Source of the DNA: Deltaproteobacteria bacterium
GTDB lineage: Bacteria; Desulfobacterota; DSM-4660; Desulfatiglandales; HGW-15
DNA length: 64,000 nt
Direction of reading: 5' to 3'
Assembly (NCBI GenBank): GCA_020060215.1
Contig: JAGVAP010000063.1
Coordinates: 19,091 to 83,090, forward strand
Shown: positions 1 through 64,000 of the stretch, piece by piece
Layout of the letters: every line of letters starts with the position of its first letter
How positions within the stretch are numbered: position 1 is the stretch's first letter
Notes under the pieces: model-generated
Told to the model about the DNA's origin: nothing
The model's database searches: none
What the model saw: only the letters and a program-made list of their open reading frames with translations
Made by a program: the position numbers and the translations under genes

Positions 1-124
1 CCAATGGATAGAGACGGGCTTCTGCACTGGATCTAATTTTTTCTCTTCGGTATGCTCTCACCCGCCCTCGGGGGCGTCATCTTTCGATCGACAAAACAGC
101 TTGCGGGGTATCTTCTGCTCTGCT

Positions 125-2611
125 TCAGCTATGGCGCAGCTCATTCCCCGTGGCCGTCTTGTAGCTGTCCCAGAGTTCGAGAAAAGCGGCTTCGAAGGAC
201 CGCTTCTGCATGTACTCCCGTGCCCGCCGTCCCATCCGATCTCTCAACGAAGGATCGTCTACAAGCCGAAGGATTGCAGCCTCGAAAGGCACCTTCTCGT
301 TGGTAGGAACCACGTAGCCGGTTTCCCCCTGGATCAGGTTCTCCCTCGGGCCACCCTCATCGGTGACGACCACCGGGAGGCCCGAGGCCTGGGCCTCCAG
401 TACGACATTCCCGAAGGTGTCCGTGGCCGAAGGGAAAAGGAAGATGTCGCTCGAGGCGTAGGCCTCGGCCAGATCTTCCCCCGAGAGGTACCCCGTAAAA
501 TAGGCCGGAAACCCTCTCAGGCTCTCCTGCATCTCCTTGAGAAAGGGCCCGTCCCCCACCACGATGAGGCTCACCTCCGGCCTGACCCTCGTGAGATCCT
601 TGAAGGACTCTACCAGCACCCCCAGGTTCTTCTCTTTCGAGACCCGTCCCACATAAAGCAGCTTGACCCCCTCCCCGAGGCTCAGCCTCCTCCGAAAAAA
701 ACCGTTGCGCTTGGCGGGATGAAAGCGGTCAATGTCGATCCCCCTGGGATAAAATCGAATCTTGTCCCTTTTGACACCTCGTTCCTCGAGCTCTTCTCCC
801 GTGGCGATGGAAGGCACGTAAACCACGTCCATCTGATTGTAATACCAGACCGAATACCTCCACATCATCTCCTCCAGGGAGTGGTCTCCCGTCAGGATGT
901 TCACGTACTGGGGAAGAGCCGTATGGTATGTCCCGTAGATGGGGATCTTCAGGATGCGCGCGATGGCCAGGGCCGCAAGGCCGATCGGGCCCGGGGTGGC
1001 GGAGTGGATGTGCGTGAAGTCCCCCTTGTGGCAGTAGTCCAGCATGGCGAGCAGGGGAGGGTAGTAGAGCTTCAGTTCCGGGTACTCGGGGAGTTCGAAG
1101 CTGCCCACAGGGGTGAAGTGCTTGACCCCCTCGCAATCGACCTCCGTCCCACAAGTGATCATCCTCAGGTGTTTGCCGAGCCTTAACGCAATCTCGGCCT
1201 CCATCTTGAGCGTGGTCGCCACCCCGTTGACCTCGTGGAAGGTGTCGGTGAAATGGGCCACCCGGATCTCTCCCTCCTCCTTCGGCTTTCCTTGCATCGA
1301 ACCGCCGGCTCGGCTCCTGACCCGGCCCAGGTATTCCAGACAGCTCCGGGAGAACCGCCGGTCGTTGCTGAAGATGGTGTAAGAGACGAAGTAAGGCGCA
1401 AGCAGGGTGTAGAGGCTCCCGGCCGAACCAAGGCTCTGAAAGATGTCGAACAGGTCCCCGCCGGCCGCGCTCACGAGGATGGAGTCAGCAAATCGCCTGA
1501 GCACCCGTTCCGAGACCTGGTTGACGAAGCTGAACCATGCCTTCTCGGTTTCTGGAACAGCCTGTCCGGCATTGCCATGTCCACCCTTGAGGATGCCCTT
1601 CAGGAGCGGGTCGGCCAGGACGATCTCCCTCCCCTCCTGGAGGAGGATCTCCTTCATCCCCTTGACCGTGCCGTCCGATTTCTGGGAAGATTTTCTGGAG
1701 GAGATCGCTTCGCGGATCTTTCCAATGAGGCTCTCTTCGGCATCGGAGGCCGGGGAAAGGGACCTCTCGATGAAACGGATGAGGAGATCTTTGCCGATGT
1801 AGCGCTCCAGGCTGAATTTGGTCCGGTAGAACTGGTAGGCGATGCTGTAGAGGTTCTGCGCCAGGTGCTGGGGGGCGCAGCCCTTCCATTTCGCCGACGA
1901 GCGGTTTTCGACGATTCCCCTGAGAAAACCATCGGCAGAGGACGCTCCGCTGATCTCGGTGTAGGAAGTGGCGATGTTGAGTGAGGAGTGGTCGTCCGAG
2001 CCTCCGATCACGCTCTTGTCCCATGGGGAATCCCCGCAGCAAGGCTCGATGTCGAACCGCTCCGCCAGGAGGTCCATGTCCTCCTTCCTGAGACTGGAGA
2101 GGATCTCCTGAAGCGCACGGTTCATGAACTCGTCCCGGCTCCCGTTCATCTCGAAGACCTTGAAAAGGAGGAGGGTCCGGCAGAAATGGTCCCGGGTCAG
2201 ACGGTCGTTCACGGCATAGAGGGGGTGGGCCAGGGCGTGAACGATCTTCTTCTCCCCTAGATATCGGACCAGATCGAAGACGTTCTCCCGGAAATGCTGG
2301 ATATCCTCGTGCTGCGCTTCCGTAATGCCGAAGGCAAGTACGTGGAGCTTGCAGTTGTCCTCCGGAAAGTAGGTGGTGATTTCCTCGCTCACCAGCGTGT
2401 TTTCGAGATGGGCGATCTCAAGACTTCCGGCCAGGGTATTATGGTCGGTGATGGTCACGAGATCCATGCCGAGGGATCTGGCCCTATGATAGATCTGAAC
2501 AGGATCCGTGTAGCTCTCGGAACAGCCGATCTTTCGCAAAACCCATTCGGAGGGTCTGGTGGAGTACTTGGAGTGAACATGCATGTCTGCTTTGAGTAGT
2601 GGCGCTTCCAT
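125..2611 (-). CDS. PHP-domain / GT4 glycosyltransferase fusion protein
   Basis: An 828-residue two-domain protein. The N-terminal part has PHP metallo-phosphoesterase motifs: DMHVHSKYS near residue 9, ITDHN near 54, HALAHP near 105 and GGSDDHSS near 203. From about residue 450 it is a GT4 (group 1) glycosyltransferase, with FHEVNGVATT, YGTYHT, GRVSKEKNL and the E-rich FGNVVLEAQASG nucleotide-sugar motif. The middle (about 250-440) is unassigned. Start ATG has GGAGG 10 bases upstream. It follows phosphatidylserine decarboxylase and a methyltransferase on the same strand. The GT half resembles the SqdX/MgtA/DGD group that glycosylates diacylglycerol or related lipids, and the phosphoesterase half plus the lipid neighbour suggest phospholipid-to-glycolipid exchange; that is inference. 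It could instead act on surface polysaccharide. Domain calls are secure, substrate unknown. Confidence 0.9.
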   Translation of the reverse strand: MEAPLLKADMHVHSKYSTRPSEWVLRKIGCSESYTDPVQIYHRARSLGMDLVTITDHNTLAGSLEIAHLENTLVSEEITTYFPEDNCKLHVLAFGITEAQHEDIQHFRENVFDLVRYLGEKKIVHALAHPLYAVNDRLTRDHFCRTLLLFKVFEMNGSRDEFMNRALQEILSSLRKEDMDLLAERFDIEPCCGDSPWDKSVIGGSDDHSSLNIATSYTEISGASSADGFLRGIVENRSSAKWKGCAPQHLAQNLYSIAYQFYRTKFSLERYIGKDLLIRFIERSLSPASDAEESLIGKIREAISSRKSSQKSDGTVKGMKEILLQEGREIVLADPLLKGILKGGHGNAGQAVPETEKAWFSFVNQVSERVLRRFADSILVSAAGGDLFDIFQSLGSAGSLYTLLAPYFVSYTIFSNDRRFSRSCLEYLGRVRSRAGGSMQGKPKEEGEIRVAHFTDTFHEVNGVATTLKMEAEIALRLGKHLRMITCGTEVDCEGVKHFTPVGSFELPEYPELKLYYPPLLAMLDYCHKGDFTHIHSATPGPIGLAALAIARILKIPIYGTYHTALPQYVNILTGDHSLEEMMWRYSVWYYNQMDVVYVPSIATGEELEERGVKRDKIRFYPRGIDIDRFHPAKRNGFFRRRLSLGEGVKLLYVGRVSKEKNLGVLVESFKDLTRVRPEVSLIVVGDGPFLKEMQESLRGFPAYFTGYLSGEDLAEAYASSDIFLFPSATDTFGNVVLEAQASGLPVVVTDEGGPRENLIQGETGYVVPTNEKVPFEAAILRLVDDPSLRDRMGRRAREYMQKRSFEAAFLELWDSYKTATGNELRHS

Positions 2612-2659
2612 TCAACAATCATCCTCCTTTTTGTGCGGCAAACAGAATTCAGGTCTTTC

Positions 2660-2726
2660 GCCACAAAGCCACGAACACACCAAGAAAGAGATTGTGGTCC
2701 TCTTTGTGACTTTGTGCATTGGTGGC
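2660..2726. repeat. imperfect inverted repeat between psd and the PHP-GT gene
   Basis: Two arms, about 2660-2690 (GCCACAAAG...AAGAAAGAG) and 2699-2726 (CTCTTTGTGAC...GGTGGC), are imperfect reverse complements around a short centre. This fills most of the 131-base gap. It resembles dispersed palindromic repeats of related genomes and may fold in the mRNA. No T-run follows, so it is not an obvious terminator. Confidence 0.45.
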
Positions 2727-2742
2727 TGATTTTCATCTTCTC

Positions 2743-3450
2743 TTACTCAATTAAAACGCTCTCCCCGGCGCGGACCTTGTCCCCGGGTCGGACATTGACC
2801 TTCATGGAATCCTTCCAGGAGATGACCATGTCCACCTGTGACCCGATTCTGATCATCCCGAAAATCTCTCCCCTCTTCAGCCGATCGCCCGGCGCAAAAT
2901 AGGAATCGATGCCGCGCACGCTTCCGCCCGCGATCTGCACGAGATAGCAGGAAACCGGCACCCCCTTGAATACCCCGGTCAGTCTGGTGACCGTGCGCTC
3001 GTTCACAAGAACATGCAGGCTCCCGGCGTAGAGGGGCACGCGGTTCAGCAGCGTTCGCCCGTGCATGCTCGTCATGTGACGGTTCTTGCCTTCCGCCGGG
3101 TGGTGGCGAATGAAGTCCACCCTGCCGGAAATGGGAGCGCGATTGTAGTGTACGTCAAAGGGACTCATGAAGATCCCGATCAGGAGTTTCTGCTCTTCCA
3201 TGTCCTCTTTAACGATGTCCGATATCCGAACCGGTCTGTTCCTTTTTATGGAGATGACCTCTTCACGGGGAGATCTCCGCTCCACATAGACCACGGTTCC
3301 ATCCGCAGGACTCACAACCTTCTCTCCTTGAGGGACCGTCCTTTCCGGGTTTCTGAAAAACCATGCTTTCCGCCAGAATACATAGGTGGAAGCGAAAACA
3401 AGACACACAAAGAATCCGGCGGAGATCACTGCAGCTGGAAATGCTTCCAT
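2743..3450 (-). CDS. psd: phosphatidylserine decarboxylase proenzyme (short form)
   Basis: Converts phosphatidylserine to phosphatidylethanolamine at the membrane using a self-made pyruvoyl group. The 235-residue length fits the short (archaeal-type) family. An N-terminal hydrophobic segment (about residues 4-20) is followed by the typical FFRNPER and VVSPADGTV motifs, the IFMSPFDVHYNRAP block and the self-cleavage site IGSQVD with Ser204. I start at the ATG at 3450, which has GGAGG 8 bases upstream; a longer upstream extension would lie wholly inside the preceding gene. The start overlaps the end of the methyltransferase gene by 25 bases, so the two are probably translationally coupled. No phosphatidylserine synthase is in the window. 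Confidence 0.93.
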   Translation of the reverse strand: MEAFPAAVISAGFFVCLVFASTYVFWRKAWFFRNPERTVPQGEKVVSPADGTVVYVERRSPREEVISIKRNRPVRISDIVKEDMEEQKLLIGIFMSPFDVHYNRAPISGRVDFIRHHPAEGKNRHMTSMHGRTLLNRVPLYAGSLHVLVNERTVTRLTGVFKGVPVSCYLVQIAGGSVRGIDSYFAPGDRLKRGEIFGMIRIGSQVDMVISWKDSMKVNVRPGDKVRAGESVLIE

Positions 3451-4187
3451 GCATCGTCCTCCAGGACATGGATAATGGCGACTCCGGACGAGAAGGGGAA
3501 ATTCAGGCACTCGAAGAGGTCTTTCCTCTTTCTGATGCCGCTGTACCACCTTCTCACCCCGGCGTTGCGCAACGCCTCCCGCACGTAGATGTTCGTGTCA
3601 TGCATGAAAATGTAGGTGTTCCTGCCGGATCGCGACAGCACCTGGGTGAAGTCGTACCGGACGTTTTCGTACGAGTGGTTGCCGTCGATAAAGGCAACTT
3701 CCAGGTTAGGCAGACCCAGCGATTCATAACGGGGGAAGAAGTCCCTGTTTGAGAGCCTGTAATGGGTGATGAGGTTTTCGACCCCGAAAAGCCTGAAATG
3801 TCTTGCCACCTCGTCCGGTCCGCTCCACATGCCTCTTCCGCCTAATGTCTTCAGGGGGCCGTCTCTAAGCACATCGTAGGAAGGATCGACAAAAGTGAGC
3901 CGACCCATGTTGTTGTCCTTCAGGGCGAGGGCCAGGCAGACCACGCTGAACCCGAATCCCGAACCCACCACCAGCACGTGCTTCGGCCGCAGCGCCCTGA
4001 CAACGCCGTAATACAGGAACCCGAACCCGAGATTGTTGTCTTCTCGTCTTTCGTTGTGGCCCAGGGGCTTGGCATGCTGGAAAATGTTCGATATCAACTC
4101 CGTGTTCAGGCTGAAACCTTCCATGTATCCTCCCATACCGCGTTTGATGCTGCCTTCCAGGGTGAATGAAGGTTTGACACTCTCCAT
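3426..4187 (-). CDS. class I SAM-dependent methyltransferase (Methyltransf_24-like)
   Basis: A 253-residue protein with a class I methyltransferase core: the SAM-binding glycine motif VLVVGSGFGFSVV (about residues 71-83), an acidic TFVDPSYD strand, and the AFIDGNHSYENVRYDF block typical of the Methyltransf_24 group, followed by FMHDTN. The methyl acceptor cannot be told. It overlaps psd downstream and lies 70 bases below phoH, so the methyltransferase, psd and PHP-GT genes probably form one transcript. Placement beside psd raises lipid head-group methylation, but the family is just as often found with sugars or surface polymers. No strong ribosome site stands before the chosen ATG, so the start is less certain. 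Confidence 0.8.
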   Translation of the reverse strand: MESVKPSFTLEGSIKRGMGGYMEGFSLNTELISNIFQHAKPLGHNERREDNNLGFGFLYYGVVRALRPKHVLVVGSGFGFSVVCLALALKDNNMGRLTFVDPSYDVLRDGPLKTLGGRGMWSGPDEVARHFRLFGVENLITHYRLSNRDFFPRYESLGLPNLEVAFIDGNHSYENVRYDFTQVLSRSGRNTYIFMHDTNIYVREALRNAGVRRWYSGIRKRKDLFECLNFPFSSGVAIIHVLEDDAWKHFQLQ

Positions 4188-4257
4188 GCCATCCGTGGAC
4201 GCAATCTTGCGTAGGGTTTGTTTTGTTCGTGTGAAGGCAATGATAAGATCACGTTAG

Positions 4258-5574
4258 CTACAGCAGATTGCTCGCAAGCTCCGCGAGGCAGGACCGCTCC
4301 CCCTTTTCCAGGGTGACGTGGGCGTAAAGAGGCTGGCCCTTCATCCGGTCGATGAGATAGGTCAATCCGTTTGAAAGGGCATCGAGGTATGGAGTGTCGA
4401 TCTGGTGCGGGTCGCCGGTGAAAACGATCTTTGTCCCCTCTCCAGCCCTGGTGATGATGGTCTTCACCTCGTGCGGGGTAAGGTTCTGGGCCTCATCGAC
4501 GATGAAGAAGATCTTCTCCAGGTGCCTGCCCCGGATATACGCCAGCGGTGTGATAAAGAGCTTTTCCTTCTCGAGCATCTCTCCAATTCGCTTGTGAGGC
4601 TTGTCACTTTCCTGGAACTGGTTCCGGATCACGCTGAGATTGTCGTAGAGCGGCTGCATGTAGGGGTCGAGTTTCGTGTTCAGGTCGCCCGGCAGGTAGC
4701 CAAGATCTTTGTTGGAGAGAGGGACAATCGGACGCGCGAGATAGATCTGGTGGTAGCTTCTTTGCATCTCCAGCGACGCGGCAAGGGCGATGAGGGTCTT
4801 TCCCGTGCCTGCCTTTCCTGCCAGCGTGACCAGAAGGATGTTTGGGTTCATCAGGGCATGCAGGGCAAAGGTCTGTTCCGCATTTCTGGGGGATATCCCG
4901 TACGCTCTGTTCTTGTCCACCCTTTGAATCCTCTGCGTTTCGGCATTGAAAAACGCCAGGGACGACTTCGTGCCGTTCTTCAGAACCAGATATTCATTAG
5001 CCACCGGGTTCTCCAGTCCGAGACAGGACGGCTCAACCGATGCGGAGGATCCGAAAAGCTCGTCGATGATCCGGGAATCCACATCGGAGATGAGCCTTTT
5101 TCCACGGTACTGGTTCCGGATGTCGTGGATTCGATCCGCATGATAATCCTGTGCGCGGATTCCAAGACTCTTGGCCTTGAGGCGTAGATTCACGTCCTTG
5201 GTGATGAAAACCACGCTCCGGTCCGTGTGGGTCTTGGTGAGATAGAGGGCCACGCTCAAGATCCTGTGGTCGATCTTCTGGCTGGAGAAGACCTGGTCCA
5301 CCTCAGGCTCGTGCTGATGGTTGGTCATGATCCTGATATTGCCTTTTCCAGTCCCTAGAGAGACCCCCTCCCTGACGAGCTTGTCGCCTGAGAGCCCGTC
5401 CACCGTGCGTATGAACTCCCGTGCGTTATAATGGATCTGGTCTTTTCCGTGCTTGAAACCGTCGATCTCTTCGAGCACGGTGATCGGGATAACGACATCG
5501 TCATCATGAAAGGAGTCGATGCAGTTGTGGTCATAAAGGATCACATTGGTGTCCAGAACGTATATCCTGTTCAT
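4258..5574 (-). CDS. phoH: PIN-domain PhoH-family ATPase (PhoH2/YlaK type)
   Basis: A 438-residue fusion of an N-terminal PIN ribonuclease domain (VLDTNVILYD with the first acidic residue, later ITKDVNLRLKA) and a C-terminal PhoH ATPase. The ATPase has Walker A LAGKAGTGKT, the PhoH-typical LARPIVPLSNKDLGYLPG block, Walker B FIVDEAQNL and FTGDPHQID. PhoH2 proteins are RNA-targeting ATPase/nucleases, and phoH is a classical phosphate-starvation gene in E. coli. I chose ATG 5574 because it begins directly at the PIN domain; ATG 5610 is an alternative with a 12-residue extension. A short open frame (5597-5764) ends over this start region. A degenerate Pho-box-like site lies upstream at 5826-5858. 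Confidence 0.93.
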   Translation of the reverse strand: MNRIYVLDTNVILYDHNCIDSFHDDDVVIPITVLEEIDGFKHGKDQIHYNAREFIRTVDGLSGDKLVREGVSLGTGKGNIRIMTNHQHEPEVDQVFSSQKIDHRILSVALYLTKTHTDRSVVFITKDVNLRLKAKSLGIRAQDYHADRIHDIRNQYRGKRLISDVDSRIIDELFGSSASVEPSCLGLENPVANEYLVLKNGTKSSLAFFNAETQRIQRVDKNRAYGISPRNAEQTFALHALMNPNILLVTLAGKAGTGKTLIALAASLEMQRSYHQIYLARPIVPLSNKDLGYLPGDLNTKLDPYMQPLYDNLSVIRNQFQESDKPHKRIGEMLEKEKLFITPLAYIRGRHLEKIFFIVDEAQNLTPHEVKTIITRAGEGTKIVFTGDPHQIDTPYLDALSNGLTYLIDRMKGQPLYAHVTLEKGERSCLAELASNLL

Positions 5575-5596
5575 CTTCTTCAGATCTCCATATCCA

Positions 5597-5764
5597 TCAT
5601 GAATCTTCATCAACCACTTCCTCTTGGGTCTCGAAATTTGAATCAGGGTTGATCCGGGGAGGTTTCTCATCCCCCCAGAACAATCGCGCCTCCCCCCTGA
5701 GCGCTTCATCAAGTGTCTTTCCGGGATGGAACCGCATGAAATCGTTCAATGTGAGGTCCGGCAT
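5597..5764 (-). CDS. small hypothetical protein upstream of phoH
   Basis: A 55-codon open frame (MPDLTLNDFMRFHPG...EEVVDEDS) whose stop overlaps the alternative start of phoH at 5610. Its composition looks protein-like: an acidic C-terminus, and a motif TLDEALRGEARLFWG. No good ribosome site is placed at the normal distance from the ATG (AGGAG lies about 16 bases upstream). It could be a real small gene, a leader peptide coupled to phoH, or chance. I do not recognise the family. Confidence 0.4.
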   Translation of the reverse strand: MPDLTLNDFMRFHPGKTLDEALRGEARLFWGDEKPPRINPDSNFETQEEVVDEDS

Positions 5765-5825
5765 TTTCGTTTGGGTATTTCTCCTGGGGCAAAGATACCT
5801 GCCATTGGAGATTGGTCTGGTTTGG

Positions 5826-5858
5826 ATATGATGAGGGAAGGATTAGTTTCCTGTAAGG
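5826..5858 (-). promoter_or_regulatory. degenerate Pho-box-like promoter for phoH
   Basis: On the minus strand CCTTAC, 5 bases, ACTAAT, 10 bases, TCATAT. The 11-bp period and 10-bp spacer match the strong sites of this window, but both half-sites carry a mismatch and the -10 matches only 3 of 6. It would start a transcript about 55 bases above the small frame preceding phoH. Confidence 0.35.
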
Positions 5859-5936
5859 GACGGGCTCTTGAAGGAGATGCTTTCGAAGGGATCCGGAACA
5901 TGTTATCCATAAGGACTAGCAGTATTTTCACCTTAT

Positions 5937-5969
5937 CCTAATCGTATCCTAACAATACCGTTCCATAAT
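5937..5969 (+). promoter_or_regulatory. Pho-box promoter for the membrane protein gene
   Basis: CCTAAT at 5937 and CCTAAC at 5948 are direct repeats at an 11-bp period, followed after exactly 10 bases by CATAAT (5964-5969), a 5-of-6 match to a -10 box. It points to the gene at 6061. The same layout recurs at five other places here. Confidence 0.75.
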
Positions 5970-6060
5970 CCGAAGTCCAGCCATAGAAGATGAACGGCTT
6001 CTTTCGTGATATACACGAAGGGAGCATCGAAAAGGATCTGCATCGTTTAGGAGCCGACCG

Positions 6061-6510
6061 ATGGAGACAAGAATCGCGACCAGGCCGATGCCGTACATCC
6101 TTTTCACGGTCCTCTTGGGATCGCCCGGGACAGCCTTTATAGTCGGCTACCTGAAGACCTGGAATGTTTATTACCTGTCTGCAGGCCTGCTGTGTGCAGT
6201 CCTGATCGTCTGCGTTTTTCTCTGGCTATCTCACTACCGGATCGAGTTCTCGGACGATCGCATTACCGTAGGACGACTTGCCGCCATGAAGCGATCCTTG
6301 CGCCGCGATGAAATCGAGGAATGGTACACGGTCGTTGGATTGCTGGACCGTGAGGGCCGCGTGGGATCCCTTTTGCGGATGGTCATAGAGCCCACACCCT
6401 CGAGCGGGCAGAAGCCCTTCGTCATCCCGCTGCGCTTCTTCACTCCCGGAGATATTCAAGTGCTGGAGATGCTTCTCCCGGAAGGACGAAGGGCCCGTTC
6501 TGAGGAATGA
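6061..6510 (+). CDS. two-helix membrane protein with PH-like cytoplasmic domain
   Basis: 149 residues. Two hydrophobic segments (about 11-30 and 35-58) form a hairpin, followed by a soluble part beginning YRIEFSDDRITVGRL that has the look of bacterial PH-like (bPH/YdbT-type) domains. AGGAG stands 8 bases before the ATG. Function unknown. It is preceded by one of the best Pho-box promoters in the window, so it is probably induced on phosphate limitation. It runs opposite to phoH on one side and converges on the response regulator gene on the other, so it is a single-gene unit. Confidence 0.75.
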   Translation: METRIATRPMPYILFTVLLGSPGTAFIVGYLKTWNVYYLSAGLLCAVLIVCVFLWLSHYRIEFSDDRITVGRLAAMKRSLRRDEIEEWYTVVGLLDREGRVGSLLRMVIEPTPSSGQKPFVIPLRFFTPGDIQVLEMLLPEGRRARSEE

Positions 6511-6554
6511 GAATGGGTTGGGATGGAGCGCAGATGCCCATGTAGGTCCGCAAT

Positions 6555-7250
6555 CTAATCCAGGGGCTTGAAGCGGTACCCCACGCCCCTGATCGTCTCG
6601 ATGTTTTCTCCTGCGCCGGCGAGCTTCTTTCGCAGCCCCACGATCTGCACATCCACGGATCGATCGGTGACCGCATACCCCGAACCGCGGATATGTTCAT
6701 TGATTTGAGCCCGGGTGAAAACCCATCCCGGTTTCTGCGCCAGGAAGCTGAGAATGCAGAACTCGCTCAACGTCAGATGGACGGGCTTGCCTTCCACCCT
6801 GACTTCCTGACGCCTAACATCGACTTGGATTCCATGCCCATTCACCTGGAGTGGCTGGTCCTCATTAGCCTTAGACGCCTTCCTTCGCAGGACCGCCCGG
6901 ATTCTTGCGATAAGAACCTTGGGATTGAAGGGTTTCGGGACGTAATCGTCGGCCCCGATTTCCAGACCGGTAATGATGTCCGTGTCGTCGCCCTTGGCGG
7001 TCAACATCACGATAGGGATGTCTCCGGTGGAGGCATCGGACTTCAGTATTCTGGTCACCTCGAAGCCGTCCATACCGGGGAGCATGAGATCCAGCAGGAT
7101 GAGGGAGAAGCGATTGATTCGCACCATGTGCAACGCCTCTTCGCCGGAGGCCGCGCACCGGACTTCGTACCCCTCCTTCAAGAGATGGTGCTTGAGTAAT
7201 TGGAGGATGTCCTCCTCATCGTCTACCACCAGTAGATTTGCCTTTTTCAT
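6555..7250 (-). CDS. phoB: PhoB/OmpR-family response regulator
   Basis: 231 residues. A receiver domain with the acidic pair DDEED near the N-terminus, phospho-acceptor in LILLDLMLPGMDGFEV, conserved Lys in YVPKPFNP, then an OmpR-type winged-helix DNA-binding domain ending RGVGYRF. Start ATG 7250 follows AGGACAGGGAA. It lies downstream of pstS on the same strand, so it probably shares the Pho-box promoter at 8390-8422. That context and the local regulon make PhoB the best name; other OmpR-family members cannot be excluded from sequence alone. No PhoR kinase gene is adjacent. Confidence 0.88.
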   Translation of the reverse strand: MKKANLLVVDDEEDILQLLKHHLLKEGYEVRCAASGEEALHMVRINRFSLILLDLMLPGMDGFEVTRILKSDASTGDIPIVMLTAKGDDTDIITGLEIGADDYVPKPFNPKVLIARIRAVLRRKASKANEDQPLQVNGHGIQVDVRRQEVRVEGKPVHLTLSEFCILSFLAQKPGWVFTRAQINEHIRGSGYAVTDRSVDVQIVGLRKKLAGAGENIETIRGVGYRFKPLD

Positions 7251-7410
7251 TTCCCTGTCCTTGGGAAAGACCTGCTTTCTCTTCCTCCATGGGTTCCCGC
7301 CGGAGGAACTGCTCACGTATTATCCTGAACCGGATCGACAGTCCTCTTGATATCAGCAGATCGTGATCCGCTTTGGAAGATGCAGGAAGAAACGGGAGAG
7401 TACACGAGAG

Positions 7411-7442
7411 GGCAGGAGAAGCCCTTCTGAGCACCTCCTGCC
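7411..7442 (-). promoter_or_regulatory. stem-loop between pstS and phoB
   Basis: A perfect 8-bp stem, GGCAGGAG (7411-7418) with CTCCTGCC (7435-7442), begins 26 bases below the pstS stop. No T-run follows, so read-through into phoB is likely. It may stabilise the upstream pstS message or attenuate the downstream gene. Confidence 0.55.
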
Positions 7443-7467
7443 CCATCGGGAACAGGTCTTTGAACCA

Positions 7468-8298
7468 TCAATACAGCGGCACAAACCCAGCTTCCGCGAC
7501 ATACTTCTGTCCCTTCTGGGGGTGGACCATGAAGTTGATGAAGTTCAGGGTATCGCCTTTGGGCCATCCCGGCGTGAACATGTAAAGGGCGCGGCTGATC
7601 GGATAAGTGCCGTTCAGGGTGGTCTCAGCGCTGCCGGCGACGCTTTCCACCTTGAGCGCCTTTACCTCCTTGCTGACATAGCCGATCCCGATGTAACCCA
7701 CGGCGTTCTTGTTCTTGGAAACGGCCTGGACGATCGCCCCGTTCGAGGCCTGGAGCAGCGCCCCAGGGAAAACTACGCCCCCCTTCAGCACCTTTTCCTC
7801 CCAAACCTCGTAGGTCCCGGAGGAGGTGTCCCTGGAGATCACGACCACCGGGCTGTCGGGGCCCCCGATCTCTTTCCAGTTCTTCACTTCCCCTTTGTAG
7901 ATCTTCGCAAGCTGATCCAAGGTGATGTTGCTCAGCGTATTGCTGGGGTGCACAACGGGCACGATGCAGTCATAGGCGACGGCGAATGGAACGGGGTAGC
8001 GGCCCTTTTGGACTGCAAGGGCGACCTCCTTGTCCTTGATGAACCGGGAGCTGTTTGCGATGTCGGTGGACCCGTCCACCAGGGCCTTGATCCCGTTCCC
8101 GGAGCCCCCTCCCTCCAGCGAGATCTTCACGTCCGGACGCTGCTTCATGTAGGCCTCCGCCGCCTTTTGCGCCACCGGGAGCACGGTCGTCGAACCCTTG
8201 ATCACGAGGTTTCCTGCCCAGCTCGGGTTGCCGGCAATCAGCAGGCCTGCGAAAGCCGCTACGGACGCAATCCATTTCATCTTCATCTTCATTTTCAT
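7468..8298 (-). CDS. pstS: phosphate ABC transporter substrate-binding protein
   Basis: 276 residues with an N-terminal signal peptide (hydrophobic VAAFAGLLIAG, cleavage after SWA) and a PstS-like/PBP_like_2 fold: IKGSTTVLPVAQ, ISLEGGGSGNGIKAL, ISRDTSSGTYEVW and IGYVSKEVKAL. It captures phosphate in the periplasm. The start region is the repeat MKMKMKMKW, giving four in-frame ATG codons in a row; the first follows GGAGAAAGAGAAA. Pho-box promoter at 8390-8422. No pstC, pstA, pstB or phoU is nearby, so the permease must lie elsewhere. A second, distinct pstS lies at 17555. Confidence 0.92.
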   Translation of the reverse strand: MKMKMKMKWIASVAAFAGLLIAGNPSWAGNLVIKGSTTVLPVAQKAAEAYMKQRPDVKISLEGGGSGNGIKALVDGSTDIANSSRFIKDKEVALAVQKGRYPVPFAVAYDCIVPVVHPSNTLSNITLDQLAKIYKGEVKNWKEIGGPDSPVVVISRDTSSGTYEVWEEKVLKGGVVFPGALLQASNGAIVQAVSKNKNAVGYIGIGYVSKEVKALKVESVAGSAETTLNGTYPISRALYMFTPGWPKGDTLNFINFMVHPQKGQKYVAEAGFVPLY

Positions 8299-8389
8299 TT
8301 TCTCTTTCTCCTTTTTGACCTTTTTTTAAGGCTCCGTGAGGTTTACGTTGAATCGTTCCTTCTGCAGAAGCTTCTTCCTTTTTCACCCC

Positions 8390-8422
8390 AAAATATTTGG
8401 TTTTCATTAGGAAGAGATTAGG
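8390..8422 (-). promoter_or_regulatory. Pho-box promoter for pstS-phoB
   Basis: Minus strand: CCTAAT (8422-8417), 5 bases, CCTAAT (8411-8406), 10 bases, TATTTT (8395-8390). Two identical half-sites at an 11-bp period in front of a phosphate-binding protein gene make this the anchor for calling the motif a Pho box. Confidence 0.8.
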
Positions 8423-8585
8423 ATTTGGATAGTTTGCTTTCTCTTCCTCATTTCGGTGTCTTGCCGCCTGTGATGAGGTTCACGGCCTGCTGCGGGAGGT
8501 AGGCCCGCTGTGTATCCGGGGCGTAGACGACCAATCCCTCCAGGGGGATCGTCCCAGGATGAAGGAAAAGGATACGAAGAAGGGG

Positions 8586-9185
8586 CTATGTTTGCCCGAT
8601 GTTCGCCCGGAGAATCTTGAGCCCCTCTTCACGAGCGCGAAGGAGCCTCTGAATTTCGATCCCCCTCAGTTCCTCACGCGACTGGAGAAGCCCTTTCAAC
8701 GCGTTCCTGTAAATGAGGTATTCCGCTTTTGCGGAGATGTTCGGTTCCACTTGTTGGGTGAACAGGAATTCGCCTATGGGCCGGTTTTTCCCATTCCGAT
8801 TCCCCTCGGTCAGGTCGACCCTCCGTCCCTCGAACTCCAGAAAGCAGTGGATCATGGGAACATAGGGGAGTGCGTATTCGGCCGTGATCCGCCCGGTCCC
8901 GGTGACGATCGCCTCGGTCATGGCGTAGATGCCGACATCCTTAAAGGTCGGCAGCCCCAGTTCCCGGGCAAGGGTTGCGATGGTTGCGTGCTTCGTGGTG
9001 CACGTCCCCATCCGCTCCTTGAAAAGGATCATCGGGTCGTCCCTGTCGGAGTTGTAGCCGTATGGCAGTTCGTGGACATATCGGCACGCCTCCATAAAAC
9101 GATAAAATCCCAAGAACCGAAACGTGTCGGATATCGCTCCGCCTCTATGAATCCCCGTGTCCGGGAAGATAGTATACGGGTCCAT
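8586..9185 (-). CDS. transglutaminase-like cysteine protease-fold protein
   Basis: 199 residues with a transglutaminase-like core: Cys62 in RMGTCTTKHATIA, His113 in MIHCFLEFEG and Asp124 in RRVDLTEG form a plausible catalytic triad. No signal peptide is visible, so it is probably cytoplasmic. GGGAGAAATCG precedes the ATG. It follows a 101-residue unknown gene by 12 bases, and both probably use the Pho-box promoter at 9577-9609. Members of this fold act as proteases or amide-forming enzymes; the substrate is unknown. The reading frame stays open for 46 more codons after its TAG stop (see findings). Confidence 0.75.
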   Translation of the reverse strand: MDPYTIFPDTGIHRGGAISDTFRFLGFYRFMEACRYVHELPYGYNSDRDDPMILFKERMGTCTTKHATIATLARELGLPTFKDVGIYAMTEAIVTGTGRITAEYALPYVPMIHCFLEFEGRRVDLTEGNRNGKNRPIGEFLFTQQVEPNISAKAEYLIYRNALKGLLQSREELRGIEIQRLLRAREEGLKILRANIGQT

Positions 9186-9197
9186 CGATTTCTCCCA

Positions 9198-9503
9198 TCA
9201 GTTGATTTCAGTTTCCTCAGTGGGTTCGCGGTCGAGCAGTTGCTCGCGAAGCGCCCTGAAGACCTCGACATCCTCCTGCCGCACCAGAGATGTCCTGACT
9301 CCATATCGAAGATATTGAATAAGCTCCTTGATCAGCTCTGGATATCGGGAGCAGCTCCCGTTCTTCGGGGACTCCCCTCTCATTCGGAACCGAAGTCGTT
9401 CGGCCTCGGTTGCCTCCTTGTCGGCCAAACCGATCACATCAAGGTAATCCCTGGTCTGGATCGCCTCTATGAACTGGCGCAGATCGCATTTTGGAGAAAT
9501 CAT
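9198..9503 (-). CDS. hypothetical protein, first gene of Pho-box pair
   Basis: 101 residues, soluble, charged, predicted mostly helical (ELIKELIQYLRYG...). I do not recognise the family. GAGAGGATG stands before the ATG. It is the first gene after the Pho-box promoter and is followed 12 bases later by the transglutaminase-like gene; a shared role, such as substrate or regulator, is possible but unproven. Confidence 0.65.
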   Translation of the reverse strand: MISPKCDLRQFIEAIQTRDYLDVIGLADKEATEAERLRFRMRGESPKNGSCSRYPELIKELIQYLRYGVRTSLVRQEDVEVFRALREQLLDREPTEETEIN

Positions 9504-9576
9504 GGAAACATCCTCTCGTTCGGTAAGTTGTTCGTGGCCACACCTTGGCAGGCCTCTCCTCTGTCAGGCGTGAGGC

Positions 9577-9609
9577 AACATATCAGTCAATTGTTAGGTC
9601 TGTGTTAGA
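9577..9609 (-). promoter_or_regulatory. Pho-box promoter for transglutaminase-like pair
   Basis: Minus strand: TCTAAC (9609-9604), 5 bases, CCTAAC (9598-9593), 10 bases, TATGTT (9582-9577). It fits the same layout as the pstS and phn promoters. The rest of the 9504-9913 gap holds no gene I can support; GTAGTGAGA occurs twice at 9741 and 9754. Confidence 0.7.
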
Positions 9610-9913
9610 AGATGATCAGGTTTATGAAATCCGAACGCGCCGGAACCTGTACGGCCGGACTGACTTCCGTGGAAGATCCGATCCTCCGCACCCCACAGCC
9701 TCTTCAAGGGTGGCTCCACCCCAAGGATGATTTAATCGTAGTAGTGAGAAACAGTAGTGAGAGTACTTTTTACAGGAAGATGAGCCGCAATTCTTACTTA
9801 TCTAGGTAATTAATGAAATTTGTTCTGGACCTGGAGGCTTCCCGTGGCTATTGATGATTTATTGAAGGTAGGCTGACCCGCAATTCACTTATTCACAAAT
9901 CGAGAGGTAAGCT

Positions 9914-10231
9914 ATGAAACTCATCTCATTGCCTGGAGACATTGTCGGCGGAGTTGCCATTGGAGCCGCAGCGGTGATCCTGGGTCCGGTTCTTCTTCCC
10001 GTTGCATCGGGCATACTGAAGTCCTTTGCCAAGATCGCAATCAAGGGGGGGCTGATCGCGTACGAAAGAGGCAAGGTTGCAATGGCAGAGGCCCAGGAAG
10101 CGGTAGAGGATATCACCGCCGAAGCCAAGGCGGAGCTCTCCGAGGAAGAGACTGCGGTCTCCGCTCCCAGGAAGAAGCGACCGGCTGCATCCAGGTCCAG
10201 GAAAAAGGCCGTGGCCGATGTCCCTGCCTGA
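9914..10231 (+). CDS. DUF5132-like small membrane protein
   Basis: 105 residues. An N-terminal hydrophobic stretch (about 8-38, VGGVAIGAAAVILGPVLLPV) is followed by a helical amphipathic part and a Lys/Arg/Ala-rich tail. This layout matches the DUF5132 proteins that sit next to HMA_2-domain proteins and P-type ATPases in other bacteria. Ribosome site GAGAGGTAAGC before the ATG. It overlaps the next gene by 14 bases, and with it begins a four-gene operon. Function unknown; association with the ATPase is inferred from context. Confidence 0.7.
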   Translation: MKLISLPGDIVGGVAIGAAAVILGPVLLPVASGILKSFAKIAIKGGLIAYERGKVAMAEAQEAVEDITAEAKAELSEEETAVSAPRKKRPAASRSRKKAVADVPA

Positions 10232-10718
10232 TGCGCAAATCGGCCATTTTGCACCGAGCAGATTGCGAATCAGGATACCCTCCCGGAGAAAGGACCACCG
10301 GTATTTCGAGCGACTTCGCGGGGAGTTTCTGCGGCTTGAAAGCCTTGAGCGAGTTGAGGTGAACCCGGTCACGGGAAGTGTTCTTCTCACGGGAAGTCGC
10401 CTGGATCCCGTGGCCGTCGAGAACTACGCCAGGAGTCAGGGACTTTTCGACCTCCGGCAAAAGAAGCCCTCTTCCGCTCCTGTGACAAGGACCATCGTCG
10501 AACCCCTGGGGACGCTTAGCTCCGGCCTCAAGCGTATCACAGGCGGCCGGCTGGATCTGCCCGGACTTGTCTTCATTCTCCTATTGGCATCGGGTATTTC
10601 TGAAATCATTAAGGGCAACTTCAGGGCGCCTCCTTGGTACACGGCCTTCTGGTATGCCTTCGGCGTCTTCACTAAATCGCTGGTCGACATGGTCCACAAA
10701 TCGGACGAGGCTGCATAG
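10218..10718 (+). CDS. HMA_2-domain membrane protein
   Basis: 166 residues. The N-terminal half has the signature PSRLRIRIPSRR, followed by LERVEVNPVTGSVLLTG, which is the ferredoxin-like HMA_2 fold lacking the metal-binding CxxC of classical HMA domains. The C-terminal part has one or two membrane segments (LVFILLLASGISEI and TAFWYAFGVF). The start ATG lies inside the end of the upstream gene. It probably works with the adjacent P-type ATPase, whose own N-terminus carries the same domain type. A related soluble HMA_2 protein is at 15909. Confidence 0.72.
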   Translation: MSLPDAQIGHFAPSRLRIRIPSRRKDHRYFERLRGEFLRLESLERVEVNPVTGSVLLTGSRLDPVAVENYARSQGLFDLRQKKPSSAPVTRTIVEPLGTLSSGLKRITGGRLDLPGLVFILLLASGISEIIKGNFRAPPWYTAFWYAFGVFTKSLVDMVHKSDEAA

Positions 10719-10742
10719 TACAGGGGCTTCGATTCGGAAGGC

Positions 10743-13700
10743 ATGTATTCCTTGGTTCGCGCCGTTCACACCAATGTTCCGGGTCGTGCCCGGTACAGCG
10801 TTGATGGTCTTTTCGGGTCGGAATCCCTGAAACAATCGCTGGAGTCCCGCCTCGCATCGCACAAGTTCATCTCCCATGTCTCCGCCAGCACCGTTACGGG
10901 AACAGTTCTAGTCCTCTACCATTCCGGCAACGGCAATGACTATCGCACCATAGGCCGCCTGGTCCGGAAGGCGGTCCGGGAAAACCGGAATTCCGGTGAG
11001 GAGCTTCCCGCGAAGCCTCCTTCGTCGCCGCTGCCTCCGGGTTCCGGAATTATCGGCAAGGCACCGGCCGCCCTCAAGGAGGGGATAAGCTGGCTCCTTC
11101 CCAAACAGGTGGAGCAGGAGCAGCATCCCTGGCACCTCATGGACGAGGAAGAGGCCCTTGCCCTCACGGGGACTTCCAGGGAATCGGGTCTCACGGCCGG
11201 AACGGCCTTGGCGCGGTTGGAGAGATACGGTCCCAACCTCCTTCCCGAATCCGTGCCACAATCCCAATGGCGGCTTTTCATTAACCAGCTCAAGTCGCTC
11301 CCCGCGCTGCTTCTGGCTGTGGCGGCTGGGCTATCCCTGGTTACCGGCGGACTACTCGAGGCTGCGGTCATCCTGGGAGTGCTCGGTGCGAACGCCTTGA
11401 TCGGATATGCAACGGAGCGGACGGCGGAAAAGACGATCCACTCCCTGAAGAACGGCGTGCGCCCGAGGGCGGAGGTGATCCGCGACGGCGTGGTGAGGGA
11501 AATCCCGGCCGAGCAGGTGGTTTTCGGCGATCTCTTTGTGCTGAAACCCGGCACCTATGTATCCGCCGACTGCAGGATCCTGGAGGCAGGACACCTGAGC
11601 ATCGATGAATCGGTTCTCACCGGCGAGAGCATGCCCGCTTTGAAGGCACCGGGGGTTCTCAAGAGAGCGAACACGCCGTTGGCCGATCGCACGAACATGG
11701 CCTTCATGGGCACCCTGGTGACGGGCGGTGAGGGCCTTGCCGTGGTGGTTTCCAGCGGCCGATTTACGGAGACGGGTCGACTCCAGATCCTCATGGGGGA
11801 GACGAGGGCGCCCGAGACGCCCATCGAAAGGCAATTGAGAACGCTGGGGAACCAGCTCGTGATTCTATGCAGCGTCATCTGCGGCGCCGTGTTCGTGATC
11901 GGTTTTCTGAGAGGCCATGGCCTTCTCCAGATGTTGCGCTTTGCCGTTTCCCTTGCCGGTGCCGCTGTGCCTGAGGGTCTCCCCGCCGCCGCCACCGTCA
12001 ATTTCTCTCTCGGTGTTCGGAGCATGAGACGGGACCATGTCCTGATCCGGCGGCTCCAGGCGATCGAGACGCTGGGCGCCGTTCAAACGGTTTGCTTCGA
12101 CAAGACGGGCACCCTGACCTGCAACCGCATGTCCGTGAACAAGATTTTTGCGGGAGGCAGGGAAGTCGAGATGCGGAACGGCCATTTCCTGGTGCAAGGA
12201 GAGCCCCTGGACATCAGAACCGTTGAAGAGGTGATGCAGCTTATTTTCGCGTGCGCCCTCTGCAACGAGGTAAAGGTGGAGGGGGGCGACGGAAGGGGGA
12301 AATACGTCCTCAGGGGGTCGCCGACGGAAAACGCGTTGATCCATCTCGCACTGAAGGCGGGGCTGGACCTGAACCGGCTCCGTTGTGAGTACCCCGTACT
12401 CAAGGCGGACCATCGATCCGAGGCGAGGCTCTTCATGAGCACGCTCCACAAGACCCCCCTTGACGGCCAAAGGCTCTTGGCGGTAAAGGGAAGCCCGACC
12501 GATGTCCTCTCTCTTTGCGCATTCGAGATGAAGGGGGGACGGGTGCTTCCGCTTGGCGAGCAATCCAGGCTGGAGATCGAGCAGACCAATGACCGAATGG
12601 CGGAGGATGCCTTGCGCGTTCTCGGGGTCGCCTATGCGAGGCCTGAGCCGGGGAAGGAGAAATCGAAATCCAATGGGCCACTGACATGGCTGGGGCTGGT
12701 GGGGATGGAGGATCCGCTCCGGGAAGAGGCCAACCATCTGGTCAAGACCTATCAGCGGGCGGGGATCAGGACCATCATGATCACCGGCGATCAGAGCCCT
12801 ACTGCCGCAACGGTAGCCAGGCAGCTGGATCTGAGCAGGGGCGAGAACCTCGAGATCCTGGACTCCTCGTCCCTCACGAGCGTGGACCCTCAGGTCCTGA
12901 GCGCCCTGGCCCGGAAGGTCCACGTGTACTCCAGGGTCACCCCGTCCAACAAGCTCCAGATCGTTCAGGCCCTGCAGCGGGCGGGGCAGGTGGTGGCCAT
13001 GACCGGCGACGGCATCAACGACGGACCGGCGCTCAAGGCCGCGGACATCGGTATCGCGATGGGGCGGAGCGGCACGGATGTGGCAAGGGAGGTCGCCGAC
13101 ATCGTGCTGGAGAAGGACAACCTGGAAAGCCTCATCATTGCGGTGCGGGACGGCCGAACGACCTATGCCAACATCCGAAAGTCGGTTCATTTTTTTCTCT
13201 CCACCAACCTCACGGAAATCATGGTCATGTTCTCGGCCCTGGCCGCCGGCATAGGGTTCCCCCTGAACGTGATGCAGCTTCTCTGGATCAACCTCATGTC
13301 CGACATCTTTCCGGGTATCGCGCTCTCCATGGAGGCCGCGGAGCCGGATATCCTGGAACGACCGCCAAGGAATCCGATCGAGCCCCTCCTCTCTTCCAGG
13401 GACTTTAAACGAATGGCATTCGAGTCGGCGATCATCAGCGCCGGATCCCTGGGTGCTTATGCCTACGGAATCTCGAGGTACGGGATGGGGGCAAGGGCAG
13501 GCTCTATAGCGTTTCACAGCCTGACCGCGGCCCAGATCCTTCATGCCGTCAGTTGCCGATCGGAGAGGCGGAGCATCTTCGACAGAGTCCAGCCCCCGCC
13601 AAACCGGTCTCTTTTCCTCGCAATAGGCGGATCGCTTGTGCTCCAGGCCCTTGCGGGACTGGTTCCGGGCCTCCGCAGCCTTCTCGGCTTGACCCCTCTG

Positions 13701-13793
13701 AGCCTCATCGATGCCGCGGTGGCGGGGGCGGCGGCGGTCCTGCCGCTGACGGCCAATGAGGCCACGAAAAAGAGGAAGGGGGTGAAGGAATGA
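10743..13793 (+). CDS. P-type cation-translocating ATPase with N-terminal HMA_2 domain
   Basis: 1016 residues. It has an HMA_2-like N-terminal domain (HTNVPGRARYSV...), a cation-ATPase N-terminal domain, TGES at 293-296, the membrane motif PEGLPA at 410-415, phosphorylation site DKTGTLT with Asp453, and the hinge TGDGINDGPALK from 754, with C-terminal membrane helices. The PEGLPA motif is that of P2-type pumps (calcium-like), not the CPC motif of heavy-metal pumps, so this is a hybrid of HMA-like N-terminus and P2-type core, resembling the mycobacterial CtpI/CtpH kind. Transported ion unknown. Its stop overlaps the next gene's ATG (ATGA). Confidence 0.92.
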   Translation: MYSLVRAVHTNVPGRARYSVDGLFGSESLKQSLESRLASHKFISHVSASTVTGTVLVLYHSGNGNDYRTIGRLVRKAVRENRNSGEELPAKPPSSPLPPGSGIIGKAPAALKEGISWLLPKQVEQEQHPWHLMDEEEALALTGTSRESGLTAGTALARLERYGPNLLPESVPQSQWRLFINQLKSLPALLLAVAAGLSLVTGGLLEAAVILGVLGANALIGYATERTAEKTIHSLKNGVRPRAEVIRDGVVREIPAEQVVFGDLFVLKPGTYVSADCRILEAGHLSIDESVLTGESMPALKAPGVLKRANTPLADRTNMAFMGTLVTGGEGLAVVVSSGRFTETGRLQILMGETRAPETPIERQLRTLGNQLVILCSVICGAVFVIGFLRGHGLLQMLRFAVSLAGAAVPEGLPAAATVNFSLGVRSMRRDHVLIRRLQAIETLGAVQTVCFDKTGTLTCNRMSVNKIFAGGREVEMRNGHFLVQGEPLDIRTVEEVMQLIFACALCNEVKVEGGDGRGKYVLRGSPTENALIHLALKAGLDLNRLRCEYPVLKADHRSEARLFMSTLHKTPLDGQRLLAVKGSPTDVLSLCAFEMKGGRVLPLGEQSRLEIEQTNDRMAEDALRVLGVAYARPEPGKEKSKSNGPLTWLGLVGMEDPLREEANHLVKTYQRAGIRTIMITGDQSPTAATVARQLDLSRGENLEILDSSSLTSVDPQVLSALARKVHVYSRVTPSNKLQIVQALQRAGQVVAMTGDGINDGPALKAADIGIAMGRSGTDVAREVADIVLEKDNLESLIIAVRDGRTTYANIRKSVHFFLSTNLTEIMVMFSALAAGIGFPLNVMQLLWINLMSDIFPGIALSMEAAEPDILERPPRNPIEPLLSSRDFKRMAFESAIISAGSLGAYAYGISRYGMGARAGSIAFHSLTAAQILHAVSCRSERRSIFDRVQPPPNRSLFLAIGGSLVLQALAGLVPGLRSLLGLTPLSLIDAAVAGAAAVLPLTANEATKKRKGVKE

Positions 13794-14974
13794 AAAAGGA
13801 TTTCATGTTTACGTCCGAATCCGTGACCGAAGGTCATCCTGACAAGCTCTGCGACCAGATCAGCGACGCGATCGTGGATCATTTCCTCATGCAGGATCCC
13901 CGTGCCGGTCTCCGGATCGAATGCGCCGTTTCGAGCGCCATCGTCTTCATCGCCGGGCGCTTCGCCACCAGAGGCAAGGTGGACCTCACCCATGTGGCTC
14001 GGAAGGTGATTAAGAGGATCGGCTATGACCAGCCGGACTTCAACTCGAAGATCTGCAGTATCCTTTCTTCGCCCCAGGGCTCGCCTCCAGACCGGTACTT
14101 CGACTTCGACGAACACCGCCTTACCGACGATCAGATCGAAAAACTCGCGGTGAAAACGCAGGCAACCCTTTTCGGTTTTGCCTGTGACCACACGCCTGAA
14201 CTGATGCCCCTTCCCATCTCTCTCGCCCGCAGGCTCTCGATGCAGCTCAGCCGCGCTCGGGTCGAGGGAAAACTCTCCTATCTCATGCCTGACGGAAAGG
14301 TTCAGGTGGGGGTCGAATTCCTTGACCGCAAACCGGTTCGCATACACAGCATCACCATTACAGCGAGCCAGAGAGACGCCCGTCATCCCGATTTGAAGAC
14401 ACTGGAGGAGGATATCCGGAGGGATGTGATCGATTCCGCTTTTCAGGACCAGCAGATCAGGCCCGACCCGAAAACGAGGATTTTCGTAAATCCGGACGGC
14501 TTGTTTCTCGGTGGACCCAGCTATCATTCGGGCCTGACCGGACGCAAGAATGGTGTAGACACCTATGGGGAATACAGCCGCCACAGCGGAAACGCGCTCA
14601 GCGGGAAGGATCCCTCGAGGATCGACAAGGTGGGCGCCTATGCGGCGCGCTATGCGGCAAAGAACATCGTAGCGGCCGGGCTTGCATCGGAATGTGAGAT
14701 CACCTTGAGCTATTCCATCGGGATCACCAGGCCGGTTTCTCTCCAGGTCGAGACCTCCGGCACAGGCAAGCTGCCCGACCCGGAAATCCGCGAGATGGTG
14801 AAAAGGCATTTCGATTTCCGCCTCGCGGCGATCCTGAGAGACTTCAACCTGAGAAACCTGCCGGCCTCGAGTGCAGGGGGATTCTACCAGAGGCTCGCGG
14901 CTTATGGCCATTTCGGTCGTACGGACATGGAGCTGCCGTGGGAAAGGACGGATAAGGCTTCAGCGCTGAGATAG
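13790..14974 (+). CDS. divergent methionine adenosyltransferase-like protein
   Basis: 394 residues, full MetK length, similar to S-adenosylmethionine synthetase throughout: SESVTEGHPDK (His16, Asp18), MPDGKVQV, GLTGRKNGVDTYG, SGKDPSRID and AAYAARYAAKN-like region. Several usual active-site positions differ. The GAGDQG hexapeptide is replaced by AVKTQA, the Glu of the early GGE motif is Arg (IAGRFAT), and the GGGAFSGKD loop is SGNALSGKD. It may still make SAM, use altered substrates, or be non-catalytic. It starts within the stop codon of the P-type ATPase, so it is tightly coupled to a transporter operon, an unusual place for metK. I give no gene symbol because the enzyme is not canonical. 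Confidence 0.8.
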   Translation: MKKDFMFTSESVTEGHPDKLCDQISDAIVDHFLMQDPRAGLRIECAVSSAIVFIAGRFATRGKVDLTHVARKVIKRIGYDQPDFNSKICSILSSPQGSPPDRYFDFDEHRLTDDQIEKLAVKTQATLFGFACDHTPELMPLPISLARRLSMQLSRARVEGKLSYLMPDGKVQVGVEFLDRKPVRIHSITITASQRDARHPDLKTLEEDIRRDVIDSAFQDQQIRPDPKTRIFVNPDGLFLGGPSYHSGLTGRKNGVDTYGEYSRHSGNALSGKDPSRIDKVGAYAARYAAKNIVAAGLASECEITLSYSIGITRPVSLQVETSGTGKLPDPEIREMVKRHFDFRLAAILRDFNLRNLPASSAGGFYQRLAAYGHFGRTDMELPWERTDKASALR

Positions 14975-14984
14975 CATTTCAGCG
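14964..14984. terminator. weak hairpin between convergent genes
   Basis: CGCTGA (14964-14969) pairs with TCAGCG (14979-14984) over a 9-base loop, just before and after the stop of the MAT-like gene. The stem is only 6 bp with no clean T-run. It may serve as a weak bidirectional terminator for the convergent genes. Confidence 0.3.
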
Positions 14985-14999
14985 TGAAGAGTCGTTCCT

Positions 15000-15551
15000 T
15001 TACAGCCTGATGAATTTCAATGCCGCTCCGATGAGCGCAGCCTGTTCCTTGCTCATCTGACCCAGGCTGTCACGTCGCTCCGCCATGCGCCGAAAGCGGG
15101 TGAAATCCGTGGGCAAAGCCTCGGTATCCACGAGGTAAGCGATTTTTTGGACGATCTCCCGGATGTCCTGGGGATCTTTGATTCGGCCTTTTATCTTGGC
15201 AAAGTACTCCACCTTCATTCGGCCTCTGGCTTCATCGAACGTGATGTCCTTCACCCGGTGCACTGCGAGAATCACGTAATCTCCAAGCGATTGCCAGAAG
15301 ATCTCGTCGTGGAATTTCCAGAGCGGCAGGGAGAAGCGCAACAGGGCCGGCTGCTTTTTCCCTCTTTGCGGGATATGCTTATAAAGAACGACCGGAAAAT
15401 CTTCCACCTCTTTTTTCTCGACCTTTTCAAGCATTTCAAACAATGTGAGCCTTTGCTGTTTACGATGCAGCTTGTCGATCTGCTCCAAAACGCCGCCCTG
15501 TCCAATACCGGAGCCAACATTCTCGATCGCCGTTATAAATGTGTTTGCCAT
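15000..15551 (-). CDS. hypothetical protein
   Basis: 183 residues, soluble. The N-terminus is MANTFITAIENVGSGIGQGG, followed by a basic helical part and a beta-rich centre (FPVVLYKHIPQ, DYVILAVHRVKDITFDEARGRMKVEYFAKIKG). No family recognised. A strong ribosome site AAGGAGG precedes the ATG, and codon use matches the neighbours, so I prefer it over the frame on the other strand. It converges on the ATPase operon. The 357 bases upstream (15552-15908) hold no gene I can support. Confidence 0.65.
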   Translation of the reverse strand: MANTFITAIENVGSGIGQGGVLEQIDKLHRKQQRLTLFEMLEKVEKKEVEDFPVVLYKHIPQRGKKQPALLRFSLPLWKFHDEIFWQSLGDYVILAVHRVKDITFDEARGRMKVEYFAKIKGRIKDPQDIREIVQKIAYLVDTEALPTDFTRFRRMAERRDSLGQMSKEQAALIGAALKFIRL

Positions 15552-15908
15552 TGTGCGCCTCCTTCATCTCGATCTAAGACATAAACGATCAAGCCGCCCT
15601 TCGAGCCTGATCTTAACAGGCATCGAAGATACCGCCCGCAAGCCTCGCTGCGTAGAGTCCGTGCTTGGCCCCTATCATAAGCGGTCGAGGTTGGCCGGCT
15701 GTCGGCCCCCTTGATTGTAACGGCAAAAACGATGGCAGGTAATTAGGTAATGACATTATTTCAGGACGGCGCATCGAGCATGCCGGGAATTTGGGGGGTG
15801 GCTTCTTGCAGGAAGATTGAAGCGCCTTGCGGTATGCAGGGAAAATGGGCACCGCCCCGAAGGGGTGGGACTCCAAGCGAAACGCGGAGAATACGCGCGC
15901 GGTTTGGT

Positions 15909-16277
15909 TCAAATAAAGGCGGCCAGGAACGAGAGTCCCGTGCCTTCTAACGCTCTTCCTACGGCCCAGCCGAACAGCGCCTTGCCGACGGCCTGCCGAG
16001 CGCGGGATTTCAGGCTGCCCCTGTTTGTACGTCCACCGGGAGTTTTCGCTTCCAGGAAACCCTTTTTCCTGAGCGCCTCCAGGATCTTTTCTGATCCGAT
16101 GATCTCCGGGGAGTAGATAATCAGGACCTTTGCGGTCAACGGGTTTATGGACAGGAAAACGATCCCGTGAAGACGGCCGAGGAGGGCCTGCAGCGCTTCT
16201 GCGGTTGCCGGTTTCGATTTTATCTTGGAGATTCTGATTCGCAATCTTCCCGGGATACTATGGATGTAATCGCTCAT
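15909..16277 (-). CDS. soluble HMA_2-domain protein
   Basis: 122 residues. It begins YIHSIPGRLRIRISKIK, the same signature as the HMA_2 protein at 10218 and the ATPase N-terminus, then INPLTAKVLIIY, with no CxxC metal site. The C-terminal 45 residues are basic and end in a short hydrophobic stretch (FGWAVGRALEGTGLSFLAAFI). Ribosome site GGAGGAGAA before the ATG. It lies 16 bases below the zinc-ribbon gene and probably shares its Pho-box promoter. A link to the P-type ATPase operon 2 kb away is inferred from shared domains. Confidence 0.7.
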   Translation of the reverse strand: MSDYIHSIPGRLRIRISKIKSKPATAEALQALLGRLHGIVFLSINPLTAKVLIIYSPEIIGSEKILEALRKKGFLEAKTPGGRTNRGSLKSRARQAVGKALFGWAVGRALEGTGLSFLAAFI

Positions 16278-16293
16278 CCTATCTTTTCTCCTC

Positions 16294-16548
16294 CTAAAGA
16301 ATTTTCAAAAAGGATCGGCATGCGGGGTATCTCGAGCATCTGTAGCGAACCGTACCGCCATGCCGCATGAATACATGCATTCTGCACCCGCACTTCGGAC
16401 AACATGGTCTTTCAGAGATCTCCGGCTTTGAGGAATCCTTTGTGAACTGGCGATTACAGGAAAGACACAGGTAACGATCTTCGCCTTTGGCGGTCTTTCC
16501 GTATTTGTAGTACGCATCCGAGTTGCATCGCGGACATCGGATTTCCAT
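16294..16548 (-). CDS. double zinc-ribbon protein (IS1 InsA-like)
   Basis: 84 residues from the ATG at 16548. The first zinc ribbon uses CPRC (5, 8) and CLSC (28, 31), in the style of the IS1 InsA/transposase zinc ribbon (YYKYGKTAKGEDRYLC). The second uses CCPKCGC (49-55) with Cys71 and Cys77. A TTG start at 16587 would add 13 residues. There is no transposase domain and there are no inverted repeats, so it looks domesticated rather than a mobile element. It is first in a two-gene unit behind a three-repeat Pho-box promoter. Probable nucleic-acid-binding or regulatory protein. Confidence 0.7.
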   Translation of the reverse strand: MEIRCPRCNSDAYYKYGKTAKGEDRYLCLSCNRQFTKDSSKPEISERPCCPKCGCRMHVFMRHGGTVRYRCSRYPACRSFLKIL

Positions 16549-16607
16549 TCGCCAGGCCTGTCTTATGAAGTCGCAAATCGTGGCCAACCGACGTTCAACC
16601 TTTGGGG

Positions 16608-16651
16608 ATGATTATTTTTTTCTGTTAGAAAAAGATTAGATGGCCATTAGC
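16608..16651 (-). promoter_or_regulatory. three-repeat Pho-box promoter for zinc-ribbon/HMA pair
   Basis: Minus strand: GCTAAT (16651-16646), TCTAAT (16640-16635) and TCTAAC (16629-16624) at successive 11-bp steps, then 10 bases, then AATCAT (16613-16608). Three half-sites in phase make chance unlikely. The stretch 16652-16852 beyond it shows no gene. Confidence 0.7.
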
Positions 16652-16852
16652 TTTCTATTTCTTTTTCCCCCGAGATCCTCATCCGTTAGGGCAGTGATGG
16701 GCGGCGGGGGCCCGATCCGGCACTGCTCCAGAAAGCAGGAAGTGCGGAAGGCGCTGAGTGAGTCGGAGTTGGCCGGGGTGCTTACGGTGGTGGGATGAGG
16801 GCGGGGTTTTGGATGTTCTGAACTCGATAATGCGAGGCTTCGTTCCGAAACC

Positions 16853-17170
16853 TCAGGATGGGAGCCGGACGTCCTCGCCTTCAGAGTTGATGCAGGGGCT
16901 GCTTCGCCGAAACTTATCGGCATCCATCCTGTTCGACTCCAACTCCCAGAGGATGTCATCCGGTTCCGTGTTCTTCTCGAGCCAGGAGACGATCTGCCGG
17001 TCGACATCTTTGGGAAACGATAGATCAAGTATCTTGAATTCCCTCCGGTTGTCTTTTCTGAAGTAAAGCATCATCACCTTTGCCCGAATGCTCTCGGGGA
17101 GCCTGATGGCCTTTCCTATGGTGAGGTCGAAAATACACATCGCGCTCTCCACCTGTCTTCTACTACCCAT
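16853..17170 (-). CDS. hypothetical protein
   Basis: 105 residues from the ATG at 17170, which has GGAAGAG just upstream. Soluble, mixed charge, with LTIGKAIRLPESIRAKVMMLYFRKD and LSFPKDVDRQIVSWLEKN. No family recognised. It runs opposite to the second pstS gene. Its upstream region carries a perfect palindrome (17261-17277) and a degenerate Pho-box-like repeat (CCTAAC, 5 bases, CGTAAT) on its own strand. Moderately confident that it is a gene, none about function. Confidence 0.5.
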   Translation of the reverse strand: MGSRRQVESAMCIFDLTIGKAIRLPESIRAKVMMLYFRKDNRREFKILDLSFPKDVDRQIVSWLEKNTEPDDILWELESNRMDADKFRRSSPCINSEGEDVRLPS

Positions 17171-17260
17171 GACTCTTCCTTTCTTCTCTTGGGGTTCTCG
17201 GTTTCTCCTCATTTAAAGGCTCCTGTCATTGGGCTCAATCTAGGACGCAAGAATTCGGAC

Positions 17261-17277
17261 AACATTACGTTAATGTT
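17261..17277. promoter_or_regulatory. perfect palindrome, candidate operator
   Basis: AACATTA-CGT-TAATGTT, 7-bp arms around 3 bases, in the divergent region between the hypothetical gene (17170) and pstS (17555). It overlaps a degenerate minus-strand Pho-box-like repeat ending at 17280. It could bind a dimeric regulator. Confidence 0.4.
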
Positions 17278-17439
17278 AGGAGTGCATGAGAAAGAGGGAA
17301 ACCTATCCAGGCGGAGCCGTCCCCCAATTAACCGGGTTTTAAACCTGCCCTGATGCCGCCCTCACATCTTCTTCAGGATAATAGCGACTACATCCAGCAG
17401 AGCTGTTCCTGATCCGGGATACAGAAGTCGGCGTCACCT

Positions 17440-17478
17440 TTTAATCAGAATCTAATCTTATGAACACGTGATCCTAAC
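17440..17478 (+). promoter_or_regulatory. possible multi-repeat Pho box upstream of second pstS
   Basis: TTTAAT (17440), TCTAAT (17451), a poor copy at 17462, and CCTAAC (17473) all sit on one 11-bp phase. The 10-bp-spaced -10 position (GATTCA) is poor, so the promoter element is less clear than at the other sites. The spacing and the pstS target support a Pho site. Confidence 0.5.
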
Positions 17479-17554
17479 AATATGAACCGATTCATGTTTC
17501 ATGTAATTCGAACGGCCCTGCAGGGAGTTCGATGCGTCAGCAAGGAGGAAGCAT

Positions 17555-18616
17555 ATGAAACGGTATATTTCTCGGCTGAGACTCGCTGTTCTTGTTGTTT
17601 TAGGCATGATGCTGATGAATGGGCCTGCCTGGAGGACGGCGTCTGCGAACGACCTTGTTGGAGCGGGAGCTACCTTTCCCTTTCCCCTCTACAGCAAGAT
17701 GTTCGATGACTATTCTCGCCGTCACGGCGTCAGAATCCGGTATGAGCCGATCGGCTCCGGGGCCGGAATCGAGCAAATCACAGCGAAAAAGGTTGATTTC
17801 GCGGGCTCCGATGCCTGCATGAGTGAAAAGGAAAGGAAGGAAGCAGGAGCGCCGATCCTACATATTCCAACCTGCCTTGGGGCCGTAGCGATAACCTACA
17901 ATCTGCCCGGCAATCCGCAGTTGAAGCTCACTCCCGATCTGATAGCGGGCATCTTTCTCGGGAAGATTGAAAGGTGGAATGATCCCGGAATCGTTGCGCT
18001 GAACGGCGCCGTGCGCCTTCCTGATATGGGGATTACGGTCATTCACCGTTCCGACGGGAGCGGTACGACCTTCATTCTTAGCGAATACTTGAGCAAGGCA
18101 AACCAGGAATGGCGGAAACGGATCGGCTTCGGGAAGTCCCTTCGCTGGCCCGTGGGCCGCAAGGCCAGGGGCAACCCGGGGGTTGCCGGCCTGGTGAACC
18201 AGATTTCCGGGTCTATAGGATATGTGGAACTGGTCTACGCTCTCGGAAACAACATGGCGATTGGAGCAGTGAAAAACAGGTCCGGCAGGTTCGTCGCACC
18301 TTCTACGGAGTCGGTCAGCCTTGCCGCCCGGGTAGATCTGCCTGAACATAGTGAACCCTCCTTGACCGATACGTCCTCAGCTGAAGGGTACCCAATAAGC
18401 GGGTTTACGTGGCTGCTGGTTTACACGGAACAAAACTACCTTGGGAGATCCAGAGAGAGGGCCGAGGACCTGGCCGAACTGTTGTGGTGGGTCACCCACG
18501 ATGGACAGGACCACACTACGACTCTTCACTACGCCCCTTTGCCGGAGGAGGCGGTCAAGCAGGCAGAAGAGCTGCTCAAGACCCTGACCCATAATGGGAG
18601 TCCCCTGCTGCAATAG
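17555..18616 (+). CDS. pstS: phosphate ABC transporter substrate-binding protein, second copy
   Basis: 353 residues, the longer E. coli-like PstS type: signal peptide (LAVLVVLGMMLMNG...ASA), VGAGATFPFPLYSKMF, IGSGAGIEQI, VDFAGSDACM, IHRSDGSGTTFILSEYLSKAN and GSIGYVELVYA. AAGGAGGAAGCAT precedes the ATG. It differs strongly from the pstS at 7468, so the two are separate subfamilies rather than a recent duplicate and may differ in affinity. It is followed by a hybrid kinase, an MCP and mgsA on the same strand, which suggests that phosphate binding, signalling and chemotaxis are linked here. Confidence 0.92.
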   Translation: MKRYISRLRLAVLVVLGMMLMNGPAWRTASANDLVGAGATFPFPLYSKMFDDYSRRHGVRIRYEPIGSGAGIEQITAKKVDFAGSDACMSEKERKEAGAPILHIPTCLGAVAITYNLPGNPQLKLTPDLIAGIFLGKIERWNDPGIVALNGAVRLPDMGITVIHRSDGSGTTFILSEYLSKANQEWRKRIGFGKSLRWPVGRKARGNPGVAGLVNQISGSIGYVELVYALGNNMAIGAVKNRSGRFVAPSTESVSLAARVDLPEHSEPSLTDTSSAEGYPISGFTWLLVYTEQNYLGRSRERAEDLAELLWWVTHDGQDHTTTLHYAPLPEEAVKQAEELLKTLTHNGSPLLQ

Positions 18617-18727
18617 AACCTTACGATCCCAATCCCATCCGACATCGCAGGCTGATTTGATCCATATTGCATCATGAGGATGTGGGAACGAGCTGATCCC
18701 GCTTTCATAATAGGAGCAGGCGACACA

Positions 18728-20668
18728 ATGATTTTGGGAAGACTGAAGATCGGAACCAGATTGAGTATTGGCCTTGCAACCATAACCCTGTTCATGGTGC
18801 TCGTCATCTTGTTCGGCATCCTTGGAATGAGAGACGTCGACGAACAAATGAAACATCTCATCATAAGCCATCACAAGATTTGGAATGCCAACGTCATCAG
18901 GGATTCTCTGCACAATGCAGACAAGTCGCTCCTCCCCGTGATCCTTTCTCAGGACGAAAGAACGCGAGCCTTTGAAAACGTGAAGATCATAACGGCGCGT
19001 GCGACCTATGCAGACGCCATCGAGGAACTGATGAAACTCGAGAGCACCGCAAGAGGGAGAGACCTCCTCACCCGACTGCAGCACGCATTGGTTGCATTCA
19101 AGAAAGACAGTGAAAATGCCATTGAAATGGCCATGAACAGCAACCCGGAGCAGGCGGTTTTCCTGTACTTGAACTCCATAAGGCCCCCGACACTATCCCT
19201 TTATCAGCTCTGTGCCGAACTGGCCACTTATGAGAAAGAGGAGAGCGACACATACTCCCGGGAGGCTATCACCACCTACCGGAAAACCCGATATTTCTTT
19301 GTTTTGATCGGCGGGATAGCGGTCATCATTGCCGTACTTGGAGCCGTTCTCCTGACGCGCAGCATTGTCACTCCCCTTGAACAAGGGGTCTCCTTTGCGA
19401 ACAAGCTGTCCGAAGGTGACTTCTCAGCAGAGATAGAGATAAAGCAGCATGATGAGACAGGGCACCTCCTTCGCGCCATGAAGAACATGGCCGAACGGCT
19501 GAAGAAGACCAAATCGCTTGAGCAACAGCTGTTCCAGTCGCAGAAATTGGAAAACGTCGGGAGGCTCGCAGGAGGAGTTGCTCACGACTTCAACAACCTC
19601 TTGACCGTAATCAGAGGTTATAGCGAACTGGCGCTTCTTGGAATGGCGGAAGGGGACCCTGTAAGAGGATCTCTGGAGGAAGTCCTGAAGGCATCCGAAC
19701 GGGCGGGGAATCTCACACGTCAGTTGCTCGCGTTCAGCCGGCGTCAGGTCATGGAAATGAAGATCATCGATCTAAAGTGCCTGATGAAGGATCTCGAAAA
19801 GATGCTCCGGCGACTTATCGGCGAAGATATTGACCTGCGTTTGGTGCTCGCCCCCGACCTCGGCAGAGTAAAGGCGGACCCCGGCCAGATCGAACAGGTC
19901 ATCGTCAACCTTGCAGTGAATGCCAGGGATGCGATGCCTTCCGGCGGTGTCCTTACGATCGAAGCGGCCAACGTTGAACTGGATGAGGGTTGCAGTTGCC
20001 AGCATGTTGACGCTAAACCCGGAGAATATGTCCTGCTCTGCGTCAGCGATACGGGGACAGGAATGGGCCCCGAGGTGAGGGAGCGGATTTTTGAGCCCTT
20101 CTTTACAACCAAAGAGAAAGGGAAGGGAACGGGACTCGGACTTTCCATGGCCTACGGCATAGTCAAGCAAAGCAACGGTCATATCTGGGTCTACAGTGAG
20201 GCGAATAAGGGCACGACCTTCAAGATCTATTTGCCGCTGGCGAAGGAGCCCGCCGAATTGGCAGCTCACAAAAAGGAAGCAACCACCATTCCCGGAGGAA
20301 GAGAAACTATACTTCTGGTCGAAGATGAATCTTCGGTTCGTCATCTGGCTGCCCGAGTGTTGCGGGACCAAGGCTACACCATTCATGAAGCGTCGGATGG
20401 GACAGAGGCCCTACATTTCATGCAAGGAAACGGCGGGGAAAACATCGACCTTCTGTTGACCGATGTGATCATGCCCAAATTGAACGGTAAGGAGTTGTCT
20501 GAGCATCTGAAAAACATAAATCCCAAGCTCAGAGTGCTTTTCACCTCCGGGTATACGGATGACGTCATCGCTCACCACGGCGTACTGGAAGACGGCACCG
20601 ACTTCATCCAAAAACCCTATACCTCGGCAGCCCTGACAACAAAGGTACGGGAAGTGCTGAGCGAGTGA
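18728..20668 (+). CDS. membrane hybrid sensor histidine kinase
   Basis: 646 residues. Two membrane segments (about 10-30 and 190-215) flank a helical 4HB_MCP-like sensor region; then HAMP (LTRSIVTPLEQGVSFANKLSEGDF), HisKA with phospho-His in GGVAHDFNNLL, HATPase with NLAVNARDAM, DTGTGM and GTGLGLSMAYG, and a C-terminal receiver domain (LLVEDESSVR, Asp in LLLTDVIMPKLNG, Lys in FIQKPYT). This is a self-contained phosphorelay kinase. I start at ATG 18728, just before the first membrane helix. It lies downstream of pstS; no output regulator is adjacent, so its partner is unknown. Confidence 0.88.
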   Translation: MILGRLKIGTRLSIGLATITLFMVLVILFGILGMRDVDEQMKHLIISHHKIWNANVIRDSLHNADKSLLPVILSQDERTRAFENVKIITARATYADAIEELMKLESTARGRDLLTRLQHALVAFKKDSENAIEMAMNSNPEQAVFLYLNSIRPPTLSLYQLCAELATYEKEESDTYSREAITTYRKTRYFFVLIGGIAVIIAVLGAVLLTRSIVTPLEQGVSFANKLSEGDFSAEIEIKQHDETGHLLRAMKNMAERLKKTKSLEQQLFQSQKLENVGRLAGGVAHDFNNLLTVIRGYSELALLGMAEGDPVRGSLEEVLKASERAGNLTRQLLAFSRRQVMEMKIIDLKCLMKDLEKMLRRLIGEDIDLRLVLAPDLGRVKADPGQIEQVIVNLAVNARDAMPSGGVLTIEAANVELDEGCSCQHVDAKPGEYVLLCVSDTGTGMGPEVRERIFEPFFTTKEKGKGTGLGLSMAYGIVKQSNGHIWVYSEANKGTTFKIYLPLAKEPAELAAHKKEATTIPGGRETILLVEDESSVRHLAARVLRDQGYTIHEASDGTEALHFMQGNGGENIDLLLTDVIMPKLNGKELSEHLKNINPKLRVLFTSGYTDDVIAHHGVLEDGTDFIQKPYTSAALTTKVREVLSE

Positions 20669-20697
20669 GATCATGAAAGGTGTTGATTGGTGAAGAA

Positions 20698-22266
20698 ATG
20701 GGGATCATACGAAAGATTAATCTGCTCACGATATCTGTGGCCGTATCGGTTGGCTTGTTGTCTCTTGCCATCTCAAGCCGGTTTCTCTGGAAAGGCGGAA
20801 TGGAGCACATTGAGTCGCTCCGCTCCAAAATGCGACAGGAACGGGAAATCAAGCTGAAGGACCTGGTGGACTCTGCCTTTTCGGTTCTTGAAAATGCAAA
20901 CTTTTACGAGGATGCGGTTCGATCTCTCGGCAATATGCGTTTTGGAGAAGGAAGGAAGAACTACTTCTTTGTCATGGACACGGATGGGTTGATGTACGTC
21001 CATCCTGAACGGCCGGAACTGGTGGGAAAAGTCCAAGTGAACCTCACGGATTCCGAAGGCCGCAAAATCATCCAGGAAATCATTCGCATGGCCAGGGAAC
21101 AAGGGGAGGGATATTACTCGTATCTATGGCCAAAGCCGGGAGAAGATGCACCGGAATCCAAGCTAACCTATTTCAAATACCATCCGAAATGGAAATGGAT
21201 CCTTTGCACGGGCGCCTACATGAGCGATTTGTACCAGCTCGAAACCGATACAGAGAAGAGAATGGCCTCCGGTCTGCGCGAGCTTTTAATGGTTCAGAGC
21301 ATTCTGATTGTCGGAATGCTGATTCCGGTGGTTGTAATCACATTTCTCGTCTGCCGGCGGCTCATTCGCCCGATCAAGGACACAGTGGAGACGGTACAGG
21401 ACAGCTCGGGGGAAGTCGCTTCCGTTTCTGACCAGATCGCAGCATCGAGCCAGGAAGTGGCCAGGGGGGCATCCCGCCAGGCCGAATCGCTTACCAGTGC
21501 CACGGACTCCCTTGAAACGCAGTTGGAGATGACGCAAAGAACCTCCCGTCTTGCCGCTGATATCCGAAAGCTTGTCGGTGAGACGGCGATCGTGGTGTCC
21601 AATGCTGGAGACAGCCTGACGGATCTGAAGCAGATGGTCGTTGCCGTTTCGGATGCTGGCGCAAATGCTTCGTCGATCATCAGAACCATTGATACCATTT
21701 CCAGCCAGACCAAGTTGGTGGCGTTGAATGCTTCCATTGAAGCCGCCAAGCTGGGAGAAAGGGGAAGCGGCCTGGGGGTGGTTTCGGAAGAAATCCGTAA
21801 TCTGGCTCTTCGCACCACGGATGCATCAAAACAGACCGAAACCAGGATAGGCGAAATGCTGAAAAGGATGGAGGACGCGGAAATGAACCTGTCCCGCACG
21901 CAGGATGTCTTTTCCGGCTTGATCGAAATGACGGCAAAGGTCAGGACCCTTGTGGAGGAAATCGCGACGGCTTCAAGCCTTCAGGCGGACGGCGGTGAAA
22001 AGATCAAAAGCGAAATGAGGCAAATCGAGAGAGTCGTTGAGCAGAATGCCGCAAGTTCCGAGGAGCTTGCGGCCACTGTAGAGGAAATGATGCTTCAGGC
22101 CGATCATATGCGATCTGCCGTAGGGCAATTATCCGGTGTTCTTTATGGAGGCCCTGATGGCTCCAGAATACCTCAAGCATTCAGGAATCATGAAGAGGTG
22201 AAAAATGAAAACAGTGAAAAACATAGCCTTGGTCGCTCACGACAACCGCAAGAAGGACCTCCTTGA
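20698..22266 (+). CDS. methyl-accepting chemotaxis protein with sCache_2 sensor
   Basis: 522 residues from ATG 20698 (GTG 20680 would add 6). A first membrane helix (about 9-29), an extracytoplasmic sCache_2-like domain ([21 protein letters not shown] and [18 protein letters not shown]), a second helix ([17 protein letters not shown]), a short linker and an MCP signalling domain. The hairpin tip is unusual, reading [20 protein letters not shown] where the common form is QTNLLALNAAIEAARAGE. Its last 62 bases overlap the start of mgsA. The ligand is unknown; the pstS neighbour makes phosphate or an organic phosphate worth testing. Confidence 0.88.
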
Positions 22267-22681
22267 ATGGGTTTCCTGGAATTGCGGAACCCTTCTGAAA
22301 CATCGACTGGTTTGCACAGGCACAACCGGAAAACTGGTTGAGCAAGCGCTGAGCACGAATGCCGCCATCGATGACTCTCCTTCTCAGCTGCCGGTCATGA
22401 TCACCAAATTGAAATCCGGGCCACTGGGCGGGGATCAACAGCTCGGAGCATTGATCACGGAAGGCAAGATCGATTTCATGATCTTCTTCTGGGACCCCAT
22501 GCAGCCGCATCCCCACGATGTGGACGTCAAGGCGCTGTTGCGGATTGCGGTGGTTTACAACATCCCCATTGCCTGCAATCGCTCCACGGCGGACTTCATG
22601 ATCTCCTCACCCTTGATGGAGGAAGAATACGAGCCGGTGGTGAAGGATTATAGCGGCTACATCAATCGGAGCTATCCCTGA
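22205..22681 (+). CDS. mgsA: methylglyoxal synthase
   Basis: 158 residues matching MgsA along its length: [16 protein letters not shown], the phosphate-binding [24 protein letters not shown] with the catalytic Asp, and [24 protein letters not shown]. It turns dihydroxyacetone phosphate into methylglyoxal and releases inorganic phosphate; known MgsA enzymes are inhibited by phosphate, so the reaction runs when phosphate is scarce. GAGGTGAAAA precedes the ATG, which lies inside the end of the MCP gene. Location in a phosphate-linked region fits a role as a phosphate-releasing bypass of lower glycolysis. Confidence 0.95.
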
Positions 22682-22779
22682 TTCCACATTGGTCTTAACA
22701 ATAAAATCCATGAGGATGAAATGCCCCTTAAGGTTGCTGCCGCCAAGATCCAAAAAAATGAATGGAAAACATACCCGTT

Positions 22780-22812
22780 CCTAATCGGGCCCTAATGAAC
22801 GGCTTCTAGCAT
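22780..22812 (+). promoter_or_regulatory. Pho-box promoter for phnCDE
   Basis: CCTAAT (22780-22785), 5 bases, CCTAAT (22791-22796), 10 bases, TAGCAT (22807-22812), 44 bases before the phnC ATG. Both half-sites are identical to those of the pstS promoter. Confidence 0.8.
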
Positions 22813-22855
22813 CGGTGTCGACTCTGACAAATCCACAGGCGAAAGGAGAAGGAAA

Positions 22856-23719
22856 ATGTCCAACCATCAAACGGTTCCTGCGGCTATAGAGGTCGAGACC
22901 GTGAGCAAAACCTTCGGAAAGAGGCAGGCCCTGCGCCGGCTGAGCTTGCGCGTGGAGCCCGGGGAAATGGTGGCCCTGATCGGCCCGTCCGGCTCGGGAA
23001 AATCGACGCTCCTAAGGCATGTTTCCGGGCTTGTTGCCGGCGACCGGGATTCAGGCCCCATCCGAATCTTCGGACAAGAGGTGCAGAAGAACGGCTTTAT
23101 CAGGCCGGATATCCGACGCATCCGCTCCGAAATGGGTTTCATTTTTCAACAATTCAACCTGGTGGAACGTCTGCCTCTTCTGACCAACGTGATGACCGGC
23201 ATGCTCGCCAGGATCAGCACCTTGCGAAGCATTGGGGGATACTTTACCCGGGAAGAGAAGCTGCGCGCCATGCGGGCGCTCCATACGGTGGGGCTGGCGG
23301 AATATGCCGCCCAGAGGGCAGGCACGCTCTCCGGAGGCCAGCAGCAGCGGGCGGCGATCGCCCGTGCCATAGAGCAGCGCGCACGGATCATTCTGGCCGA
23401 TGAACCTATCGCTTCCTTGGACCCGGAGTCTGCACGCATGGTGATGGATTGTCTCACCGCACTGAATCGTAAGGACGGGGTCACCGTGGTGGTCAGCCTT
23501 CATCAGGTCCAGTTTGCCCTCCAGTACTGTCCGAGATCGATTGCCCTCAAGGAAGGCCGCATCGTCTACGACGGGCCGAGCGCCGGCCTCTGCAATGCCA
23601 TGCTGTGCAATATCTATGACACCCGTGCAAGTGGATTCGACATGGATGGAACCGTGCCCCTCGGTTTGGACGGGTACAAACCGCCGGCCGCAGTCGGTGT
23701 TTCGGCTGCAGCGGCGTGA
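22856..23719 (+). CDS. phnC: phosphonate ABC transporter ATP-binding protein
   Basis: 287 residues. Walker [11 protein letters not shown]-loop in [12 protein letters not shown] (the PhnC-typical NLV motif), signature LSGGQQQR, Walker [14 protein letters not shown] and the H-loop in [14 protein letters not shown]. It energises import of phosphonates with phnD and phnE. AAAGGAGAAGGAAA stands before the ATG. First gene behind a Pho-box promoter. The C-terminal 30 residues (Ala/Pro-rich, ending VSAAAA) are longer than usual. Confidence 0.94.
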
Positions 23720-23787
23720 ACCCTAAACAGCGAGCGCAAGGCTGCTGAACTTTATTCATGTGCGATCACAAAAAAGGAGGATACAAG

Positions 23788-24804
23788 ATGAAACGGTTAG
23801 TGTTTGTTTTTCTCGTGGCAGTGGCAATCCTTATCGGGAACGGAACAGGGGCTGCGATCGCCTCGGAAGCGTTGAAGGAGATCGGCTTCGGCGTCATTCC
23901 GACCGAGTCGGCGACCGAAGGCATGAAGGGCTTCGAGCCGTTCCGGGCCGACATGGAAAAGGCCCTCGGAATCCCGGTGAAGCTCTTCTTCGCCACGGAC
24001 TACGCCGGAATCATCGAAGGCATGCGCTTCAACAAGGTGCAGATCGCATGGTTCGGCAACAAATCCGCCATCGAAGCGGTCAACAGGGCGAACGGCGAGG
24101 TGTTTGCCCAGACCGTGGATGCGGGCGGCAACCCCGGCTACTGGTCCTTGATCCTTGTTCACAAGGACAGTCCTTACAAGACCATCGACGAGATTATCCG
24201 CGACGGGAAGAATCTCACCTTCGGAAACGGCGACCCCAACAGCACGTCCGGGTACCTGGTACCGACTTACTACATCTGGGGGCAGCGCGGCATCGATCCG
24301 GCCAAGCAATTCAAGGTGGTCAGAAACGCCAACCACGAAGCCAACCTGATGGCCGTGGCGAACAAGCAGGTGGACTTTGCCACCAATAACACCGAGAACC
24401 TGGAAAAGGCTGGAAAGATCCATCCAGAAGCGGTGAAAAACATTCGCGCCATCTGGAAAAGTCCCCTGATCCCCAGCGACCCTATGGTGTGGCGCAAGGA
24501 TATTCCCAAGGAGTGGAAAAGCAAGATCAAAGGTTTCTTCCTCTCCTACGGCCGTTTCGGCAAGGACAAGGAGCGCGAGGTGAAAGTTTTGAAAGCGGTG
24601 AGCTCCGGTTGGGCTCCTTTTCTGGATTCCTCCAATAATCAGCTGATCCCCATCATGGAGATCAACATCGCCAAAGATAAAATGAAGATCGAGAGCGACT
24701 CTGCAAACGCGTCCGCCAATGCCGGGAAACTCGCCGAGATCGATAAGCAGCTGACCGAACTGCGGGCGCTGAGCCGCCTTCAGGAAAGGTTCAATGTCCA
24801 ATAA
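23788..24804 (+). CDS. phnD: phosphonate ABC transporter substrate-binding protein
   Basis: 338 residues from the ATG at 23788, which follows AGGAGGATACAAG. Signal peptide (FVFLVAVAILIGNGTGAAIAS), then a PhnD-type binding domain with IPTESATEGMKGFEPF, NKVQIAWFGNKSAIEAV, FGNGDPNSTSGYLVPTYY and DFATNNTENLEK. It captures phosphonates in the periplasm for the PhnCE importer. A strong hairpin follows in the gap before phnE. Confidence 0.94.
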   Translation: MKRLVFVFLVAVAILIGNGTGAAIASEALKEIGFGVIPTESATEGMKGFEPFRADMEKALGIPVKLFFATDYAGIIEGMRFNKVQIAWFGNKSAIEAVNRANGEVFAQTVDAGGNPGYWSLILVHKDSPYKTIDEIIRDGKNLTFGNGDPNSTSGYLVPTYYIWGQRGIDPAKQFKVVRNANHEANLMAVANKQVDFATNNTENLEKAGKIHPEAVKNIRAIWKSPLIPSDPMVWRKDIPKEWKSKIKGFFLSYGRFGKDKEREVKVLKAVSSGWAPFLDSSNNQLIPIMEINIAKDKMKIESDSANASANAGKLAEIDKQLTELRALSRLQERFNVQ

Positions 24805-24821
24805 TGCGCCACTGAATGCCT

Positions 24822-24845
24822 GACCCCGGGTTTCCTGCCGGGGTC
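24822..24845 (+). promoter_or_regulatory. stem-loop between phnD and phnE
   Basis: Perfect 8-bp GC-rich stem, GACCCCGG (24822-24829) with CCGGGGTC (24838-24845), beginning 18 bases below the phnD stop. There is no T-run. By position it matches the hairpin after pstS at 7411, and probably sets higher binding-protein than permease expression by protecting the upstream message. Confidence 0.6.
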
Positions 24846-24864
24846 GGCGATTGAAGGATTCAGG

Positions 24865-25665
24865 ATGACGATCAGCGATTCTCCACCACTCACGGTTCCC
24901 GAAACCCCCATCAGCCGCAAGCTCTGGAGGCTGATGGCCGGCCTGATCCTGGCGGCCGTTCTGATGTGGGCCTGGCAAGGCTCCGAGATGCGGCCTATGG
25001 AGCTTATCAAATACAAGAACAACATGACCGCCTACCTTTCCGGGTTTCTGAAACCCGATTTCACTCACTGGAGGGAATACCTGCAACAGACCGCGGTGAC
25101 TATCCAGATCGCTATCTGGGGGACCCTGCTGGCCATTGCAGGCGCCGTTCCCTTCGGGCTGCTTTCCTCAGGCAATGTAACACCCTTCTGGATCCATCAG
25201 CCGATCCGGCGGATCATGGACGCCTGCCGCGCAATCAACGAGATGATCTTCGCGATGTTGTTTATCAGCGCGGTGGGGCTAGGGCCTTTTGCCGGCGTGC
25301 TGGCGCTCTTCATGCACACCCTGGGGACCCTGGCCAAGCTGTTCTCGGAGGCGGTCGAGGCGATCGACCCTCATACGGTCGAGGGGATCCGCGCTACCGG
25401 GGCCAATAAGCTTCAGGAAATCGCATACGGCATCATTCCCCAGGTTGTACCGTTGTGGATATCCTATTCCCTCTATCGCTTCGAGGCCAACGTACGGTCG
25501 GCGAGCGTTGTAGGAATGGTCGGCGCCGGGGGGATCGGAGCCATCCTGTGGGACGCCATCCGAAGCTTCAATTACGGGGAGACCGCAGCCATGCTGATCG
25601 TCCTGGTGGTGGTGGTCAGCCTGCTGGATCTGGGATCGGCGGCGGTGCGGAAGAGGTTCATTTAG
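24865..25665 (+). CDS. phnE: phosphonate ABC transporter permease
   Basis: 266 residues with about five to six membrane helices and the permease EAA loop [20 protein letters not shown], then the PhnE-typical [18 protein letters not shown]. It forms the channel with phnC and phnD. Start ATG 24865 follows GAAGGATTCAGG. Only one permease gene is present, as in E. coli. Confidence 0.93.
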
Positions 25666-25735
25666 CCCGGATGAAGCCGCGTACTATGGTGATTGTTCTA
25701 CATGGTACAGCTTTAGAGATCCGTGGAAAGAATAA

Positions 25736-26446
25736 ATGACGCACACAGAATCCCGTTATGCCATTTACATTGCTCCCCCTCCGGAGTCCGATCTTCATGC
25801 ATTCGGTGCAAGTTGGACCGGGCGGGATGCTTATACCAACAAGCCGGTGGAGGAGCTCCGACTCCAAGGCTTTTCAGAGGCGGAGATCAAAAACGCCACA
25901 GCCTTCCCAAGACATTACGGATTCCACGGGACCCTGAAAGCCCCCTTTCGATTGGCCGACGGCTACACGAAGGACCATCTCATCGAAGGGACCCGGTCAT
26001 TTGCCGGCAGAAGGGCTCCTTTTTTCATACCGCCTCTCACCCTAGCCCCTATCAGGGATTTTGTCGCCCTTCAACCGGCAACGATTTGCCTTGAGCTGAA
26101 TCGTCTGGCCGAGGCCTGTGTCCGTGAACTCGATGTTTTCCGGGCGCAGCCCCCGGAAGAGGAGATCGAACGCCGTAAGGCAGCCGGGCTTACGAGACGG
26201 CAAACCGAGTATCTGAAAAAATGGGGATACCCCTATGTGATGGAGGACTTTCAATTTCATATCACCCTTACGGGGTCTCTGGAAGATCCTCAGGAGAGAG
26301 AGCGTTTCATGCTGGCTTTGGCTATTCTCGTTCGCCCCTTTACACGACATCCCCAGCCGGTTGATGCGCTTGCACTCTTCCATCAGGAAAACCTGAGCAG
26401 CCCGTTTAGGATCATCGAGTCGTTTCCCTTCGGCCGTCTTCTATGA
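25736..26446 (+). CDS. DUF1045 phosphonate-metabolism 2H phosphoesterase
   Basis: 236 residues with two HxT motifs, HGTL at 64-67 and HITL at 175-178, the hallmark of 2H phosphoesterases (RNA-ligase/cyclic-phosphodiesterase fold). DUF1045 proteins recur in phn operons, where a cyclic ribose phosphate is made by C-P lyase; opening that ring, the job of PhnP in E. coli, is a reasonable inference because no phnP is present here. It follows phnE by 70 bases and has only a weak ribosome site, GGAAAG. It converges on the minus-strand phn genes. Confidence 0.88.
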   Translation: MTHTESRYAIYIAPPPESDLHAFGASWTGRDAYTNKPVEELRLQGFSEAEIKNATAFPRHYGFHGTLKAPFRLADGYTKDHLIEGTRSFAGRRAPFFIPPLTLAPIRDFVALQPATICLELNRLAEACVRELDVFRAQPPEEEIERRKAAGLTRRQTEYLKKWGYPYVMEDFQFHITLTGSLEDPQERERFMLALAILVRPFTRHPQPVDALALFHQENLSSPFRIIESFPFGRLL

Positions 26447-26581
26447 TCTGCATGCGAATTTCTTTGGCCTGAATGTGGGGTACCTCCCCCCTCGAACCAG
26501 GTCGAGAACCGCGAAAGTCCTCACCTTGAGAAACCTTTCTGTTACTCGCACGATTCGCTCAGGTTTACCCTTCTTCATCAT
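26441..26581 (-). CDS. possible small basic protein
   Basis: A 46-residue frame (MMKKGKPERIVRVTERF...KFACRS) in the gap between DUF1045 and the phosphatase gene, ending 6 bases inside the DUF1045 gene on the other strand. It is basic and looks protein-like. There is no clear ribosome site. It lies downstream of the phn lyase operon and could be its last gene or chance. The rest of the 26447-26632 gap shows nothing else. Confidence 0.25.
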   Translation of the reverse strand: MMKKGKPERIVRVTERFLKVRTFAVLDLVRGGRYPTFRPKKFACRS

Positions 26582-26632
26582 TTCATCGTTTCTATGAACG
26601 GGAGAGCTACCGCGTAACCGGATTGAGGTTCT

Positions 26633-27496
26633 TCAAAGACCTGTCGCGAAGGATTCGATGGCCGCCCTGAAATCCGTGGCTCCTGCCGTCACCCTCCATT
26701 GGTCTTTCCCGGTCTCGACCGCATGGACAAATCCTCCCGCCTCTTCCACCAGGATTTTGCCCGCCGCAAAATCCCAGGGTTTGATGCCCTCGTACATCAG
26801 GCCGCCCAGGTACCCGGCTGATACATAGGCCAGCTCGGCCGCCGCCGCTCCCAGGCAACGCACCTTTCTCACCCGTGGCAGCAGCAGGCCGAGCCGCTCG
26901 GTCATACACTGCATCGTCTCCCGCGTCTTGCCGAAACTGACCGCCATGACCAAGTCATGGGTGTCTTCCGCTCCAGTTACTCGAAGTGGACGGCCGTTCA
27001 TCGTGGTCCCCCGGCCGCGAACTGCAGCATAGATCTCCTGCATGAAGGGAAGGTAGACGACCCCCGCCACCGGCGTTCCGAATATGGACGAACTCCTTCC
27101 GATCTCCCATTCATTTTCGTTGTTGGCAGGATTCCTGTAGCAGGCGACCGACACGCAGAAGAGCGGCAACCCTTGCCAGAAATTGACTGTCCCATCCAGG
27201 GGATCCACCACCCAGAGATATTCTCCCCGCCCCGAACATTGGCCTGTCTCCTCGGCAAGGATGGAATGATCCGGGAAGGCTTTTCCGATCGTCGAACGGA
27301 TGGCTTCCTCACAAACCAGGTCGGTTTCGAGCTTCACATCGTAGAGCAACCGCGTGCACTGCGTCGGCCCCTTGCGGAAGTGATCCATTTGGATCGCCCC
27401 GGCGATTCGGGCGGCATCCACGGCGGTGTCATAAATCCTATCGATCAGTGATGTCGACAAAGCGCACCTTTTGTCATCTGTAGCGCACAGTTCCAT
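26633..27496 (-). CDS. inositol monophosphatase-family phosphatase in phn operon
   Basis: 287 residues from ATG 27496 (GGAGGGAGAGT just upstream). It has the metal-site motifs of the IMPase/CysQ/FBPase superfamily: ILAEETG, WVVDPLDGTVNF and IKPWDFAAGKILVEEAGG. It starts 13 bases below the phnM stop, so it is the distal gene of the C-P lyase operon. Such enzymes remove phosphate from inositol, nucleotide or sugar phosphates. With no phnN or phnP present, it may dephosphorylate a ribose phosphate product of the pathway and release phosphate; that is inference. An in-frame upstream extension would run back into phnM and is rejected. Confidence 0.88.
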   Translation of the reverse strand: MELCATDDKRCALSTSLIDRIYDTAVDAARIAGAIQMDHFRKGPTQCTRLLYDVKLETDLVCEEAIRSTIGKAFPDHSILAEETGQCSGRGEYLWVVDPLDGTVNFWQGLPLFCVSVACYRNPANNENEWEIGRSSSIFGTPVAGVVYLPFMQEIYAAVRGRGTTMNGRPLRVTGAEDTHDLVMAVSFGKTRETMQCMTERLGLLLPRVRKVRCLGAAAAELAYVSAGYLGGLMYEGIKPWDFAAGKILVEEAGGFVHAVETGKDQWRVTAGATDFRAAIESFATGL

Positions 27497-27509
27497 ACTC
27501 TCCCTCCTG

Positions 27510-28694
27510 TCAGCTGCCGGCGCTGAAGACCTCTCGCCCGTGGACGAAGGTCTTGCAGATCTTCGCCACCTTTTGGCTGTCGTCCACCAGCACCAGATCG
27601 GCGGCCTTCCCCGTTTCGATAGACCCGACCACCCGATCGATGCCCGCACCCTTCGCCGGGTGAAGAGTGATCAACCGCACGGCCTCGGGCAAGGTCCGGA
27701 GCCCTTCCTTGTGGAGGTGAAGGGCGGCGTGGAGAAGGGACATCGGGGCGTAATCGGAGCAGAGGATATCCCCCAGTCCGTCGTTCAGGGCGTCGCGGCC
27801 GGAGAGATTCCCGGTAAGCGACGCGCCGCGAAGTACATTAGGCGAGCCCAGGGAGATCAGCATTCCATGGCGGCGAGCGGCACGGGCTGCCTCCAGGTTG
27901 ACCGGGAACTCGGAGAGGGTCACACCCAGACGGTTTGCCTTTTCCACCTTCCCCGCGGAATCGTCGTCGTGGCTCGCCATGCGCACGCCGTTCTCGCTGC
28001 AGGTGCGGCCAAGCTTCGCGAGCCGCTCCCAGTCGACCCTGCTGCCGACCTTCAGCCGCTGCTCGATCATCTCCTCCACCTGGTCCTGCGTCAGACCGCG
28101 TGATTTGGAGTAATAGGCACGGAAGTTCGCTACATCGGAGAACTGGCCCTGCCCGGGGGTGTGATCCATGATCGAGAAAAAATGGATGAGCTTCTTCCGG
28201 ATCAGCGTTTCGACGTCATCGAAGTTTGCGCTGTTGGTGATCTCGTAGCGCGCGTGGACCCGGGTCCGGGCCTTTAACCCGGACTGCAGGTCGTGGATCT
28301 GCCGGACCAGGTAATCGGTCGTCTCGGCATTCCGAAAGGCTGGCTGCTCGTCGGGGGGCAGGAAGCAGAGACAGTGATAGATGGTCGTCACCCCGCAGGC
28401 GACCAGCTGTTTGTCCAGCTCGTGAAGGGCCACGTCCACCGGGAACCGGCCGCCCGGCCTCGGCTGAATCGCATTCTCGATGGCGTCGCTGTGGATGTCG
28501 ATGAACCCCGGCATCAGGAGACGGTTGCCGGCGTCGATCTCCTCCAGTCCTTGACAGCGGGTGCCGTTCGAGCTGATCTTGCCGATAACGCCGTCCTCCA
28601 CGATGACGGAAGACCCGGGAAGCACTTGCTCCGGTGTGACTACGCGGGCATTCCGGATGATCATGCCCCTGTTCTCCGAATTCTTGTCTTTCAT
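27510..28694 (-). CDS. phnM: alpha-D-ribose 1-methylphosphonate 5-triphosphate diphosphatase
   Basis: 394 residues of the amidohydrolase superfamily. Metal motif GFIDIHSDAIE, then FSIMDHTPGQGQF, MASHDDDS, SEFPVNLEAA and LCSDYAPMSLLHAA, all typical of PhnM. It removes diphosphate from the ribosylated phosphonate before C-P cleavage. AAAGGAACGACGCC precedes the ATG. It sits between phnL and the phosphatase on one transcript. Confidence 0.95.
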   Translation of the reverse strand: MKDKNSENRGMIIRNARVVTPEQVLPGSSVIVEDGVIGKISSNGTRCQGLEEIDAGNRLLMPGFIDIHSDAIENAIQPRPGGRFPVDVALHELDKQLVACGVTTIYHCLCFLPPDEQPAFRNAETTDYLVRQIHDLQSGLKARTRVHARYEITNSANFDDVETLIRKKLIHFFSIMDHTPGQGQFSDVANFRAYYSKSRGLTQDQVEEMIEQRLKVGSRVDWERLAKLGRTCSENGVRMASHDDDSAGKVEKANRLGVTLSEFPVNLEAARAARRHGMLISLGSPNVLRGASLTGNLSGRDALNDGLGDILCSDYAPMSLLHAALHLHKEGLRTLPEAVRLITLHPAKGAGIDRVVGSIETGKAADLVLVDDSQKVAKICKTFVHGREVFSAGS

Positions 28695-28751
28695 GGCGTC
28701 GTTCCTTTGCAGTAGTCGTTCAGAACAGAAACTTCGTTTACCGATAAAGGG

Positions 28752-29435
28752 TCACTCCTTTGCCGGCATATGGTAGATCTCGTCCACCAGCGAATCCATG
28801 ATCGAGCGGTCGTGGAAGACGGCCACCAGGGTCGTCCCGCCGGCCTTGATCTCCGAAAGGAGTTCGAGAACCACGCGGATGCTGTCGGGATCGAGGCTCG
28901 CCGTCGGTTCGTCCAGCAACAGCAGCCGGGCGGGGCGTATGACCGCCCGGGCCAGGTTCACCCGTTGTTTTTCTCCTCCGCTGAAGGTGCATGGATAAGC
29001 ATTGTGAAGCCCCTTTTGGATCCTCAGCCGGTCCAGTAGCGAGCGGGCCTGTTCGCGCGCCTCCTCCCGGGAAACGCCCGAGAGCACCAGCGGCTCGGCC
29101 ACCACGTCGATCGCAGACACCCTCGGCAGGACCGACAGGAATTGGGTGACATACCCCATCTCGGCCCTTCTGAGGTGCAGGACCTCGTTCTCGGGAAGGG
29201 AGGTCAGGTCGATCCGGCCGTAGGATTCCGAGTCAAAGAGGATGCGCCCGGAGCTTGCGCTGTAGGTGCGGTAGATGCATTTGAGGACCGAGCTCTTGCC
29301 GTGCCCGCTGGGGCCGGCCAGTCCCAAGGCTCTTCCTGCCTCCACCCGGAAGGAGATCCGGCGGAAACCGACGATCTCCTTGCCGTCGAGCACGTGTGAA
29401 GTGAACCTCTTTTCCAGATCTATGATGTTGAGCAT
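28752..29435 (-). CDS. phnL: C-P lyase ABC-type protein PhnL
   Basis: 227 residues from ATG 29435, which follows AAGGAGCAAT; an in-frame extension upstream enters a repeat element and is rejected. Walker A GPSGHGKSS, the signature FSGGEKQRVNLARA, Walker B LLLLDEPTASLDP and H-loop VAVFHDRSIMD. PhnL is an ATP-binding partner needed with PhnG, H, I for the first ribosyl-transfer step. A palindromic element separates it from phnK. Confidence 0.94.
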   Translation of the reverse strand: MLNIIDLEKRFTSHVLDGKEIVGFRRISFRVEAGRALGLAGPSGHGKSSVLKCIYRTYSASSGRILFDSESYGRIDLTSLPENEVLHLRRAEMGYVTQFLSVLPRVSAIDVVAEPLVLSGVSREEAREQARSLLDRLRIQKGLHNAYPCTFSGGEKQRVNLARAVIRPARLLLLDEPTASLDPDSIRVVLELLSEIKAGGTTLVAVFHDRSIMDSLVDEIYHMPAKE

Positions 29436-29467
29436 ATTGCTCCTTGGAGCTTGGAACTCACTTTGAG

Positions 29468-29617
29468 CAGGTTGCCAAAAGGCGGCTAGATGCAAGTTGT
29501 GCCGTTTCAATCCCGCTATTCGCGGGGGCTCCCGATGTCCCAAGGCGTACTGGAAAAGTACGTCGCAGCGACGCGGGTCAAGGGCAACGCAGCAGATGGG
29601 CGCTTTTTGGCAACCTG
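29468..29617. repeat. 150-bp palindromic element between phnK and phnL
   Basis: Terminal inverted repeats of 13 bp, CAGGTTGCCAAAA (29468-29480) and TTTTGGCAACCTG (29605-29617), enclose a structured core that holds a second hairpin, CGTAC (29546-29550) with GTACG (29558-29562). It encodes nothing visible and is too small for a transposase. It looks like a non-autonomous (MITE-like) or REP-type dispersed element inserted in the operon. It fills most of the 184-base gap. Confidence 0.7.
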
Positions 29618-29619
29618 AT

Positions 29620-30495
29620 CTAAAGCATCGAGCTCACCAGCAACTGCGTGTAGGGATGTTGCGGGTCCTCCAGGATCTGATCCGAGAGCCCCTGCTCCAC
29701 AATGCAGCCGTGGCGCATCACCAGGGTCCGCGAGGTCAGCAGCCGGATGACCCCGAGGTCATGGGAGACCACGACCGTGGCGATCCCCAGCTCCTGCTGC
29801 AGGGACCGGATGAGGTCCAGGACCCGCGCCTGCACCGACACATCCAGGCCGGTCGTCACCTCGTCGAGCAGCAGCACGGCCGGGTGGGTCGAGAGCGCCC
29901 TTGCGATCTGGACCCGCTGCTGCATTCCACCGGAGAAATGGCGGGGAGGCTCATCCACCCTCTGAAGAGGGACCTCGGTCTTCACGAGGAGCCCGGCCGC
30001 CCTCTCGCGCATGCAGCCGACATGGCGCCACCCGGCCATCAGGAGCCGTTCGGCTATGTTCCCGCCTGAGCTCACCTTCAGGCGCAGCCCCATACGGGCA
30101 TTCTGATACACGATGCCCATCAGCTCGTTCCGCACCTGGCGTCGATGAAAGCCGGAAAGCGCAAAGAGGTTCTGCCCGGACTGAACCGCCTCCCGGGCGG
30201 TTGGTTCGAGACCCTCCTGTGCATGGCCGTTGAGGCAAAGGAGGAACTCCCCGGCGGTGGGCTCGAAATCGAAATGAAGGAGCCGCACCACCGTGCTCTT
30301 GCCGGAGCCGCTCTCCCCGACGATCCCCAGCACCTCTCCCGGGCAGAGGCTAAAGGAGACCTCGCGGCAAGCGAGCACCGACCGGCATCTCGGGCATTGA
30401 TTGGTCTCTCGATCGGCCCCCGTAAGCTCCAGGCATTGCGGGCAGCCCTTTCCGTAGCGCTTGGTCAGGTTCCGGACTTCCAGGATGGGCTTCAC
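29620..30495 (-). CDS. phnK: C-P lyase ABC-type protein PhnK
   Basis: 291 residues starting at GTG 30495, overlapping the phnJ stop by GTGA. Walker A GESGSGKST, signature FSGGMQQRVQIARA, Walker B LLLDEVTTGLDVSVQ and H-loop VVVSHDLGV. Between the first strand and the Walker A is an insert with CPQC (18, 21) and CPRC (34, 37), a probable zinc ribbon absent from E. coli PhnK. PhnK docks on the PhnGHIJ core complex. Confidence 0.94.
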   Translation of the reverse strand: MKPILEVRNLTKRYGKGCPQCLELTGADRETNQCPRCRSVLACREVSFSLCPGEVLGIVGESGSGKSTVVRLLHFDFEPTAGEFLLCLNGHAQEGLEPTAREAVQSGQNLFALSGFHRRQVRNELMGIVYQNARMGLRLKVSSGGNIAERLLMAGWRHVGCMRERAAGLLVKTEVPLQRVDEPPRHFSGGMQQRVQIARALSTHPAVLLLDEVTTGLDVSVQARVLDLIRSLQQELGIATVVVSHDLGVIRLLTSRTLVMRHGCIVEQGLSDQILEDPQHPYTQLLVSSML

Positions 30496-31421
30496 CTCTG
30501 CGCCTCCCCCGGATCTTCACTCCGCAGGGCAGCACCCTTTTCGCAGTAAGAGGTGTCCGAGCAGGCATAGGTTCGAAGTCCGGTCGCATCGTCGATAAGC
30601 TCATCCAGGTATGTCCCCTCGGAACCGCAGCGGCTGCATCGCCGGCCTGCGAAGCATTCCACCCGGAAAGCGAAATCCTCGAAGGAGAGCGGCTGCACCT
30701 CCGTGTGCGGCGGGATCGCATAGATCCGCTTCTCGCGACCGGCGCAGAAGAGGAGGAGGGCGGGATTGTGGTTCAACCTGGGCAGGTCCCAGCGCGGGAT
30801 CGGGCTCGGGTCCATGAGGTGACGCCGGTTCACCATGACGGGGTAGCGGGCGCCCACGGTGATCTCCCCGAACTTGACGATCTCTTCATAGAGGTAGAGC
30901 CACATGCGGCTGTAGTCAGCCTCCGCATGCATCCGGCGCGTCTTCTGCTCGGAAGGCTCCACCAGCCGGAGCGGCTCCGGGATGGGCACTTGAAAGACGA
31001 GGATCTGTTGCGGCTGGAGGGGCTCCTCCGGGATGCGGTGCCGGGTCTGGATCAGGGTGGCCTCTGTCGTGTCCGTGGTGGTCTGCACGCCCGCCACTCG
31101 GGTAACGAACTTCTTGATGTTGACCGCGTTGACGCTGTCGTCGGCCCCCTGGTCGATGACCTTCAGCACGTCTTCCGGGCCGATCAGGGAAAGGGTCAAC
31201 TGGAGCCCGCCGGTGCCCCACCCGCGGGCGATGGGCATCTCCCGGGACCCGAAGGGGACCTGATGGCCCGGGATGGCCACGGCCTTGAGCATCCGGCGTC
31301 GGATCTCGCGCTTGGCCCCTTCGTCCAGAAAGGCATAAGCGTACGAGTTCTCGGAAGGAGTAACGGCCTCCCTCCAGTCCGGCTGCGGTAAGGGTTTTGC
31401 GGGGGAGCCCACCGGTTTCAT
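30492..31421 (-). CDS. phnJ: C-P lyase, radical SAM PhnJ
   Basis: 309 residues from ATG 31421, which overlaps the phnI stop (ATGA); a longer frame inside phnI is rejected. It breaks the carbon-phosphorus bond of ribose 1-phosphonate 5-phosphate. The noncanonical cluster cysteines are intact: Cys262, Cys265, Cys287 and the catalytic Cys293, spaced CX2CX21CX5C exactly as in E. coli PhnJ. The N-terminal YAYAFLDEGAKREIRR block and ARGWGTGGLQLT are also typical. Confidence 0.96.
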   Translation of the reverse strand: MKPVGSPAKPLPQPDWREAVTPSENSYAYAFLDEGAKREIRRRMLKAVAIPGHQVPFGSREMPIARGWGTGGLQLTLSLIGPEDVLKVIDQGADDSVNAVNIKKFVTRVAGVQTTTDTTEATLIQTRHRIPEEPLQPQQILVFQVPIPEPLRLVEPSEQKTRRMHAEADYSRMWLYLYEEIVKFGEITVGARYPVMVNRRHLMDPSPIPRWDLPRLNHNPALLLFCAGREKRIYAIPPHTEVQPLSFEDFAFRVECFAGRRCSRCGSEGTYLDELIDDATGLRTYACSDTSYCEKGAALRSEDPGEAQR

Positions 31422-32521
31422 GATTCGTTCTCCTCTTTCGGGGACCGGCCGGCCCGGATGTGCCGCAACCGGTCCAGCTCGGATTGAAAGGTGACGTAAT
31501 GGGGGAGCTTGTAATGGTTGCAGAAGCCCATGGATTCGATTCCGTCCACATGGGTCAGGACGAATTCCTGATCCTCGGAGGGGGCCTCCGGCTCGCTGCC
31601 GGACATGGCCCGATCGAGCACCGCCATGGCAATGGCCTTGGTTTCGTTGTGGCCGAAGCAAAGCCCATAGCCCAGGCTGAACACGGCCGGTCCCTCTCCA
31701 TCCGCAATGCGGGAGATGACCTCGGCCTCGGTCACCTGGATCTCACCGATGCATTCCACCCTTCCGGTGGCCGGGCTCTTCAGGTTCACGGGCAGAAACC
31801 CGACCCTCAGCTCGCCGATCGCAGGGTGGACCGACCCGTAGCCGCGCATGTTGGAGTAGGCGAGGGCGAGCAGTCCGCCGGTCTCGCCTCGTGTCAGGGT
31901 CTGGAGCTGGGCGCTTCGGGCGGCCGGAAAGGTCAGGGCCTGGCGCGTGACGTCGGCGGGAGGTTCCTCCGTTTTTGAAGATTGATCGCGGCCGACCAGG
32001 AGCCCTTCGGCCCGGAGCATCTCCACGATCTTTGGGAACCGCTCCGGTAAGGGATCCAGTCCGTCGATGTCTTTCAAGAACTGCTCGATCTCGGCCCGGG
32101 TGCGGGATGCCGATTCGTTCTTCAGCGAGAAGTCTAGCAGACGCAGGGTATAGTCCCTCGTGGGGCCGAGGACCTGCCCCCCGGGAATGTCCTTGAACGC
32201 GGCGGAGATCCTCCGGATGACCCGCATCCCGTCCGTTGCGACCGGCTCCGTGTAGCCCAACCTCGGGAGTGTGGTGCGGTACGAGCGCAGGATGAAAGCC
32301 GCCTCAAAGGTGTCGCCGGCCGCCTGTTTGAATGCGAGGGCCGCCAGGTCGGGCGCATAGAGCGAGCCCTCGCCCATCACCCGGTCGACGGCCAGGTGGA
32401 GCTGCTCCCGGATCTCATCGACCTTCAACGGCGCACCGCTTCCGTCGGCCCTCCGCAGCAGACTGAATCTCTCCGCGTTCTCGATGGCGGCTTCCCCTCC
32501 CCTCACGGCTACGTAACCCAT
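31418..32521 (-). CDS. phnI: C-P lyase core subunit PhnI
   Basis: 367 residues, family-typical start MGYVAVRGGEAAIENAE and the C-terminal block LDRAMSG...DQEFVLTHVDGIESMGF...HYVTFQSELDRL. It carries the nucleosidase/ribosyl-transfer role in the PhnGHIJ complex. Four bases separate it from phnH and it overlaps phnJ, so translation is coupled. GAGGTGATCC stands before the ATG. Confidence 0.96.
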   Translation of the reverse strand: MGYVAVRGGEAAIENAERFSLLRRADGSGAPLKVDEIREQLHLAVDRVMGEGSLYAPDLAALAFKQAAGDTFEAAFILRSYRTTLPRLGYTEPVATDGMRVIRRISAAFKDIPGGQVLGPTRDYTLRLLDFSLKNESASRTRAEIEQFLKDIDGLDPLPERFPKIVEMLRAEGLLVGRDQSSKTEEPPADVTRQALTFPAARSAQLQTLTRGETGGLLALAYSNMRGYGSVHPAIGELRVGFLPVNLKSPATGRVECIGEIQVTEAEVISRIADGEGPAVFSLGYGLCFGHNETKAIAMAVLDRAMSGSEPEAPSEDQEFVLTHVDGIESMGFCNHYKLPHYVTFQSELDRLRHIRAGRSPKEENES

Positions 32522-32525
32522 AGGA

Positions 32526-33095
32526 TCACCTCAACTGAATGCGGCAGGAGCGGGGGATGCACATCACACTGCCGTCTTTCCGGACGAAGACCGCGTCCAC
32601 CCCCATCGGGTACTCGGCGTTTGCAGTCTGGAGCGCCCTTAGGTCCTCCGGGCCGATTCCGCTCATTTCCGGGGAGATCCCCTCTTTCCCCGGAATGCCC
32701 GGGCCGACCAGACGGACCCGGCAGCGGTCCAAGCCGTCTGTCCCGGGTTCGTTCACGCATGAGATCAGCGTGGCGCCCTCTTCGGGAGACTCCGGGGTCC
32801 CGCGCTTTGCCTCCATGATGGCTCTGCCGGTGCCCCTGGAGGCAAAAATAAAATCCGCCTCCTGAAGGCCGGCGGCCCGGGCACCCGTGGCGCTAATCAT
32901 CGCCGGCTTCATGGCATCTTCTCCGAACACGCAGAAGCTGACCTCCTGATCCAGGAGGCACCTGGCGATCGCAAGGAACGGAAAGAAAGGCGACTCCTCA
33001 CGCTCTTCCTTTTCCAGGCGAAACACCCTGCCAGGGCGGCTCATCGCCTGGAGCAGGATGCGGTAGCAGCGCCGGTTGAGGTGGACGTCTTTCAT
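32526..33095 (-). CDS. phnH: C-P lyase subunit PhnH
   Basis: 189 residues with the family's NRRCYRILLQAMSRPGRV start and the C-terminal EYPMGVDAVFVRKDGSVMCIPRS block. It is a structural member of the core complex. AGGACTCCCCCC-type spacing separates it from phnG by 16 bases. All subunits lie in the order G, H, I, J, K, L, M known from E. coli. Confidence 0.95.
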   Translation of the reverse strand: MKDVHLNRRCYRILLQAMSRPGRVFRLEKEEREESPFFPFLAIARCLLDQEVSFCVFGEDAMKPAMISATGARAAGLQEADFIFASRGTGRAIMEAKRGTPESPEEGATLISCVNEPGTDGLDRCRVRLVGPGIPGKEGISPEMSGIGPEDLRALQTANAEYPMGVDAVFVRKDGSVMCIPRSCRIQLR

Positions 33096-33111
33096 GGGGG
33101 GGAGTCCTCCT

Positions 33112-33591
33112 TCAGCCCAGAGAGCCGAAAAATGCCGTTTCTTTTCTCATGGAATCGAAACGGACTCTGGTTGCAGCGGCCACCTTTGAGGAGAGTGCCT
33201 GCCGCTCCGCATTCACCCGCTCCAGTTGCTCGATGAGTTTTCGAATATCGTTGAGGCTGCCGCACTTCCCGCTCCGCTCGACGGCCTCCACGGCGGCGAG
33301 GAGCAGCGCCGTCTCCGGACGGTCGCCGCAGATGACCCCGCCCCCCTTTTGCCCGTCGAAGGCGACTTCGGCGGTCGTTACCAGCACCTCTCCCAGGTAA
33401 AAGGGGGTGCCGAAAGGATCCAGCACGCTGTACATGAGCATCCCCGCCTGCGGCGGTCTCACGACCGTGAACCCTCCCACCACCCAAAGCCGGTCCAGGG
33501 CGGTTGCCACCGTCTCGGCATCCGCCGCAGCGATCACCCGCAAGAGGTCCGCCTTCACGCCCCCCTCAATCCTCTTTTTCAGCTCATGCAT
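33112..33591 (-). CDS. phnG: C-P lyase subunit PhnG
   Basis: 159 residues from ATG 33591 (a TTG at 33600 is an alternative with too short a ribosome-site spacing). Family features: [33 protein letters not shown] and the [17 protein letters not shown] block. It joins PhnH, I and J in the core complex. The start overlaps the stop of the acyltransferase gene (ATGCATGA), so the two are coupled. Confidence 0.94.
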
Positions 33592-34234
33592 ATTTTTCAA
33601 TGAACCTCCCCAGGTCAGAGAAATCCTCGAACCGCTCCTCCAGGGTGGCGCGATCCCAATCCCACCAGGCTATCTTCAGTAGACGGTCCACGATTTTACG
33701 CTCAAACCGCATCCGCAACGGTCTCGCAGGCACCCCGGCCACCACCTGATAGGGCCGCACATCGCGGGTGACCACCGCCCCGGCCCCAATGACGGCGCCG
33801 GTACCGATCTCGACCCCGGCCATGATCTTGGCTGCGGTGCCGATCCACACGTCATGGCCGATGCGGCACCTGCGGCGCCGTCTCGAGTCGAAAAGGGTCT
33901 CGTCGTCCGTATCCGAGAAACCGTAGCGTTTCCGGCGGTAGGTGCAATGATGCTGGGTGACGCGCTCCATGGGGTGGTCGCCGGGATTGATCGACACGTG
34001 GGAGGCGATGGAGCTGAATCTTCCTGTATCCGTGTAGATCACCGTTCCGTCCGACCCGGCAAGATAGCTGTAGTCCCCCAGGGAGGACTCGATCACGGTC
34101 CAGTTCGGGCCGATATCCGTGTAGAGCCCTATGCCCGAGTCTTTGACGACCGCAGAAGGATCGATCTGCGGCTCTGATCCATCCGCTGCCGCAGCAGTCT
34201 TCAATGTAAGGATTTCAATGGACATGGGCCTCAT
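33584..34234 (-). CDS. hexapeptide-repeat acyltransferase, phosphonate-operon type
   Basis: 216 residues from ATG 34234, with AGGAGG 5 bases upstream. Left-handed beta-helix hexapeptide repeats ([27 protein letters not shown]) and the chloramphenicol/xenobiotic acetyltransferase pattern [13 protein letters not shown] with catalytic His in [10 protein letters not shown]. This is the phn-associated acyltransferase family often found with phnGHIJ. It may acetylate aminoalkylphosphonates, the role of PhnO in E. coli, which has an unrelated fold. First gene of the lyase operon, directly behind a Pho-box promoter. Confidence 0.87.
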
Positions 34235-34253
34235 CCAAGCCTCCTGAACAAGG

Positions 34254-34297
34254 ATCATGCCCGCGGATCGTTAGGAAAAGGTGAGGCCGAGGTTAGA
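34254..34297 (-). promoter_or_regulatory. three-repeat Pho-box promoter for the C-P lyase operon
   Basis: Minus strand: TCTAAC (34297-34292), CCTCAC (34286-34281) and CCTAAC (34275-34270) at 11-bp steps, then 10 bases, then CATGAT (34259-34254). The predicted start leaves a very short leader before AGGAGG of the first gene. Confidence 0.78.
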
Positions 34298-34447
34298 TGT
34301 TCGATAAAAACCCGAGGGGGCTTGCTGCCTGGTTCATAAGCCTGCTGATGCGGTCAGCGGGTGGGGACTTGCTAATCGCCGCTTTCTACCTTGGTTGACA
34401 AATTCTACCATTATAGCTACGGTCGCTGTATGGAGGTGGTTGGAGAA

Positions 34448-34720
34448 ATGGGACTTAACATCAAGAATCAAGAGGTCGAGCGGTTGGCGGCAGAGGTGGC
34501 GGCGCTTGTAGGTGAAACAAAAACGGAGGCGATCAGAAAGGCTCTCGAAGAGAGGAAGCAGCGCCTCATTTTTCAGGGTACCAACAAGGACCGGAAAGTG
34601 AGTCTCAAAAGCCTTCTTGAGGCCGAGGTCTGGCCGCTGATCCCCAAGAAACTGATTGGCAGGCGATTAACTCGCAAGGAACATGATCGAATATTGGGCT
34701 ACGGGCAGGAGGGCGTATGA
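34448..34720 (+). CDS. VapB-type antitoxin (Rv0623/PSK family), orphan
   Basis: 90 residues from ATG 34448, with GGAGG about 10 bases upstream. MGLNIKNQEVERLAAEVAALVGETKTEAIRKALEER is the DNA-binding part of PSK-type VapB antitoxins, and the C-terminus RRLTRKEHDRILGYGQEGV is the usual tail before a vapC gene. The toxin gene that should follow is cut after four codons. It would therefore be an antitoxin without its partner, possibly kept as a regulator or recently stranded. Confidence 0.85.
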   Translation: MGLNIKNQEVERLAAEVAALVGETKTEAIRKALEERKQRLIFQGTNKDRKVSLKSLLEAEVWPLIPKKLIGRRLTRKEHDRILGYGQEGV

Positions 34721-34731
34721 TCGTCGTATGA
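34717..34731 (+). pseudogene. vestigial vapC start (MIVV then stop)
   Basis: ATG ATC GTC GTA TGA overlaps the antitoxin stop in the ATGA manner usual for vapBC. VapC toxins of this group begin MIVVD; here the frame ends after MIVV and no PIN-domain sequence follows. The break point probably marks a deletion or recombination edge. Confidence 0.6.
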
Positions 34732-35027
34732 AGTGGGCCTGCCTCCAATGTCTTCACCTTTGTCTTCCCCAGCCTTCTATCCCGCCGGGTTCTGATACCC
34801 GCATATCCTTACAAGTTCAACCGTAGAGCACCCACCCATGAGATTTAGGGGTAACGCTCGTGAATTATAGACATACCGTAATTCTTGCCATTTGCCGTGG
34901 CCGGGAAGTCAATAAGCCACAGGCGTCCCCCTAGCTCCACAGGATGTGGACCGATCGGCAAGAACACCTAGGTTTCGGGAGGCCGGATTTCCTTGCCAGA
35001 TCTTAAGGATGTAATTCCCTTTTGGTC

Positions 35028-35300
35028 TTATTCGCCGCCGTCCAGCCCCTTGGCCTTGGATAAGTACCAGTTGATCAGTTCCCGGTCAAAGAGACCTGAC
35101 CAGGCCTTCCATTTCAAGCCGTTCCAGTTGTGCGACGGTTTCCGAGAGACCGAGAAAGACATCCCAATCTTCAAGACCAGGAAAACAGTTGCCGGCTGAT
35201 CGCAAAAAGGGTCATCCCGGGCCCGCCGGATCTTACCGGCTAACCCGATATGGTCCAGGTGGCCGTGGGTGGGAATCAAAAACACGCGCCGCGGTCAATT
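35028..35300 (-). pseudogene. decayed metallo-beta-lactamase-fold hydrolase
   Basis: In one minus-strand frame FLIPTHGHLDHIGLAGKIRR carries the MBL metal motif HxHxDH. About 35 codons further, in another frame, LSETVAQLERLEMEGLV resembles the C-terminal helix of MBL hydrolases, and the first frame then ends INWYLSKAKGLDGGE. Most of the domain is missing and the frame is broken, so this is a remnant. The rest of 34732-35300 holds no gene I can support. Confidence 0.65.
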
Positions 35301-35306
35301 TTTTTC

Positions 35307-35335
35307 TTGACAAAAGGAAAACAGGATATCATTAT
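35307..35335 (+). promoter_or_regulatory. sigma-70-type promoter of the tetR operon
   Basis: TTGACA (35307-35312), 17 bases, CATTAT (35330-35335). The -35 is a perfect consensus and the -10 matches 4 of 6. It lies directly upstream of the palindromic operator at 35345. Confidence 0.6.
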
Positions 35336-35344
35336 AGGCCCTCA

Positions 35345-35358
35345 ACCAATCGGTTGGT
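35345..35358. promoter_or_regulatory. candidate TetR operator
   Basis: ACCAATCGGTTGGT is a near-perfect 14-bp palindrome (12 of 14 positions) placed about 10 bases after the -10 and 47 bases before the tetR ATG. It is the right place for autorepression by the downstream TetR protein. Confidence 0.6.
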
Positions 35359-35404
35359 GGAGTAATTTGATCTTAATTTTCCATCACTTAAGTAGGGTGG
35401 AGGC

Positions 35405-36004
35405 ATGCACCAAGAAAAACCTGAATCTGGGAATCAATACGAGAAGATTGTCGCAATCGCAAGCCGGCTGATGAGCGAAAAGGGATACAAGGGGGCGTCA
35501 TTGCAGGAAATCGCCGATCGCGTCGGAATTCACAAGAGCACCTTCTTTCACTATTTCAAGAATAAAGAAGAGCTGCTTCTGGCTGTATTAAGAATAGCCA
35601 TTGAGGACGTCGCAAAGAATGTAAACCTGATCCTTGAAGATGACAGTTTGTCCCCCCAGGAAAAGCTCAAGAGAGCCATTTGCAACCATCTGAAATTGCT
35701 AGTCAAATATAAGTATAATGTCAACGTCTACCACAGTGAAATCAGATTTCTTTCTGATGAGAAAAGAAAACAATACCTTGAAACGAGGAAATATTATGCG
35801 GCCTGCTTCGAACAGATTGTAAATGAAATCAAAGGCGGGGATTCAGGGCTCTTTGAAGGGCTGGATTCTAAAATCGTCGCCTTTGGGATACTGGGCATGT
35901 CCAACTGGACGATTAAATGGCTGTCAGGTTCAGGAAGATTGAGCACTGAGGAAGTGGCCGACGTCTTTTACAAAATGATTGCACGGAGAGGTAACTCGCA
36001 ATAA
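35405..36004 (+). CDS. TetR-family transcriptional regulator
   Basis: 199 residues. N-terminal helix-turn-helix YKGASLQEIADRVGIHKSTFFHYFKNKEELLLAVL is standard TetR; the C-terminal ligand domain ends in WTIKWLSGSGRLSTEEVADVFYKMI, as in acyl-CoA-responsive members (FadR/KstR2-like). GGTGGAGGC before the ATG. It overlaps the next gene by one base. It probably represses its own operon through the palindrome at 35345 until an acyl-CoA or aromatic-CoA intermediate binds; that is inference. Confidence 0.9.
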   Translation: MHQEKPESGNQYEKIVAIASRLMSEKGYKGASLQEIADRVGIHKSTFFHYFKNKEELLLAVLRIAIEDVAKNVNLILEDDSLSPQEKLKRAICNHLKLLVKYKYNVNVYHSEIRFLSDEKRKQYLETRKYYAACFEQIVNEIKGGDSGLFEGLDSKIVAFGILGMSNWTIKWLSGSGRLSTEEVADVFYKMIARRGNSQ

Positions 36005-37146
36005 TGCATTATGAATTAACCGAAGAACAAAAGGCCATGAAGGAACTGGCTACCAAATATGCTGCCAGAACCATCGCCCCCATTCATGAGCAGGATGAAG
36101 TGGAGGGGATATTTCGCCCTGAAATAGTCAGAGAAATGGGGGAGCTCGGATTTTGGGGGGCGATTATTCCTGAAAAATATGGCGGCACTGACACTGGCTT
36201 TGTCAGCTCGGTCCTGATTACCGAGGCAATCTCGAGAGTGAGCCCTGCCTATGCAGGACATTTCCTCACCCAGACGGTGGGCACCGGGCTGGCGATTCTT
36301 AACAACGGCACTGAGGAGCAGAGGCAAGAGTACCTCCCCCATCTTGTCAGCGCAAGGCTATTGGGATGTTTTGCCGCCACAGAGCCTGATGCAGGATCGG
36401 ATCTGGTCTCCATGAAAATGACGGCCACTGAAGATGGGGATGGCTTCTTATTAACGGGGACCAAGAACTGGATTACCAATGCGCCTGAGGCGGATATCGG
36501 ACTGGTCTTTGCGTATACGGACAAAGGGAAAAGACATCACGGCATCTCCTGTTTTGTTGTTGATTTGAAAAACAATCCCGGCATCGAAACCAGGGCCACG
36601 GAGAAACTGGGTCAGCGTTGCTCAAAAGTGGGGGAAATCATTTTTACGGAAGCAAGAGAGCCAAAAGATTCCCTGATTGGTGAAAAGGGCGATGGGTTCA
36701 AGATATTGATGGGTTTGTTGAATAACACCCGCTTGTTTGCTGCGGCAAGGGCCCTGGGTCTGGAAGAGGCCTGTCTTGAGAAGAGCATCGAATATGCCCG
36801 CACAAGGGTCCAGTTCGGAAAGCCGATCGGCAAATTTCAGATGGTTCAGGAACAGATTGCGGAAATGTACGTGCATCACGAGGCGTCAAGGATGCTGGTT
36901 TACCAGGCCGCAGCCAACAAGGACAGGGGGATAAATGATAACCTGGAGGTATCAACGGCAAAGTATTTTGCGTGTGAGTCCGCGGTGAAAGCGGCTGACG
37001 CGGCCATGAAGATATACGGGGCCTATGGGTTTTCCATGGAATACCCTATTCAGAGATATATGCGGGATTCCCGTGCCCTTGTCATGACCGAGGGCAGTTC
37101 GAATATTCAAAAGATTGTCATTGCAAGGAACCTCCTTGCGCTTTAG
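36004..37146 (+). CDS. acyl-CoA dehydrogenase
   Basis: 380 residues, complete. FAD/substrate motifs FAATEPDAGSD and WITNAPEADIGLVFA, ARTRVQFGKPIGKFQ, and the C-terminal catalytic-base region MTEGSSNIQKIVIAR with Glu in the family position. It forms an alpha,beta double bond in an acyl-CoA and passes electrons to ETF. Located between tetR and a UbiD decarboxylase; a dicarboxylic or alicyclic acyl-CoA is a plausible substrate. Start overlaps the tetR stop. Confidence 0.92.
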   Translation: MHYELTEEQKAMKELATKYAARTIAPIHEQDEVEGIFRPEIVREMGELGFWGAIIPEKYGGTDTGFVSSVLITEAISRVSPAYAGHFLTQTVGTGLAILNNGTEEQRQEYLPHLVSARLLGCFAATEPDAGSDLVSMKMTATEDGDGFLLTGTKNWITNAPEADIGLVFAYTDKGKRHHGISCFVVDLKNNPGIETRATEKLGQRCSKVGEIIFTEAREPKDSLIGEKGDGFKILMGLLNNTRLFAAARALGLEEACLEKSIEYARTRVQFGKPIGKFQMVQEQIAEMYVHHEASRMLVYQAAANKDRGINDNLEVSTAKYFACESAVKAADAAMKIYGAYGFSMEYPIQRYMRDSRALVMTEGSSNIQKIVIARNLLAL

Positions 37147-37203
37147 TCGGGGAAATATCAGGAGACATTCATAAAAGAAAGTTAAAAGGGAGAAACCTGG
37201 AAA

Positions 37204-38661
37204 ATGGGATATAGAGATTTGAGAGAGTGGATTGAAAAGCTGGAGAGTGAAGGGGAACTGGCGCGGATCAAAAAGGAGGTCGACTGGGATCTCGAGATCG
37301 GCGGGATAGCCAGGGAAAATATGGACCGGGAAGGCCCTGCCCTCCTGTTTGAAAATATTAAGGATCATAAAGACACACTTTGCAGGAGACTAATCACCTG
37401 CTCCTTGTCCACCCACGCAAGGGTTGCGTTGATGCTGGGGTTGCCGAAAGAGACCCCATACAAAGAACTCATCCGGGTATGGAGGGAGCGCACGAAAGAC
37501 CGTGTAAAGCCGGTCATCGTGGATTCAGGTCCCTGTAAGGAAAATATCGTTAAAGGTGATGATGTCGATCTTTACCAGTTTCCTGCCCCTCACTGGCAGA
37601 AGCTTGATGGGGGGCGATACATCGGCACCTTCCACGGTGTTGTCACCAAAGACCCTGACACCGGGTGGACGAATGTGGGGATGTACCGTGAAATGATCCA
37701 TGACAAAAATACGACCACCATGTCCGTCGCCCAAGGGCAGCATATATGGTTTCATTGGAGGAAGTACCGTCCACAAGGGAAGAACATGCCGCTCGCGGTT
37801 GCCATAGGATGGGATCAGGTACTGCCCGCTGTCGCGGCCTCTCCCGTGCCGACCGGCGTGGATGAATACGAGATAATGGGCGCCTTGCGGCAGGCGCCGG
37901 TTGAGCTTGTGAAATGCGAAACATCGGATCTGTATGTCCCTGCATCGGCCGAAATTATTCTTGAAGGGGAAGTCATCACGGACAAGTCCCAGTTCATCAC
38001 CTGCGGACCATTCGGCGAATTCACCGGGCATTATGGACCTGCAAATCTCCGTCCGCCGTTTAAAGTGAATTGCATTACCTTCAGAAATAATCCCATATTC
38101 CAGGGGACAATGGAAGGAATGCCGATTAACGAAGACCACACGATATGCTCGGTAAGCCACAGCGCTTTTGTGTGGGATCTTCTTGAGGAGAGAATGACGG
38201 GCATTACAGGTGTCAATAATGACCCCAGCACAGCATATGCAAACCTCGTGGTTCAGATAAACAACAGTTACTATGGCCAGGTTCATCAAGTGGCCGCCAA
38301 TGTGTGGAGCTCCCATCTCTCCAATATGATGTGCAAGAACATCATCGTGTGTGACGAGGATGTGGACATCTATGATCTCAAAAAGGTTTTCTGGGCCCTC
38401 GGATACAGGGTCGATCCCAAAACGGATATCATGCAATTTCCCGGATGGGTAAGCGCTTTGGATCCGGTTGTACACCCTGACGACAAGATGGGGCCTGGAG
38501 GTAATAAGGGAACGAGACTGCTAATTGATGCCACTAAACCGATCGACAGGCCCCGCTCCGATGAATACTGGGGAGAAAAGTTTGCCGTGGTGGCCTATCC
38601 TGATGGAGAGACTATGAAACGGGTAAGAGAAAGGTGGGGACAATACGGGATAAGCAAGTAA
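37204..38661 (+). CDS. UbiD-family (prenylated-FMN) decarboxylase
   Basis: 485 residues, typical length. YRDLREWIEKLESEGELARI start, the WTNVGMYREMIHD block with the conserved Arg, and GPFGEFTGHYGP (from residue 268) with the catalytic-region Glu272; C-terminal NKGTRLLIDATKP. Such enzymes use prenylated FMN to decarboxylate or carboxylate aromatic and alpha,beta-unsaturated acids; UbiD-like phthaloyl-CoA decarboxylases are one anaerobic branch. No ubiX (cofactor maker) is in the window. It lies directly before a PaaK-like CoA ligase, a pairing that fits activation then decarboxylation. Confidence 0.92.
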   Translation: MGYRDLREWIEKLESEGELARIKKEVDWDLEIGGIARENMDREGPALLFENIKDHKDTLCRRLITCSLSTHARVALMLGLPKETPYKELIRVWRERTKDRVKPVIVDSGPCKENIVKGDDVDLYQFPAPHWQKLDGGRYIGTFHGVVTKDPDTGWTNVGMYREMIHDKNTTTMSVAQGQHIWFHWRKYRPQGKNMPLAVAIGWDQVLPAVAASPVPTGVDEYEIMGALRQAPVELVKCETSDLYVPASAEIILEGEVITDKSQFITCGPFGEFTGHYGPANLRPPFKVNCITFRNNPIFQGTMEGMPINEDHTICSVSHSAFVWDLLEERMTGITGVNNDPSTAYANLVVQINNSYYGQVHQVAANVWSSHLSNMMCKNIIVCDEDVDIYDLKKVFWALGYRVDPKTDIMQFPGWVSALDPVVHPDDKMGPGGNKGTRLLIDATKPIDRPRSDEYWGEKFAVVAYPDGETMKRVRERWGQYGISK

Positions 38662-38707
38662 AAGGTGAGCGGGCGGTTACATCTCCTTTTGCTGGGAAGG
38701 GGTAAGA

Positions 38708-40027
38708 ATGAAAGGACAGGGTCGGTTCTGGAACAAAGAAGTTGAGTGCTTGGAATTGGAAAAGGCGAGAAGGTTACAGGAGGAGCGGTTCCTTTCAATA
38801 GTGAAGTGGGCCTACGCTAAAACCCCCTTCTATAAGAGGAAATTTGACGAGGCAGGCATTACCCCTGATGACATCCGATCCGTGAACGATGTGGTCAAAA
38901 TCCCATTTACCAAGAAGGATGATCTCCGAATCAGTCAAGAAAACCAACCTCCTTACGGGGAGCACTGTGCGTTGCCTGCAGAGATTTTCCAGACGTATTG
39001 GTCGACGGGTACCACCGGTTTCCCCACACTAATGGGGGTGTCGAAAACGGAGGCAGACTACTGGCTTGATGTTGTAGCCCGCAGCCTCTATTCCACTGGC
39101 TTGCGTAAACAGGCCAAATTCCACCATGCAACGCAGCTCTCCTCATTTCCAGGAGGGTACCTTTTTCTTTCGGCGGCTCAGAGAATAGGTGCCAATATCA
39201 TACCTGCCGGTGCAGGGAATACGGAGCGTCATATTTGGCTGATCTCCAAGCTCAAGCCGACGTTTATAAAGATCCTTCCCTCCTACGCCAATTATCTCGC
39301 AGAAAAAGGATACGACATGGGGATTGATATGAGCGCTTCTTCAATCAAACAGGTCTATCTGTCGGCTGAGCCCGCCCCGCCGGACCTGCGCACTATGATT
39401 GAGAAAAAATTGGGAGCCGTTACCTATGACAATTACGGTCTCTCCGATATCGGTCAGCCGGAGGCTTACGAGTGTGAGGCGCATGACGGACTCCACGTGA
39501 TTCCCGATTGGTGTCTGACTGAAATAATTGATCCGGAGACAAAGGAGCCAATCCACGAAGCGGGCAGGGAAGGTGTCCTGGTGTATACGAATCTTGTGCG
39601 CAAGACCATGCCAATGGTCAGGTTTTGGACAGCAAACCCCAGTTGCTGGAAAACATTCGACCCGTGCACGTGCGGGCGTACGGCCCCACGCATCATGTCT
39701 GTTTACCGACGGGTTGATGATATGATCAAGGTGAAAGGTGTAAATTTCTGGCCAGGGGCTGTCTGGTCGGTACTGAAAGACTATGCACAGCTCACGGGTG
39801 TGCACCGTATTTTTCTGGAGTCTCGTGAGGGCAAAGAATACCTAAGAATCGCGGCCGAGATCAAGAAAGACGTAATACCGGAAGCAGGAGGATTGAAAAA
39901 CGCACTCATCGAGCGATTGCGTTCAGCCCTCTTCATCCAAGTCGATGAGATGGAGCTTGTTCCGCCCGGGACGCTCCAGGCAGCAGAGCACAAAGACAAG
40001 GCAGTCGTCGACCTGAGGAAGAAATAG
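38708..40027 (+). CDS. phenylacetate-CoA ligase-like AMP-forming ligase
   Basis: 439 residues of the PaaK family. TYWSTGTTGFPTLMGVSK is the P-loop, VTYDNYGLSDIG the adenylate motif, and YRRVDDMIKVKGVNFWP the hinge region. A Cys-containing CTCGRTAPRI segment is also typical. It makes an aryl- or arylacetyl-CoA from the acid with ATP. Adjacent to UbiD and upstream of a TRAP transporter; isophthalate:CoA ligase belongs to the same ligase family, so an aromatic dicarboxylate is a fair hypothesis, not shown. GGGGTAAGA precedes the ATG. Confidence 0.9.
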   Translation: MKGQGRFWNKEVECLELEKARRLQEERFLSIVKWAYAKTPFYKRKFDEAGITPDDIRSVNDVVKIPFTKKDDLRISQENQPPYGEHCALPAEIFQTYWSTGTTGFPTLMGVSKTEADYWLDVVARSLYSTGLRKQAKFHHATQLSSFPGGYLFLSAAQRIGANIIPAGAGNTERHIWLISKLKPTFIKILPSYANYLAEKGYDMGIDMSASSIKQVYLSAEPAPPDLRTMIEKKLGAVTYDNYGLSDIGQPEAYECEAHDGLHVIPDWCLTEIIDPETKEPIHEAGREGVLVYTNLVRKTMPMVRFWTANPSCWKTFDPCTCGRTAPRIMSVYRRVDDMIKVKGVNFWPGAVWSVLKDYAQLTGVHRIFLESREGKEYLRIAAEIKKDVIPEAGGLKNALIERLRSALFIQVDEMELVPPGTLQAAEHKDKAVVDLRKK

Positions 40028-40301
40028 AGATATTACATTGAGGAAACATTCTTCAGGTTGGTAACCGTAAATACATTCAACGTAGTTGTGAACTTCGGAA
40101 AGAATAAAAAATAGGGCCGAAGGGAAAATTCCTCGCAAAGAGCCTGGAGATTGAGGTTAAGGGGGATGAGGGTTAGCCGCAGTGATTTTTATCAATATCT
40201 TCATCAGTAAAAGGAGCAAGCTATCGGTGTCGGCTTTACTCCACGTTTGGTACCTGATCCCCCTAGAGATTGAACGACAAACAACTAAGCTGCTCGAGAA
40301 G

Positions 40302-40317
40302 TGGTACCCTTCTTGCT
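40302..40317 (+). promoter_or_regulatory. sigma-54 promoter before TAXI-TRAP genes
   Basis: TGGTACCCTTCTTGCT matches the -24/-12 pattern TGGCAC-N5-TTGCW with only one deviation; GG (40303-40304) and GC (40315-40316) are separated by exactly 10 bases. Predicted start near 40328, just before the ATG at 40352. It lies in a 324-base gap (40028-40351) with no gene; no sigma-54 activator is in the window. Confidence 0.65.
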
Positions 40318-40351
40318 TAACCATTACAAAATTCTAAAGGGGGGGTTAAGG

Positions 40352-41368
40352 ATGGAGAGAAGTGCTTGTCTGGGTGTAGTCTTGTCGTTGATCGTGTGTG
40401 TGCTCGGCTTGGCCTCTACACAGAGTCTTGCCGCCGAACCGCTGCCGAAGAGTGTTCGCTTTGCTTCGCTCTCTGTAGGTATGAGCGGACACTTAGTTGC
40501 CGCTGGCATCGGAACTGTTATGACCAAACATTCGCCGATCAAAGTGGCCGTGGACCCTGTAGGCATGCACGTAGCTGTATTGGACTTGGTAGAGAAGAAG
40601 GAAGCGCAGATGGGTGCCGTAGGTACACTCGACCTTGTTCCATATTGGCGAGGCGAACAGTTTTGGAAAGGAAGGCCGCAATGTGTGCTTGCCGGTATGA
40701 CCACCATAAACATGTTCACATTAGTCCATACTACCCCCAAAAGCGGCATTAAAACAGTTCAGGACCTTCGCGGGAAGAGGTTTTTGGGTGATGCGATACC
40801 TTCCCCGTCTGTAGCTGCATACAGTGATGCTCTCCTTAATGCCTACGGGATGACACGAAATGACGTTAAATGGCTGCAATTTAGTAAAGCACCTGATGCT
40901 GCTGCCGCACTTATTGAAGGAAGGGCAGAGGCTTATGCTTACCCAAGTTCAAGCCCTCCGATGCAACAACTGAAAACTACGGTTGGGTACTACCCTATAC
41001 CTGTTGATCCGGAACCCGCAAAAAAGATGATCGAGACGCTTCTCGGTTACACTTACGAAACCATGCCGGCCGGCTACAATGGTGTTATTGAGGAGGGTGT
41101 GCCAGCCCTAGCCTATTACACAACTATATTTTTTCGCGATGATGTGCCTGATGAAGTGGTCTACACACTAGTAAAGGCCGCTTTGGAAAACAAATCCGAG
41201 TATGCTCGAGTTCACCCTCTGTTACAGGACGTGGATGCCCGGCGCGCATCGACAATCGTGGGCATACCCTTTCACCCAGGCGCTATCAAATATTTCAAGG
41301 AGTCCGGTGTGTGGACTGCCCAACAGGAAAAGGAGAACAATGAATTACTGACAAAATTCAAGCGGTAG
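40352..41368 (+). CDS. TAXI-family TRAP transporter substrate-binding protein
   Basis: 338 residues from ATG 40352 (AAAGGGGGGGTTAAGG upstream); an in-frame earlier start lies inside the sigma-54 promoter and is rejected. Signal peptide (LGVVLSLIVCVLGLASTQSLAA), then a TAXI fold: ASLSVGMSGHLVAAGIG, VVHTTPKSGIKTVQDL-like block, GDAIPSPSVAAYSDALLNAYG and IEGRAEAYAYPSSSPP. It delivers an organic acid to the fused permease encoded next. The ligand may be an aromatic or dicarboxylic acid used by the surrounding enzymes. Confidence 0.92.
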   Translation: MERSACLGVVLSLIVCVLGLASTQSLAAEPLPKSVRFASLSVGMSGHLVAAGIGTVMTKHSPIKVAVDPVGMHVAVLDLVEKKEAQMGAVGTLDLVPYWRGEQFWKGRPQCVLAGMTTINMFTLVHTTPKSGIKTVQDLRGKRFLGDAIPSPSVAAYSDALLNAYGMTRNDVKWLQFSKAPDAAAALIEGRAEAYAYPSSSPPMQQLKTTVGYYPIPVDPEPAKKMIETLLGYTYETMPAGYNGVIEEGVPALAYYTTIFFRDDVPDEVVYTLVKAALENKSEYARVHPLLQDVDARRASTIVGIPFHPGAIKYFKESGVWTAQQEKENNELLTKFKR

Positions 41369-41441
41369 CCAGGCCGTTTCGAAGCCTCTTCTTGGGATAA
41401 GCAGCAAAGGCCCCCATAAGGTGCAGTAAGAGGAGGAGTAA

Positions 41442-43364
41442 ATGAAAGTATTGCGGGCTGTAATTGCCGTGGCTTATATCCTATTCAATTTGGCTGACAC
41501 CGCACAAGTGTCGCTCATTATAGGATTTGCCCTGGCACCTATTCAGGCACGGGCAATAAGCCTTGGCTTTGTGCTGATTATGCTCTTTCTCTTGTTTCGG
41601 GTAAAGCGGGTCAGCGCAAAGCGGATTCCCTGGTACGATGTGCTTCTCATCGTTATGAGTATCGCCGCCACAGTCTACATCTTCATTGTTGGGCCAACTG
41701 CAGCTGAGGGCCGGGCATATGCCACGAATGTTGATTGCTTCTTTGCAGTTTTACTCTTTGTCCCTCTGATTGAGGGAATGAGACGTACTGATTCACTATG
41801 GGTCCTTATTCTCGGATTTATCTTCATCCTCTATGCCTATTTTGCTGCTTATGCTCCGGGCCTGCTCTGGGGGCCAGGTTGGGGCGTTAGAAGACTGGTA
41901 GCATTTTTCTTCCTAGGTATCGATGGTTTCTATGGCGAAACGATGTCGGTCTTCACTTCTATTCTGATCCCCTTTCTTACCTTCGGAGCATTCATTGCCG
42001 TAACAGGAATAGGGGATTTTTTTATGGATACTGCAAACTCACTGATTGGTTGGTCAAGGGGTGGCGCCGCGAAGGCTTCCATTTTCGGCAGCGGGTTAAT
42101 GGGCATGATCAGTGGGAGCGCCATGGCAAATGTGGCTGCTGTAGGGACGCTTACCATCCCTATGATGAAGAAGACCGGATATAAACCGGAAACAGCAGCC
42201 GCCATAGAAGCAGTTGCATCTACGGGAGGCCAGATTATGCCCCCAGTAATGGGGGCAACAGCGTTTCTGATGGCTGATTTCCTGGGCGTTCCTTACACGA
42301 AAGTAGCGATTGCCGCAGCCATACCTGCTTCTCTTTACTTCTTTTTTCTCTATATAAAAATTGACATAGAAGCAATGAAGCTAAATTTGAAAGGCATCCC
42401 TCGGGCAGAGATGCCGTCCTTTTTTAATGTAATGGCTACAAGGTGGCACTACCTTATCCCGTTGGTAGGACTAGTTTTCACGATGGGGGTCCTGTACTGG
42501 AGAGCAGAGATGTGCGCCCTTGTGGCAATAGTTTTGTCCTTCTTGATAAGTTTCAGAAGAAAGGAAACTGCGCTCACCCCTCGAAAACTAGTCAATACGA
42601 TTGAAAGAGCTGCAAGAGATACTATAGGCATCGGTGTTTTATGCGCTGGGTTGGGAATGATTGTGGGGGTATTTAATCTTACCGGGTTAGGTCTGAATCT
42701 CGCTACCATTCTTGTAGACTTAGCGGGGGGCAAGATCTTTGTTTTACTTTTAATTGTCGCAGTGGTTGCTATAATTCTGGGCGGTCCCTTGCCAACTCCA
42801 AGTGTCTATTTCTTCTGCGTGCTCATGCTTGCGCCGGCCCTCATAGAGTTAAAAGTAGCCCCTATGGCAGCCCATATGTTTGTATTTTATTGGGGACTGG
42901 CCGCCTTGATCAGTCCCCCCGTTGCAATGGCGGCATATGCGGCGGCCCCGATAGCAGGGGCTTCGCCTAATGCTGTGAGTTTTGTGGCCTGCAGATTTGC
43001 CATACCTATTTATTTGATTCCATTCGTATTTATCTATCACCCCGGCACGCTTCTCATCGGGAGTCCCGGAGAGATTCTCTTTAGCACCATGATCACCTTT
43101 GCCGCGTTGTTGGGTTGGCTATACGCAATAGAGGGATACAGTTTTTTCAGGCGACTGGACTGGAAATGGCGAGTACCTAGCTTGGTTGCACTGATACTAA
43201 CTCTTTATCCTGTCAATAAGCTCACAATAACCGGGATAAGTTTCATGCTATGCATAGTCTTTATAGACGCAGTTGTGAACACCGCCTCAAGAGTGACCGA
43301 GAGGGAAAGACGTGAAGAGGAAGGACCACTGGAGGAGCGAAGAAGCTCTATTCGAATTTCTTGA
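41442..43364 (+). CDS. TRAP transporter fused permease (4TM/12TM)
   Basis: 640 residues, nearly all hydrophobic, about 16 membrane helices. The fused small and large TRAP permease subunits are typical for TAXI systems. Motifs include SGSAMANVAAVGTLTIPMMKK and ASTGGQIMPPVMGATAFLMADFLG, and LGGPLPTPSVYFF near the C-terminal half. It uses ion gradients to import the ligand bound by the preceding protein. Strong ribosome site AAGAGGAGGAGTAA. Confidence 0.95.
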   Translation: MKVLRAVIAVAYILFNLADTAQVSLIIGFALAPIQARAISLGFVLIMLFLLFRVKRVSAKRIPWYDVLLIVMSIAATVYIFIVGPTAAEGRAYATNVDCFFAVLLFVPLIEGMRRTDSLWVLILGFIFILYAYFAAYAPGLLWGPGWGVRRLVAFFFLGIDGFYGETMSVFTSILIPFLTFGAFIAVTGIGDFFMDTANSLIGWSRGGAAKASIFGSGLMGMISGSAMANVAAVGTLTIPMMKKTGYKPETAAAIEAVASTGGQIMPPVMGATAFLMADFLGVPYTKVAIAAAIPASLYFFFLYIKIDIEAMKLNLKGIPRAEMPSFFNVMATRWHYLIPLVGLVFTMGVLYWRAEMCALVAIVLSFLISFRRKETALTPRKLVNTIERAARDTIGIGVLCAGLGMIVGVFNLTGLGLNLATILVDLAGGKIFVLLLIVAVVAIILGGPLPTPSVYFFCVLMLAPALIELKVAPMAAHMFVFYWGLAALISPPVAMAAYAAAPIAGASPNAVSFVACRFAIPIYLIPFVFIYHPGTLLIGSPGEILFSTMITFAALLGWLYAIEGYSFFRRLDWKWRVPSLVALILTLYPVNKLTITGISFMLCIVFIDAVVNTASRVTERERREEEGPLEERRSSIRIS

Positions 43365-43404
43365 GCGTCTGATGGGTTGGTTATGGCCATAGACGGCTTT
43401 CTCA

Positions 43405-43656
43405 ATGACGAGTAGTCAATGTCAACACGGTCCTCAAATGCTTCTGGAGAAAGGGAAGATCACTGAAGAAGCGGTCAAGCTCATCATGTCGCGGCGACAT
43501 TCCGGCTTCATCGTCCATTTCGGGCCCAGGATTCAACCCGGCGACGAAAAAGCCATGGAAAACCTCGGCCGGCACATCGTCCGGGCCTCTTTCTCTCAGG
43601 AGAGAATGAGCTATGTCCAGGACGAATCCGAGGTGGTGTATAGAGGCGGATGGTAA
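43405..43656 (+). pseudogene. IS91-family transposase remnant
   Basis: An 83-codon frame: MLLEKGKITEEAVKLIM, SRRHSGFIVHFGPRIQPGDEK, LGRHIVRASFSQERMSYV and VVYRGGW correspond to an internal segment of IS91/IS801-type Y2 transposases (the RHSGFSVHNGxRI...YIIRxPFS region). The catalytic tyrosine part and both ends are missing. It separates the TRAP permease from the next acyl-CoA dehydrogenase and marks an old insertion or a recombination joint. Confidence 0.7.
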
Positions 43657-43699
43657 GGGATTATTTTTGCCTTGATTTCTTCGCTGAGGTCCAAAGGGA

Positions 43700-44851
43700 A
43701 TGGGATTTACTAATGAACAGAAAATGATGGTTGAGTCCATCAGAAGGATGGTTGCCGAGCGCGTTGCGCCAGAGGCCGCCAATATTGATGAAACAGATGA
43801 AGTTCCCTGGGAACTCCTCAAGGTTTTTGCCGAAATGGGTCTTTTTGCGATCCTGATACCGGTGGAGTATGGCGGATCAGGCGGGGGCCTTACCGAACTT
43901 TGCATAGCCATGGAGGAAGTCGGCAAAGGTTCTGTGTCATGCGCGTCATTTATACTGGACCAGGCATTTGGCGGCCTGGTGCTTTCGGTAGCAGGGACGG
44001 AAGACCAGAAGAAAATGTATTTTCCGCACATAATGACAGATAAAGGCCTGGTTGCCTTTGCCACAACAGAGCCCCAGGGTGGTTCGGATCTTGGATCAAC
44101 GAGGACAAGAGCGATCCCTTCCGGAAACAGCTACATACTCAATGGAACCAAAACCTTCATTACCAACGGCGGTATAGCAGACTATTACGTAGTCCTGGTG
44201 AGAACTGATCCCGAAAAAAGCGGTACAGATGGTTTGTCTTTCTTGTGGATTGAAAAGGATACGCAAGGATTTTCCGTGGGAAAGAAAGAAAATAAGATGG
44301 GATACAGAGGTGTCCCATGCACTGATCTGATATTCGAAGACGCAAAAGTATCAAAGGATCAGTTGCTCGGTGAAAAGGGCAAGGGGTTTCAGGTGGGGGA
44401 CAATTTATTCGCCTATACCAGGGCCGGCGTGGGTGCCTGGGGCATAGGAAATGCGCATGGGGCCATGAATTATGCCGCCAATTATGTAAAGGAGAGGATG
44501 CTTTTCGGTCAGCCCGTTTCCAAGTTCCAGGCCGTAAGATTTGCTTTTGCCGATATGGCCATCCAGATCGAGGCTGCCAGATCTCTCGTGTACCGTGTAG
44601 CCGAGATGGTCGATGCCGGCGCAGGCGAAATGGGAATGGAACATGTTTTATCGCTTGCCGCCATGGCCAAAGCGTGTTGCACTGACGTGGGAATGGATGT
44701 CACAACCAAGGCAGTACAGATGTTGGGGGGCTACGGTTATATGAAAGATTACCCTGTTGAAAGGATGATGCGGGATGCCAAGGCCCTCCAAATTTTTGAG
44801 GGCACAAACGAAATACAAAGGGTGATCGTGGCAAAGAGTGTTTTGGGATGA
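43700..44851 (+). CDS. acyl-CoA dehydrogenase, second copy
   Basis: 383 residues. [61 protein letters not shown] and the catalytic-base block [20 protein letters not shown]. It differs clearly from the copy at 36004, so a different chain or ring substrate is likely. AAAGGGA precedes the ATG. It begins a beta-oxidation run of four genes with short gaps. Confidence 0.93.
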
Positions 44852-44910
44852 CTATGCAAAGCAATGCCACAGATCACCGCGAGTCACAGAATATGGATGA
44901 GGAGGGAAAA

Positions 44911-45768
44911 ATGAAAGTCGAAGACGTAAAGAGCGTGGGTATTGTGGGCTGTGGAACCATGGGGCCGACTATAGCTGTAGCAACGGCTATGAAGTATGAC
45001 ACGGTTGTCAGGGAGATTAGTGATGAGCTTGCCGAAAAAGGGAAGAATAAGATTGCCAAATTCATTTCAAAGCTCGCGGACAAAGGGAAATTATCAGAAG
45101 AAGAGCATGATGCCTGTGTTGGAAGGGTTAAAGTTGTCGTTGAGTTGGAAAAGCTCAAAGACTGCCAGGTGATCATAGACGCCACTCCTGACAAGCTAGA
45201 GATAAAGTCAGAAGTCCTCTCTGCCTTGCACGAAATTTGTCCATGGAATACGGTTTTTACCACCACATCTTCACTGCTGTCCATAACAGCATTGGCTGCC
45301 GCATCAGGAAGGCCTGACAAATTTATAGGAACGCATTTCAGTATCCCCGCCCATCTCATGAAGCTGGTAGAAGTGGCTAAGGCGATTCAAACCAGTGAAG
45401 AGACAAAGACTTTTATGTTCGATTTTTTGAAATCGCTTGACAAGACTCCGATCGAAACCAAGGACAATCCGGGTCTGCTTGTGAATTGGCTGCTATTTCC
45501 ATATCTGAGCGCTGCGCTCAAGGCCTATTCTCTTGGTTTAGGAACACCCGAGGCCATAGACACTGCCGCCAAGCTCGGGTTGGGATTCCCAATCGGACCT
45601 TTTCAGTTGATGGATTTTAGTGGTCTCGATTCCTGTGTCGAGGCATTTAACGCGTTATATGAACAGACCAGGGATCCGGCATATACGTATCCGCCGATTT
45701 TGCAAAAAATGGTTGAGGCCGGCTACCTCGGGACGAAGACCGGCAAGGGATTTCATGATTACAAGTAG
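44911..45768 (+). CDS. 3-hydroxyacyl-CoA dehydrogenase
   Basis: 285 residues from ATG 44911 (GAGGAGGGAAAA upstream; a longer in-frame start overlaps the previous gene). NAD-binding VGIVGCGTMGPTIAVATA, the ATPDKLEIK block, and catalytic GTHFSIPAHLMKLVEV with His and Glu, then DNPGLLVNWLLFPYL. It oxidises a 3-hydroxyacyl-CoA to the 3-keto form. The HF-SIPA segment departs from the usual HFFNPVP, hinting at an unusual acyl group. Confidence 0.92.
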   Translation: MKVEDVKSVGIVGCGTMGPTIAVATAMKYDTVVREISDELAEKGKNKIAKFISKLADKGKLSEEEHDACVGRVKVVVELEKLKDCQVIIDATPDKLEIKSEVLSALHEICPWNTVFTTTSSLLSITALAAASGRPDKFIGTHFSIPAHLMKLVEVAKAIQTSEETKTFMFDFLKSLDKTPIETKDNPGLLVNWLLFPYLSAALKAYSLGLGTPEAIDTAAKLGLGFPIGPFQLMDFSGLDSCVEAFNALYEQTRDPAYTYPPILQKMVEAGYLGTKTGKGFHDYK

Positions 45769-45819
45769 CAGAACTTGTACCACGTGAGCAAGACAACATC
45801 TGGAAAGGGAGCTTTTAGA

Positions 45820-46602
45820 ATGGACTTGAAAAATATTCTTTTTGAAAAGGAAAGAGGAATAGCGACTGTTTCGATCAACAGGCCAAAAGCCATGAATGCC
45901 TTGAATGGCGAAGTGATTGATGAACTGGAACACCTAATTGGCGACATAAAGTCCGATGATGAGGTGAAGGTAGTGGTTGTTACAGGCGCGGGCGCCAAGG
46001 CCTTTGTGGCAGGAGCGGATATTGCCGTCTTTAAAACCATGAGCGAAGAGGAACTGAAGGCGTTTGCTGAGAAGGGAAAGAAAGTTTTCTTTGACATAGA
46101 AAACCTGGGCAAACCGGTGATTTGCGCCGTAAACGGGATGGCTTTCGGCGGAGGCTGCGAACTTGCCATGTCCTGCCACGTTCGAATCGCCTCTGAAAGC
46201 GCCCTATTCGGTTTGCCTGAGCCGGGATTGGGGCTTATCCCTGGTTTTGGAGGGACACAGAGATTGCCTCGTCTGGTGGGTCGAGGTAAGGGGCTGGAGA
46301 TGATGCTTACAGGGGATAATGTTAAAGCAGGCGAGGCCCTGAACATTGGGCTTGTGGAAAAGGTCGTTCCCCTGAAGGATTTGAGGAAAACCTGCATAGA
46401 TATGGCTGAAAAGATTATGTCCAAAGCGCCCCTTGCCATCAGGGCAATTCTTGAGGCTGTCAACGGGGGGATGGAAGTCAACCTTGAAGACGGATGCAAG
46501 TTAGAAACCAGACGCTTGGTTGATTGCTATGGCACTGAGGACCGTGTCGAGGGGGTTTCATCCTTTCTGGAGAAAAGAAAGCCCGAATATAAAGGGAAGT
46601 AG
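45820..46602 (+). CDS. enoyl-CoA hydratase
   Basis: 260 residues from ATG 45820. Crotonase fold with both catalytic glutamates in place: MAFGGGCELAMSCHVRIAS and FGLPEPGLGLIPGFGGTQRLPRLVG. It hydrates the enoyl-CoA formed by the dehydrogenase. It continues the beta-oxidation run between the 3-hydroxyacyl-CoA dehydrogenase and the BadI/MenB-like gene. Confidence 0.93.
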   Translation: MDLKNILFEKERGIATVSINRPKAMNALNGEVIDELEHLIGDIKSDDEVKVVVVTGAGAKAFVAGADIAVFKTMSEEELKAFAEKGKKVFFDIENLGKPVICAVNGMAFGGGCELAMSCHVRIASESALFGLPEPGLGLIPGFGGTQRLPRLVGRGKGLEMMLTGDNVKAGEALNIGLVEKVVPLKDLRKTCIDMAEKIMSKAPLAIRAILEAVNGGMEVNLEDGCKLETRRLVDCYGTEDRVEGVSSFLEKRKPEYKGK

Positions 46603-46631
46603 AAATCTTTCTGAGAGAAAGGAAACGGAAA

Positions 46632-47414
46632 ATGGAGTTTGAAGATATCATATACAGCAAAAAGGATGGTGTTGCCAAGATCATGTTCAACCGTCCCCAG
46701 GTCTACAATGCTTTCCGAACAGGGACCCTCAAAGAACTTGCTACAGCCCTCGAAGCCGCCGATCTGGAACATACAGTGCGGGCGGTTATATTGACCGGTG
46801 CAGGTGAGAAGGCGTTTTGCACGGGCGGTGACGCAAAGGAGATAGAGGGTGGAGCGGGCTATGCGCAGGACATGGACTACTGGCACACCCGCGTCCATCA
46901 GGCCATCAGAACATTGACTAAACCAGTCATAGCCGCAGTAAACGGTTATGCAATTGGTGGGGGCAATATTCTGGTGACTATCTGTGACATGGCCATTGCC
47001 TCTGAAAACGCCATTCTCGGGCAGGCAGGGCCAAAGGTCGGCAGCTTTGATGCAGGCTTCGGGGCAGCATATTTGTCAAGATTGGTGGGAGAAAAAAAGG
47101 CCAGGGAAATATGGTTTCTCTGCAGGCAGTATAACGCCCAGGAGGCCCTGGAGATGGGCCTTGTTAATAAGGTGGTCCCGCTCGATAAGCTCCAGGACGA
47201 AGCTGAATCATGGTGTCAGGAAATCTGCAACATGTCCCCGACTGCCATCAAGTTCCTGAAACAAGCGTTTAATGCCGACACGGACCATATGTATGGGTTT
47301 GAAAACATGGCAATGAGTGCTGTGAGGCTTTTCTGGGGATCTGACGAGGCCGCGGAGGCTAAAAGGGCGAAGATGGAGAAAAGAAAGCCCAATTGGGGGA
47401 CGTTTCGTTTATGA
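46632..47414 (+). CDS. BadI/MenB-type crotonase, probable ring-opening hydrolase
   Basis: 260 residues. It carries the subfamily motifs AFCTGGDAKEI, GYAIGGGNILVTICDMAIAS, GQAGPKVGSFDAGFG and VGEKKAREIWFLCRQYNA shared by naphthoate synthase MenB and 2-oxocyclohexanecarboxyl-CoA hydrolase BadI, and lacks the paired glutamates of hydratases. With no other menaquinone genes nearby and with beta-oxidation neighbours, a BadI-like hydrolysis of a cyclic beta-keto acyl-CoA is the better guess, but sequence alone does not separate the two. It ends 69 bases before an acyl-CoA ligase gene. Confidence 0.85.
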   Translation: MEFEDIIYSKKDGVAKIMFNRPQVYNAFRTGTLKELATALEAADLEHTVRAVILTGAGEKAFCTGGDAKEIEGGAGYAQDMDYWHTRVHQAIRTLTKPVIAAVNGYAIGGGNILVTICDMAIASENAILGQAGPKVGSFDAGFGAAYLSRLVGEKKAREIWFLCRQYNAQEALEMGLVNKVVPLDKLQDEAESWCQEICNMSPTAIKFLKQAFNADTDHMYGFENMAMSAVRLFWGSDEAAEAKRAKMEKRKPNWGTFRL

Positions 47415-47483
47415 AGAGGGAAATAACTTGACCCCGAAAGCAATAAAGAAGAAGGCGTTCTGGATTAAGCAGCGAGGTAAAAG

Positions 47484-49448
47484 ATGTTGAAGGAAGAGAC
47501 CTTATCGGCACTGCTGATAAGAAACGCCCGAAAGTATGGAGAGAAGACGGCACTCAGAGAAAAGGAATTTGGAATCTGGCGCGAAATTTCATGGTCGGAA
47601 TACCTCCAAAATGTCAAACATTTCTCATTAGGTCTCATGAAGCTTGGACTTGGCAAAGAGGAGAAGGTTGCAATAATGGGAGACAATAGGCCTGAATGGT
47701 TGTACGCAGAATTGGGGTGCCAAGCCGCGCTCGGAATTCCAGTTGGGATCTTTGAGGACTCTCTTATTGCAGAAGTTGAATACATCATCAATCACTCCGA
47801 TGCGGAGATCGTTGTTGCCATTGATCAAGAACAGGTTGACAAAGTCCTTTCCTTGCTGCCAAGACTTCCCAACGTGAGATTTATTATCTATTCCGAACCG
47901 AAGGGTTTACATAGCTATGATGATTCCCACCTTATGTACTTTGAGGATGTGGTGTCCCTCGGCAGGGAGCTTGAAACAGAGGATCCTGACCTTTTTGAAA
48001 GTAATGTGTCTAGACTAGATGGCGATGACACGGCCCTTCTGGCCTACACTTCAGGGACGACGGGAACCCCCAAAGGAGTCTTAATATCTTATAATAATAT
48101 AATCCGAACAACGAGGAATTTTAACGAAATACTCCCAAAACATCCTGACGATAGGTTTCTTTCTTTTCTTCCTCTCCCTTGGGTTGGTGAACAGTATATG
48201 GCCGTCTTCGCAGCACTCTATTCAGCGTTTACCGTTAATTTCCCGGAAGAACCTGAAACAGCGCTTGCGGACCTTTATGAAATAGGACCCACATTAATAT
48301 TTGGTCCGCCTAAATTTTGGGAGAAATTCTGCAGTAATGTTCAGGTTGCGCATCTGGACGCCACATATCTAAAGGGACTTGTTTATCGGATATGCCTTCC
48401 TATAGGCTACGGCTGGGCAAAATTTAAATTCGACAAGAAGATCCCTCCCTGGTACTGGAAAGCCCTTTATGGCATTTCGTTTCTTCTCATTTTCCGCCCT
48501 CTGAGGGACCGATTGGGTCTTTCCAAAGTAAAGAGCGCCCTCACTGGCGGTGGCCAGATGGCCCCGGAGATCTTCAATTTTTTCCATGCCTTGGGTGTTA
48601 ATCTAAAACAGATGCTTGGTATCACGGAACTCTCTGCTCTTCTCGCAATGCACCGAGACGACGACATTTGTCCGGATACAATCGGTCCTGCTGCACCCGA
48701 AGTTGAATTTAGGTTCACGGAGGAAGGCGAGATCCTTGTGAGCAGCCCCGGACTTTTTCAGGGCTATTACAAGGACAGGGCAAAAACCGAAGAGGTGGTG
48801 CCTGACGGAAAATGGTTCAGAACCGGCGACGCAGGATATATGACTGATAATAAACATTTGGTACTGATCGATAGAGTGGCCCATCTCATGAGGATGAGTG
48901 ATGGAACTAAATTTTCTCCCCTATTTATAGAGACAAAACTGAATTTTTCGCCTTACATTACACATGCAGTGATATTGGGTGACAAACGTCCTTTCATAAC
49001 TGCCATCATCTGCATCGATTTTTCAAATGTTGGCAAATGGGCTGAAGATAAGGGGTTAGGATATACAACTTACACTGATCTTGCTTCCAAGTCACAAGTT
49101 TACGATTTAATAGAGTGGGAAGTTTATGAAGTAAATAAGCGAATTCCAGCCAAAATGCGAATCCAGGCCTTTATTCTCCTGTACAAGGAGCTTGATGCCG
49201 ACGACGGGGAACTTACAAGGACAAAAAAGCTGCGAAGGAACATCGTTGTAGATAAATACAGCAATGAGATAGAGGCACTTTATGGTTCAGAGGACTCGGT
49301 TCAGATTGATTCCGTGATTCAGTACCAGGATGGAACGACAAAGGGAATTTGCGCACAACTAAGAATCCGGAGGATGAAAAAGATGGAGGAGTACGAACAA
49401 TTGGAGAAAAGAGGGCTAAAGAAATTGATCAGTGAGCTATTTTCTTGA
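47484..49448 (+). CDS. long AMP-forming acyl-CoA ligase, copy 1
   Basis: 654 residues, ACSBG/FadD15-like. ALREKEFGIWREISWSEY start region, P-loop LAYTSGTTGTPKGVL, LPLPWVGEQY, ITELSALLAMH, and GKWFRTGDAGYM. The hinge is altered: IDRVAHLMRMSDGTKFSP instead of the common DRKKD...GGENI, so activity on the expected substrate is uncertain. A charged C-terminal tail (about 50 residues) is longer than in copy 2. It sits directly upstream of a branched-chain-type ABC transporter, suggesting that import is coupled to CoA activation. Confidence 0.9.
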   Translation: MLKEETLSALLIRNARKYGEKTALREKEFGIWREISWSEYLQNVKHFSLGLMKLGLGKEEKVAIMGDNRPEWLYAELGCQAALGIPVGIFEDSLIAEVEYIINHSDAEIVVAIDQEQVDKVLSLLPRLPNVRFIIYSEPKGLHSYDDSHLMYFEDVVSLGRELETEDPDLFESNVSRLDGDDTALLAYTSGTTGTPKGVLISYNNIIRTTRNFNEILPKHPDDRFLSFLPLPWVGEQYMAVFAALYSAFTVNFPEEPETALADLYEIGPTLIFGPPKFWEKFCSNVQVAHLDATYLKGLVYRICLPIGYGWAKFKFDKKIPPWYWKALYGISFLLIFRPLRDRLGLSKVKSALTGGGQMAPEIFNFFHALGVNLKQMLGITELSALLAMHRDDDICPDTIGPAAPEVEFRFTEEGEILVSSPGLFQGYYKDRAKTEEVVPDGKWFRTGDAGYMTDNKHLVLIDRVAHLMRMSDGTKFSPLFIETKLNFSPYITHAVILGDKRPFITAIICIDFSNVGKWAEDKGLGYTTYTDLASKSQVYDLIEWEVYEVNKRIPAKMRIQAFILLYKELDADDGELTRTKKLRRNIVVDKYSNEIEALYGSEDSVQIDSVIQYQDGTTKGICAQLRIRRMKKMEEYEQLEKRGLKKLISELFS

Positions 49449-49493
49449 ATCTAATTAACTGTTAGCTTTATGTCGTTTCGATAGATTTAAGCT

Positions 49494-50369
49494 ATGTTAT
49501 ATCAGTTGCTGATTTCAGGTGTCATGACAGGGTGCGTATATGCCCTTGTTGCAATAGGCTTTGTGGTCATCTATAAGGCATCTAAAGTTCTCAACCTTGC
49601 CCAGGGAGAACTTGTCCTAATAGGTCCCTACCTTTGCATCACGCTCATCTCGGAAGTTCGCCTCCCTTATTTCTGGGCTTTCATAGTAACACTGATTCTT
49701 TGTTTTTTTGTTGGACTCGTTATCGAAAGGCTTTTCATCAGGCCGCTTATCGGCGAACCGATACTCTCTGTTATCATGATTACTATTGGAATATCAAGCC
49801 TTATTAAGGGGATCGCTTTTATCTTTTGGGGAGGATCGACCAAGGTATTTCCTCAGGTTTTCTGCTTTGCACCTTATGCATGCGGCGATATTGTTATTCC
49901 AAGAACCCCATTTTGGTCATCGTTTATCTCTATTCTTTTGGTAGTGGCAATCTCATTGCTTTTTAAAAAAACCATGGTTGGGTTGTCAATGCGTTCGGTT
50001 GCAAGCGACCAACAGGCCGCTCAGTCAATGGGAGTGAGTGTGAGGAAGGTGTTTGCTCTTTCTTGGGGCATCGCAGCCTTTGTTTCGGGGCTTGGAGGAA
50101 TTATCATCGGAAACATGAACGGGGTCAGAGAAGACATCAGCCATTTCGGTCTGAAGGTACTATCTGTGGTTATTTTTGGAGGCCTGGATAGCCTGCTGGG
50201 TGCACTGATTGGTGGAATCACAGTAGGAGTTCTTGAGAATCTGACTGGAGGGTATATAGATATGTATCTTGAGGGTATAAAGGACGTAGCACCGTTTATT
50301 TTTCTGGTACTTGTCCTAATGGCGCGACCATATGGGTTATTCGGGGTTAAAGAAATTGAAAGGCTTTAG
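49494..50369 (+). CDS. branched-chain-type ABC permease LivH, system 1
   Basis: 291 residues, about eight membrane helices. SGVMTGCVYALVAIGFVVIYKASKVLNLAQGE and RSVASDQQAAQSMGVSVRKVFALSWGIAAFVSG are typical of LivH-type permeases. It pairs with LivM at 50442. The ribosome site is weak. The substrate is probably an organic acid rather than an amino acid, judging by the linked ligases. Confidence 0.92.
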   Translation: MLYQLLISGVMTGCVYALVAIGFVVIYKASKVLNLAQGELVLIGPYLCITLISEVRLPYFWAFIVTLILCFFVGLVIERLFIRPLIGEPILSVIMITIGISSLIKGIAFIFWGGSTKVFPQVFCFAPYACGDIVIPRTPFWSSFISILLVVAISLLFKKTMVGLSMRSVASDQQAAQSMGVSVRKVFALSWGIAAFVSGLGGIIIGNMNGVREDISHFGLKVLSVVIFGGLDSLLGALIGGITVGVLENLTGGYIDMYLEGIKDVAPFIFLVLVLMARPYGLFGVKEIERL

Positions 50370-50441
50370 TAACGACAAAACCGGTTTGCTGAACCATCCG
50401 TGAGATATTAATTTCACCTTTTTTATTGACTAGGAGAAATA

Positions 50442-51506
50442 ATGCCCTGCGGACTTTTTCATGTAGATTACGCTTCAGACGAGGGGCTCTTTCCGACCCT
50501 GTGGCTAAAGTGTTGGATGGCCGCCTTAATGCTATCGGTGTTTCTTTTTCCCATTTTTGCAAGCGAACGAGCGATTAGCTTCTTCATCATAGCTGGCATA
50601 TTCATAATAGGAGCTCACGGCTTAAATATCCTCACCGGCTTTACGGGTCAAATCTCAATTGGGCATGGCGCTTTTATGGCGGTAGGTGCATACACTTCAG
50701 GGATACTGATGACCAGGTTGGAGTTACCGTTTATCCTGTGTCTCCCATTCGCCGGCATCGGTTCCGCAATAATAGGTCTGCTTTTTGGTATTCCATCATT
50801 AAGAGTCAGAGGCCTGTATTTGGCTCTCGCCACTCTTGCGGGTCAATTCATTATAGAGTTAGCAATACTTGATCTAAAAAGCCTCACTGGAGGAGCGTTG
50901 GGGATCTTCGTTCCGAAGCCATGTATATTTGGTTTTAAGTTCGATAGCGAAATTTCCTGCTTCTATTTGGTCGCAGTTCTAGTGGTTATGGCGACTCTTT
51001 TCAACGTCTATCTTTTGCGGACGAAGGCGGGCAGAGCGTTCATCGCAGTGCGTGACAGATATCTTTCTGCTGAACTGATTGGGGTAAACCTATTCAAATA
51101 CCGCCTCCTTTCTTTCGCCATAAGCTCCTTCTACGTAGGAGTTGCCGGTGCTCTATGGGGACATTATATAAATGCTGTTGCCATAGAACAATTTACCCTT
51201 ACGATATCCATCCAATATTTAGCAATCATAATTATAGGCGGCTTTGGCAGCGTTAAGGGAGTCTTTTTTGGCGTCTTTTTCATGTTGGGCATCAATGAGA
51301 TCCTTTCAGCTTACACGGCGAGGCTCAGTTGTGTACTTCCTCAACTCGCAGATAAAACACTTGGGATACAAAACATCGTGTTTGGATTGGCCATTATTGG
51401 GTTTCTTGTGTTCGAACCGGAGGGCCTTAATGAAATGTGGCGGAAATTAAGGGATTATTGGAAGCTCTGGCCGTTCTCTTACAAATTATCTGATCTACAT
51501 AAATAA
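50442..51506 (+). CDS. branched-chain-type ABC permease LivM, system 1
   Basis: 354 residues, about nine to ten membrane helices. GAHGLNILTGFTGQISIGHGAFMAVGAYTSG and AIRDRYLSAE-type VRDRYLSAELIGVNLFKYRLLSFAISSFYVGVAG are LivM hallmarks. AGGAGAAATA precedes the ATG. The N-terminus HVDYASDEGLFPT is shared in outline with copy 2 (59204). Confidence 0.92.
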   Translation: MPCGLFHVDYASDEGLFPTLWLKCWMAALMLSVFLFPIFASERAISFFIIAGIFIIGAHGLNILTGFTGQISIGHGAFMAVGAYTSGILMTRLELPFILCLPFAGIGSAIIGLLFGIPSLRVRGLYLALATLAGQFIIELAILDLKSLTGGALGIFVPKPCIFGFKFDSEISCFYLVAVLVVMATLFNVYLLRTKAGRAFIAVRDRYLSAELIGVNLFKYRLLSFAISSFYVGVAGALWGHYINAVAIEQFTLTISIQYLAIIIIGGFGSVKGVFFGVFFMLGINEILSAYTARLSCVLPQLADKTLGIQNIVFGLAIIGFLVFEPEGLNEMWRKLRDYWKLWPFSYKLSDLHK

Positions 51507-51549
51507 TCATAATTATCATAATCAGGAGCAGCGAAAGGAGGAGGTAAGA

Positions 51550-52761
51550 ATGAAAACAAAGACGTTTTGGATTTTAATTCTGATAGGTGTTTTCTGTTTG
51601 AATCTGGTGAGGGTTGAAACCAGTATAGCCGAGACAAAACTAAAATGGGGTGCAGCTGTAGATTTGAGTGGTCCCACGTCAGACATGGCAGCTCAACATG
51701 CATGGGGATTAATTGACTGTATAAAACTAATGAACGCACGTGGTGGCCTCAACGGTAAGAAGCTTGAGTTGGAAATGGTGGATCACAAGTATAACACCCA
51801 GTTAGGAATTGCCGCTTACAACCGCTTTGTGGAGGACAAGAATGTTCTCGGCCTTTATATACAGGGGACCGGGATTGCTTATGCGCTTTTACCTAAAAAC
51901 AATGCAGACAAGATAGTTGCAATAGGGACCAACCTGGACGCTGACATGACAGTAGGCGAGAAATATCCTTACAATTTTTGCCTCGGCCCCACCTATTCGG
52001 ACCAGGCGAGGATTGCTTTGAAATATATGGTTGACAGTTTTGAAGGGGGCGGCAAACCAAAAGTATGCGTCGTTCGCCCAAAAGGACGTTATGGCGAGAG
52101 TCCACTGAAAGCTATTGACATGTATTCCGAAGAACTTGGGATTGAGAAACCGAAAGACATTATCGTTGATTGGGGTGCGTTAGACACAACATCCCAGGTA
52201 CTGCTCTTAAAACAAAGTGAACCTGATTATGTTTACATTACTCTCACAGCCATGAATGCTGCGGTTGTACTCAAGGACGCTATGAGATACGGGCTTAAAA
52301 CGCAGTTTGTAGCTGATATCAGAACTATTAGTGAGCAGATGCATTATTATGCTCGAGAAGCCGCGGAAGGCTACAAGGGACTTACTCCCTTTGCAACGTT
52401 TGATATTGATGTCCCCGGCGCAAAGGATGTTAAGGAGGCTGCGATGACATTCCGCGAGGGCAAGTACATGAACAAGGAGCTCACTTTCGCATATATAGAG
52501 GGTTATTGCTATGGCCTGACAATCATTGAATCTATCAACCGGGCCAAAAAAAATGGTGAGTTGACGCGAGAAGGGATTAAGAATGCATTGGACAGCTTCC
52601 GTGGCGTGCAGTTGGGAGGGCTTTATCCGGGAGTGACTTTTACGCCGAAAGATCATAGAGGCAGTTTAAGGGCAAGGATGTTTGAGGTTAAGGCTGGAAA
52701 AATGGTGCCCATCACGGATTATATTGCTGTAAGCGATGATCAGAAATACCTAGGGAAATAG
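51550..52761 (+). CDS. branched-chain-type ABC substrate-binding protein, system 1
   Basis: 403 residues with a signal peptide (FWILILIGVFCLNLVRVETSIA) and a Peripla_BP_6 fold: LKWGAAVDLSGPTSDMA, LMNARGGLNGKKLELEMVDHKY, then YIEGYCYGLTIIESINRA near the C-terminus. Strong ribosome site AAAGGAGGAGGTAAGA. LivK-type proteins in aromatic-degrading anaerobes often bind aromatic acids; ligand here unknown. Confidence 0.92.
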   Translation: MKTKTFWILILIGVFCLNLVRVETSIAETKLKWGAAVDLSGPTSDMAAQHAWGLIDCIKLMNARGGLNGKKLELEMVDHKYNTQLGIAAYNRFVEDKNVLGLYIQGTGIAYALLPKNNADKIVAIGTNLDADMTVGEKYPYNFCLGPTYSDQARIALKYMVDSFEGGGKPKVCVVRPKGRYGESPLKAIDMYSEELGIEKPKDIIVDWGALDTTSQVLLLKQSEPDYVYITLTAMNAAVVLKDAMRYGLKTQFVADIRTISEQMHYYAREAAEGYKGLTPFATFDIDVPGAKDVKEAAMTFREGKYMNKELTFAYIEGYCYGLTIIESINRAKKNGELTREGIKNALDSFRGVQLGGLYPGVTFTPKDHRGSLRARMFEVKAGKMVPITDYIAVSDDQKYLGK

Positions 52762-52820
52762 TTTTGTAAGCTGTAGAGGCGGCCTTCCGTAAATGGGTTT
52801 TGATCTATCGCTTAAGCGGT

Positions 52821-52904
52821 GTTGAGCAGACTGCTTCGTTGCAATTGTCACGAACCGGGGAGCGATTGAATCCCCATAGCCGCAACGAAGCGGCTCAGTT
52901 CAAC
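52821..52904. repeat. 84-bp imperfect palindrome in livK-livF gap
   Basis: The left arm at 52821-52842 (GTTGAGCAGACTGCTTCG...) and right arm at 52882-52904 (...CGAAGCGGCTCAGTTCAAC) are imperfect inverted repeats with a perfect GCAACGAAGC core. It lies in the 241-base gap between the binding protein and ATPase genes, and may be a dispersed palindromic element or an mRNA-stabilising structure. No T-run follows. Confidence 0.6.
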
Positions 52905-53002
52905 ACGACTGTAACCGGAATTTCGCTATGCTCAACTACGTTTACAATCTTTAACGTTTAGCTGGTGCCTTGTAGGTAAACCCTAATCCTTGGATACACT
53001 TA

Positions 53003-53803
53003 ATGTCATTATTGAACGTTAATAACATAGAGGTGAGATACAGCGATTTTATTTTGGTCATAAAAGGCCTCTCACTGGAAGTCAGGGATGGTGACATCGT
53101 GTCTGTCTTGGGTAATAATGGTGCAGGTAAGACCACGATGCTAAAGGCAATTTCAGGACTCGTCAAATCAGAAGATGGTGTGGTCTCAGATGGTTCAATC
53201 GAATTTCTTGAAAAGCGGATTGATAGATTGCCTCCGGAAGAGATTGTAAAAAGAGGAATTTTCCAGGTAATGGAAGGAAGACGCGTCTTTGAGGATTTTA
53301 CTGTCGAAGAAAATCTTAGAATTGCATCTATAACGCTCCCCCTCCAAACCCAATTCAGGACAAGGTCGGATATGGTCTTCGAATATTTTCCCAGGCTTCA
53401 GGCAAAAAGAGGGGCTTTGGGAGGGTATTTGAGCGGCGGTGAACAACAGATGCTTTGCATAGGCAGAGCCTTAATGAGTGGGGCGATTCTTATGCTCCTT
53501 GACGAGCCATCTATGGGGCTTAGCCCGCTGCTCGTCAAAGAGATATTCACCATTATAAAGAAGCTGAATAGAGAGGAGAACATCTCGATGATTGTCGTGG
53601 AGCAAAACGCTAAGTTGGCGTTGGGAATATGCAATTACGGATACGTTATGGAAAATGGGCGGATCGTGCTCGCAGATACCGCAGAAGCCTTAAATGGTAA
53701 CCCTGATGTAAAAGAATTTTATCTTGGGTTGACTACCGGCGGAAAAAGAAAAAACTTTAGAGAAACAAAGCATTACAAAAGAAGGAAAAGATGGTTGGGC
53801 TGA
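53003..53803 (+). CDS. LivF-type ABC ATPase with KRRKRWL tail, system 1
   Basis: 266 residues. Walker A GNNGAGKTT, signature LSGGEQQMLCIGRAL, Walker B LMLLDEPSMGLSP and H-region MIVVEQNAKLAL. After the normal LivF end it carries a basic tail ending KHYKRRKRWLG, which the second LivF (54710) shares. The ribosome site is weak, so the start could differ slightly. It energises the LivHM permease. Confidence 0.92.
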   Translation: MSLLNVNNIEVRYSDFILVIKGLSLEVRDGDIVSVLGNNGAGKTTMLKAISGLVKSEDGVVSDGSIEFLEKRIDRLPPEEIVKRGIFQVMEGRRVFEDFTVEENLRIASITLPLQTQFRTRSDMVFEYFPRLQAKRGALGGYLSGGEQQMLCIGRALMSGAILMLLDEPSMGLSPLLVKEIFTIIKKLNREENISMIVVEQNAKLALGICNYGYVMENGRIVLADTAEALNGNPDVKEFYLGLTTGGKRKNFRETKHYKRRKRWLG

Positions 53804-53837
53804 CAGACCTTGTGGTGTTATTAGTTGAGAGAAGATA

Positions 53838-54620
53838 ATGAACAGGGCTGCTAATAGACAAGAAATACTGAGAGTTGAAAGCATCAGTCTTTCTTTTGGT
53901 AAAGTGAGTGCGCTGCATAATATTTCATTTGCTGTCAAACGTGGTGAAATATTATCAATAATTGGCCCCAATGGGGCGGGTAAAACATCAATGCTGAACT
54001 GTATAAACAGGTTTTACGTCCCACAGGAAGGTACGATTTGGTATCAAGAACATGACCTCGCTCGTTACCGACGTCACAATATCAGCAAGCTTGGAATAGC
54101 CCGTACTTTTCAGGGTCTTAACTTGTTCGAAGGCATGAGCGTTTTGGACAATATTAAGCTGGGAAGGCATTGCTTTATAAAAACCAGCTTTCTTTCAAAT
54201 GGTTTTTATTATGGTAAAACTCGTCAGGTAGAATTGGCACTTAGGAGAGAAATCGAAGAAACTATTGTAGATCTTCTTGAGATAGAAGCCTTTCGAAAAA
54301 AGATAGTGGGCACCCTTCCCTACGGATTACAGAAAAGAGTGGAATTGGGAAGAGCGCTTGCAATGAAACCGGAGTTGTTATTGCTCGACGAGCCGATGGC
54401 AGGCATGAATCTGGAGGAAAGAGAGGATATGGCCAGGTTTATTTTGGATATCAGAGAGTTGTGGGGAATAACGGTTGTAATGGTCGAGCACGATATGGGA
54501 GTTGTTATGGACATATCTGATCGAGTATGCGTCCTGGACTATGGGAGAAAGATAGCGGAAGGGCAACCCGGTGATATAATGAACAATCCAATTGTTGTAA
54601 AGGCATATTTGGGAGAATAA
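53838..54620 (+). CDS. LivG-type ABC ATPase, system 1
   Basis: 260 residues. Walker A GPNGAGKTS, IARTFQGLNLFEGMSVLDN, a signature variant LPYGLQKRVELGRAL (the usual Gln after YG is Leu) and Walker B LLLLDEPMAGMNLEE. It forms the ATPase pair with LivF. GAGAGAAGATA precedes the ATG. Confidence 0.92.
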   Translation: MNRAANRQEILRVESISLSFGKVSALHNISFAVKRGEILSIIGPNGAGKTSMLNCINRFYVPQEGTIWYQEHDLARYRRHNISKLGIARTFQGLNLFEGMSVLDNIKLGRHCFIKTSFLSNGFYYGKTRQVELALRREIEETIVDLLEIEAFRKKIVGTLPYGLQKRVELGRALAMKPELLLLDEPMAGMNLEEREDMARFILDIRELWGITVVMVEHDMGVVMDISDRVCVLDYGRKIAEGQPGDIMNNPIVVKAYLGE

Positions 54621-54709
54621 ATTACACTACTAATAATTGGATTGAATCGTTGTACCAATGTTGATGCCTCCGCAATAAGCAACCTATCAGTAATAGATCG
54701 AAGATAGTC

Positions 54710-55501
54710 ATGCTCAAAGTCAATAATATCGAAGTTGTGTTTGACAGATTTTACCTTGTTCTCAAGGGTATTTCATTGGAAGTGCCGGAAAAAGGTAAGG
54801 TGGCTTTCTTAGGGTCAAATGGCGCTGGGAAGTCGACGGTCTTGAAGGCGATTGCCGGCCTCCTGAAATCGGAAAGGGGGTTAGTTACAGACGGAATGAT
54901 AGATTTCCTGGGCATCGACGTAACCAACGAGGAGCCGCGTAAAACCGTCGATCTCGGTATTTCAACGGTTCCTGAAGGGGGTGGTGTCTTTGAGCAGTTG
55001 AGCGTAGAAGAAAACCTGATGATCGGCATGAGGCGTGGACGGCGAAGAGATATAAGGGCGAACATGGCAATAGCTTTTCAGTACTTTCCGGCACTCATCC
55101 CCCATGCTAAGAAGTTGGCAGGCCTGCTTAGTGGTGGTGAACAGCAGATGGTCGCGATCGGCCGTTCACTCATGTCAATTCCGAGGCTTATGTTGCTGGA
55201 TGAACCCTCACTCGGGTTGGCACCCCTCTTGGTCAAATCAATTTTCAATATAATCGATAAAATCAACAGAGAAAGAGGAGTTGCGATTCTCCTCGTGGAG
55301 CAGAACGCAAATGTCGCCCTGAACATGTGCCAATATGGATACATCATGGAGAATGGCAAAATTGTCATGGACGGCAAGTGCTCGCAACTGATGGAAAATG
55401 AAGATGTTCGGGACTTTTATCTGGGCATGAAAGAGCGAGATGAAAAAACCAGGTTTCATAACATAAAGCATTACAAAAGACGTAAACGATGGCTTTCATG
55501 A
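54710..55501 (+). CDS. LivF-type ABC ATPase with KRRKRWL tail, system 2
   Basis: 263 residues. Walker A GSNGAGKST, signature LSGGEQQMVAIGRSL, Walker B LMLLDEPSLGLAP. Its C-terminus KHYKRRKRWLS matches that of the first LivF beyond the conserved domain. It begins the second transporter set (F, G, ligase, H, M, K). Confidence 0.92.
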   Translation: MLKVNNIEVVFDRFYLVLKGISLEVPEKGKVAFLGSNGAGKSTVLKAIAGLLKSERGLVTDGMIDFLGIDVTNEEPRKTVDLGISTVPEGGGVFEQLSVEENLMIGMRRGRRRDIRANMAIAFQYFPALIPHAKKLAGLLSGGEQQMVAIGRSLMSIPRLMLLDEPSLGLAPLLVKSIFNIIDKINRERGVAILLVEQNANVALNMCQYGYIMENGKIVMDGKCSQLMENEDVRDFYLGMKERDEKTRFHNIKHYKRRKRWLS

Positions 55502-55634
55502 AAAATTGTGAAGAGCACTACACGTATTATTAGAAGTCTCATAATAATAGGTGCCAGCGCAATGCAAACAAGTCGATCATAGTATCCTGCGAGAAACCGC
55601 AACATTCCATGGCACCAATTATAGGAACATTAAT

Positions 55635-56387
55635 ATGTTAAAGATCTCAAACATTACCCTGGGCTTTGGGGGACAAAGGGCTCTTGATGGCGTGAGCTTT
55701 GAAGTGCCTAAAGGCTGCATCTATTCTATTATTGGTCCAAACGGCGCTGGCAAAACCAGTTTGCTTAACTGTATCAATGGCTTTTATCGCCCAAGTAAGG
55801 GTGAGATTTTGTTTGGAGGTAAGGATTTAGTCTCCATGCGTCCTCATGAGATCCCCAGCCTTGGGATAGGCCGGACCTTTCAAAAAATTGAGTTGTTCCG
55901 GAATCTCCGCGTCATTGATAATCTTTTACTTGGCAGTCACATGGAGTTTGATTACGGTGTCTGCGCCGGCGGGATTTTTTTCGGAAAAGCCATAAAACAG
56001 GAGCTCCTATTTAGAAGGCGTGCTGAAGAGGTTATCGATTTTTTAGAAATTGAAAACTGGAGGAATAGTGTCGCCGGCAAGGTGCCATTCGGCGTGCTTA
56101 AGAGAGTAGAACTGGGGAGAGCCCTCTGCATGAATCCTAAAATTATCCTTATGGATGAGCCAACCTGTGGGATGAACGCGGAAGAAACCGAGGATTTCGC
56201 CAGATTCATAATAGATATTTACGAGGAATTGGACGTAACAATTGTACTCGTGGAACATGACATGCAAGTGGTCATGGAAATCTCACACAGGATATGCGTA
56301 TTGAACTACGGGAGAAAAATTGCAGAGGATACTCCTGAAAACATCCGGATCAATTCCGAGGTGGTAGAGGCCTATTTGGGCCAATAA
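55635..56387 (+). CDS. LivG-type ABC ATPase, system 2
   Basis: 250 residues from ATG 55635. Walker A GPNGAGKTS, IGRTFQKIELFRNLRVIDN, signature variant VPFGVLKRVELGRAL and Walker B IILMDEPTCGMNAEE. It shares with the first LivG the loss of the usual Gln in the signature. An earlier in-frame start at 55551 would add 28 residues of unrelated sequence and is not preferred. Confidence 0.92.
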   Translation: MLKISNITLGFGGQRALDGVSFEVPKGCIYSIIGPNGAGKTSLLNCINGFYRPSKGEILFGGKDLVSMRPHEIPSLGIGRTFQKIELFRNLRVIDNLLLGSHMEFDYGVCAGGIFFGKAIKQELLFRRRAEEVIDFLEIENWRNSVAGKVPFGVLKRVELGRALCMNPKIILMDEPTCGMNAEETEDFARFIIDIYEELDVTIVLVEHDMQVVMEISHRICVLNYGRKIAEDTPENIRINSEVVEAYLGQ

Positions 56388-56446
56388 TCGAGGCTTGTTC
56401 CCTCCGGCGTGAACGATGTATACGGAGGAAGGTGTGGGTATTGATC

Positions 56447-58267
56447 ATGGATGTTGAATACAAAAGAAAAGATACAATCCCTTCCCTCTTTCTTTCACAG
56501 GTAAAAAAGCATGCTAAGAGAGTAGCATTAAGGGAAAAGAATTTCGGCATCTGGGATGAGATTTCATGGAGCGGCTATTACCAGAAGGTGAACCATCTCG
56601 CCCTTGGCTGTTTGTCTCTGGGTATGGAAAAAGGTGATCGAGTCGCCATACTCAGTGAAAATCGCCAGGAATGGCTTTACAGTGATCTTGCAGCGCAAAG
56701 CATTGGCGGCATCTCCGTTGGGATTTATCCAACAAACCCACCGTTCCAGGTCAAATATATCCTGGAGCATTCCGGAGCAAACTTATGTATCGTTGAAGAT
56801 CAGGAGCAGACGGACAAGGTGCTTGAAATAAAAAATGAGCTCCGAGATCTCAAAAAGATCATTGTAGTTGATCCAAAAGGACTGAGAAATTACAAGGATC
56901 CGATGTTGATGGTATTTGACGATCTATTGGAACTTGGAAAAGAGATGGACCAGAAAACACCGGGTTTGTTGATCGGTCATATTGCTGAGATACAAGAAAA
57001 CGATGTGGCCACTATGGTCTATACTTCTGGAACTACGGGACCTCCTAAGGGAGTGATGTGGACGCATAAGTCAATATTGGCCGTCATGGATGACATAGTC
57101 ACGATGCTCCCACTGACAGAAAGGGATGAGGTTGTATCGTATCTCCCCCTCTCCCATGGGGCGGAAAGGTACTTTTCCCTGTATGCTGCCATCATGGCCG
57201 GTTATACGGTTAGTTTCAGCGAAAGCATCACAACCATCCAGGAGGCCTTGGCGGAGATCTCCCCTACCTTTTTCTTCGCTGTGCCCCGGATTTGGGAGAA
57301 GATGTATTCCCAAATACATGCAAAGGTGAAGGATAGTGTTGCTCTTAAGAGATACTTCTTTGAACTAAGCGTAAAAATAGGACAAAGGCTAACCCAAAGA
57401 ATCATAAACCAAGAGGAGATCAGCCTTGGGTCAAAGATACTCTACGGTTTGGCTTACATCCTCTGCCTCAGGGCCATTAGAGATAAGTTGGGCCTTTTGA
57501 GGGCGCGCACCTGTTTAAGCGCTGCTGCTCCCATTTCTCCTGAGATACTGAAGTTCTTTCACTCTATTGGCATCGTTATACGCCAAGGATATGGCATGAC
57601 CGAAACAGGGGGTTTCAATTTCCTCCAAAGAAAGAGTGATTTCAAGCCAGGGTCGGTTGGGAAGGCACTCCCCGCAACAGAAAAGAGTAAAATAGCTGAT
57701 GATGGAGAACTCTTAGTGAAAGGGAAATGCCTATTCCTGAAATACTTTAAGGACCCTGATGCTACAGCCAAAATGCTGCAGGGCGGTTGGGCCCATACGG
57801 GAGATGTGGCCAAGGTCGACGAAGAAGGAGATCTGTTCATTGTTGACCGAAAGAAGGATCTCATAATTACGTCTGGAGGAAAAAATATCGCACCTTCTGA
57901 GATCGAAAATGACCTCAAGCGCAGTCTGTTTATAAGTGAAGCTGTAATTATTGGAGACAATAGAAAATTCCTGTCCGCACTTATTCAGATCAATTTCGAT
58001 AACGTATCAAAATGGGCCATGGAAAACCGCATATCTTTCACGAATTACAAAAGCCTGGCTGTAAACCCCGAGGTGTACAAGCTGATCCAAAACGAAGTAA
58101 AACAGGTAAACAGCAGATTCTCAAGGGTTGAGAACGTCCGAAAATTCAGGATATTTGATAAAGAGCTGGATGAAGATGATAATGAGGTAACGGCAACTCA
58201 AAAAGTCAAACGAGCAATAATAGAAAATAAGTTTAAATATCTCATAGATGACATCTATACGGAATAA
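56447..58267 (+). CDS. long AMP-forming acyl-CoA ligase, copy 2
   Basis: 606 residues from ATG 56447; GTG 56432 and TTG 56441 are alternative starts nearer to GGAGGAAGG. VALREKNFGIWDEISWSGY, P-loop MVYTSGTTGPPKGVM, LPLSHGAERYF, YGMTETGGFNFLQ, GWAHTGDVAKV and an intact hinge DRKKDLIITSGGKNIAPSEIE. Unlike copy 1 its hinge is canonical. It is located inside the second transporter set, between the ATPase and permease genes, which argues for coupling of uptake and CoA activation. Confidence 0.92.
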   Translation: MDVEYKRKDTIPSLFLSQVKKHAKRVALREKNFGIWDEISWSGYYQKVNHLALGCLSLGMEKGDRVAILSENRQEWLYSDLAAQSIGGISVGIYPTNPPFQVKYILEHSGANLCIVEDQEQTDKVLEIKNELRDLKKIIVVDPKGLRNYKDPMLMVFDDLLELGKEMDQKTPGLLIGHIAEIQENDVATMVYTSGTTGPPKGVMWTHKSILAVMDDIVTMLPLTERDEVVSYLPLSHGAERYFSLYAAIMAGYTVSFSESITTIQEALAEISPTFFFAVPRIWEKMYSQIHAKVKDSVALKRYFFELSVKIGQRLTQRIINQEEISLGSKILYGLAYILCLRAIRDKLGLLRARTCLSAAAPISPEILKFFHSIGIVIRQGYGMTETGGFNFLQRKSDFKPGSVGKALPATEKSKIADDGELLVKGKCLFLKYFKDPDATAKMLQGGWAHTGDVAKVDEEGDLFIVDRKKDLIITSGGKNIAPSEIENDLKRSLFISEAVIIGDNRKFLSALIQINFDNVSKWAMENRISFTNYKSLAVNPEVYKLIQNEVKQVNSRFSRVENVRKFRIFDKELDEDDNEVTATQKVKRAIIENKFKYLIDDIYTE

Positions 58268-58278
58268 GGAGAGTTCTT

Positions 58279-59172
58279 TTGAGTGACGAAATCACTTTTA
58301 TTCTCCAGATAGCGTTATCGGGCGTGGTTACCGGATCCCTTTATTCAATACTTGCGTTAGGCTTTGTGCTCATCTACAAGGCATCGGATGTGCTAAATTT
58401 TGCGACCGGCGAGATCATGATGCTTGGGGCCTATTTCTTTTATACGTTCAATGGATTGTTTAACCTGCCCTTCTGGCTTTCGTTTTTATTAGTTCTTATC
58501 ATCTCCGTTTTAGTTGCTCTATTTATCGAGCGGCTTTGTCTTAGACGACTAATCGGGGAGCCGGTGATTTCGATTATCATGGTGACCCTGGGCATTGGAG
58601 TATTTATTAAGAGCATCATTGAATTGGCATGGGGTCCGCTGACTCGGTCCTATCCAGCCTTTTTTTCGGGAGACCTCATAGAAATAGGCCGGATTGTATT
58701 GTCTCCCCTAAACCTTATCATCATCGTATTTGCCTGGATTACGATCATTATTCTGTTGCTTTTCTTTAAGTTCACGAGACTTGGGCTTGAGATGCGAGGT
58801 ACTGCCGACAGGCAGGGAATAGCACTCATGCTTGGCGTTAACGTCGATTGGATATTCGCATTATCGTGGGCTATTGCCGTTGGAGTTGCGTCGGCCGCAG
58901 GAATATTCTTTGCGTACTCCAATGTTTTGAACCCTCATCTGCACATGATCGGCATTGGTGTTTTGCCTGTTGTCATTCTAGGCGGCATCGACAGTATAGG
59001 GGGTGCTATCGTAGGCGGCATTATTGTGGGTGTCATTACAAACCTTGCGAGTGCTTATCTGGGCCAATATATGATCGGTATAGACGAAATGTTCCCTTAT
59101 GTGATTCTCCTTCTTGTCTTGATGTTTAGACCGTACGGCTTGTTCGGCAGTGAAGAGATTGAAAGGGTGTAA
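58279..59172 (+). CDS. branched-chain-type ABC permease LivH, system 2
   Basis: 297 residues with about eight helices. SGVVTGSLYSILALGFVLIYKASDVLNFATGE and RGTADRQGIALMLGVNVDWIFALSWAIAVGVAS are the LivH motifs. It starts at TTG 58279, with AAGGAG 9 bases upstream, 12 bases below the ligase stop. Confidence 0.92.
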   Translation: MSDEITFILQIALSGVVTGSLYSILALGFVLIYKASDVLNFATGEIMMLGAYFFYTFNGLFNLPFWLSFLLVLIISVLVALFIERLCLRRLIGEPVISIIMVTLGIGVFIKSIIELAWGPLTRSYPAFFSGDLIEIGRIVLSPLNLIIIVFAWITIIILLLFFKFTRLGLEMRGTADRQGIALMLGVNVDWIFALSWAIAVGVASAAGIFFAYSNVLNPHLHMIGIGVLPVVILGGIDSIGGAIVGGIIVGVITNLASAYLGQYMIGIDEMFPYVILLLVLMFRPYGLFGSEEIERV

Positions 59173-59203
59173 TTTCCAATAACAGTATTGACCGGGGCTT
59201 TAA

Positions 59204-60250
59204 ATGACAAGTGGTTATTTCTCTGCAAATTACAGGCAGGAGATCCAGTGGTTTCGTACAGTTTGGTTGAAATTGTGGATGGGGATCTTCATTTCTTTTC
59301 TTTTGGTAATTCCTTGGATTACTTCTTCTCACATCCTATTCGCGCTTAATCTGTGCGGTATTGGTATTATAGGGGCTTTAGGATTGAATATCCTTACAGG
59401 ATATACGGGTCAATTGTCCATAGCCCACGGGGCCTTTGTCGGGATAGGAGCATATACTGCAGGGATTCTGGCACTCAGATTAGGAATCCCTTTCTGGCTT
59501 GCTATTCCCGCTGGAGGCATTTTAGCCGCTATAAATGGCCTTCTACTGGGATTCCCATCTTTGAGACTTAGGGGCCTATATCTGATTATGTCTACAATGG
59601 CCTTCCAGATCATAATGAACCACGTTTTTGGAAATTGGAAATCCATGACGAATGGGCACCAAGGCTTGACGATTCCCCACCTTCACGTCCTGGGCTTTGA
59701 ATTCAAATCTGACGCATCGTTCTACTATTTGATCCTTTTTGTTGTGATTCTCGGAACAGTTTTTGCCGCAAATTTGATGCGAAGTCGAATAGGCCGTGCC
59801 TTTATGGCAATCAGGGACCGAGATTTGGCCGTCAGGGTCATGGGCATTGATATGACCAAATACAAACTTATTTCCTTTGCTCTCAGTTCGTTCTATGCAG
59901 GGATCTCAGGTGGAATATATGCATTTTACCTATGTCAAATCAATCCGGAACATTTTACCATCACAGTTTCAATCCAGTATATTGCGATGATTATTATTGG
60001 AGGTCTCGGGAGCATCACAGGAACCATTTATGGCGTATTGTTCGTAACACTCGTCCCTGACTTGATAATGAGACCCATCCTCGAGGCGTTAGGTGGGGCT
60101 CTTGGAATTTCTGGTGACATATATTATCAGGTCAAAAATGCCTTTTTTGGCTTAATCATCGTGATTTGTCTTATTGTTGAACCAAAGGGATTACACGGCT
60201 TATGGGAGAGGACAAAGGCATTTTTTAAAACATGGCCTTACACCTATTGA
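59204..60250 (+). CDS. branched-chain-type ABC permease LivM, system 2
   Basis: 348 residues, nine to ten helices. GALGLNILTGYTGQLSIAHGAFVGIGAYTAG and AIRDRDLAVRVMGIDMTKYKLISFALSSFYAGISG. Both copies share the N-terminal layout of a soluble segment before the first helix. It is followed by a 304-base gap before the binding protein gene. Confidence 0.92.
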   Translation: MTSGYFSANYRQEIQWFRTVWLKLWMGIFISFLLVIPWITSSHILFALNLCGIGIIGALGLNILTGYTGQLSIAHGAFVGIGAYTAGILALRLGIPFWLAIPAGGILAAINGLLLGFPSLRLRGLYLIMSTMAFQIIMNHVFGNWKSMTNGHQGLTIPHLHVLGFEFKSDASFYYLILFVVILGTVFAANLMRSRIGRAFMAIRDRDLAVRVMGIDMTKYKLISFALSSFYAGISGGIYAFYLCQINPEHFTITVSIQYIAMIIIGGLGSITGTIYGVLFVTLVPDLIMRPILEALGGALGISGDIYYQVKNAFFGLIIVICLIVEPKGLHGLWERTKAFFKTWPYTY

Positions 60251-60460
60251 CGAAAAAGCCACGTATACAAAATAATTACCCTTTTATCGGATCTCTAAAC
60301 CAGCAATTGTACATGGGGATTTGCACATAAATAGGCACGGAAGCCAATGAGGAACGGCTTAATAATGAACAAGGTTAAGAATTCTGCCGCCGAGGGCGCT
60401 CTAACGGGCGCTTTGGTCTCTTATTACATTCCAAACTTGCTTGGTGCTCCATTTACATGA

Positions 60461-60493
60461 TTACCCGCCCGTGCCGAGCGGGGCCGCGGGTAA
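60461..60493. promoter_or_regulatory. hairpin in livM-livK gap of system 2
   Basis: TTACCCGC (60461-60468) pairs with GCGGGTAA (60486-60493), a perfect 8-bp stem. The gap 60251-60554 also holds a 31-codon frame at 60365-60460 (weak) and repeats of GGGCGCT. The hairpin is not followed by T bases. It may separate expression of the binding protein from the permease. Confidence 0.45.
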
Positions 60494-60554
60494 CGGAGCG
60501 GATTCATGGGGAATTAAGGAAACAAGAACACATTTAACTTCAGGAGGCGAGAAA

Positions 60555-61766
60555 ATGAAAACTAACAGGACAAGTGCAAAAGCGCGGATGATAGTCACCC
60601 TTTTAGGGCTGATGGTGGTCTTAGCCTTCACAGCCCCTGTTTATGCGGAACGGGGCGTTTCCGACACCGAAGTTCGTCTCGGAAATAGTATGGATTTAAC
60701 GGGACCGATTGCCGATACTACGCGACCCATTGCCCAGGGCATAAGACTTTATTACGAATACATCAATGACCAGGGAGGAATTAATGGACGTAAGATAACG
60801 TTTTTCGATTTTGATGATCAATACAAGACCGACCAAACATTAGCCAATATTAAAAGGCTTGTAGAAGAGGAAAAGATCTTTGCTGTTACTGGCATTGCGA
60901 GCACTCATGCGGCCATCCCGCTTATTCCTCGGTTAGAGGAATATAACGTGCCGATGATTACGCTTACGTCTTCAACAGAAATCTGCATTCCACCAAAAAG
61001 GCTTGTGTTTGTTACCAGGGGCACCAGGGAGAATGAGGTTTTCATAGGGCTTGACTACGCGGTAAATGACCTCGGGCTAAAGAATCCCCGTGTTGCGCTT
61101 GCGCACCCTGATAATGAATATGGAAGGTCAGGTGCGCGGGCAGTTAAGGCTCGGCTAGAATTCTACGGGATAGAGCTGGTTGAAACAGTGATAATTCCTA
61201 AACCGGTTGTTGATCTTACTCCTCAGGTGCTTCGACTGAAAAAGGCAAAACCGGACGTGGTCTACATATTTGAGCTTGCCGAAGCGAGCGCAGTTTTAAT
61301 AAAGACCGCTGCTAAATATGGTCTTGAACCTCTTTTCATCGGCCCGATGGATTCGACACGTGAAGATCTTATTGATATAGCCGGTGATTCGAGCAAAAAC
61401 TACATTGGGACTGCCACGTATGTTTCCTGGTATGACGATGTCCCGGGACTACCGCCGGGGCTACGAGAAGTGGCAAAAAAGCATCCTGATTTCATCAAAA
61501 GCAGATATTTTGTGGGCGGGATTCATATCGGCATGGTGGCTGTGGAAGCCATGAAAAGAGTCGGCCCCAATTTGTTTGTAGACAGCTTTATAAATGCTTT
61601 GGAATCCATGAAGGATGTGAATTTCGGAGATGTTGCGGCACCTGTGAGTTATGGACCTGACAGTAGATGCGGCAGCGATTCCGCAAGGCTTTTCAAAGTG
61701 GACATCAGCAAAAAACGTCTTGTACCACTCACGGGATGGCGTAAGCCACTGTCAAAAAAACCATGA
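60555..61766 (+). CDS. branched-chain-type ABC substrate-binding protein, system 2
   Basis: 403 residues from ATG 60555 (CAGGAGGCGAGAAA upstream); a longer frame to 60441 runs through the hairpin and is rejected. Signal peptide (MIVTLLGLMVVLAFTAPVYA), then a Peripla_BP_6 fold: EVRLGNSMDLTGPIAD, YYEYINDQGGINGRKITFFDFDD, VTGIASTHAAIPLIP. It is clearly diverged from the system 1 binding protein, so the two transporters probably take different ligands. Confidence 0.92.
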   Translation: MKTNRTSAKARMIVTLLGLMVVLAFTAPVYAERGVSDTEVRLGNSMDLTGPIADTTRPIAQGIRLYYEYINDQGGINGRKITFFDFDDQYKTDQTLANIKRLVEEEKIFAVTGIASTHAAIPLIPRLEEYNVPMITLTSSTEICIPPKRLVFVTRGTRENEVFIGLDYAVNDLGLKNPRVALAHPDNEYGRSGARAVKARLEFYGIELVETVIIPKPVVDLTPQVLRLKKAKPDVVYIFELAEASAVLIKTAAKYGLEPLFIGPMDSTREDLIDIAGDSSKNYIGTATYVSWYDDVPGLPPGLREVAKKHPDFIKSRYFVGGIHIGMVAVEAMKRVGPNLFVDSFINALESMKDVNFGDVAAPVSYGPDSRCGSDSARLFKVDISKKRLVPLTGWRKPLSKKP

Positions 61767-61914
61767 TTTATTTATTTTAAGACCCCCTAAGGGGAAGTCC
61801 AGTATCGTCATAGATAAGGGGACAAAAAAGATGGAAATTTCTGAGGAAATATTGAAGAAGATCTATACTAAAAGCTTTGCCGGGCTTAACCGTCTCAGAA
61901 TTATTGGGACTGCC

Positions 61915-61941
61915 GTCATTCAGGCGAAGGCCGAAATCCAG
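61915..61941. repeat. short dispersed-type palindromic repeat
   Basis: GTCATTCAGGCGAAGGCC followed by GAAATCCAG is an imperfect copy of the GTCATTCCGGCGAAxGCCGGAATCCAG repeat widespread in proteobacterial genomes. It sits in the gap 61767-62316. That gap also holds a 51-codon frame (from 61831) that runs through the repeat and is not supported as a gene. Confidence 0.5.
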
Positions 61942-62223
61942 CTTGCTGGATGCCGCATAAAGCCCCATAGGTCAAGACTATTATGAGACGGTTAATATGT
62001 AAACTTTACATAATGCATCAATTTAGCTGAGCAGTATAGTCCTGTTGGTTCTTACCTGTGAAATTGCGCTTCAAAATGGCAAGATATATATTTCGTGGCT
62101 TGGGATTCCGGATTCCGATATTCAGATTTCGGCACCGCCTCTTGGGCGCCGGGGCGGTCAGTCTGATCGTGGGAGAAACGTTAACAAGTTTCATATGAGA
62201 TTTTGCGGGGGTAGGCTTGAGGA

Positions 62224-62250
62224 GGGCCTTTGCTGGTTTTCCAAAGGCCC
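62224..62250. terminator. hairpin upstream of the flavoprotein gene
   Basis: GGGCCTTT (62224-62231) pairs perfectly with AAAGGCCC (62243-62250). It may end transcription coming from the transporter genes. No run of T follows, so a factor-independent terminator is doubtful. Confidence 0.35.
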
Positions 62251-62316
62251 GTTACTTCTATTCGAAACAAGCAGGCCTCCTATTTTATTTTGTGCACATG
62301 AGTGGATACAGAGATA

Positions 62317-63021
62317 ATGCACGATGAATTTCGAAGCATACCTAAACGTGTCTTAGCCGTATGTGGGTCTCCGCGGAAGGGCAATACAGAAAGTATCCTT
62401 ACTTTTATTCAAGGTAAATTGACCTGCTATGCTGATATCAATTTTGAAATGATCCGTTTAAGGGAAAAAGAAGTAGGCTTTTGCAGGTCATGTTTCAAAT
62501 GCATCTCTAAAAGGACCTGCTTGGGGAACGAGGATGATATGCCGCTCGAAATCCTCCCAAAGATGTTGGAATCGGATTTGATTCTTTTTGCTTCTCCATC
62601 ATATTACGGAACGGTCACTGGGTTAATGAAGAATTTCATGGACAGATGCTTACCTCTTCAGAACTTATATTCTCCCGGGCCACTTCGGGGAAGGCCCGCA
62701 GTCAACATCGTTATATATGGCAGAAGCGCGGGTATTCATCTTACACATGCGACACTCGATTATTGGTGTCTTACATTGGGAATGAATGTCATTAGGAATT
62801 ATCAGTTTAAGGCAATGGATAAGAACGACGCTTCTAAAGATCCATCGATAAAAAGGCAATCTGAAGAGATCGCGCGTACTATTTATGAGTACCTTGTGAG
62901 CACTTCAAAAGATCCACTGTACGAACAGTACCCCAGGATTATAGTTAGTGAAAACGCGCTGACATCTGCATGGAAATTGACCGAACAGGACGTTGATAAA
63001 ACAATGATTCCTGAGAAGTAA
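62317..63021 (+). CDS. iron-sulfur flavoprotein-like NADPH-dependent FMN reductase family protein
   Basis: 234 residues from ATG 62317 (GTG 62302 possible). FMN-binding loop CGSPRKGNTESIL, the flavodoxin-like FASPSYYGTVTGLMKNFMDR, and a compact cysteine cluster at 56, 59, 62 and 68 (CX2CX2CX5C), the motif that binds a 4Fe-4S cluster in the Isf flavoproteins of anaerobes. It probably carries electrons between ferredoxin-type donors and an acceptor. No tight operon partner; it lies between transporter genes and a transposase. Confidence 0.85.
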   Translation: MHDEFRSIPKRVLAVCGSPRKGNTESILTFIQGKLTCYADINFEMIRLREKEVGFCRSCFKCISKRTCLGNEDDMPLEILPKMLESDLILFASPSYYGTVTGLMKNFMDRCLPLQNLYSPGPLRGRPAVNIVIYGRSAGIHLTHATLDYWCLTLGMNVIRNYQFKAMDKNDASKDPSIKRQSEEIARTIYEYLVSTSKDPLYEQYPRIIVSENALTSAWKLTEQDVDKTMIPEK

Positions 63022-63058
63022 CTCTTGTCTTGAATATGATATTACGATAGGAGAATTC

Positions 63059-64000
63059 ATGTACAAGAAAACAATTCCCCAACAAAAGCTGTTCGGTTTA
63101 GACACTCAATTATCCCCCCATTTACGTGACCGCTTAGAAGCTTCTTGGCCGCATCTGTTCAAACCTGAAGTCCTTCCAATACTGTTCAGGAACGAGAGTC
63201 GGTATGCCATGCTCTATGGAAAAACAGGACGACCAAATTTCAGCGTTGCGCGCGTACTCGGGCTGTGTCTCCTGCAAGAGTTTAACACCTTGAGCGATCA
63301 ACAGGCTCTGGATGCGCTCAGTTTCGATGTTCGGTGGCGATACGCATTGGATGTCAGTGATGATCAAGATTATTTATCAAGGCGTTCACTGGTTGAATTT
63401 CGCCGCCGACTGGCCGCTAAAGACCCGGAAATGACACTGGTCCGAAACGTATTCGACAATGTCAGGGATACAGCGATTAAAAAGCTCGGACTATCCGCCC
63501 GCGACCAAAGGCTCGATTCCACACATATCATTTCAAATATACGCATACGCGGCAGGCTGGCCCTGTTTTCAAGTACGCTCACTGTTTTTTTAAAAAGTCT
63601 GAATGGAGATCAATTTTCAAAAGTCCCCAAGAAAATCAGGCAATGGCATACAACTGAATCCGAAGGATGGTTTGGACTGGGACCGGCTGAGCAAAAGGTA
63701 AAGCTGGAACAGCTGGCCCAATACACCTATAGACTCATCGTTATCTTTGCAAATGATGAACAGGTCAAAAGCAATGAACCGTATCAATTGCTGGACCGCC
63801 TTTTCCACGAACAATGCGAGATCAAGAAAACACCCGGACCCGATGGAGACTCCTCCAAGGGCAACAGCATCCAGGTCAAGAAAAGGACTGAGGGGGCAAC
63901 CCTTCAATCCCCCTACGACCCGGATGCATCTTACGGTCACAAAGGCTCAGGGTACAGCCTCCACATCACCGAGACCTGCAACAATGAGCGAAAAACTGAA
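63059..64000 (+). mobile_element. transposase of IS1182-like type, cut by window end
   Basis: Open for 314 codons from ATG 63059 (GATAGGAG upstream) with no stop before the edge. MYKKTIPQQKLFGLDTQL, the DUF772-like FSVARVLGLCLLQEFNTLSDQQALDAL, YLSRRSLVEFRRRL, a DDE candidate in RLDSTHIISNIR and a second block in YDPDASYGHKGSGYSLHI fit IS1182-type transposases. Terminal repeats were not identified; the right end lies outside. The frame is intact, so the element may be recent. Confidence 0.85.

Follow-up and report, generated by a model that had tools for sequence, protein, structure and literature searches.

CTAAC repeats as probable Pho boxes of a PhoB-like regulator in a deltaproteobacterium and many mostly uncultured bacteria

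Short direct repeats precede several phosphate and phosphonate genes in a deltaproteobacterial DNA stretch of 64,000 nucleotides (the whole stretch analysed, hereafter referred to as the window), raising the question of which regulator reads them and whether they are peculiar to this bacterium. The first-pass annotation had described six promoters with YCTAAY copies at an 11-bp period, followed by exactly 10 bases and a hexamer of the form NANNNT, as a local Pho box. All six sites were located (first bases at 5937+, 8422-, 9609-, 16640-, 22780+ and 34286-), and are listed below with their scores in a matrix trained on 50 sites, all from other genomes.

5937..5953, plus strand: candidate Pho box 1, CCTAATCGTATCCTAAC, preceded by a degenerate half-site (CACCTTAT); CATAAT after 10 bp; target, orphan ORF 6061-6510; score 31.0
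8406..8422, minus strand: candidate Pho box 2, CCTAATCTCTTCCTAAT; -10 TATTTT; faces pstS-phoB; score 22.8
9593..9609, minus strand: candidate Pho box 3, TCTAACACAGACCTAAC; -10 TATGTT; faces ORFs 9198-9503 and 8586-9185; score 27.6
16624..16640, minus strand: candidate Pho box 4, TCTAATCTTTTTCTAAC, with a third copy, GCTAAT, upstream; -10-like AATCAT; targets, a short zinc-ribbon-like ORF and the HMA_2 gene 15909-16277; score 22.0
22780..22796, plus strand: candidate Pho box 5, CCTAATCGGGCCCTAAT; -10 TAGCAT; faces phnC-phnD-phnE-DUF1045; score 15.9
34270..34297, minus strand: candidate Pho box 6, TCTAAC-CCTCAC-CCTAAC in phase; -10 CATGAT; target, the C-P lyase operon; score 21.8

The spacer to the hexamer was exactly 10 bases at all six sites, three of which have a hexamer beginning with T, as in the TAN3T form of the E. 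coli rule. The annotated layout held throughout, except that adjacent pairs of YCTAAY copies were found at five sites only, the copies at site 34286 lying 22 bp apart, with CCTCAC in between. Re-derived positions and strands confirmed that the sites point towards pstS-phoB, phnC, the C-P lyase operon and three unknown units. The -10 of site 6 overlaps a mechanically called ORF start (34258), but the real start is likely to be the ATG at 34234, which is preceded by AGGAGG. The main genes concerned are as follows.

7468..8298, minus strand: pstS (TIGR02136 over the cut-off), leading the pstS-phoB unit
6555..7316, minus strand: PhoB-like response regulator (receiver and Trans_reg_C domains; recognition helix TDRSVDVQIVGLRKKL), the proposed reader of the boxes
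17555..18616, plus strand: second PstS-like binding protein (PBP_like_2)
22856..26446, plus strand: phnC (TIGR02315 over the cut-off) and genes for a phosphonate-binding protein, a permease and DUF1045
26633..34234, minus strand: C-P lyase operon, with a hexapeptide transferase (TIGR03308 over the cut-off), phnG, phnH, phnI, phnJ, two ABC ATPases (the second scoring slightly under the PhnL cut-off), a phnM-like amidohydrolase and an inositol-phosphatase-family gene

At least two direct repeats at an 11-bp period, ending some 10 bp before a TAN3T-type -10 and located before pst, pho and phn genes (here pstS-phoB, phnC and the C-P lyase genes), are the features expected of a Pho box. Counting against this reading, a scan of genes from 4258 to 37146 revealed neither pstCAB nor an ordinary phoR, only a hybrid kinase.

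Five of the six sites headed the matrix ranking of the window, and three weaker or new sites were added, before ORF 16853-17212, the second pstS and a phoH-like gene.

17275..17291, minus strand: candidate Pho box TCTCATGCACTCCTAAC, absent from the first-pass list; faces ORF 16853-17212; score 19.1
17451..17478, plus strand: degenerate candidate Pho box, TCTAAT/GAACAC/TCCTAAC in phase; faces the second pstS at 17555
5820..5858, minus strand: degenerate array, CCTTAC/ACTAAT/CCTCAT/CCAAAC in phase; faces the PhoH-PIN gene 4258-5712; scores 15.0, 13.3 and 13.1

No good -10 was found for the sites at 17291 and 5820..5858 (both on the minus strand). The box at 17451/17462+, divergent from that at 17275..17291, scored 13.8/13.6, about the average null maximum. 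A further matrix match lies at 59935+ (score 15.6). In our own gene list, under which 85% of the window is coding, all six sites, like the arrays at 17291, 17451 and 5858, are intergenic. The best score averaged 12.8 over 60 second-order Markov versions of the window (95th percentile 16.0, highest 20.8). In the window itself, 11 positions, in six distinct places, scored above 16, versus 0.08 expected; site 22780 falls just below this line, 0.3 positions being expected above 14. Although the motif was picked after the window had been viewed, and 22780, 17462 and 5858 have scores that null maxima also reach, the notion that the repeats are chance matches selected by eye is refuted, taking all sites together, by the independent training set, by an unbiased count of tandem hexamers and by a comparison with a 12-bp period, both given below.

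The same repeats recur widely. In an unbiased tandem-hexamer count over 80 loci of related PhoB-like regulators, CTAACA occurred as an 11-bp repeat 21 times, versus 0.02 expected, and CCTAAC six times, whereas the words listed for 10, 12 and 22 bp included none of the CTAAC type; CTAAY pairs numbered 61, versus 0.89 expected. A pair search in 12 genomes, with a period-12 pattern as the spacing control, gave 65 matches at period 11 and 11 at period 12. A control pattern read backwards gave 82 and 126, respectively, so that 65 is no excess over it, but this control was not used as a yardstick because its word make-up differs (AATC versus CTAA); it is the spacing ratio (65:11 versus 82:126) and the position before genes, rather than the raw count, that speak for the pattern. 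The first-pass annotation had proposed checking for sites within genes or before unrelated genes: 50 of 55 period-11 pairs from 12 other genomes lay outside called genes, and, among 1131 ORFs from 100 loci of this regulator class, a pair was present within 250 bp upstream of 14 of 37 pstS genes and 21 of 86 phoB-like genes, but only 15 of 1008 others. Genes behind sites elsewhere include phoB, pstS, pstC, pit, porin and phn genes, together with some unrelated ones; of the 33 genes that follow period-11 pairs in other genomes, 14 show no clear connection with phosphate. In an alignment of 55 sites (50 from outside the window, picked without regard to the -10), the last half-site was followed by T, A and T at bases 11, 12 and 16, with frequencies of.55,.78 and.64, respectively, and weaker half-site copies were seen one and two periods upstream.

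CTAAY pairs were found within 700 bp upstream of 11 of the 14 nearest pstS homologues listed among 105 matches, some of the 14 being one place under two locus identifiers. Such pairs also precede homologues of ORF 9198 (L107; 31% over 89 aa), ORF 16853-17212 (L247; 36% over 89 aa) and the hexapeptide gene (L085; 69%). On the other side, within the main helix class a strict site rule found no site in 41 of 75 loci, and it likewise found none in 14 of 23 genomes with Gly201. One phn and one P-ATPase target are common to the window and other genomes. Pairs near this regulator class occur not only in Desulfobacterota but also under record titles such as Zixibacteria, Planctomycetes, Lentisphaerae and Calditrichota; the records are for the most part metagenome bins, in which a contig may be misplaced. 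"Local" is, therefore, too narrow a description. The CCTAAC-like repeats are very probably docking sites of the bacterium's own phosphate-starvation regulator, a form of the Pho signal that is found in many bacteria, most of them uncultured.

The Bacillus subtilis PhoP box, which is TTAACA-like, also consists of repeats spaced by 11 bp with a TAACA core, but has T before TAAC, unlike the window. In E. coli, direct repeats end 10 bp before a sigma-70 -10 of the form TAN3T/A, as described in an extract of PMC1906773, and the Pho box there shares with ours the 11-bp units, the 10 bp to the -10, phosphate genes as targets and a winged-helix PhoB. The half-site differs, as annotated: YCTAAY, and not the E. 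coli-type CTGTCAT, was found in the window and related loci. The box of Desulfovibrio vulgaris PhoB (DVU1083), from a species probably of the same phylum, is given in PMC3333781 and PMC6456213 as (c/t)GT(n)AC, tested by gel shift; on the other strand, its por site reads GTAAC-N6-GTAAC, in the same 11-bp frame as CTAAC-N6-CTAAC in the window, but with G rather than C before TNAC, so that the second base of the Desulfovibrio half-site is not that of ours. The cyanobacterial SphR box CTTAACCT (8+3 bp; PMC1906773, in part) has 11-bp direct repeats and a TAAC core, but T before TAAC, and belongs to another phylum. We consider the CTAAC box to be a variant of this known Pho signal (GTAAC in Desulfovibrio, CTGTCAT in E. 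coli).

The regulator at 6555-7316, whose likely start is a Met 23 residues inside the GTG-initiated reading, has a receiver, a Trans_reg_C domain and linkage to a pst gene. Its two top-scoring NCBIfam models are the PhoB equivalogs TIGR02154 and NF053854, with scores under both cut-offs (221.9 versus 296.2 and 230.4 versus 270 bits, respectively), and its closest solved DNA-binding domains include that of E. coli PhoB (ranks 4-6 of 47). We regard it as highly likely, from the unbiased hexamer count, the matrix scan and the enrichment before pstS and phoB-like genes, that the boxes are the Pho boxes of this pst-linked regulator; its phosphorylation and binding, promoter activation and a causal role of residue 201 are inferences, set out below. 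It is improbable that they belong to another OmpR-family regulator of pst and phn genes, with the 6555 protein binding elsewhere: binding by this protein is a prediction, it scores below the PhoB cut-offs and some CTAAY sites precede genes without a phosphate link, but sites are enriched before the phoB-like genes themselves and pstS, and the half-site base follows the recognition helix of the 6555-type protein across genomes.

This helix reads VQIVGLR in the window regulator and VHIRRLR in E. coli PhoB, placing Gly at residue 201 (E. coli numbering). Across genomes, the base before TNAY tracks this residue (G with Arg, T with Asn or His, mostly C with Gly, Ser or Ala), and the association is strong, yet the tree provides only two independent contrasts (three with unsupported branches), with which a sign test cannot reach 0.05. 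We tentatively propose that, in the PhoB family of this phylum, and in relatives from several other phyla, residue 201 may set this base, whole regulons having switched dialect together with spacing and promoter geometry fixed. A rival to this helix part only, that the base reflects lineage descent or base composition and residue 201 is a clade marker, is quite conceivable given the few contrasts and the T-type sites of three Gly201 genomes (G024, G082 and G122). Against it, the change is confined to one fixed position, TNAY, spacing and -10 remaining constant; Gly, Ser and Ala occur mostly with C in differing helix backgrounds (VQIVGLR, FHITSLR, LIVSLR); and E. coli PhoB contacts DNA bases through R201, according to an extract of PMC3264566. 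The same extract describes E. coli KdpE, of the OmpR/PhoB family, with His at the R201 equivalent and T at the comparable base of its site, TTTA(T/C)A, although its regulon is that of potassium and its helix is different. R201 was present in all five tested of six genomes named beforehand (G135 being left out) and in the second G152 regulator, but this is weak evidence, because 15 of the 20 regulators retrieved in the prediction test had R201.

The helix VHIQSVR occurs with T-type sites (G124), and a regulator with RHLR adjoins G-type sites at L195/G152, where a second regulator has RRLR. RegX3 aligns Arg with residue 201, and the Streptomyces box, GTTCACC in PMC4415409, would, by our reading, have T at the comparable position. 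The SphR contact residues are highly conserved, though the SphR box has T (PMC1906773, in part). A one-residue rule without exceptions was dropped, and the code is not universal, because of these cases and the Gly201 genomes with T-type sites.

Under the Pho-box reading, phosphate starvation would lead to phosphorylation of the regulator 6555-7316, which would bind in head-to-tail fashion along two to four YCTAAY copies in phase, the 11-bp period presumably placing them on one helical face, with the array ending 10 bp before the -10. The bound regulator would activate sigma-70 promoters of pstS-phoB (autoregulation), of the phosphonate uptake and C-P lyase operons and of several small genes, and probably that of the second pstS. 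The C before TAAY, where E. coli and Desulfovibrio have G, would be due to a regulator clade without the base-contacting Arg201 (Gly in the window).

The CTAAC motif could be used to predict which genes belong to phosphate and phosphonate regulons in a large group of bacteria, most of them uncultured. Its natural variants may help to address how a response regulator changes specificity in step with its full set of operators, a question that the residue 201 association makes testable by single-residue swaps.

Six putative promoters in the window carry in-phase arrays of the half-site YCTAAY with an 11-bp period, read directly in the sequence, and at all six exactly 10 bases separate the array from a hexamer of the form NANNNT, as the first-pass annotation had described. 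Two adjacent YCTAAY copies were found at five of these sites; at 34286 (-) the pair is interrupted, with CCTCAC lying between two YCTAAY copies 22 bp apart. The downstream gene assignments confirmed that sites face pstS-phoB, phnC and the C-P lyase operon.

5937 (+): Pho box 1, hexamer CATAAT; orphan ORF 6061-6510 (+)
8422 (-): Pho box 2, hexamer TATTTT; pstS, then the PhoB-like regulator
9609 (-): Pho box 3, hexamer TATGTT; ORFs 9198-9503 and 8586-9185
16640 (-): Pho box 4, hexamer AATCAT; short ORF, zinc-ribbon-like from its translation, and HMA_2 gene
22780 (+): Pho box 5, hexamer TAGCAT; phnC with phosphonate-binding protein, permease and DUF1045
34286 (-): Pho box 6, hexamer CATGAT; C-P lyase operon

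The best-scoring Pho box precedes the gene for an orphan 149-aa protein (6061-6510, +), for which the protein collection yielded four homologues at E 0.001: the window's own entry and only three close non-self sequences (80-83% identity). The short cysteine-rich, zinc-ribbon-like ORF (16277-16624, -), previously unlisted, separates Pho box 4 from the HMA_2 gene.

In a scan of the window with a matrix trained on 50 sites, all from outside it, five of the six sites (5937, 9609, 8422, 16640 and 34286) ranked highest, with scores of 31.0 to 21.8. With in-register shifts set aside, the next was 17291 (-); site 22780 scored 15.9. In 60 second-order Markov versions of the window, the best score had a mean of 12.8, a 95th percentile of 16.0 and a maximum of 20.8. 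Scores above 16 were obtained at 11 window positions, collapsing to six places, versus 0.08 expected. Other matches were:

17291 (-): further site, score 19.1; faces ORF 16853-17212
17451/17462: weaker site, scores 13.8/13.6; faces the second pstS
5858: array, score 15.0, without a convincing -10; faces the PhoH-PIN gene

The array before the PhoH-PIN fusion gene (4258-5712, -) is degenerate, with four half-sites at 11 bp. Downstream of the second PstS-like gene, which itself follows a weak Pho box, lie genes for a hybrid histidine kinase (four-helix-bundle sensor) and a Cache-domain chemoreceptor (17555-22266, +), a gene set possibly involved in phosphate sensing or phosphate taxis. The match at 59935 (+; 15.6), upstream of ORF 60441-61766, has no exact half-site and may be due to chance.

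The motif was also recovered without being supplied. An alignment of the regulator encoded at 6555..7316 (-) and 15 homologues was used as the query, and all hexamers recurring at a constant distance were counted in 80 loci from named genome records, the best 80 of at least 575 relatives (52-63% identical). At 11 bp, CTAACA occurred 21 times (0.02 expected) and CCTAAC six times (0.01 expected). Spacings of 10 and 22 gave weak words only, and 12 bp, a multiple of three, gave GC-rich coding-type words (AGGCGA, 12 times versus 0.23 expected); no CTAAC-like words were listed at 10, 12 or 22 bp in this count. CTAAY pairs at 11 bp numbered 61, versus 0.89 expected. An alignment of 55 sites, 50 from outside the window, placed the -10 constantly, with T, A and T at frequencies of.55,.78 and.64 at bases 11, 12 and 16 past the last half-site, and showed weaker copies of the half-site 11 and 22 bp farther upstream. 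The same distance to the -10, 10 bp, is reported for the E. coli Pho box (PMC1906773).

In 12 genomes reached through fetched loci, YCTAAYN5YCTAAY matched 65 times, in 11 genomes, and the pair with one extra base (period 12) 11 times. As a control, the pattern read backwards gave 82 and 126 matches, respectively; 65 alone is therefore no excess over this control, and what supports the motif is its spacing ratio (65:11 versus 82:126) and its position. With three copies of one repeat in G012 left out and overlapping or identical sites merged, 50 of 55 distinct period-11 sites, versus five of 11 period-12 sites, lay outside called ORFs (≥100 aa), and 38 of the 55 were followed by the start of an ORF at no more than 500 bp. 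The 33 downstream ORFs of at least 95 aa (25 scanned with Pfam; six PhoB-like and two PstS recognised by sequence) comprised 14 phosphate genes (six PhoB-like, four PstS-like, two PstC, one PHO4/Pit and one phn hexapeptide transferase), four porins, a P-type ATPase homologous to that of the window and 14 without an evident link.

Enrichment before pstS and phoB-like genes was found in 100 loci containing this class of regulator: CTAAY pairs lay within 250 bp upstream of 14/37 pstS and 21/86 phoB-like genes, versus 15/1008 other ORFs (Fisher 1.8e-14 and 1.2e-15). Judged by their opening residues, ten of these 15 resemble pstC, phoU, pit or Na/Pi cotransporter genes, and a further three resemble porins; Pfam confirmed only four (PstC in L028/L097 and L045/L278, Porin_5 in L050/L282 and L054/L263) and matched no family to the porin-like protein L036/L091. 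DUF5132, HMA_2 and a cation P-ATPase whose front is HMA_2-like (9914-13793, +) recur as a trio in another genome (locus L279), beside a phnC homologue, where CTAAC boxes precede the ATPase. CCTAATAGTTCCCTAAT has five copies in a single genome (L094, L105 and three further positions in G012) and appears to be a dispersed repeat with no connection to Pho boxes.

The regulator has receiver and winged-helix domains. The highest scores among NCBIfam models came from two PhoB models, each under its cut-off, and E. coli PhoB is among the structural matches to the DNA-binding domain (3t72, 1qqi and 1gxp, ranks 4-6 of 47). The recognition helix is DRSVDVQIVGLRKK, versus DRTVDVHIRRLRKA in E. coli PhoB, in which T194, V197, R201 and R219 contact bases (PMC3264566); position 201, Arg in E. 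coli, is Gly here. DR[SA]VDVQ[IV]VGLR was present in 121/121 sequences (the query, its database entry and 119 homologues among the matches listed; 7999 scored).

Half-site types were scored from 11-bp repeats in which the base preceding TNAY was left free, the four bases being treated alike. The scoring covered 120 regions surrounding PhoB-like or PhoU genes in a sample of 148 genomes of the phylum of G001, together with the first 80 loci and the window. The counts exclude ties, loci in which no regulator or no site was recognised, and a single locus containing two classes. Of 14 R201 loci that had a majority base, 13 had G; of 46 such loci with other residues, 45 had a non-G base (Fisher 3.7e-11). 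When genomes were counted instead, within the phylum sample only and under the same exclusions, the values were 17/18 and 19/20 (1.6e-8). Gly/Ser/Ala genomes had C in 11 and T in four; Asn/His genomes had T in four and G in one. Later regions added T-type sites for G143 (Asn) and G044 (His), and of the two sites in G109 (His) one was T-type and the other A-type. In G152, the G-type exception, RRLR occurs in a second regulator. R201 was forecast correctly in 5/5 examined genomes with G-type sites and a regulator not yet seen (six named, G135 left out), in a batch in which R201 was common (15/20 regulators). Read on the opposite strand, the D. vulgaris site AGGTTACAGCATAGTTAC, which was tested by gel shift, gives the G-type pattern GTAAC-N6-GTAAC (PMC6456213). 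An association between residue 201 and the half-site base beyond common descent is not established, because the tree, built with the helix masked, provided only two independent R201 contrasts on supported branches and three on all branches.

A CTAAC-type Pho box was not described in the accessible portions of the Pho-box literature, including PMC6456213, PMC3333781, PMC1906773, PMC3264566, PMC3960148 and PMC4415409, a search of main texts, with few subscription journals among them, that does not prove absence; one cyanobacterial site has CCTAACTT as a single half-site (PMC1906773). The CTAAC box is very probably a variant of a known signal, since the Pho-box consensus is well known to vary between species (PMC4415409). 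The sites, their geometry, their recurrence and the genes they face are direct observations. By analogy with the PhoB family, the pst-linked regulator, once phosphorylated, would most likely bind the tandem YCTAAY half-sites and recruit polymerase at the adjacent -10, and would thereby activate its own gene together with those for C-P lyase and for the uptake of phosphate and phosphonate.
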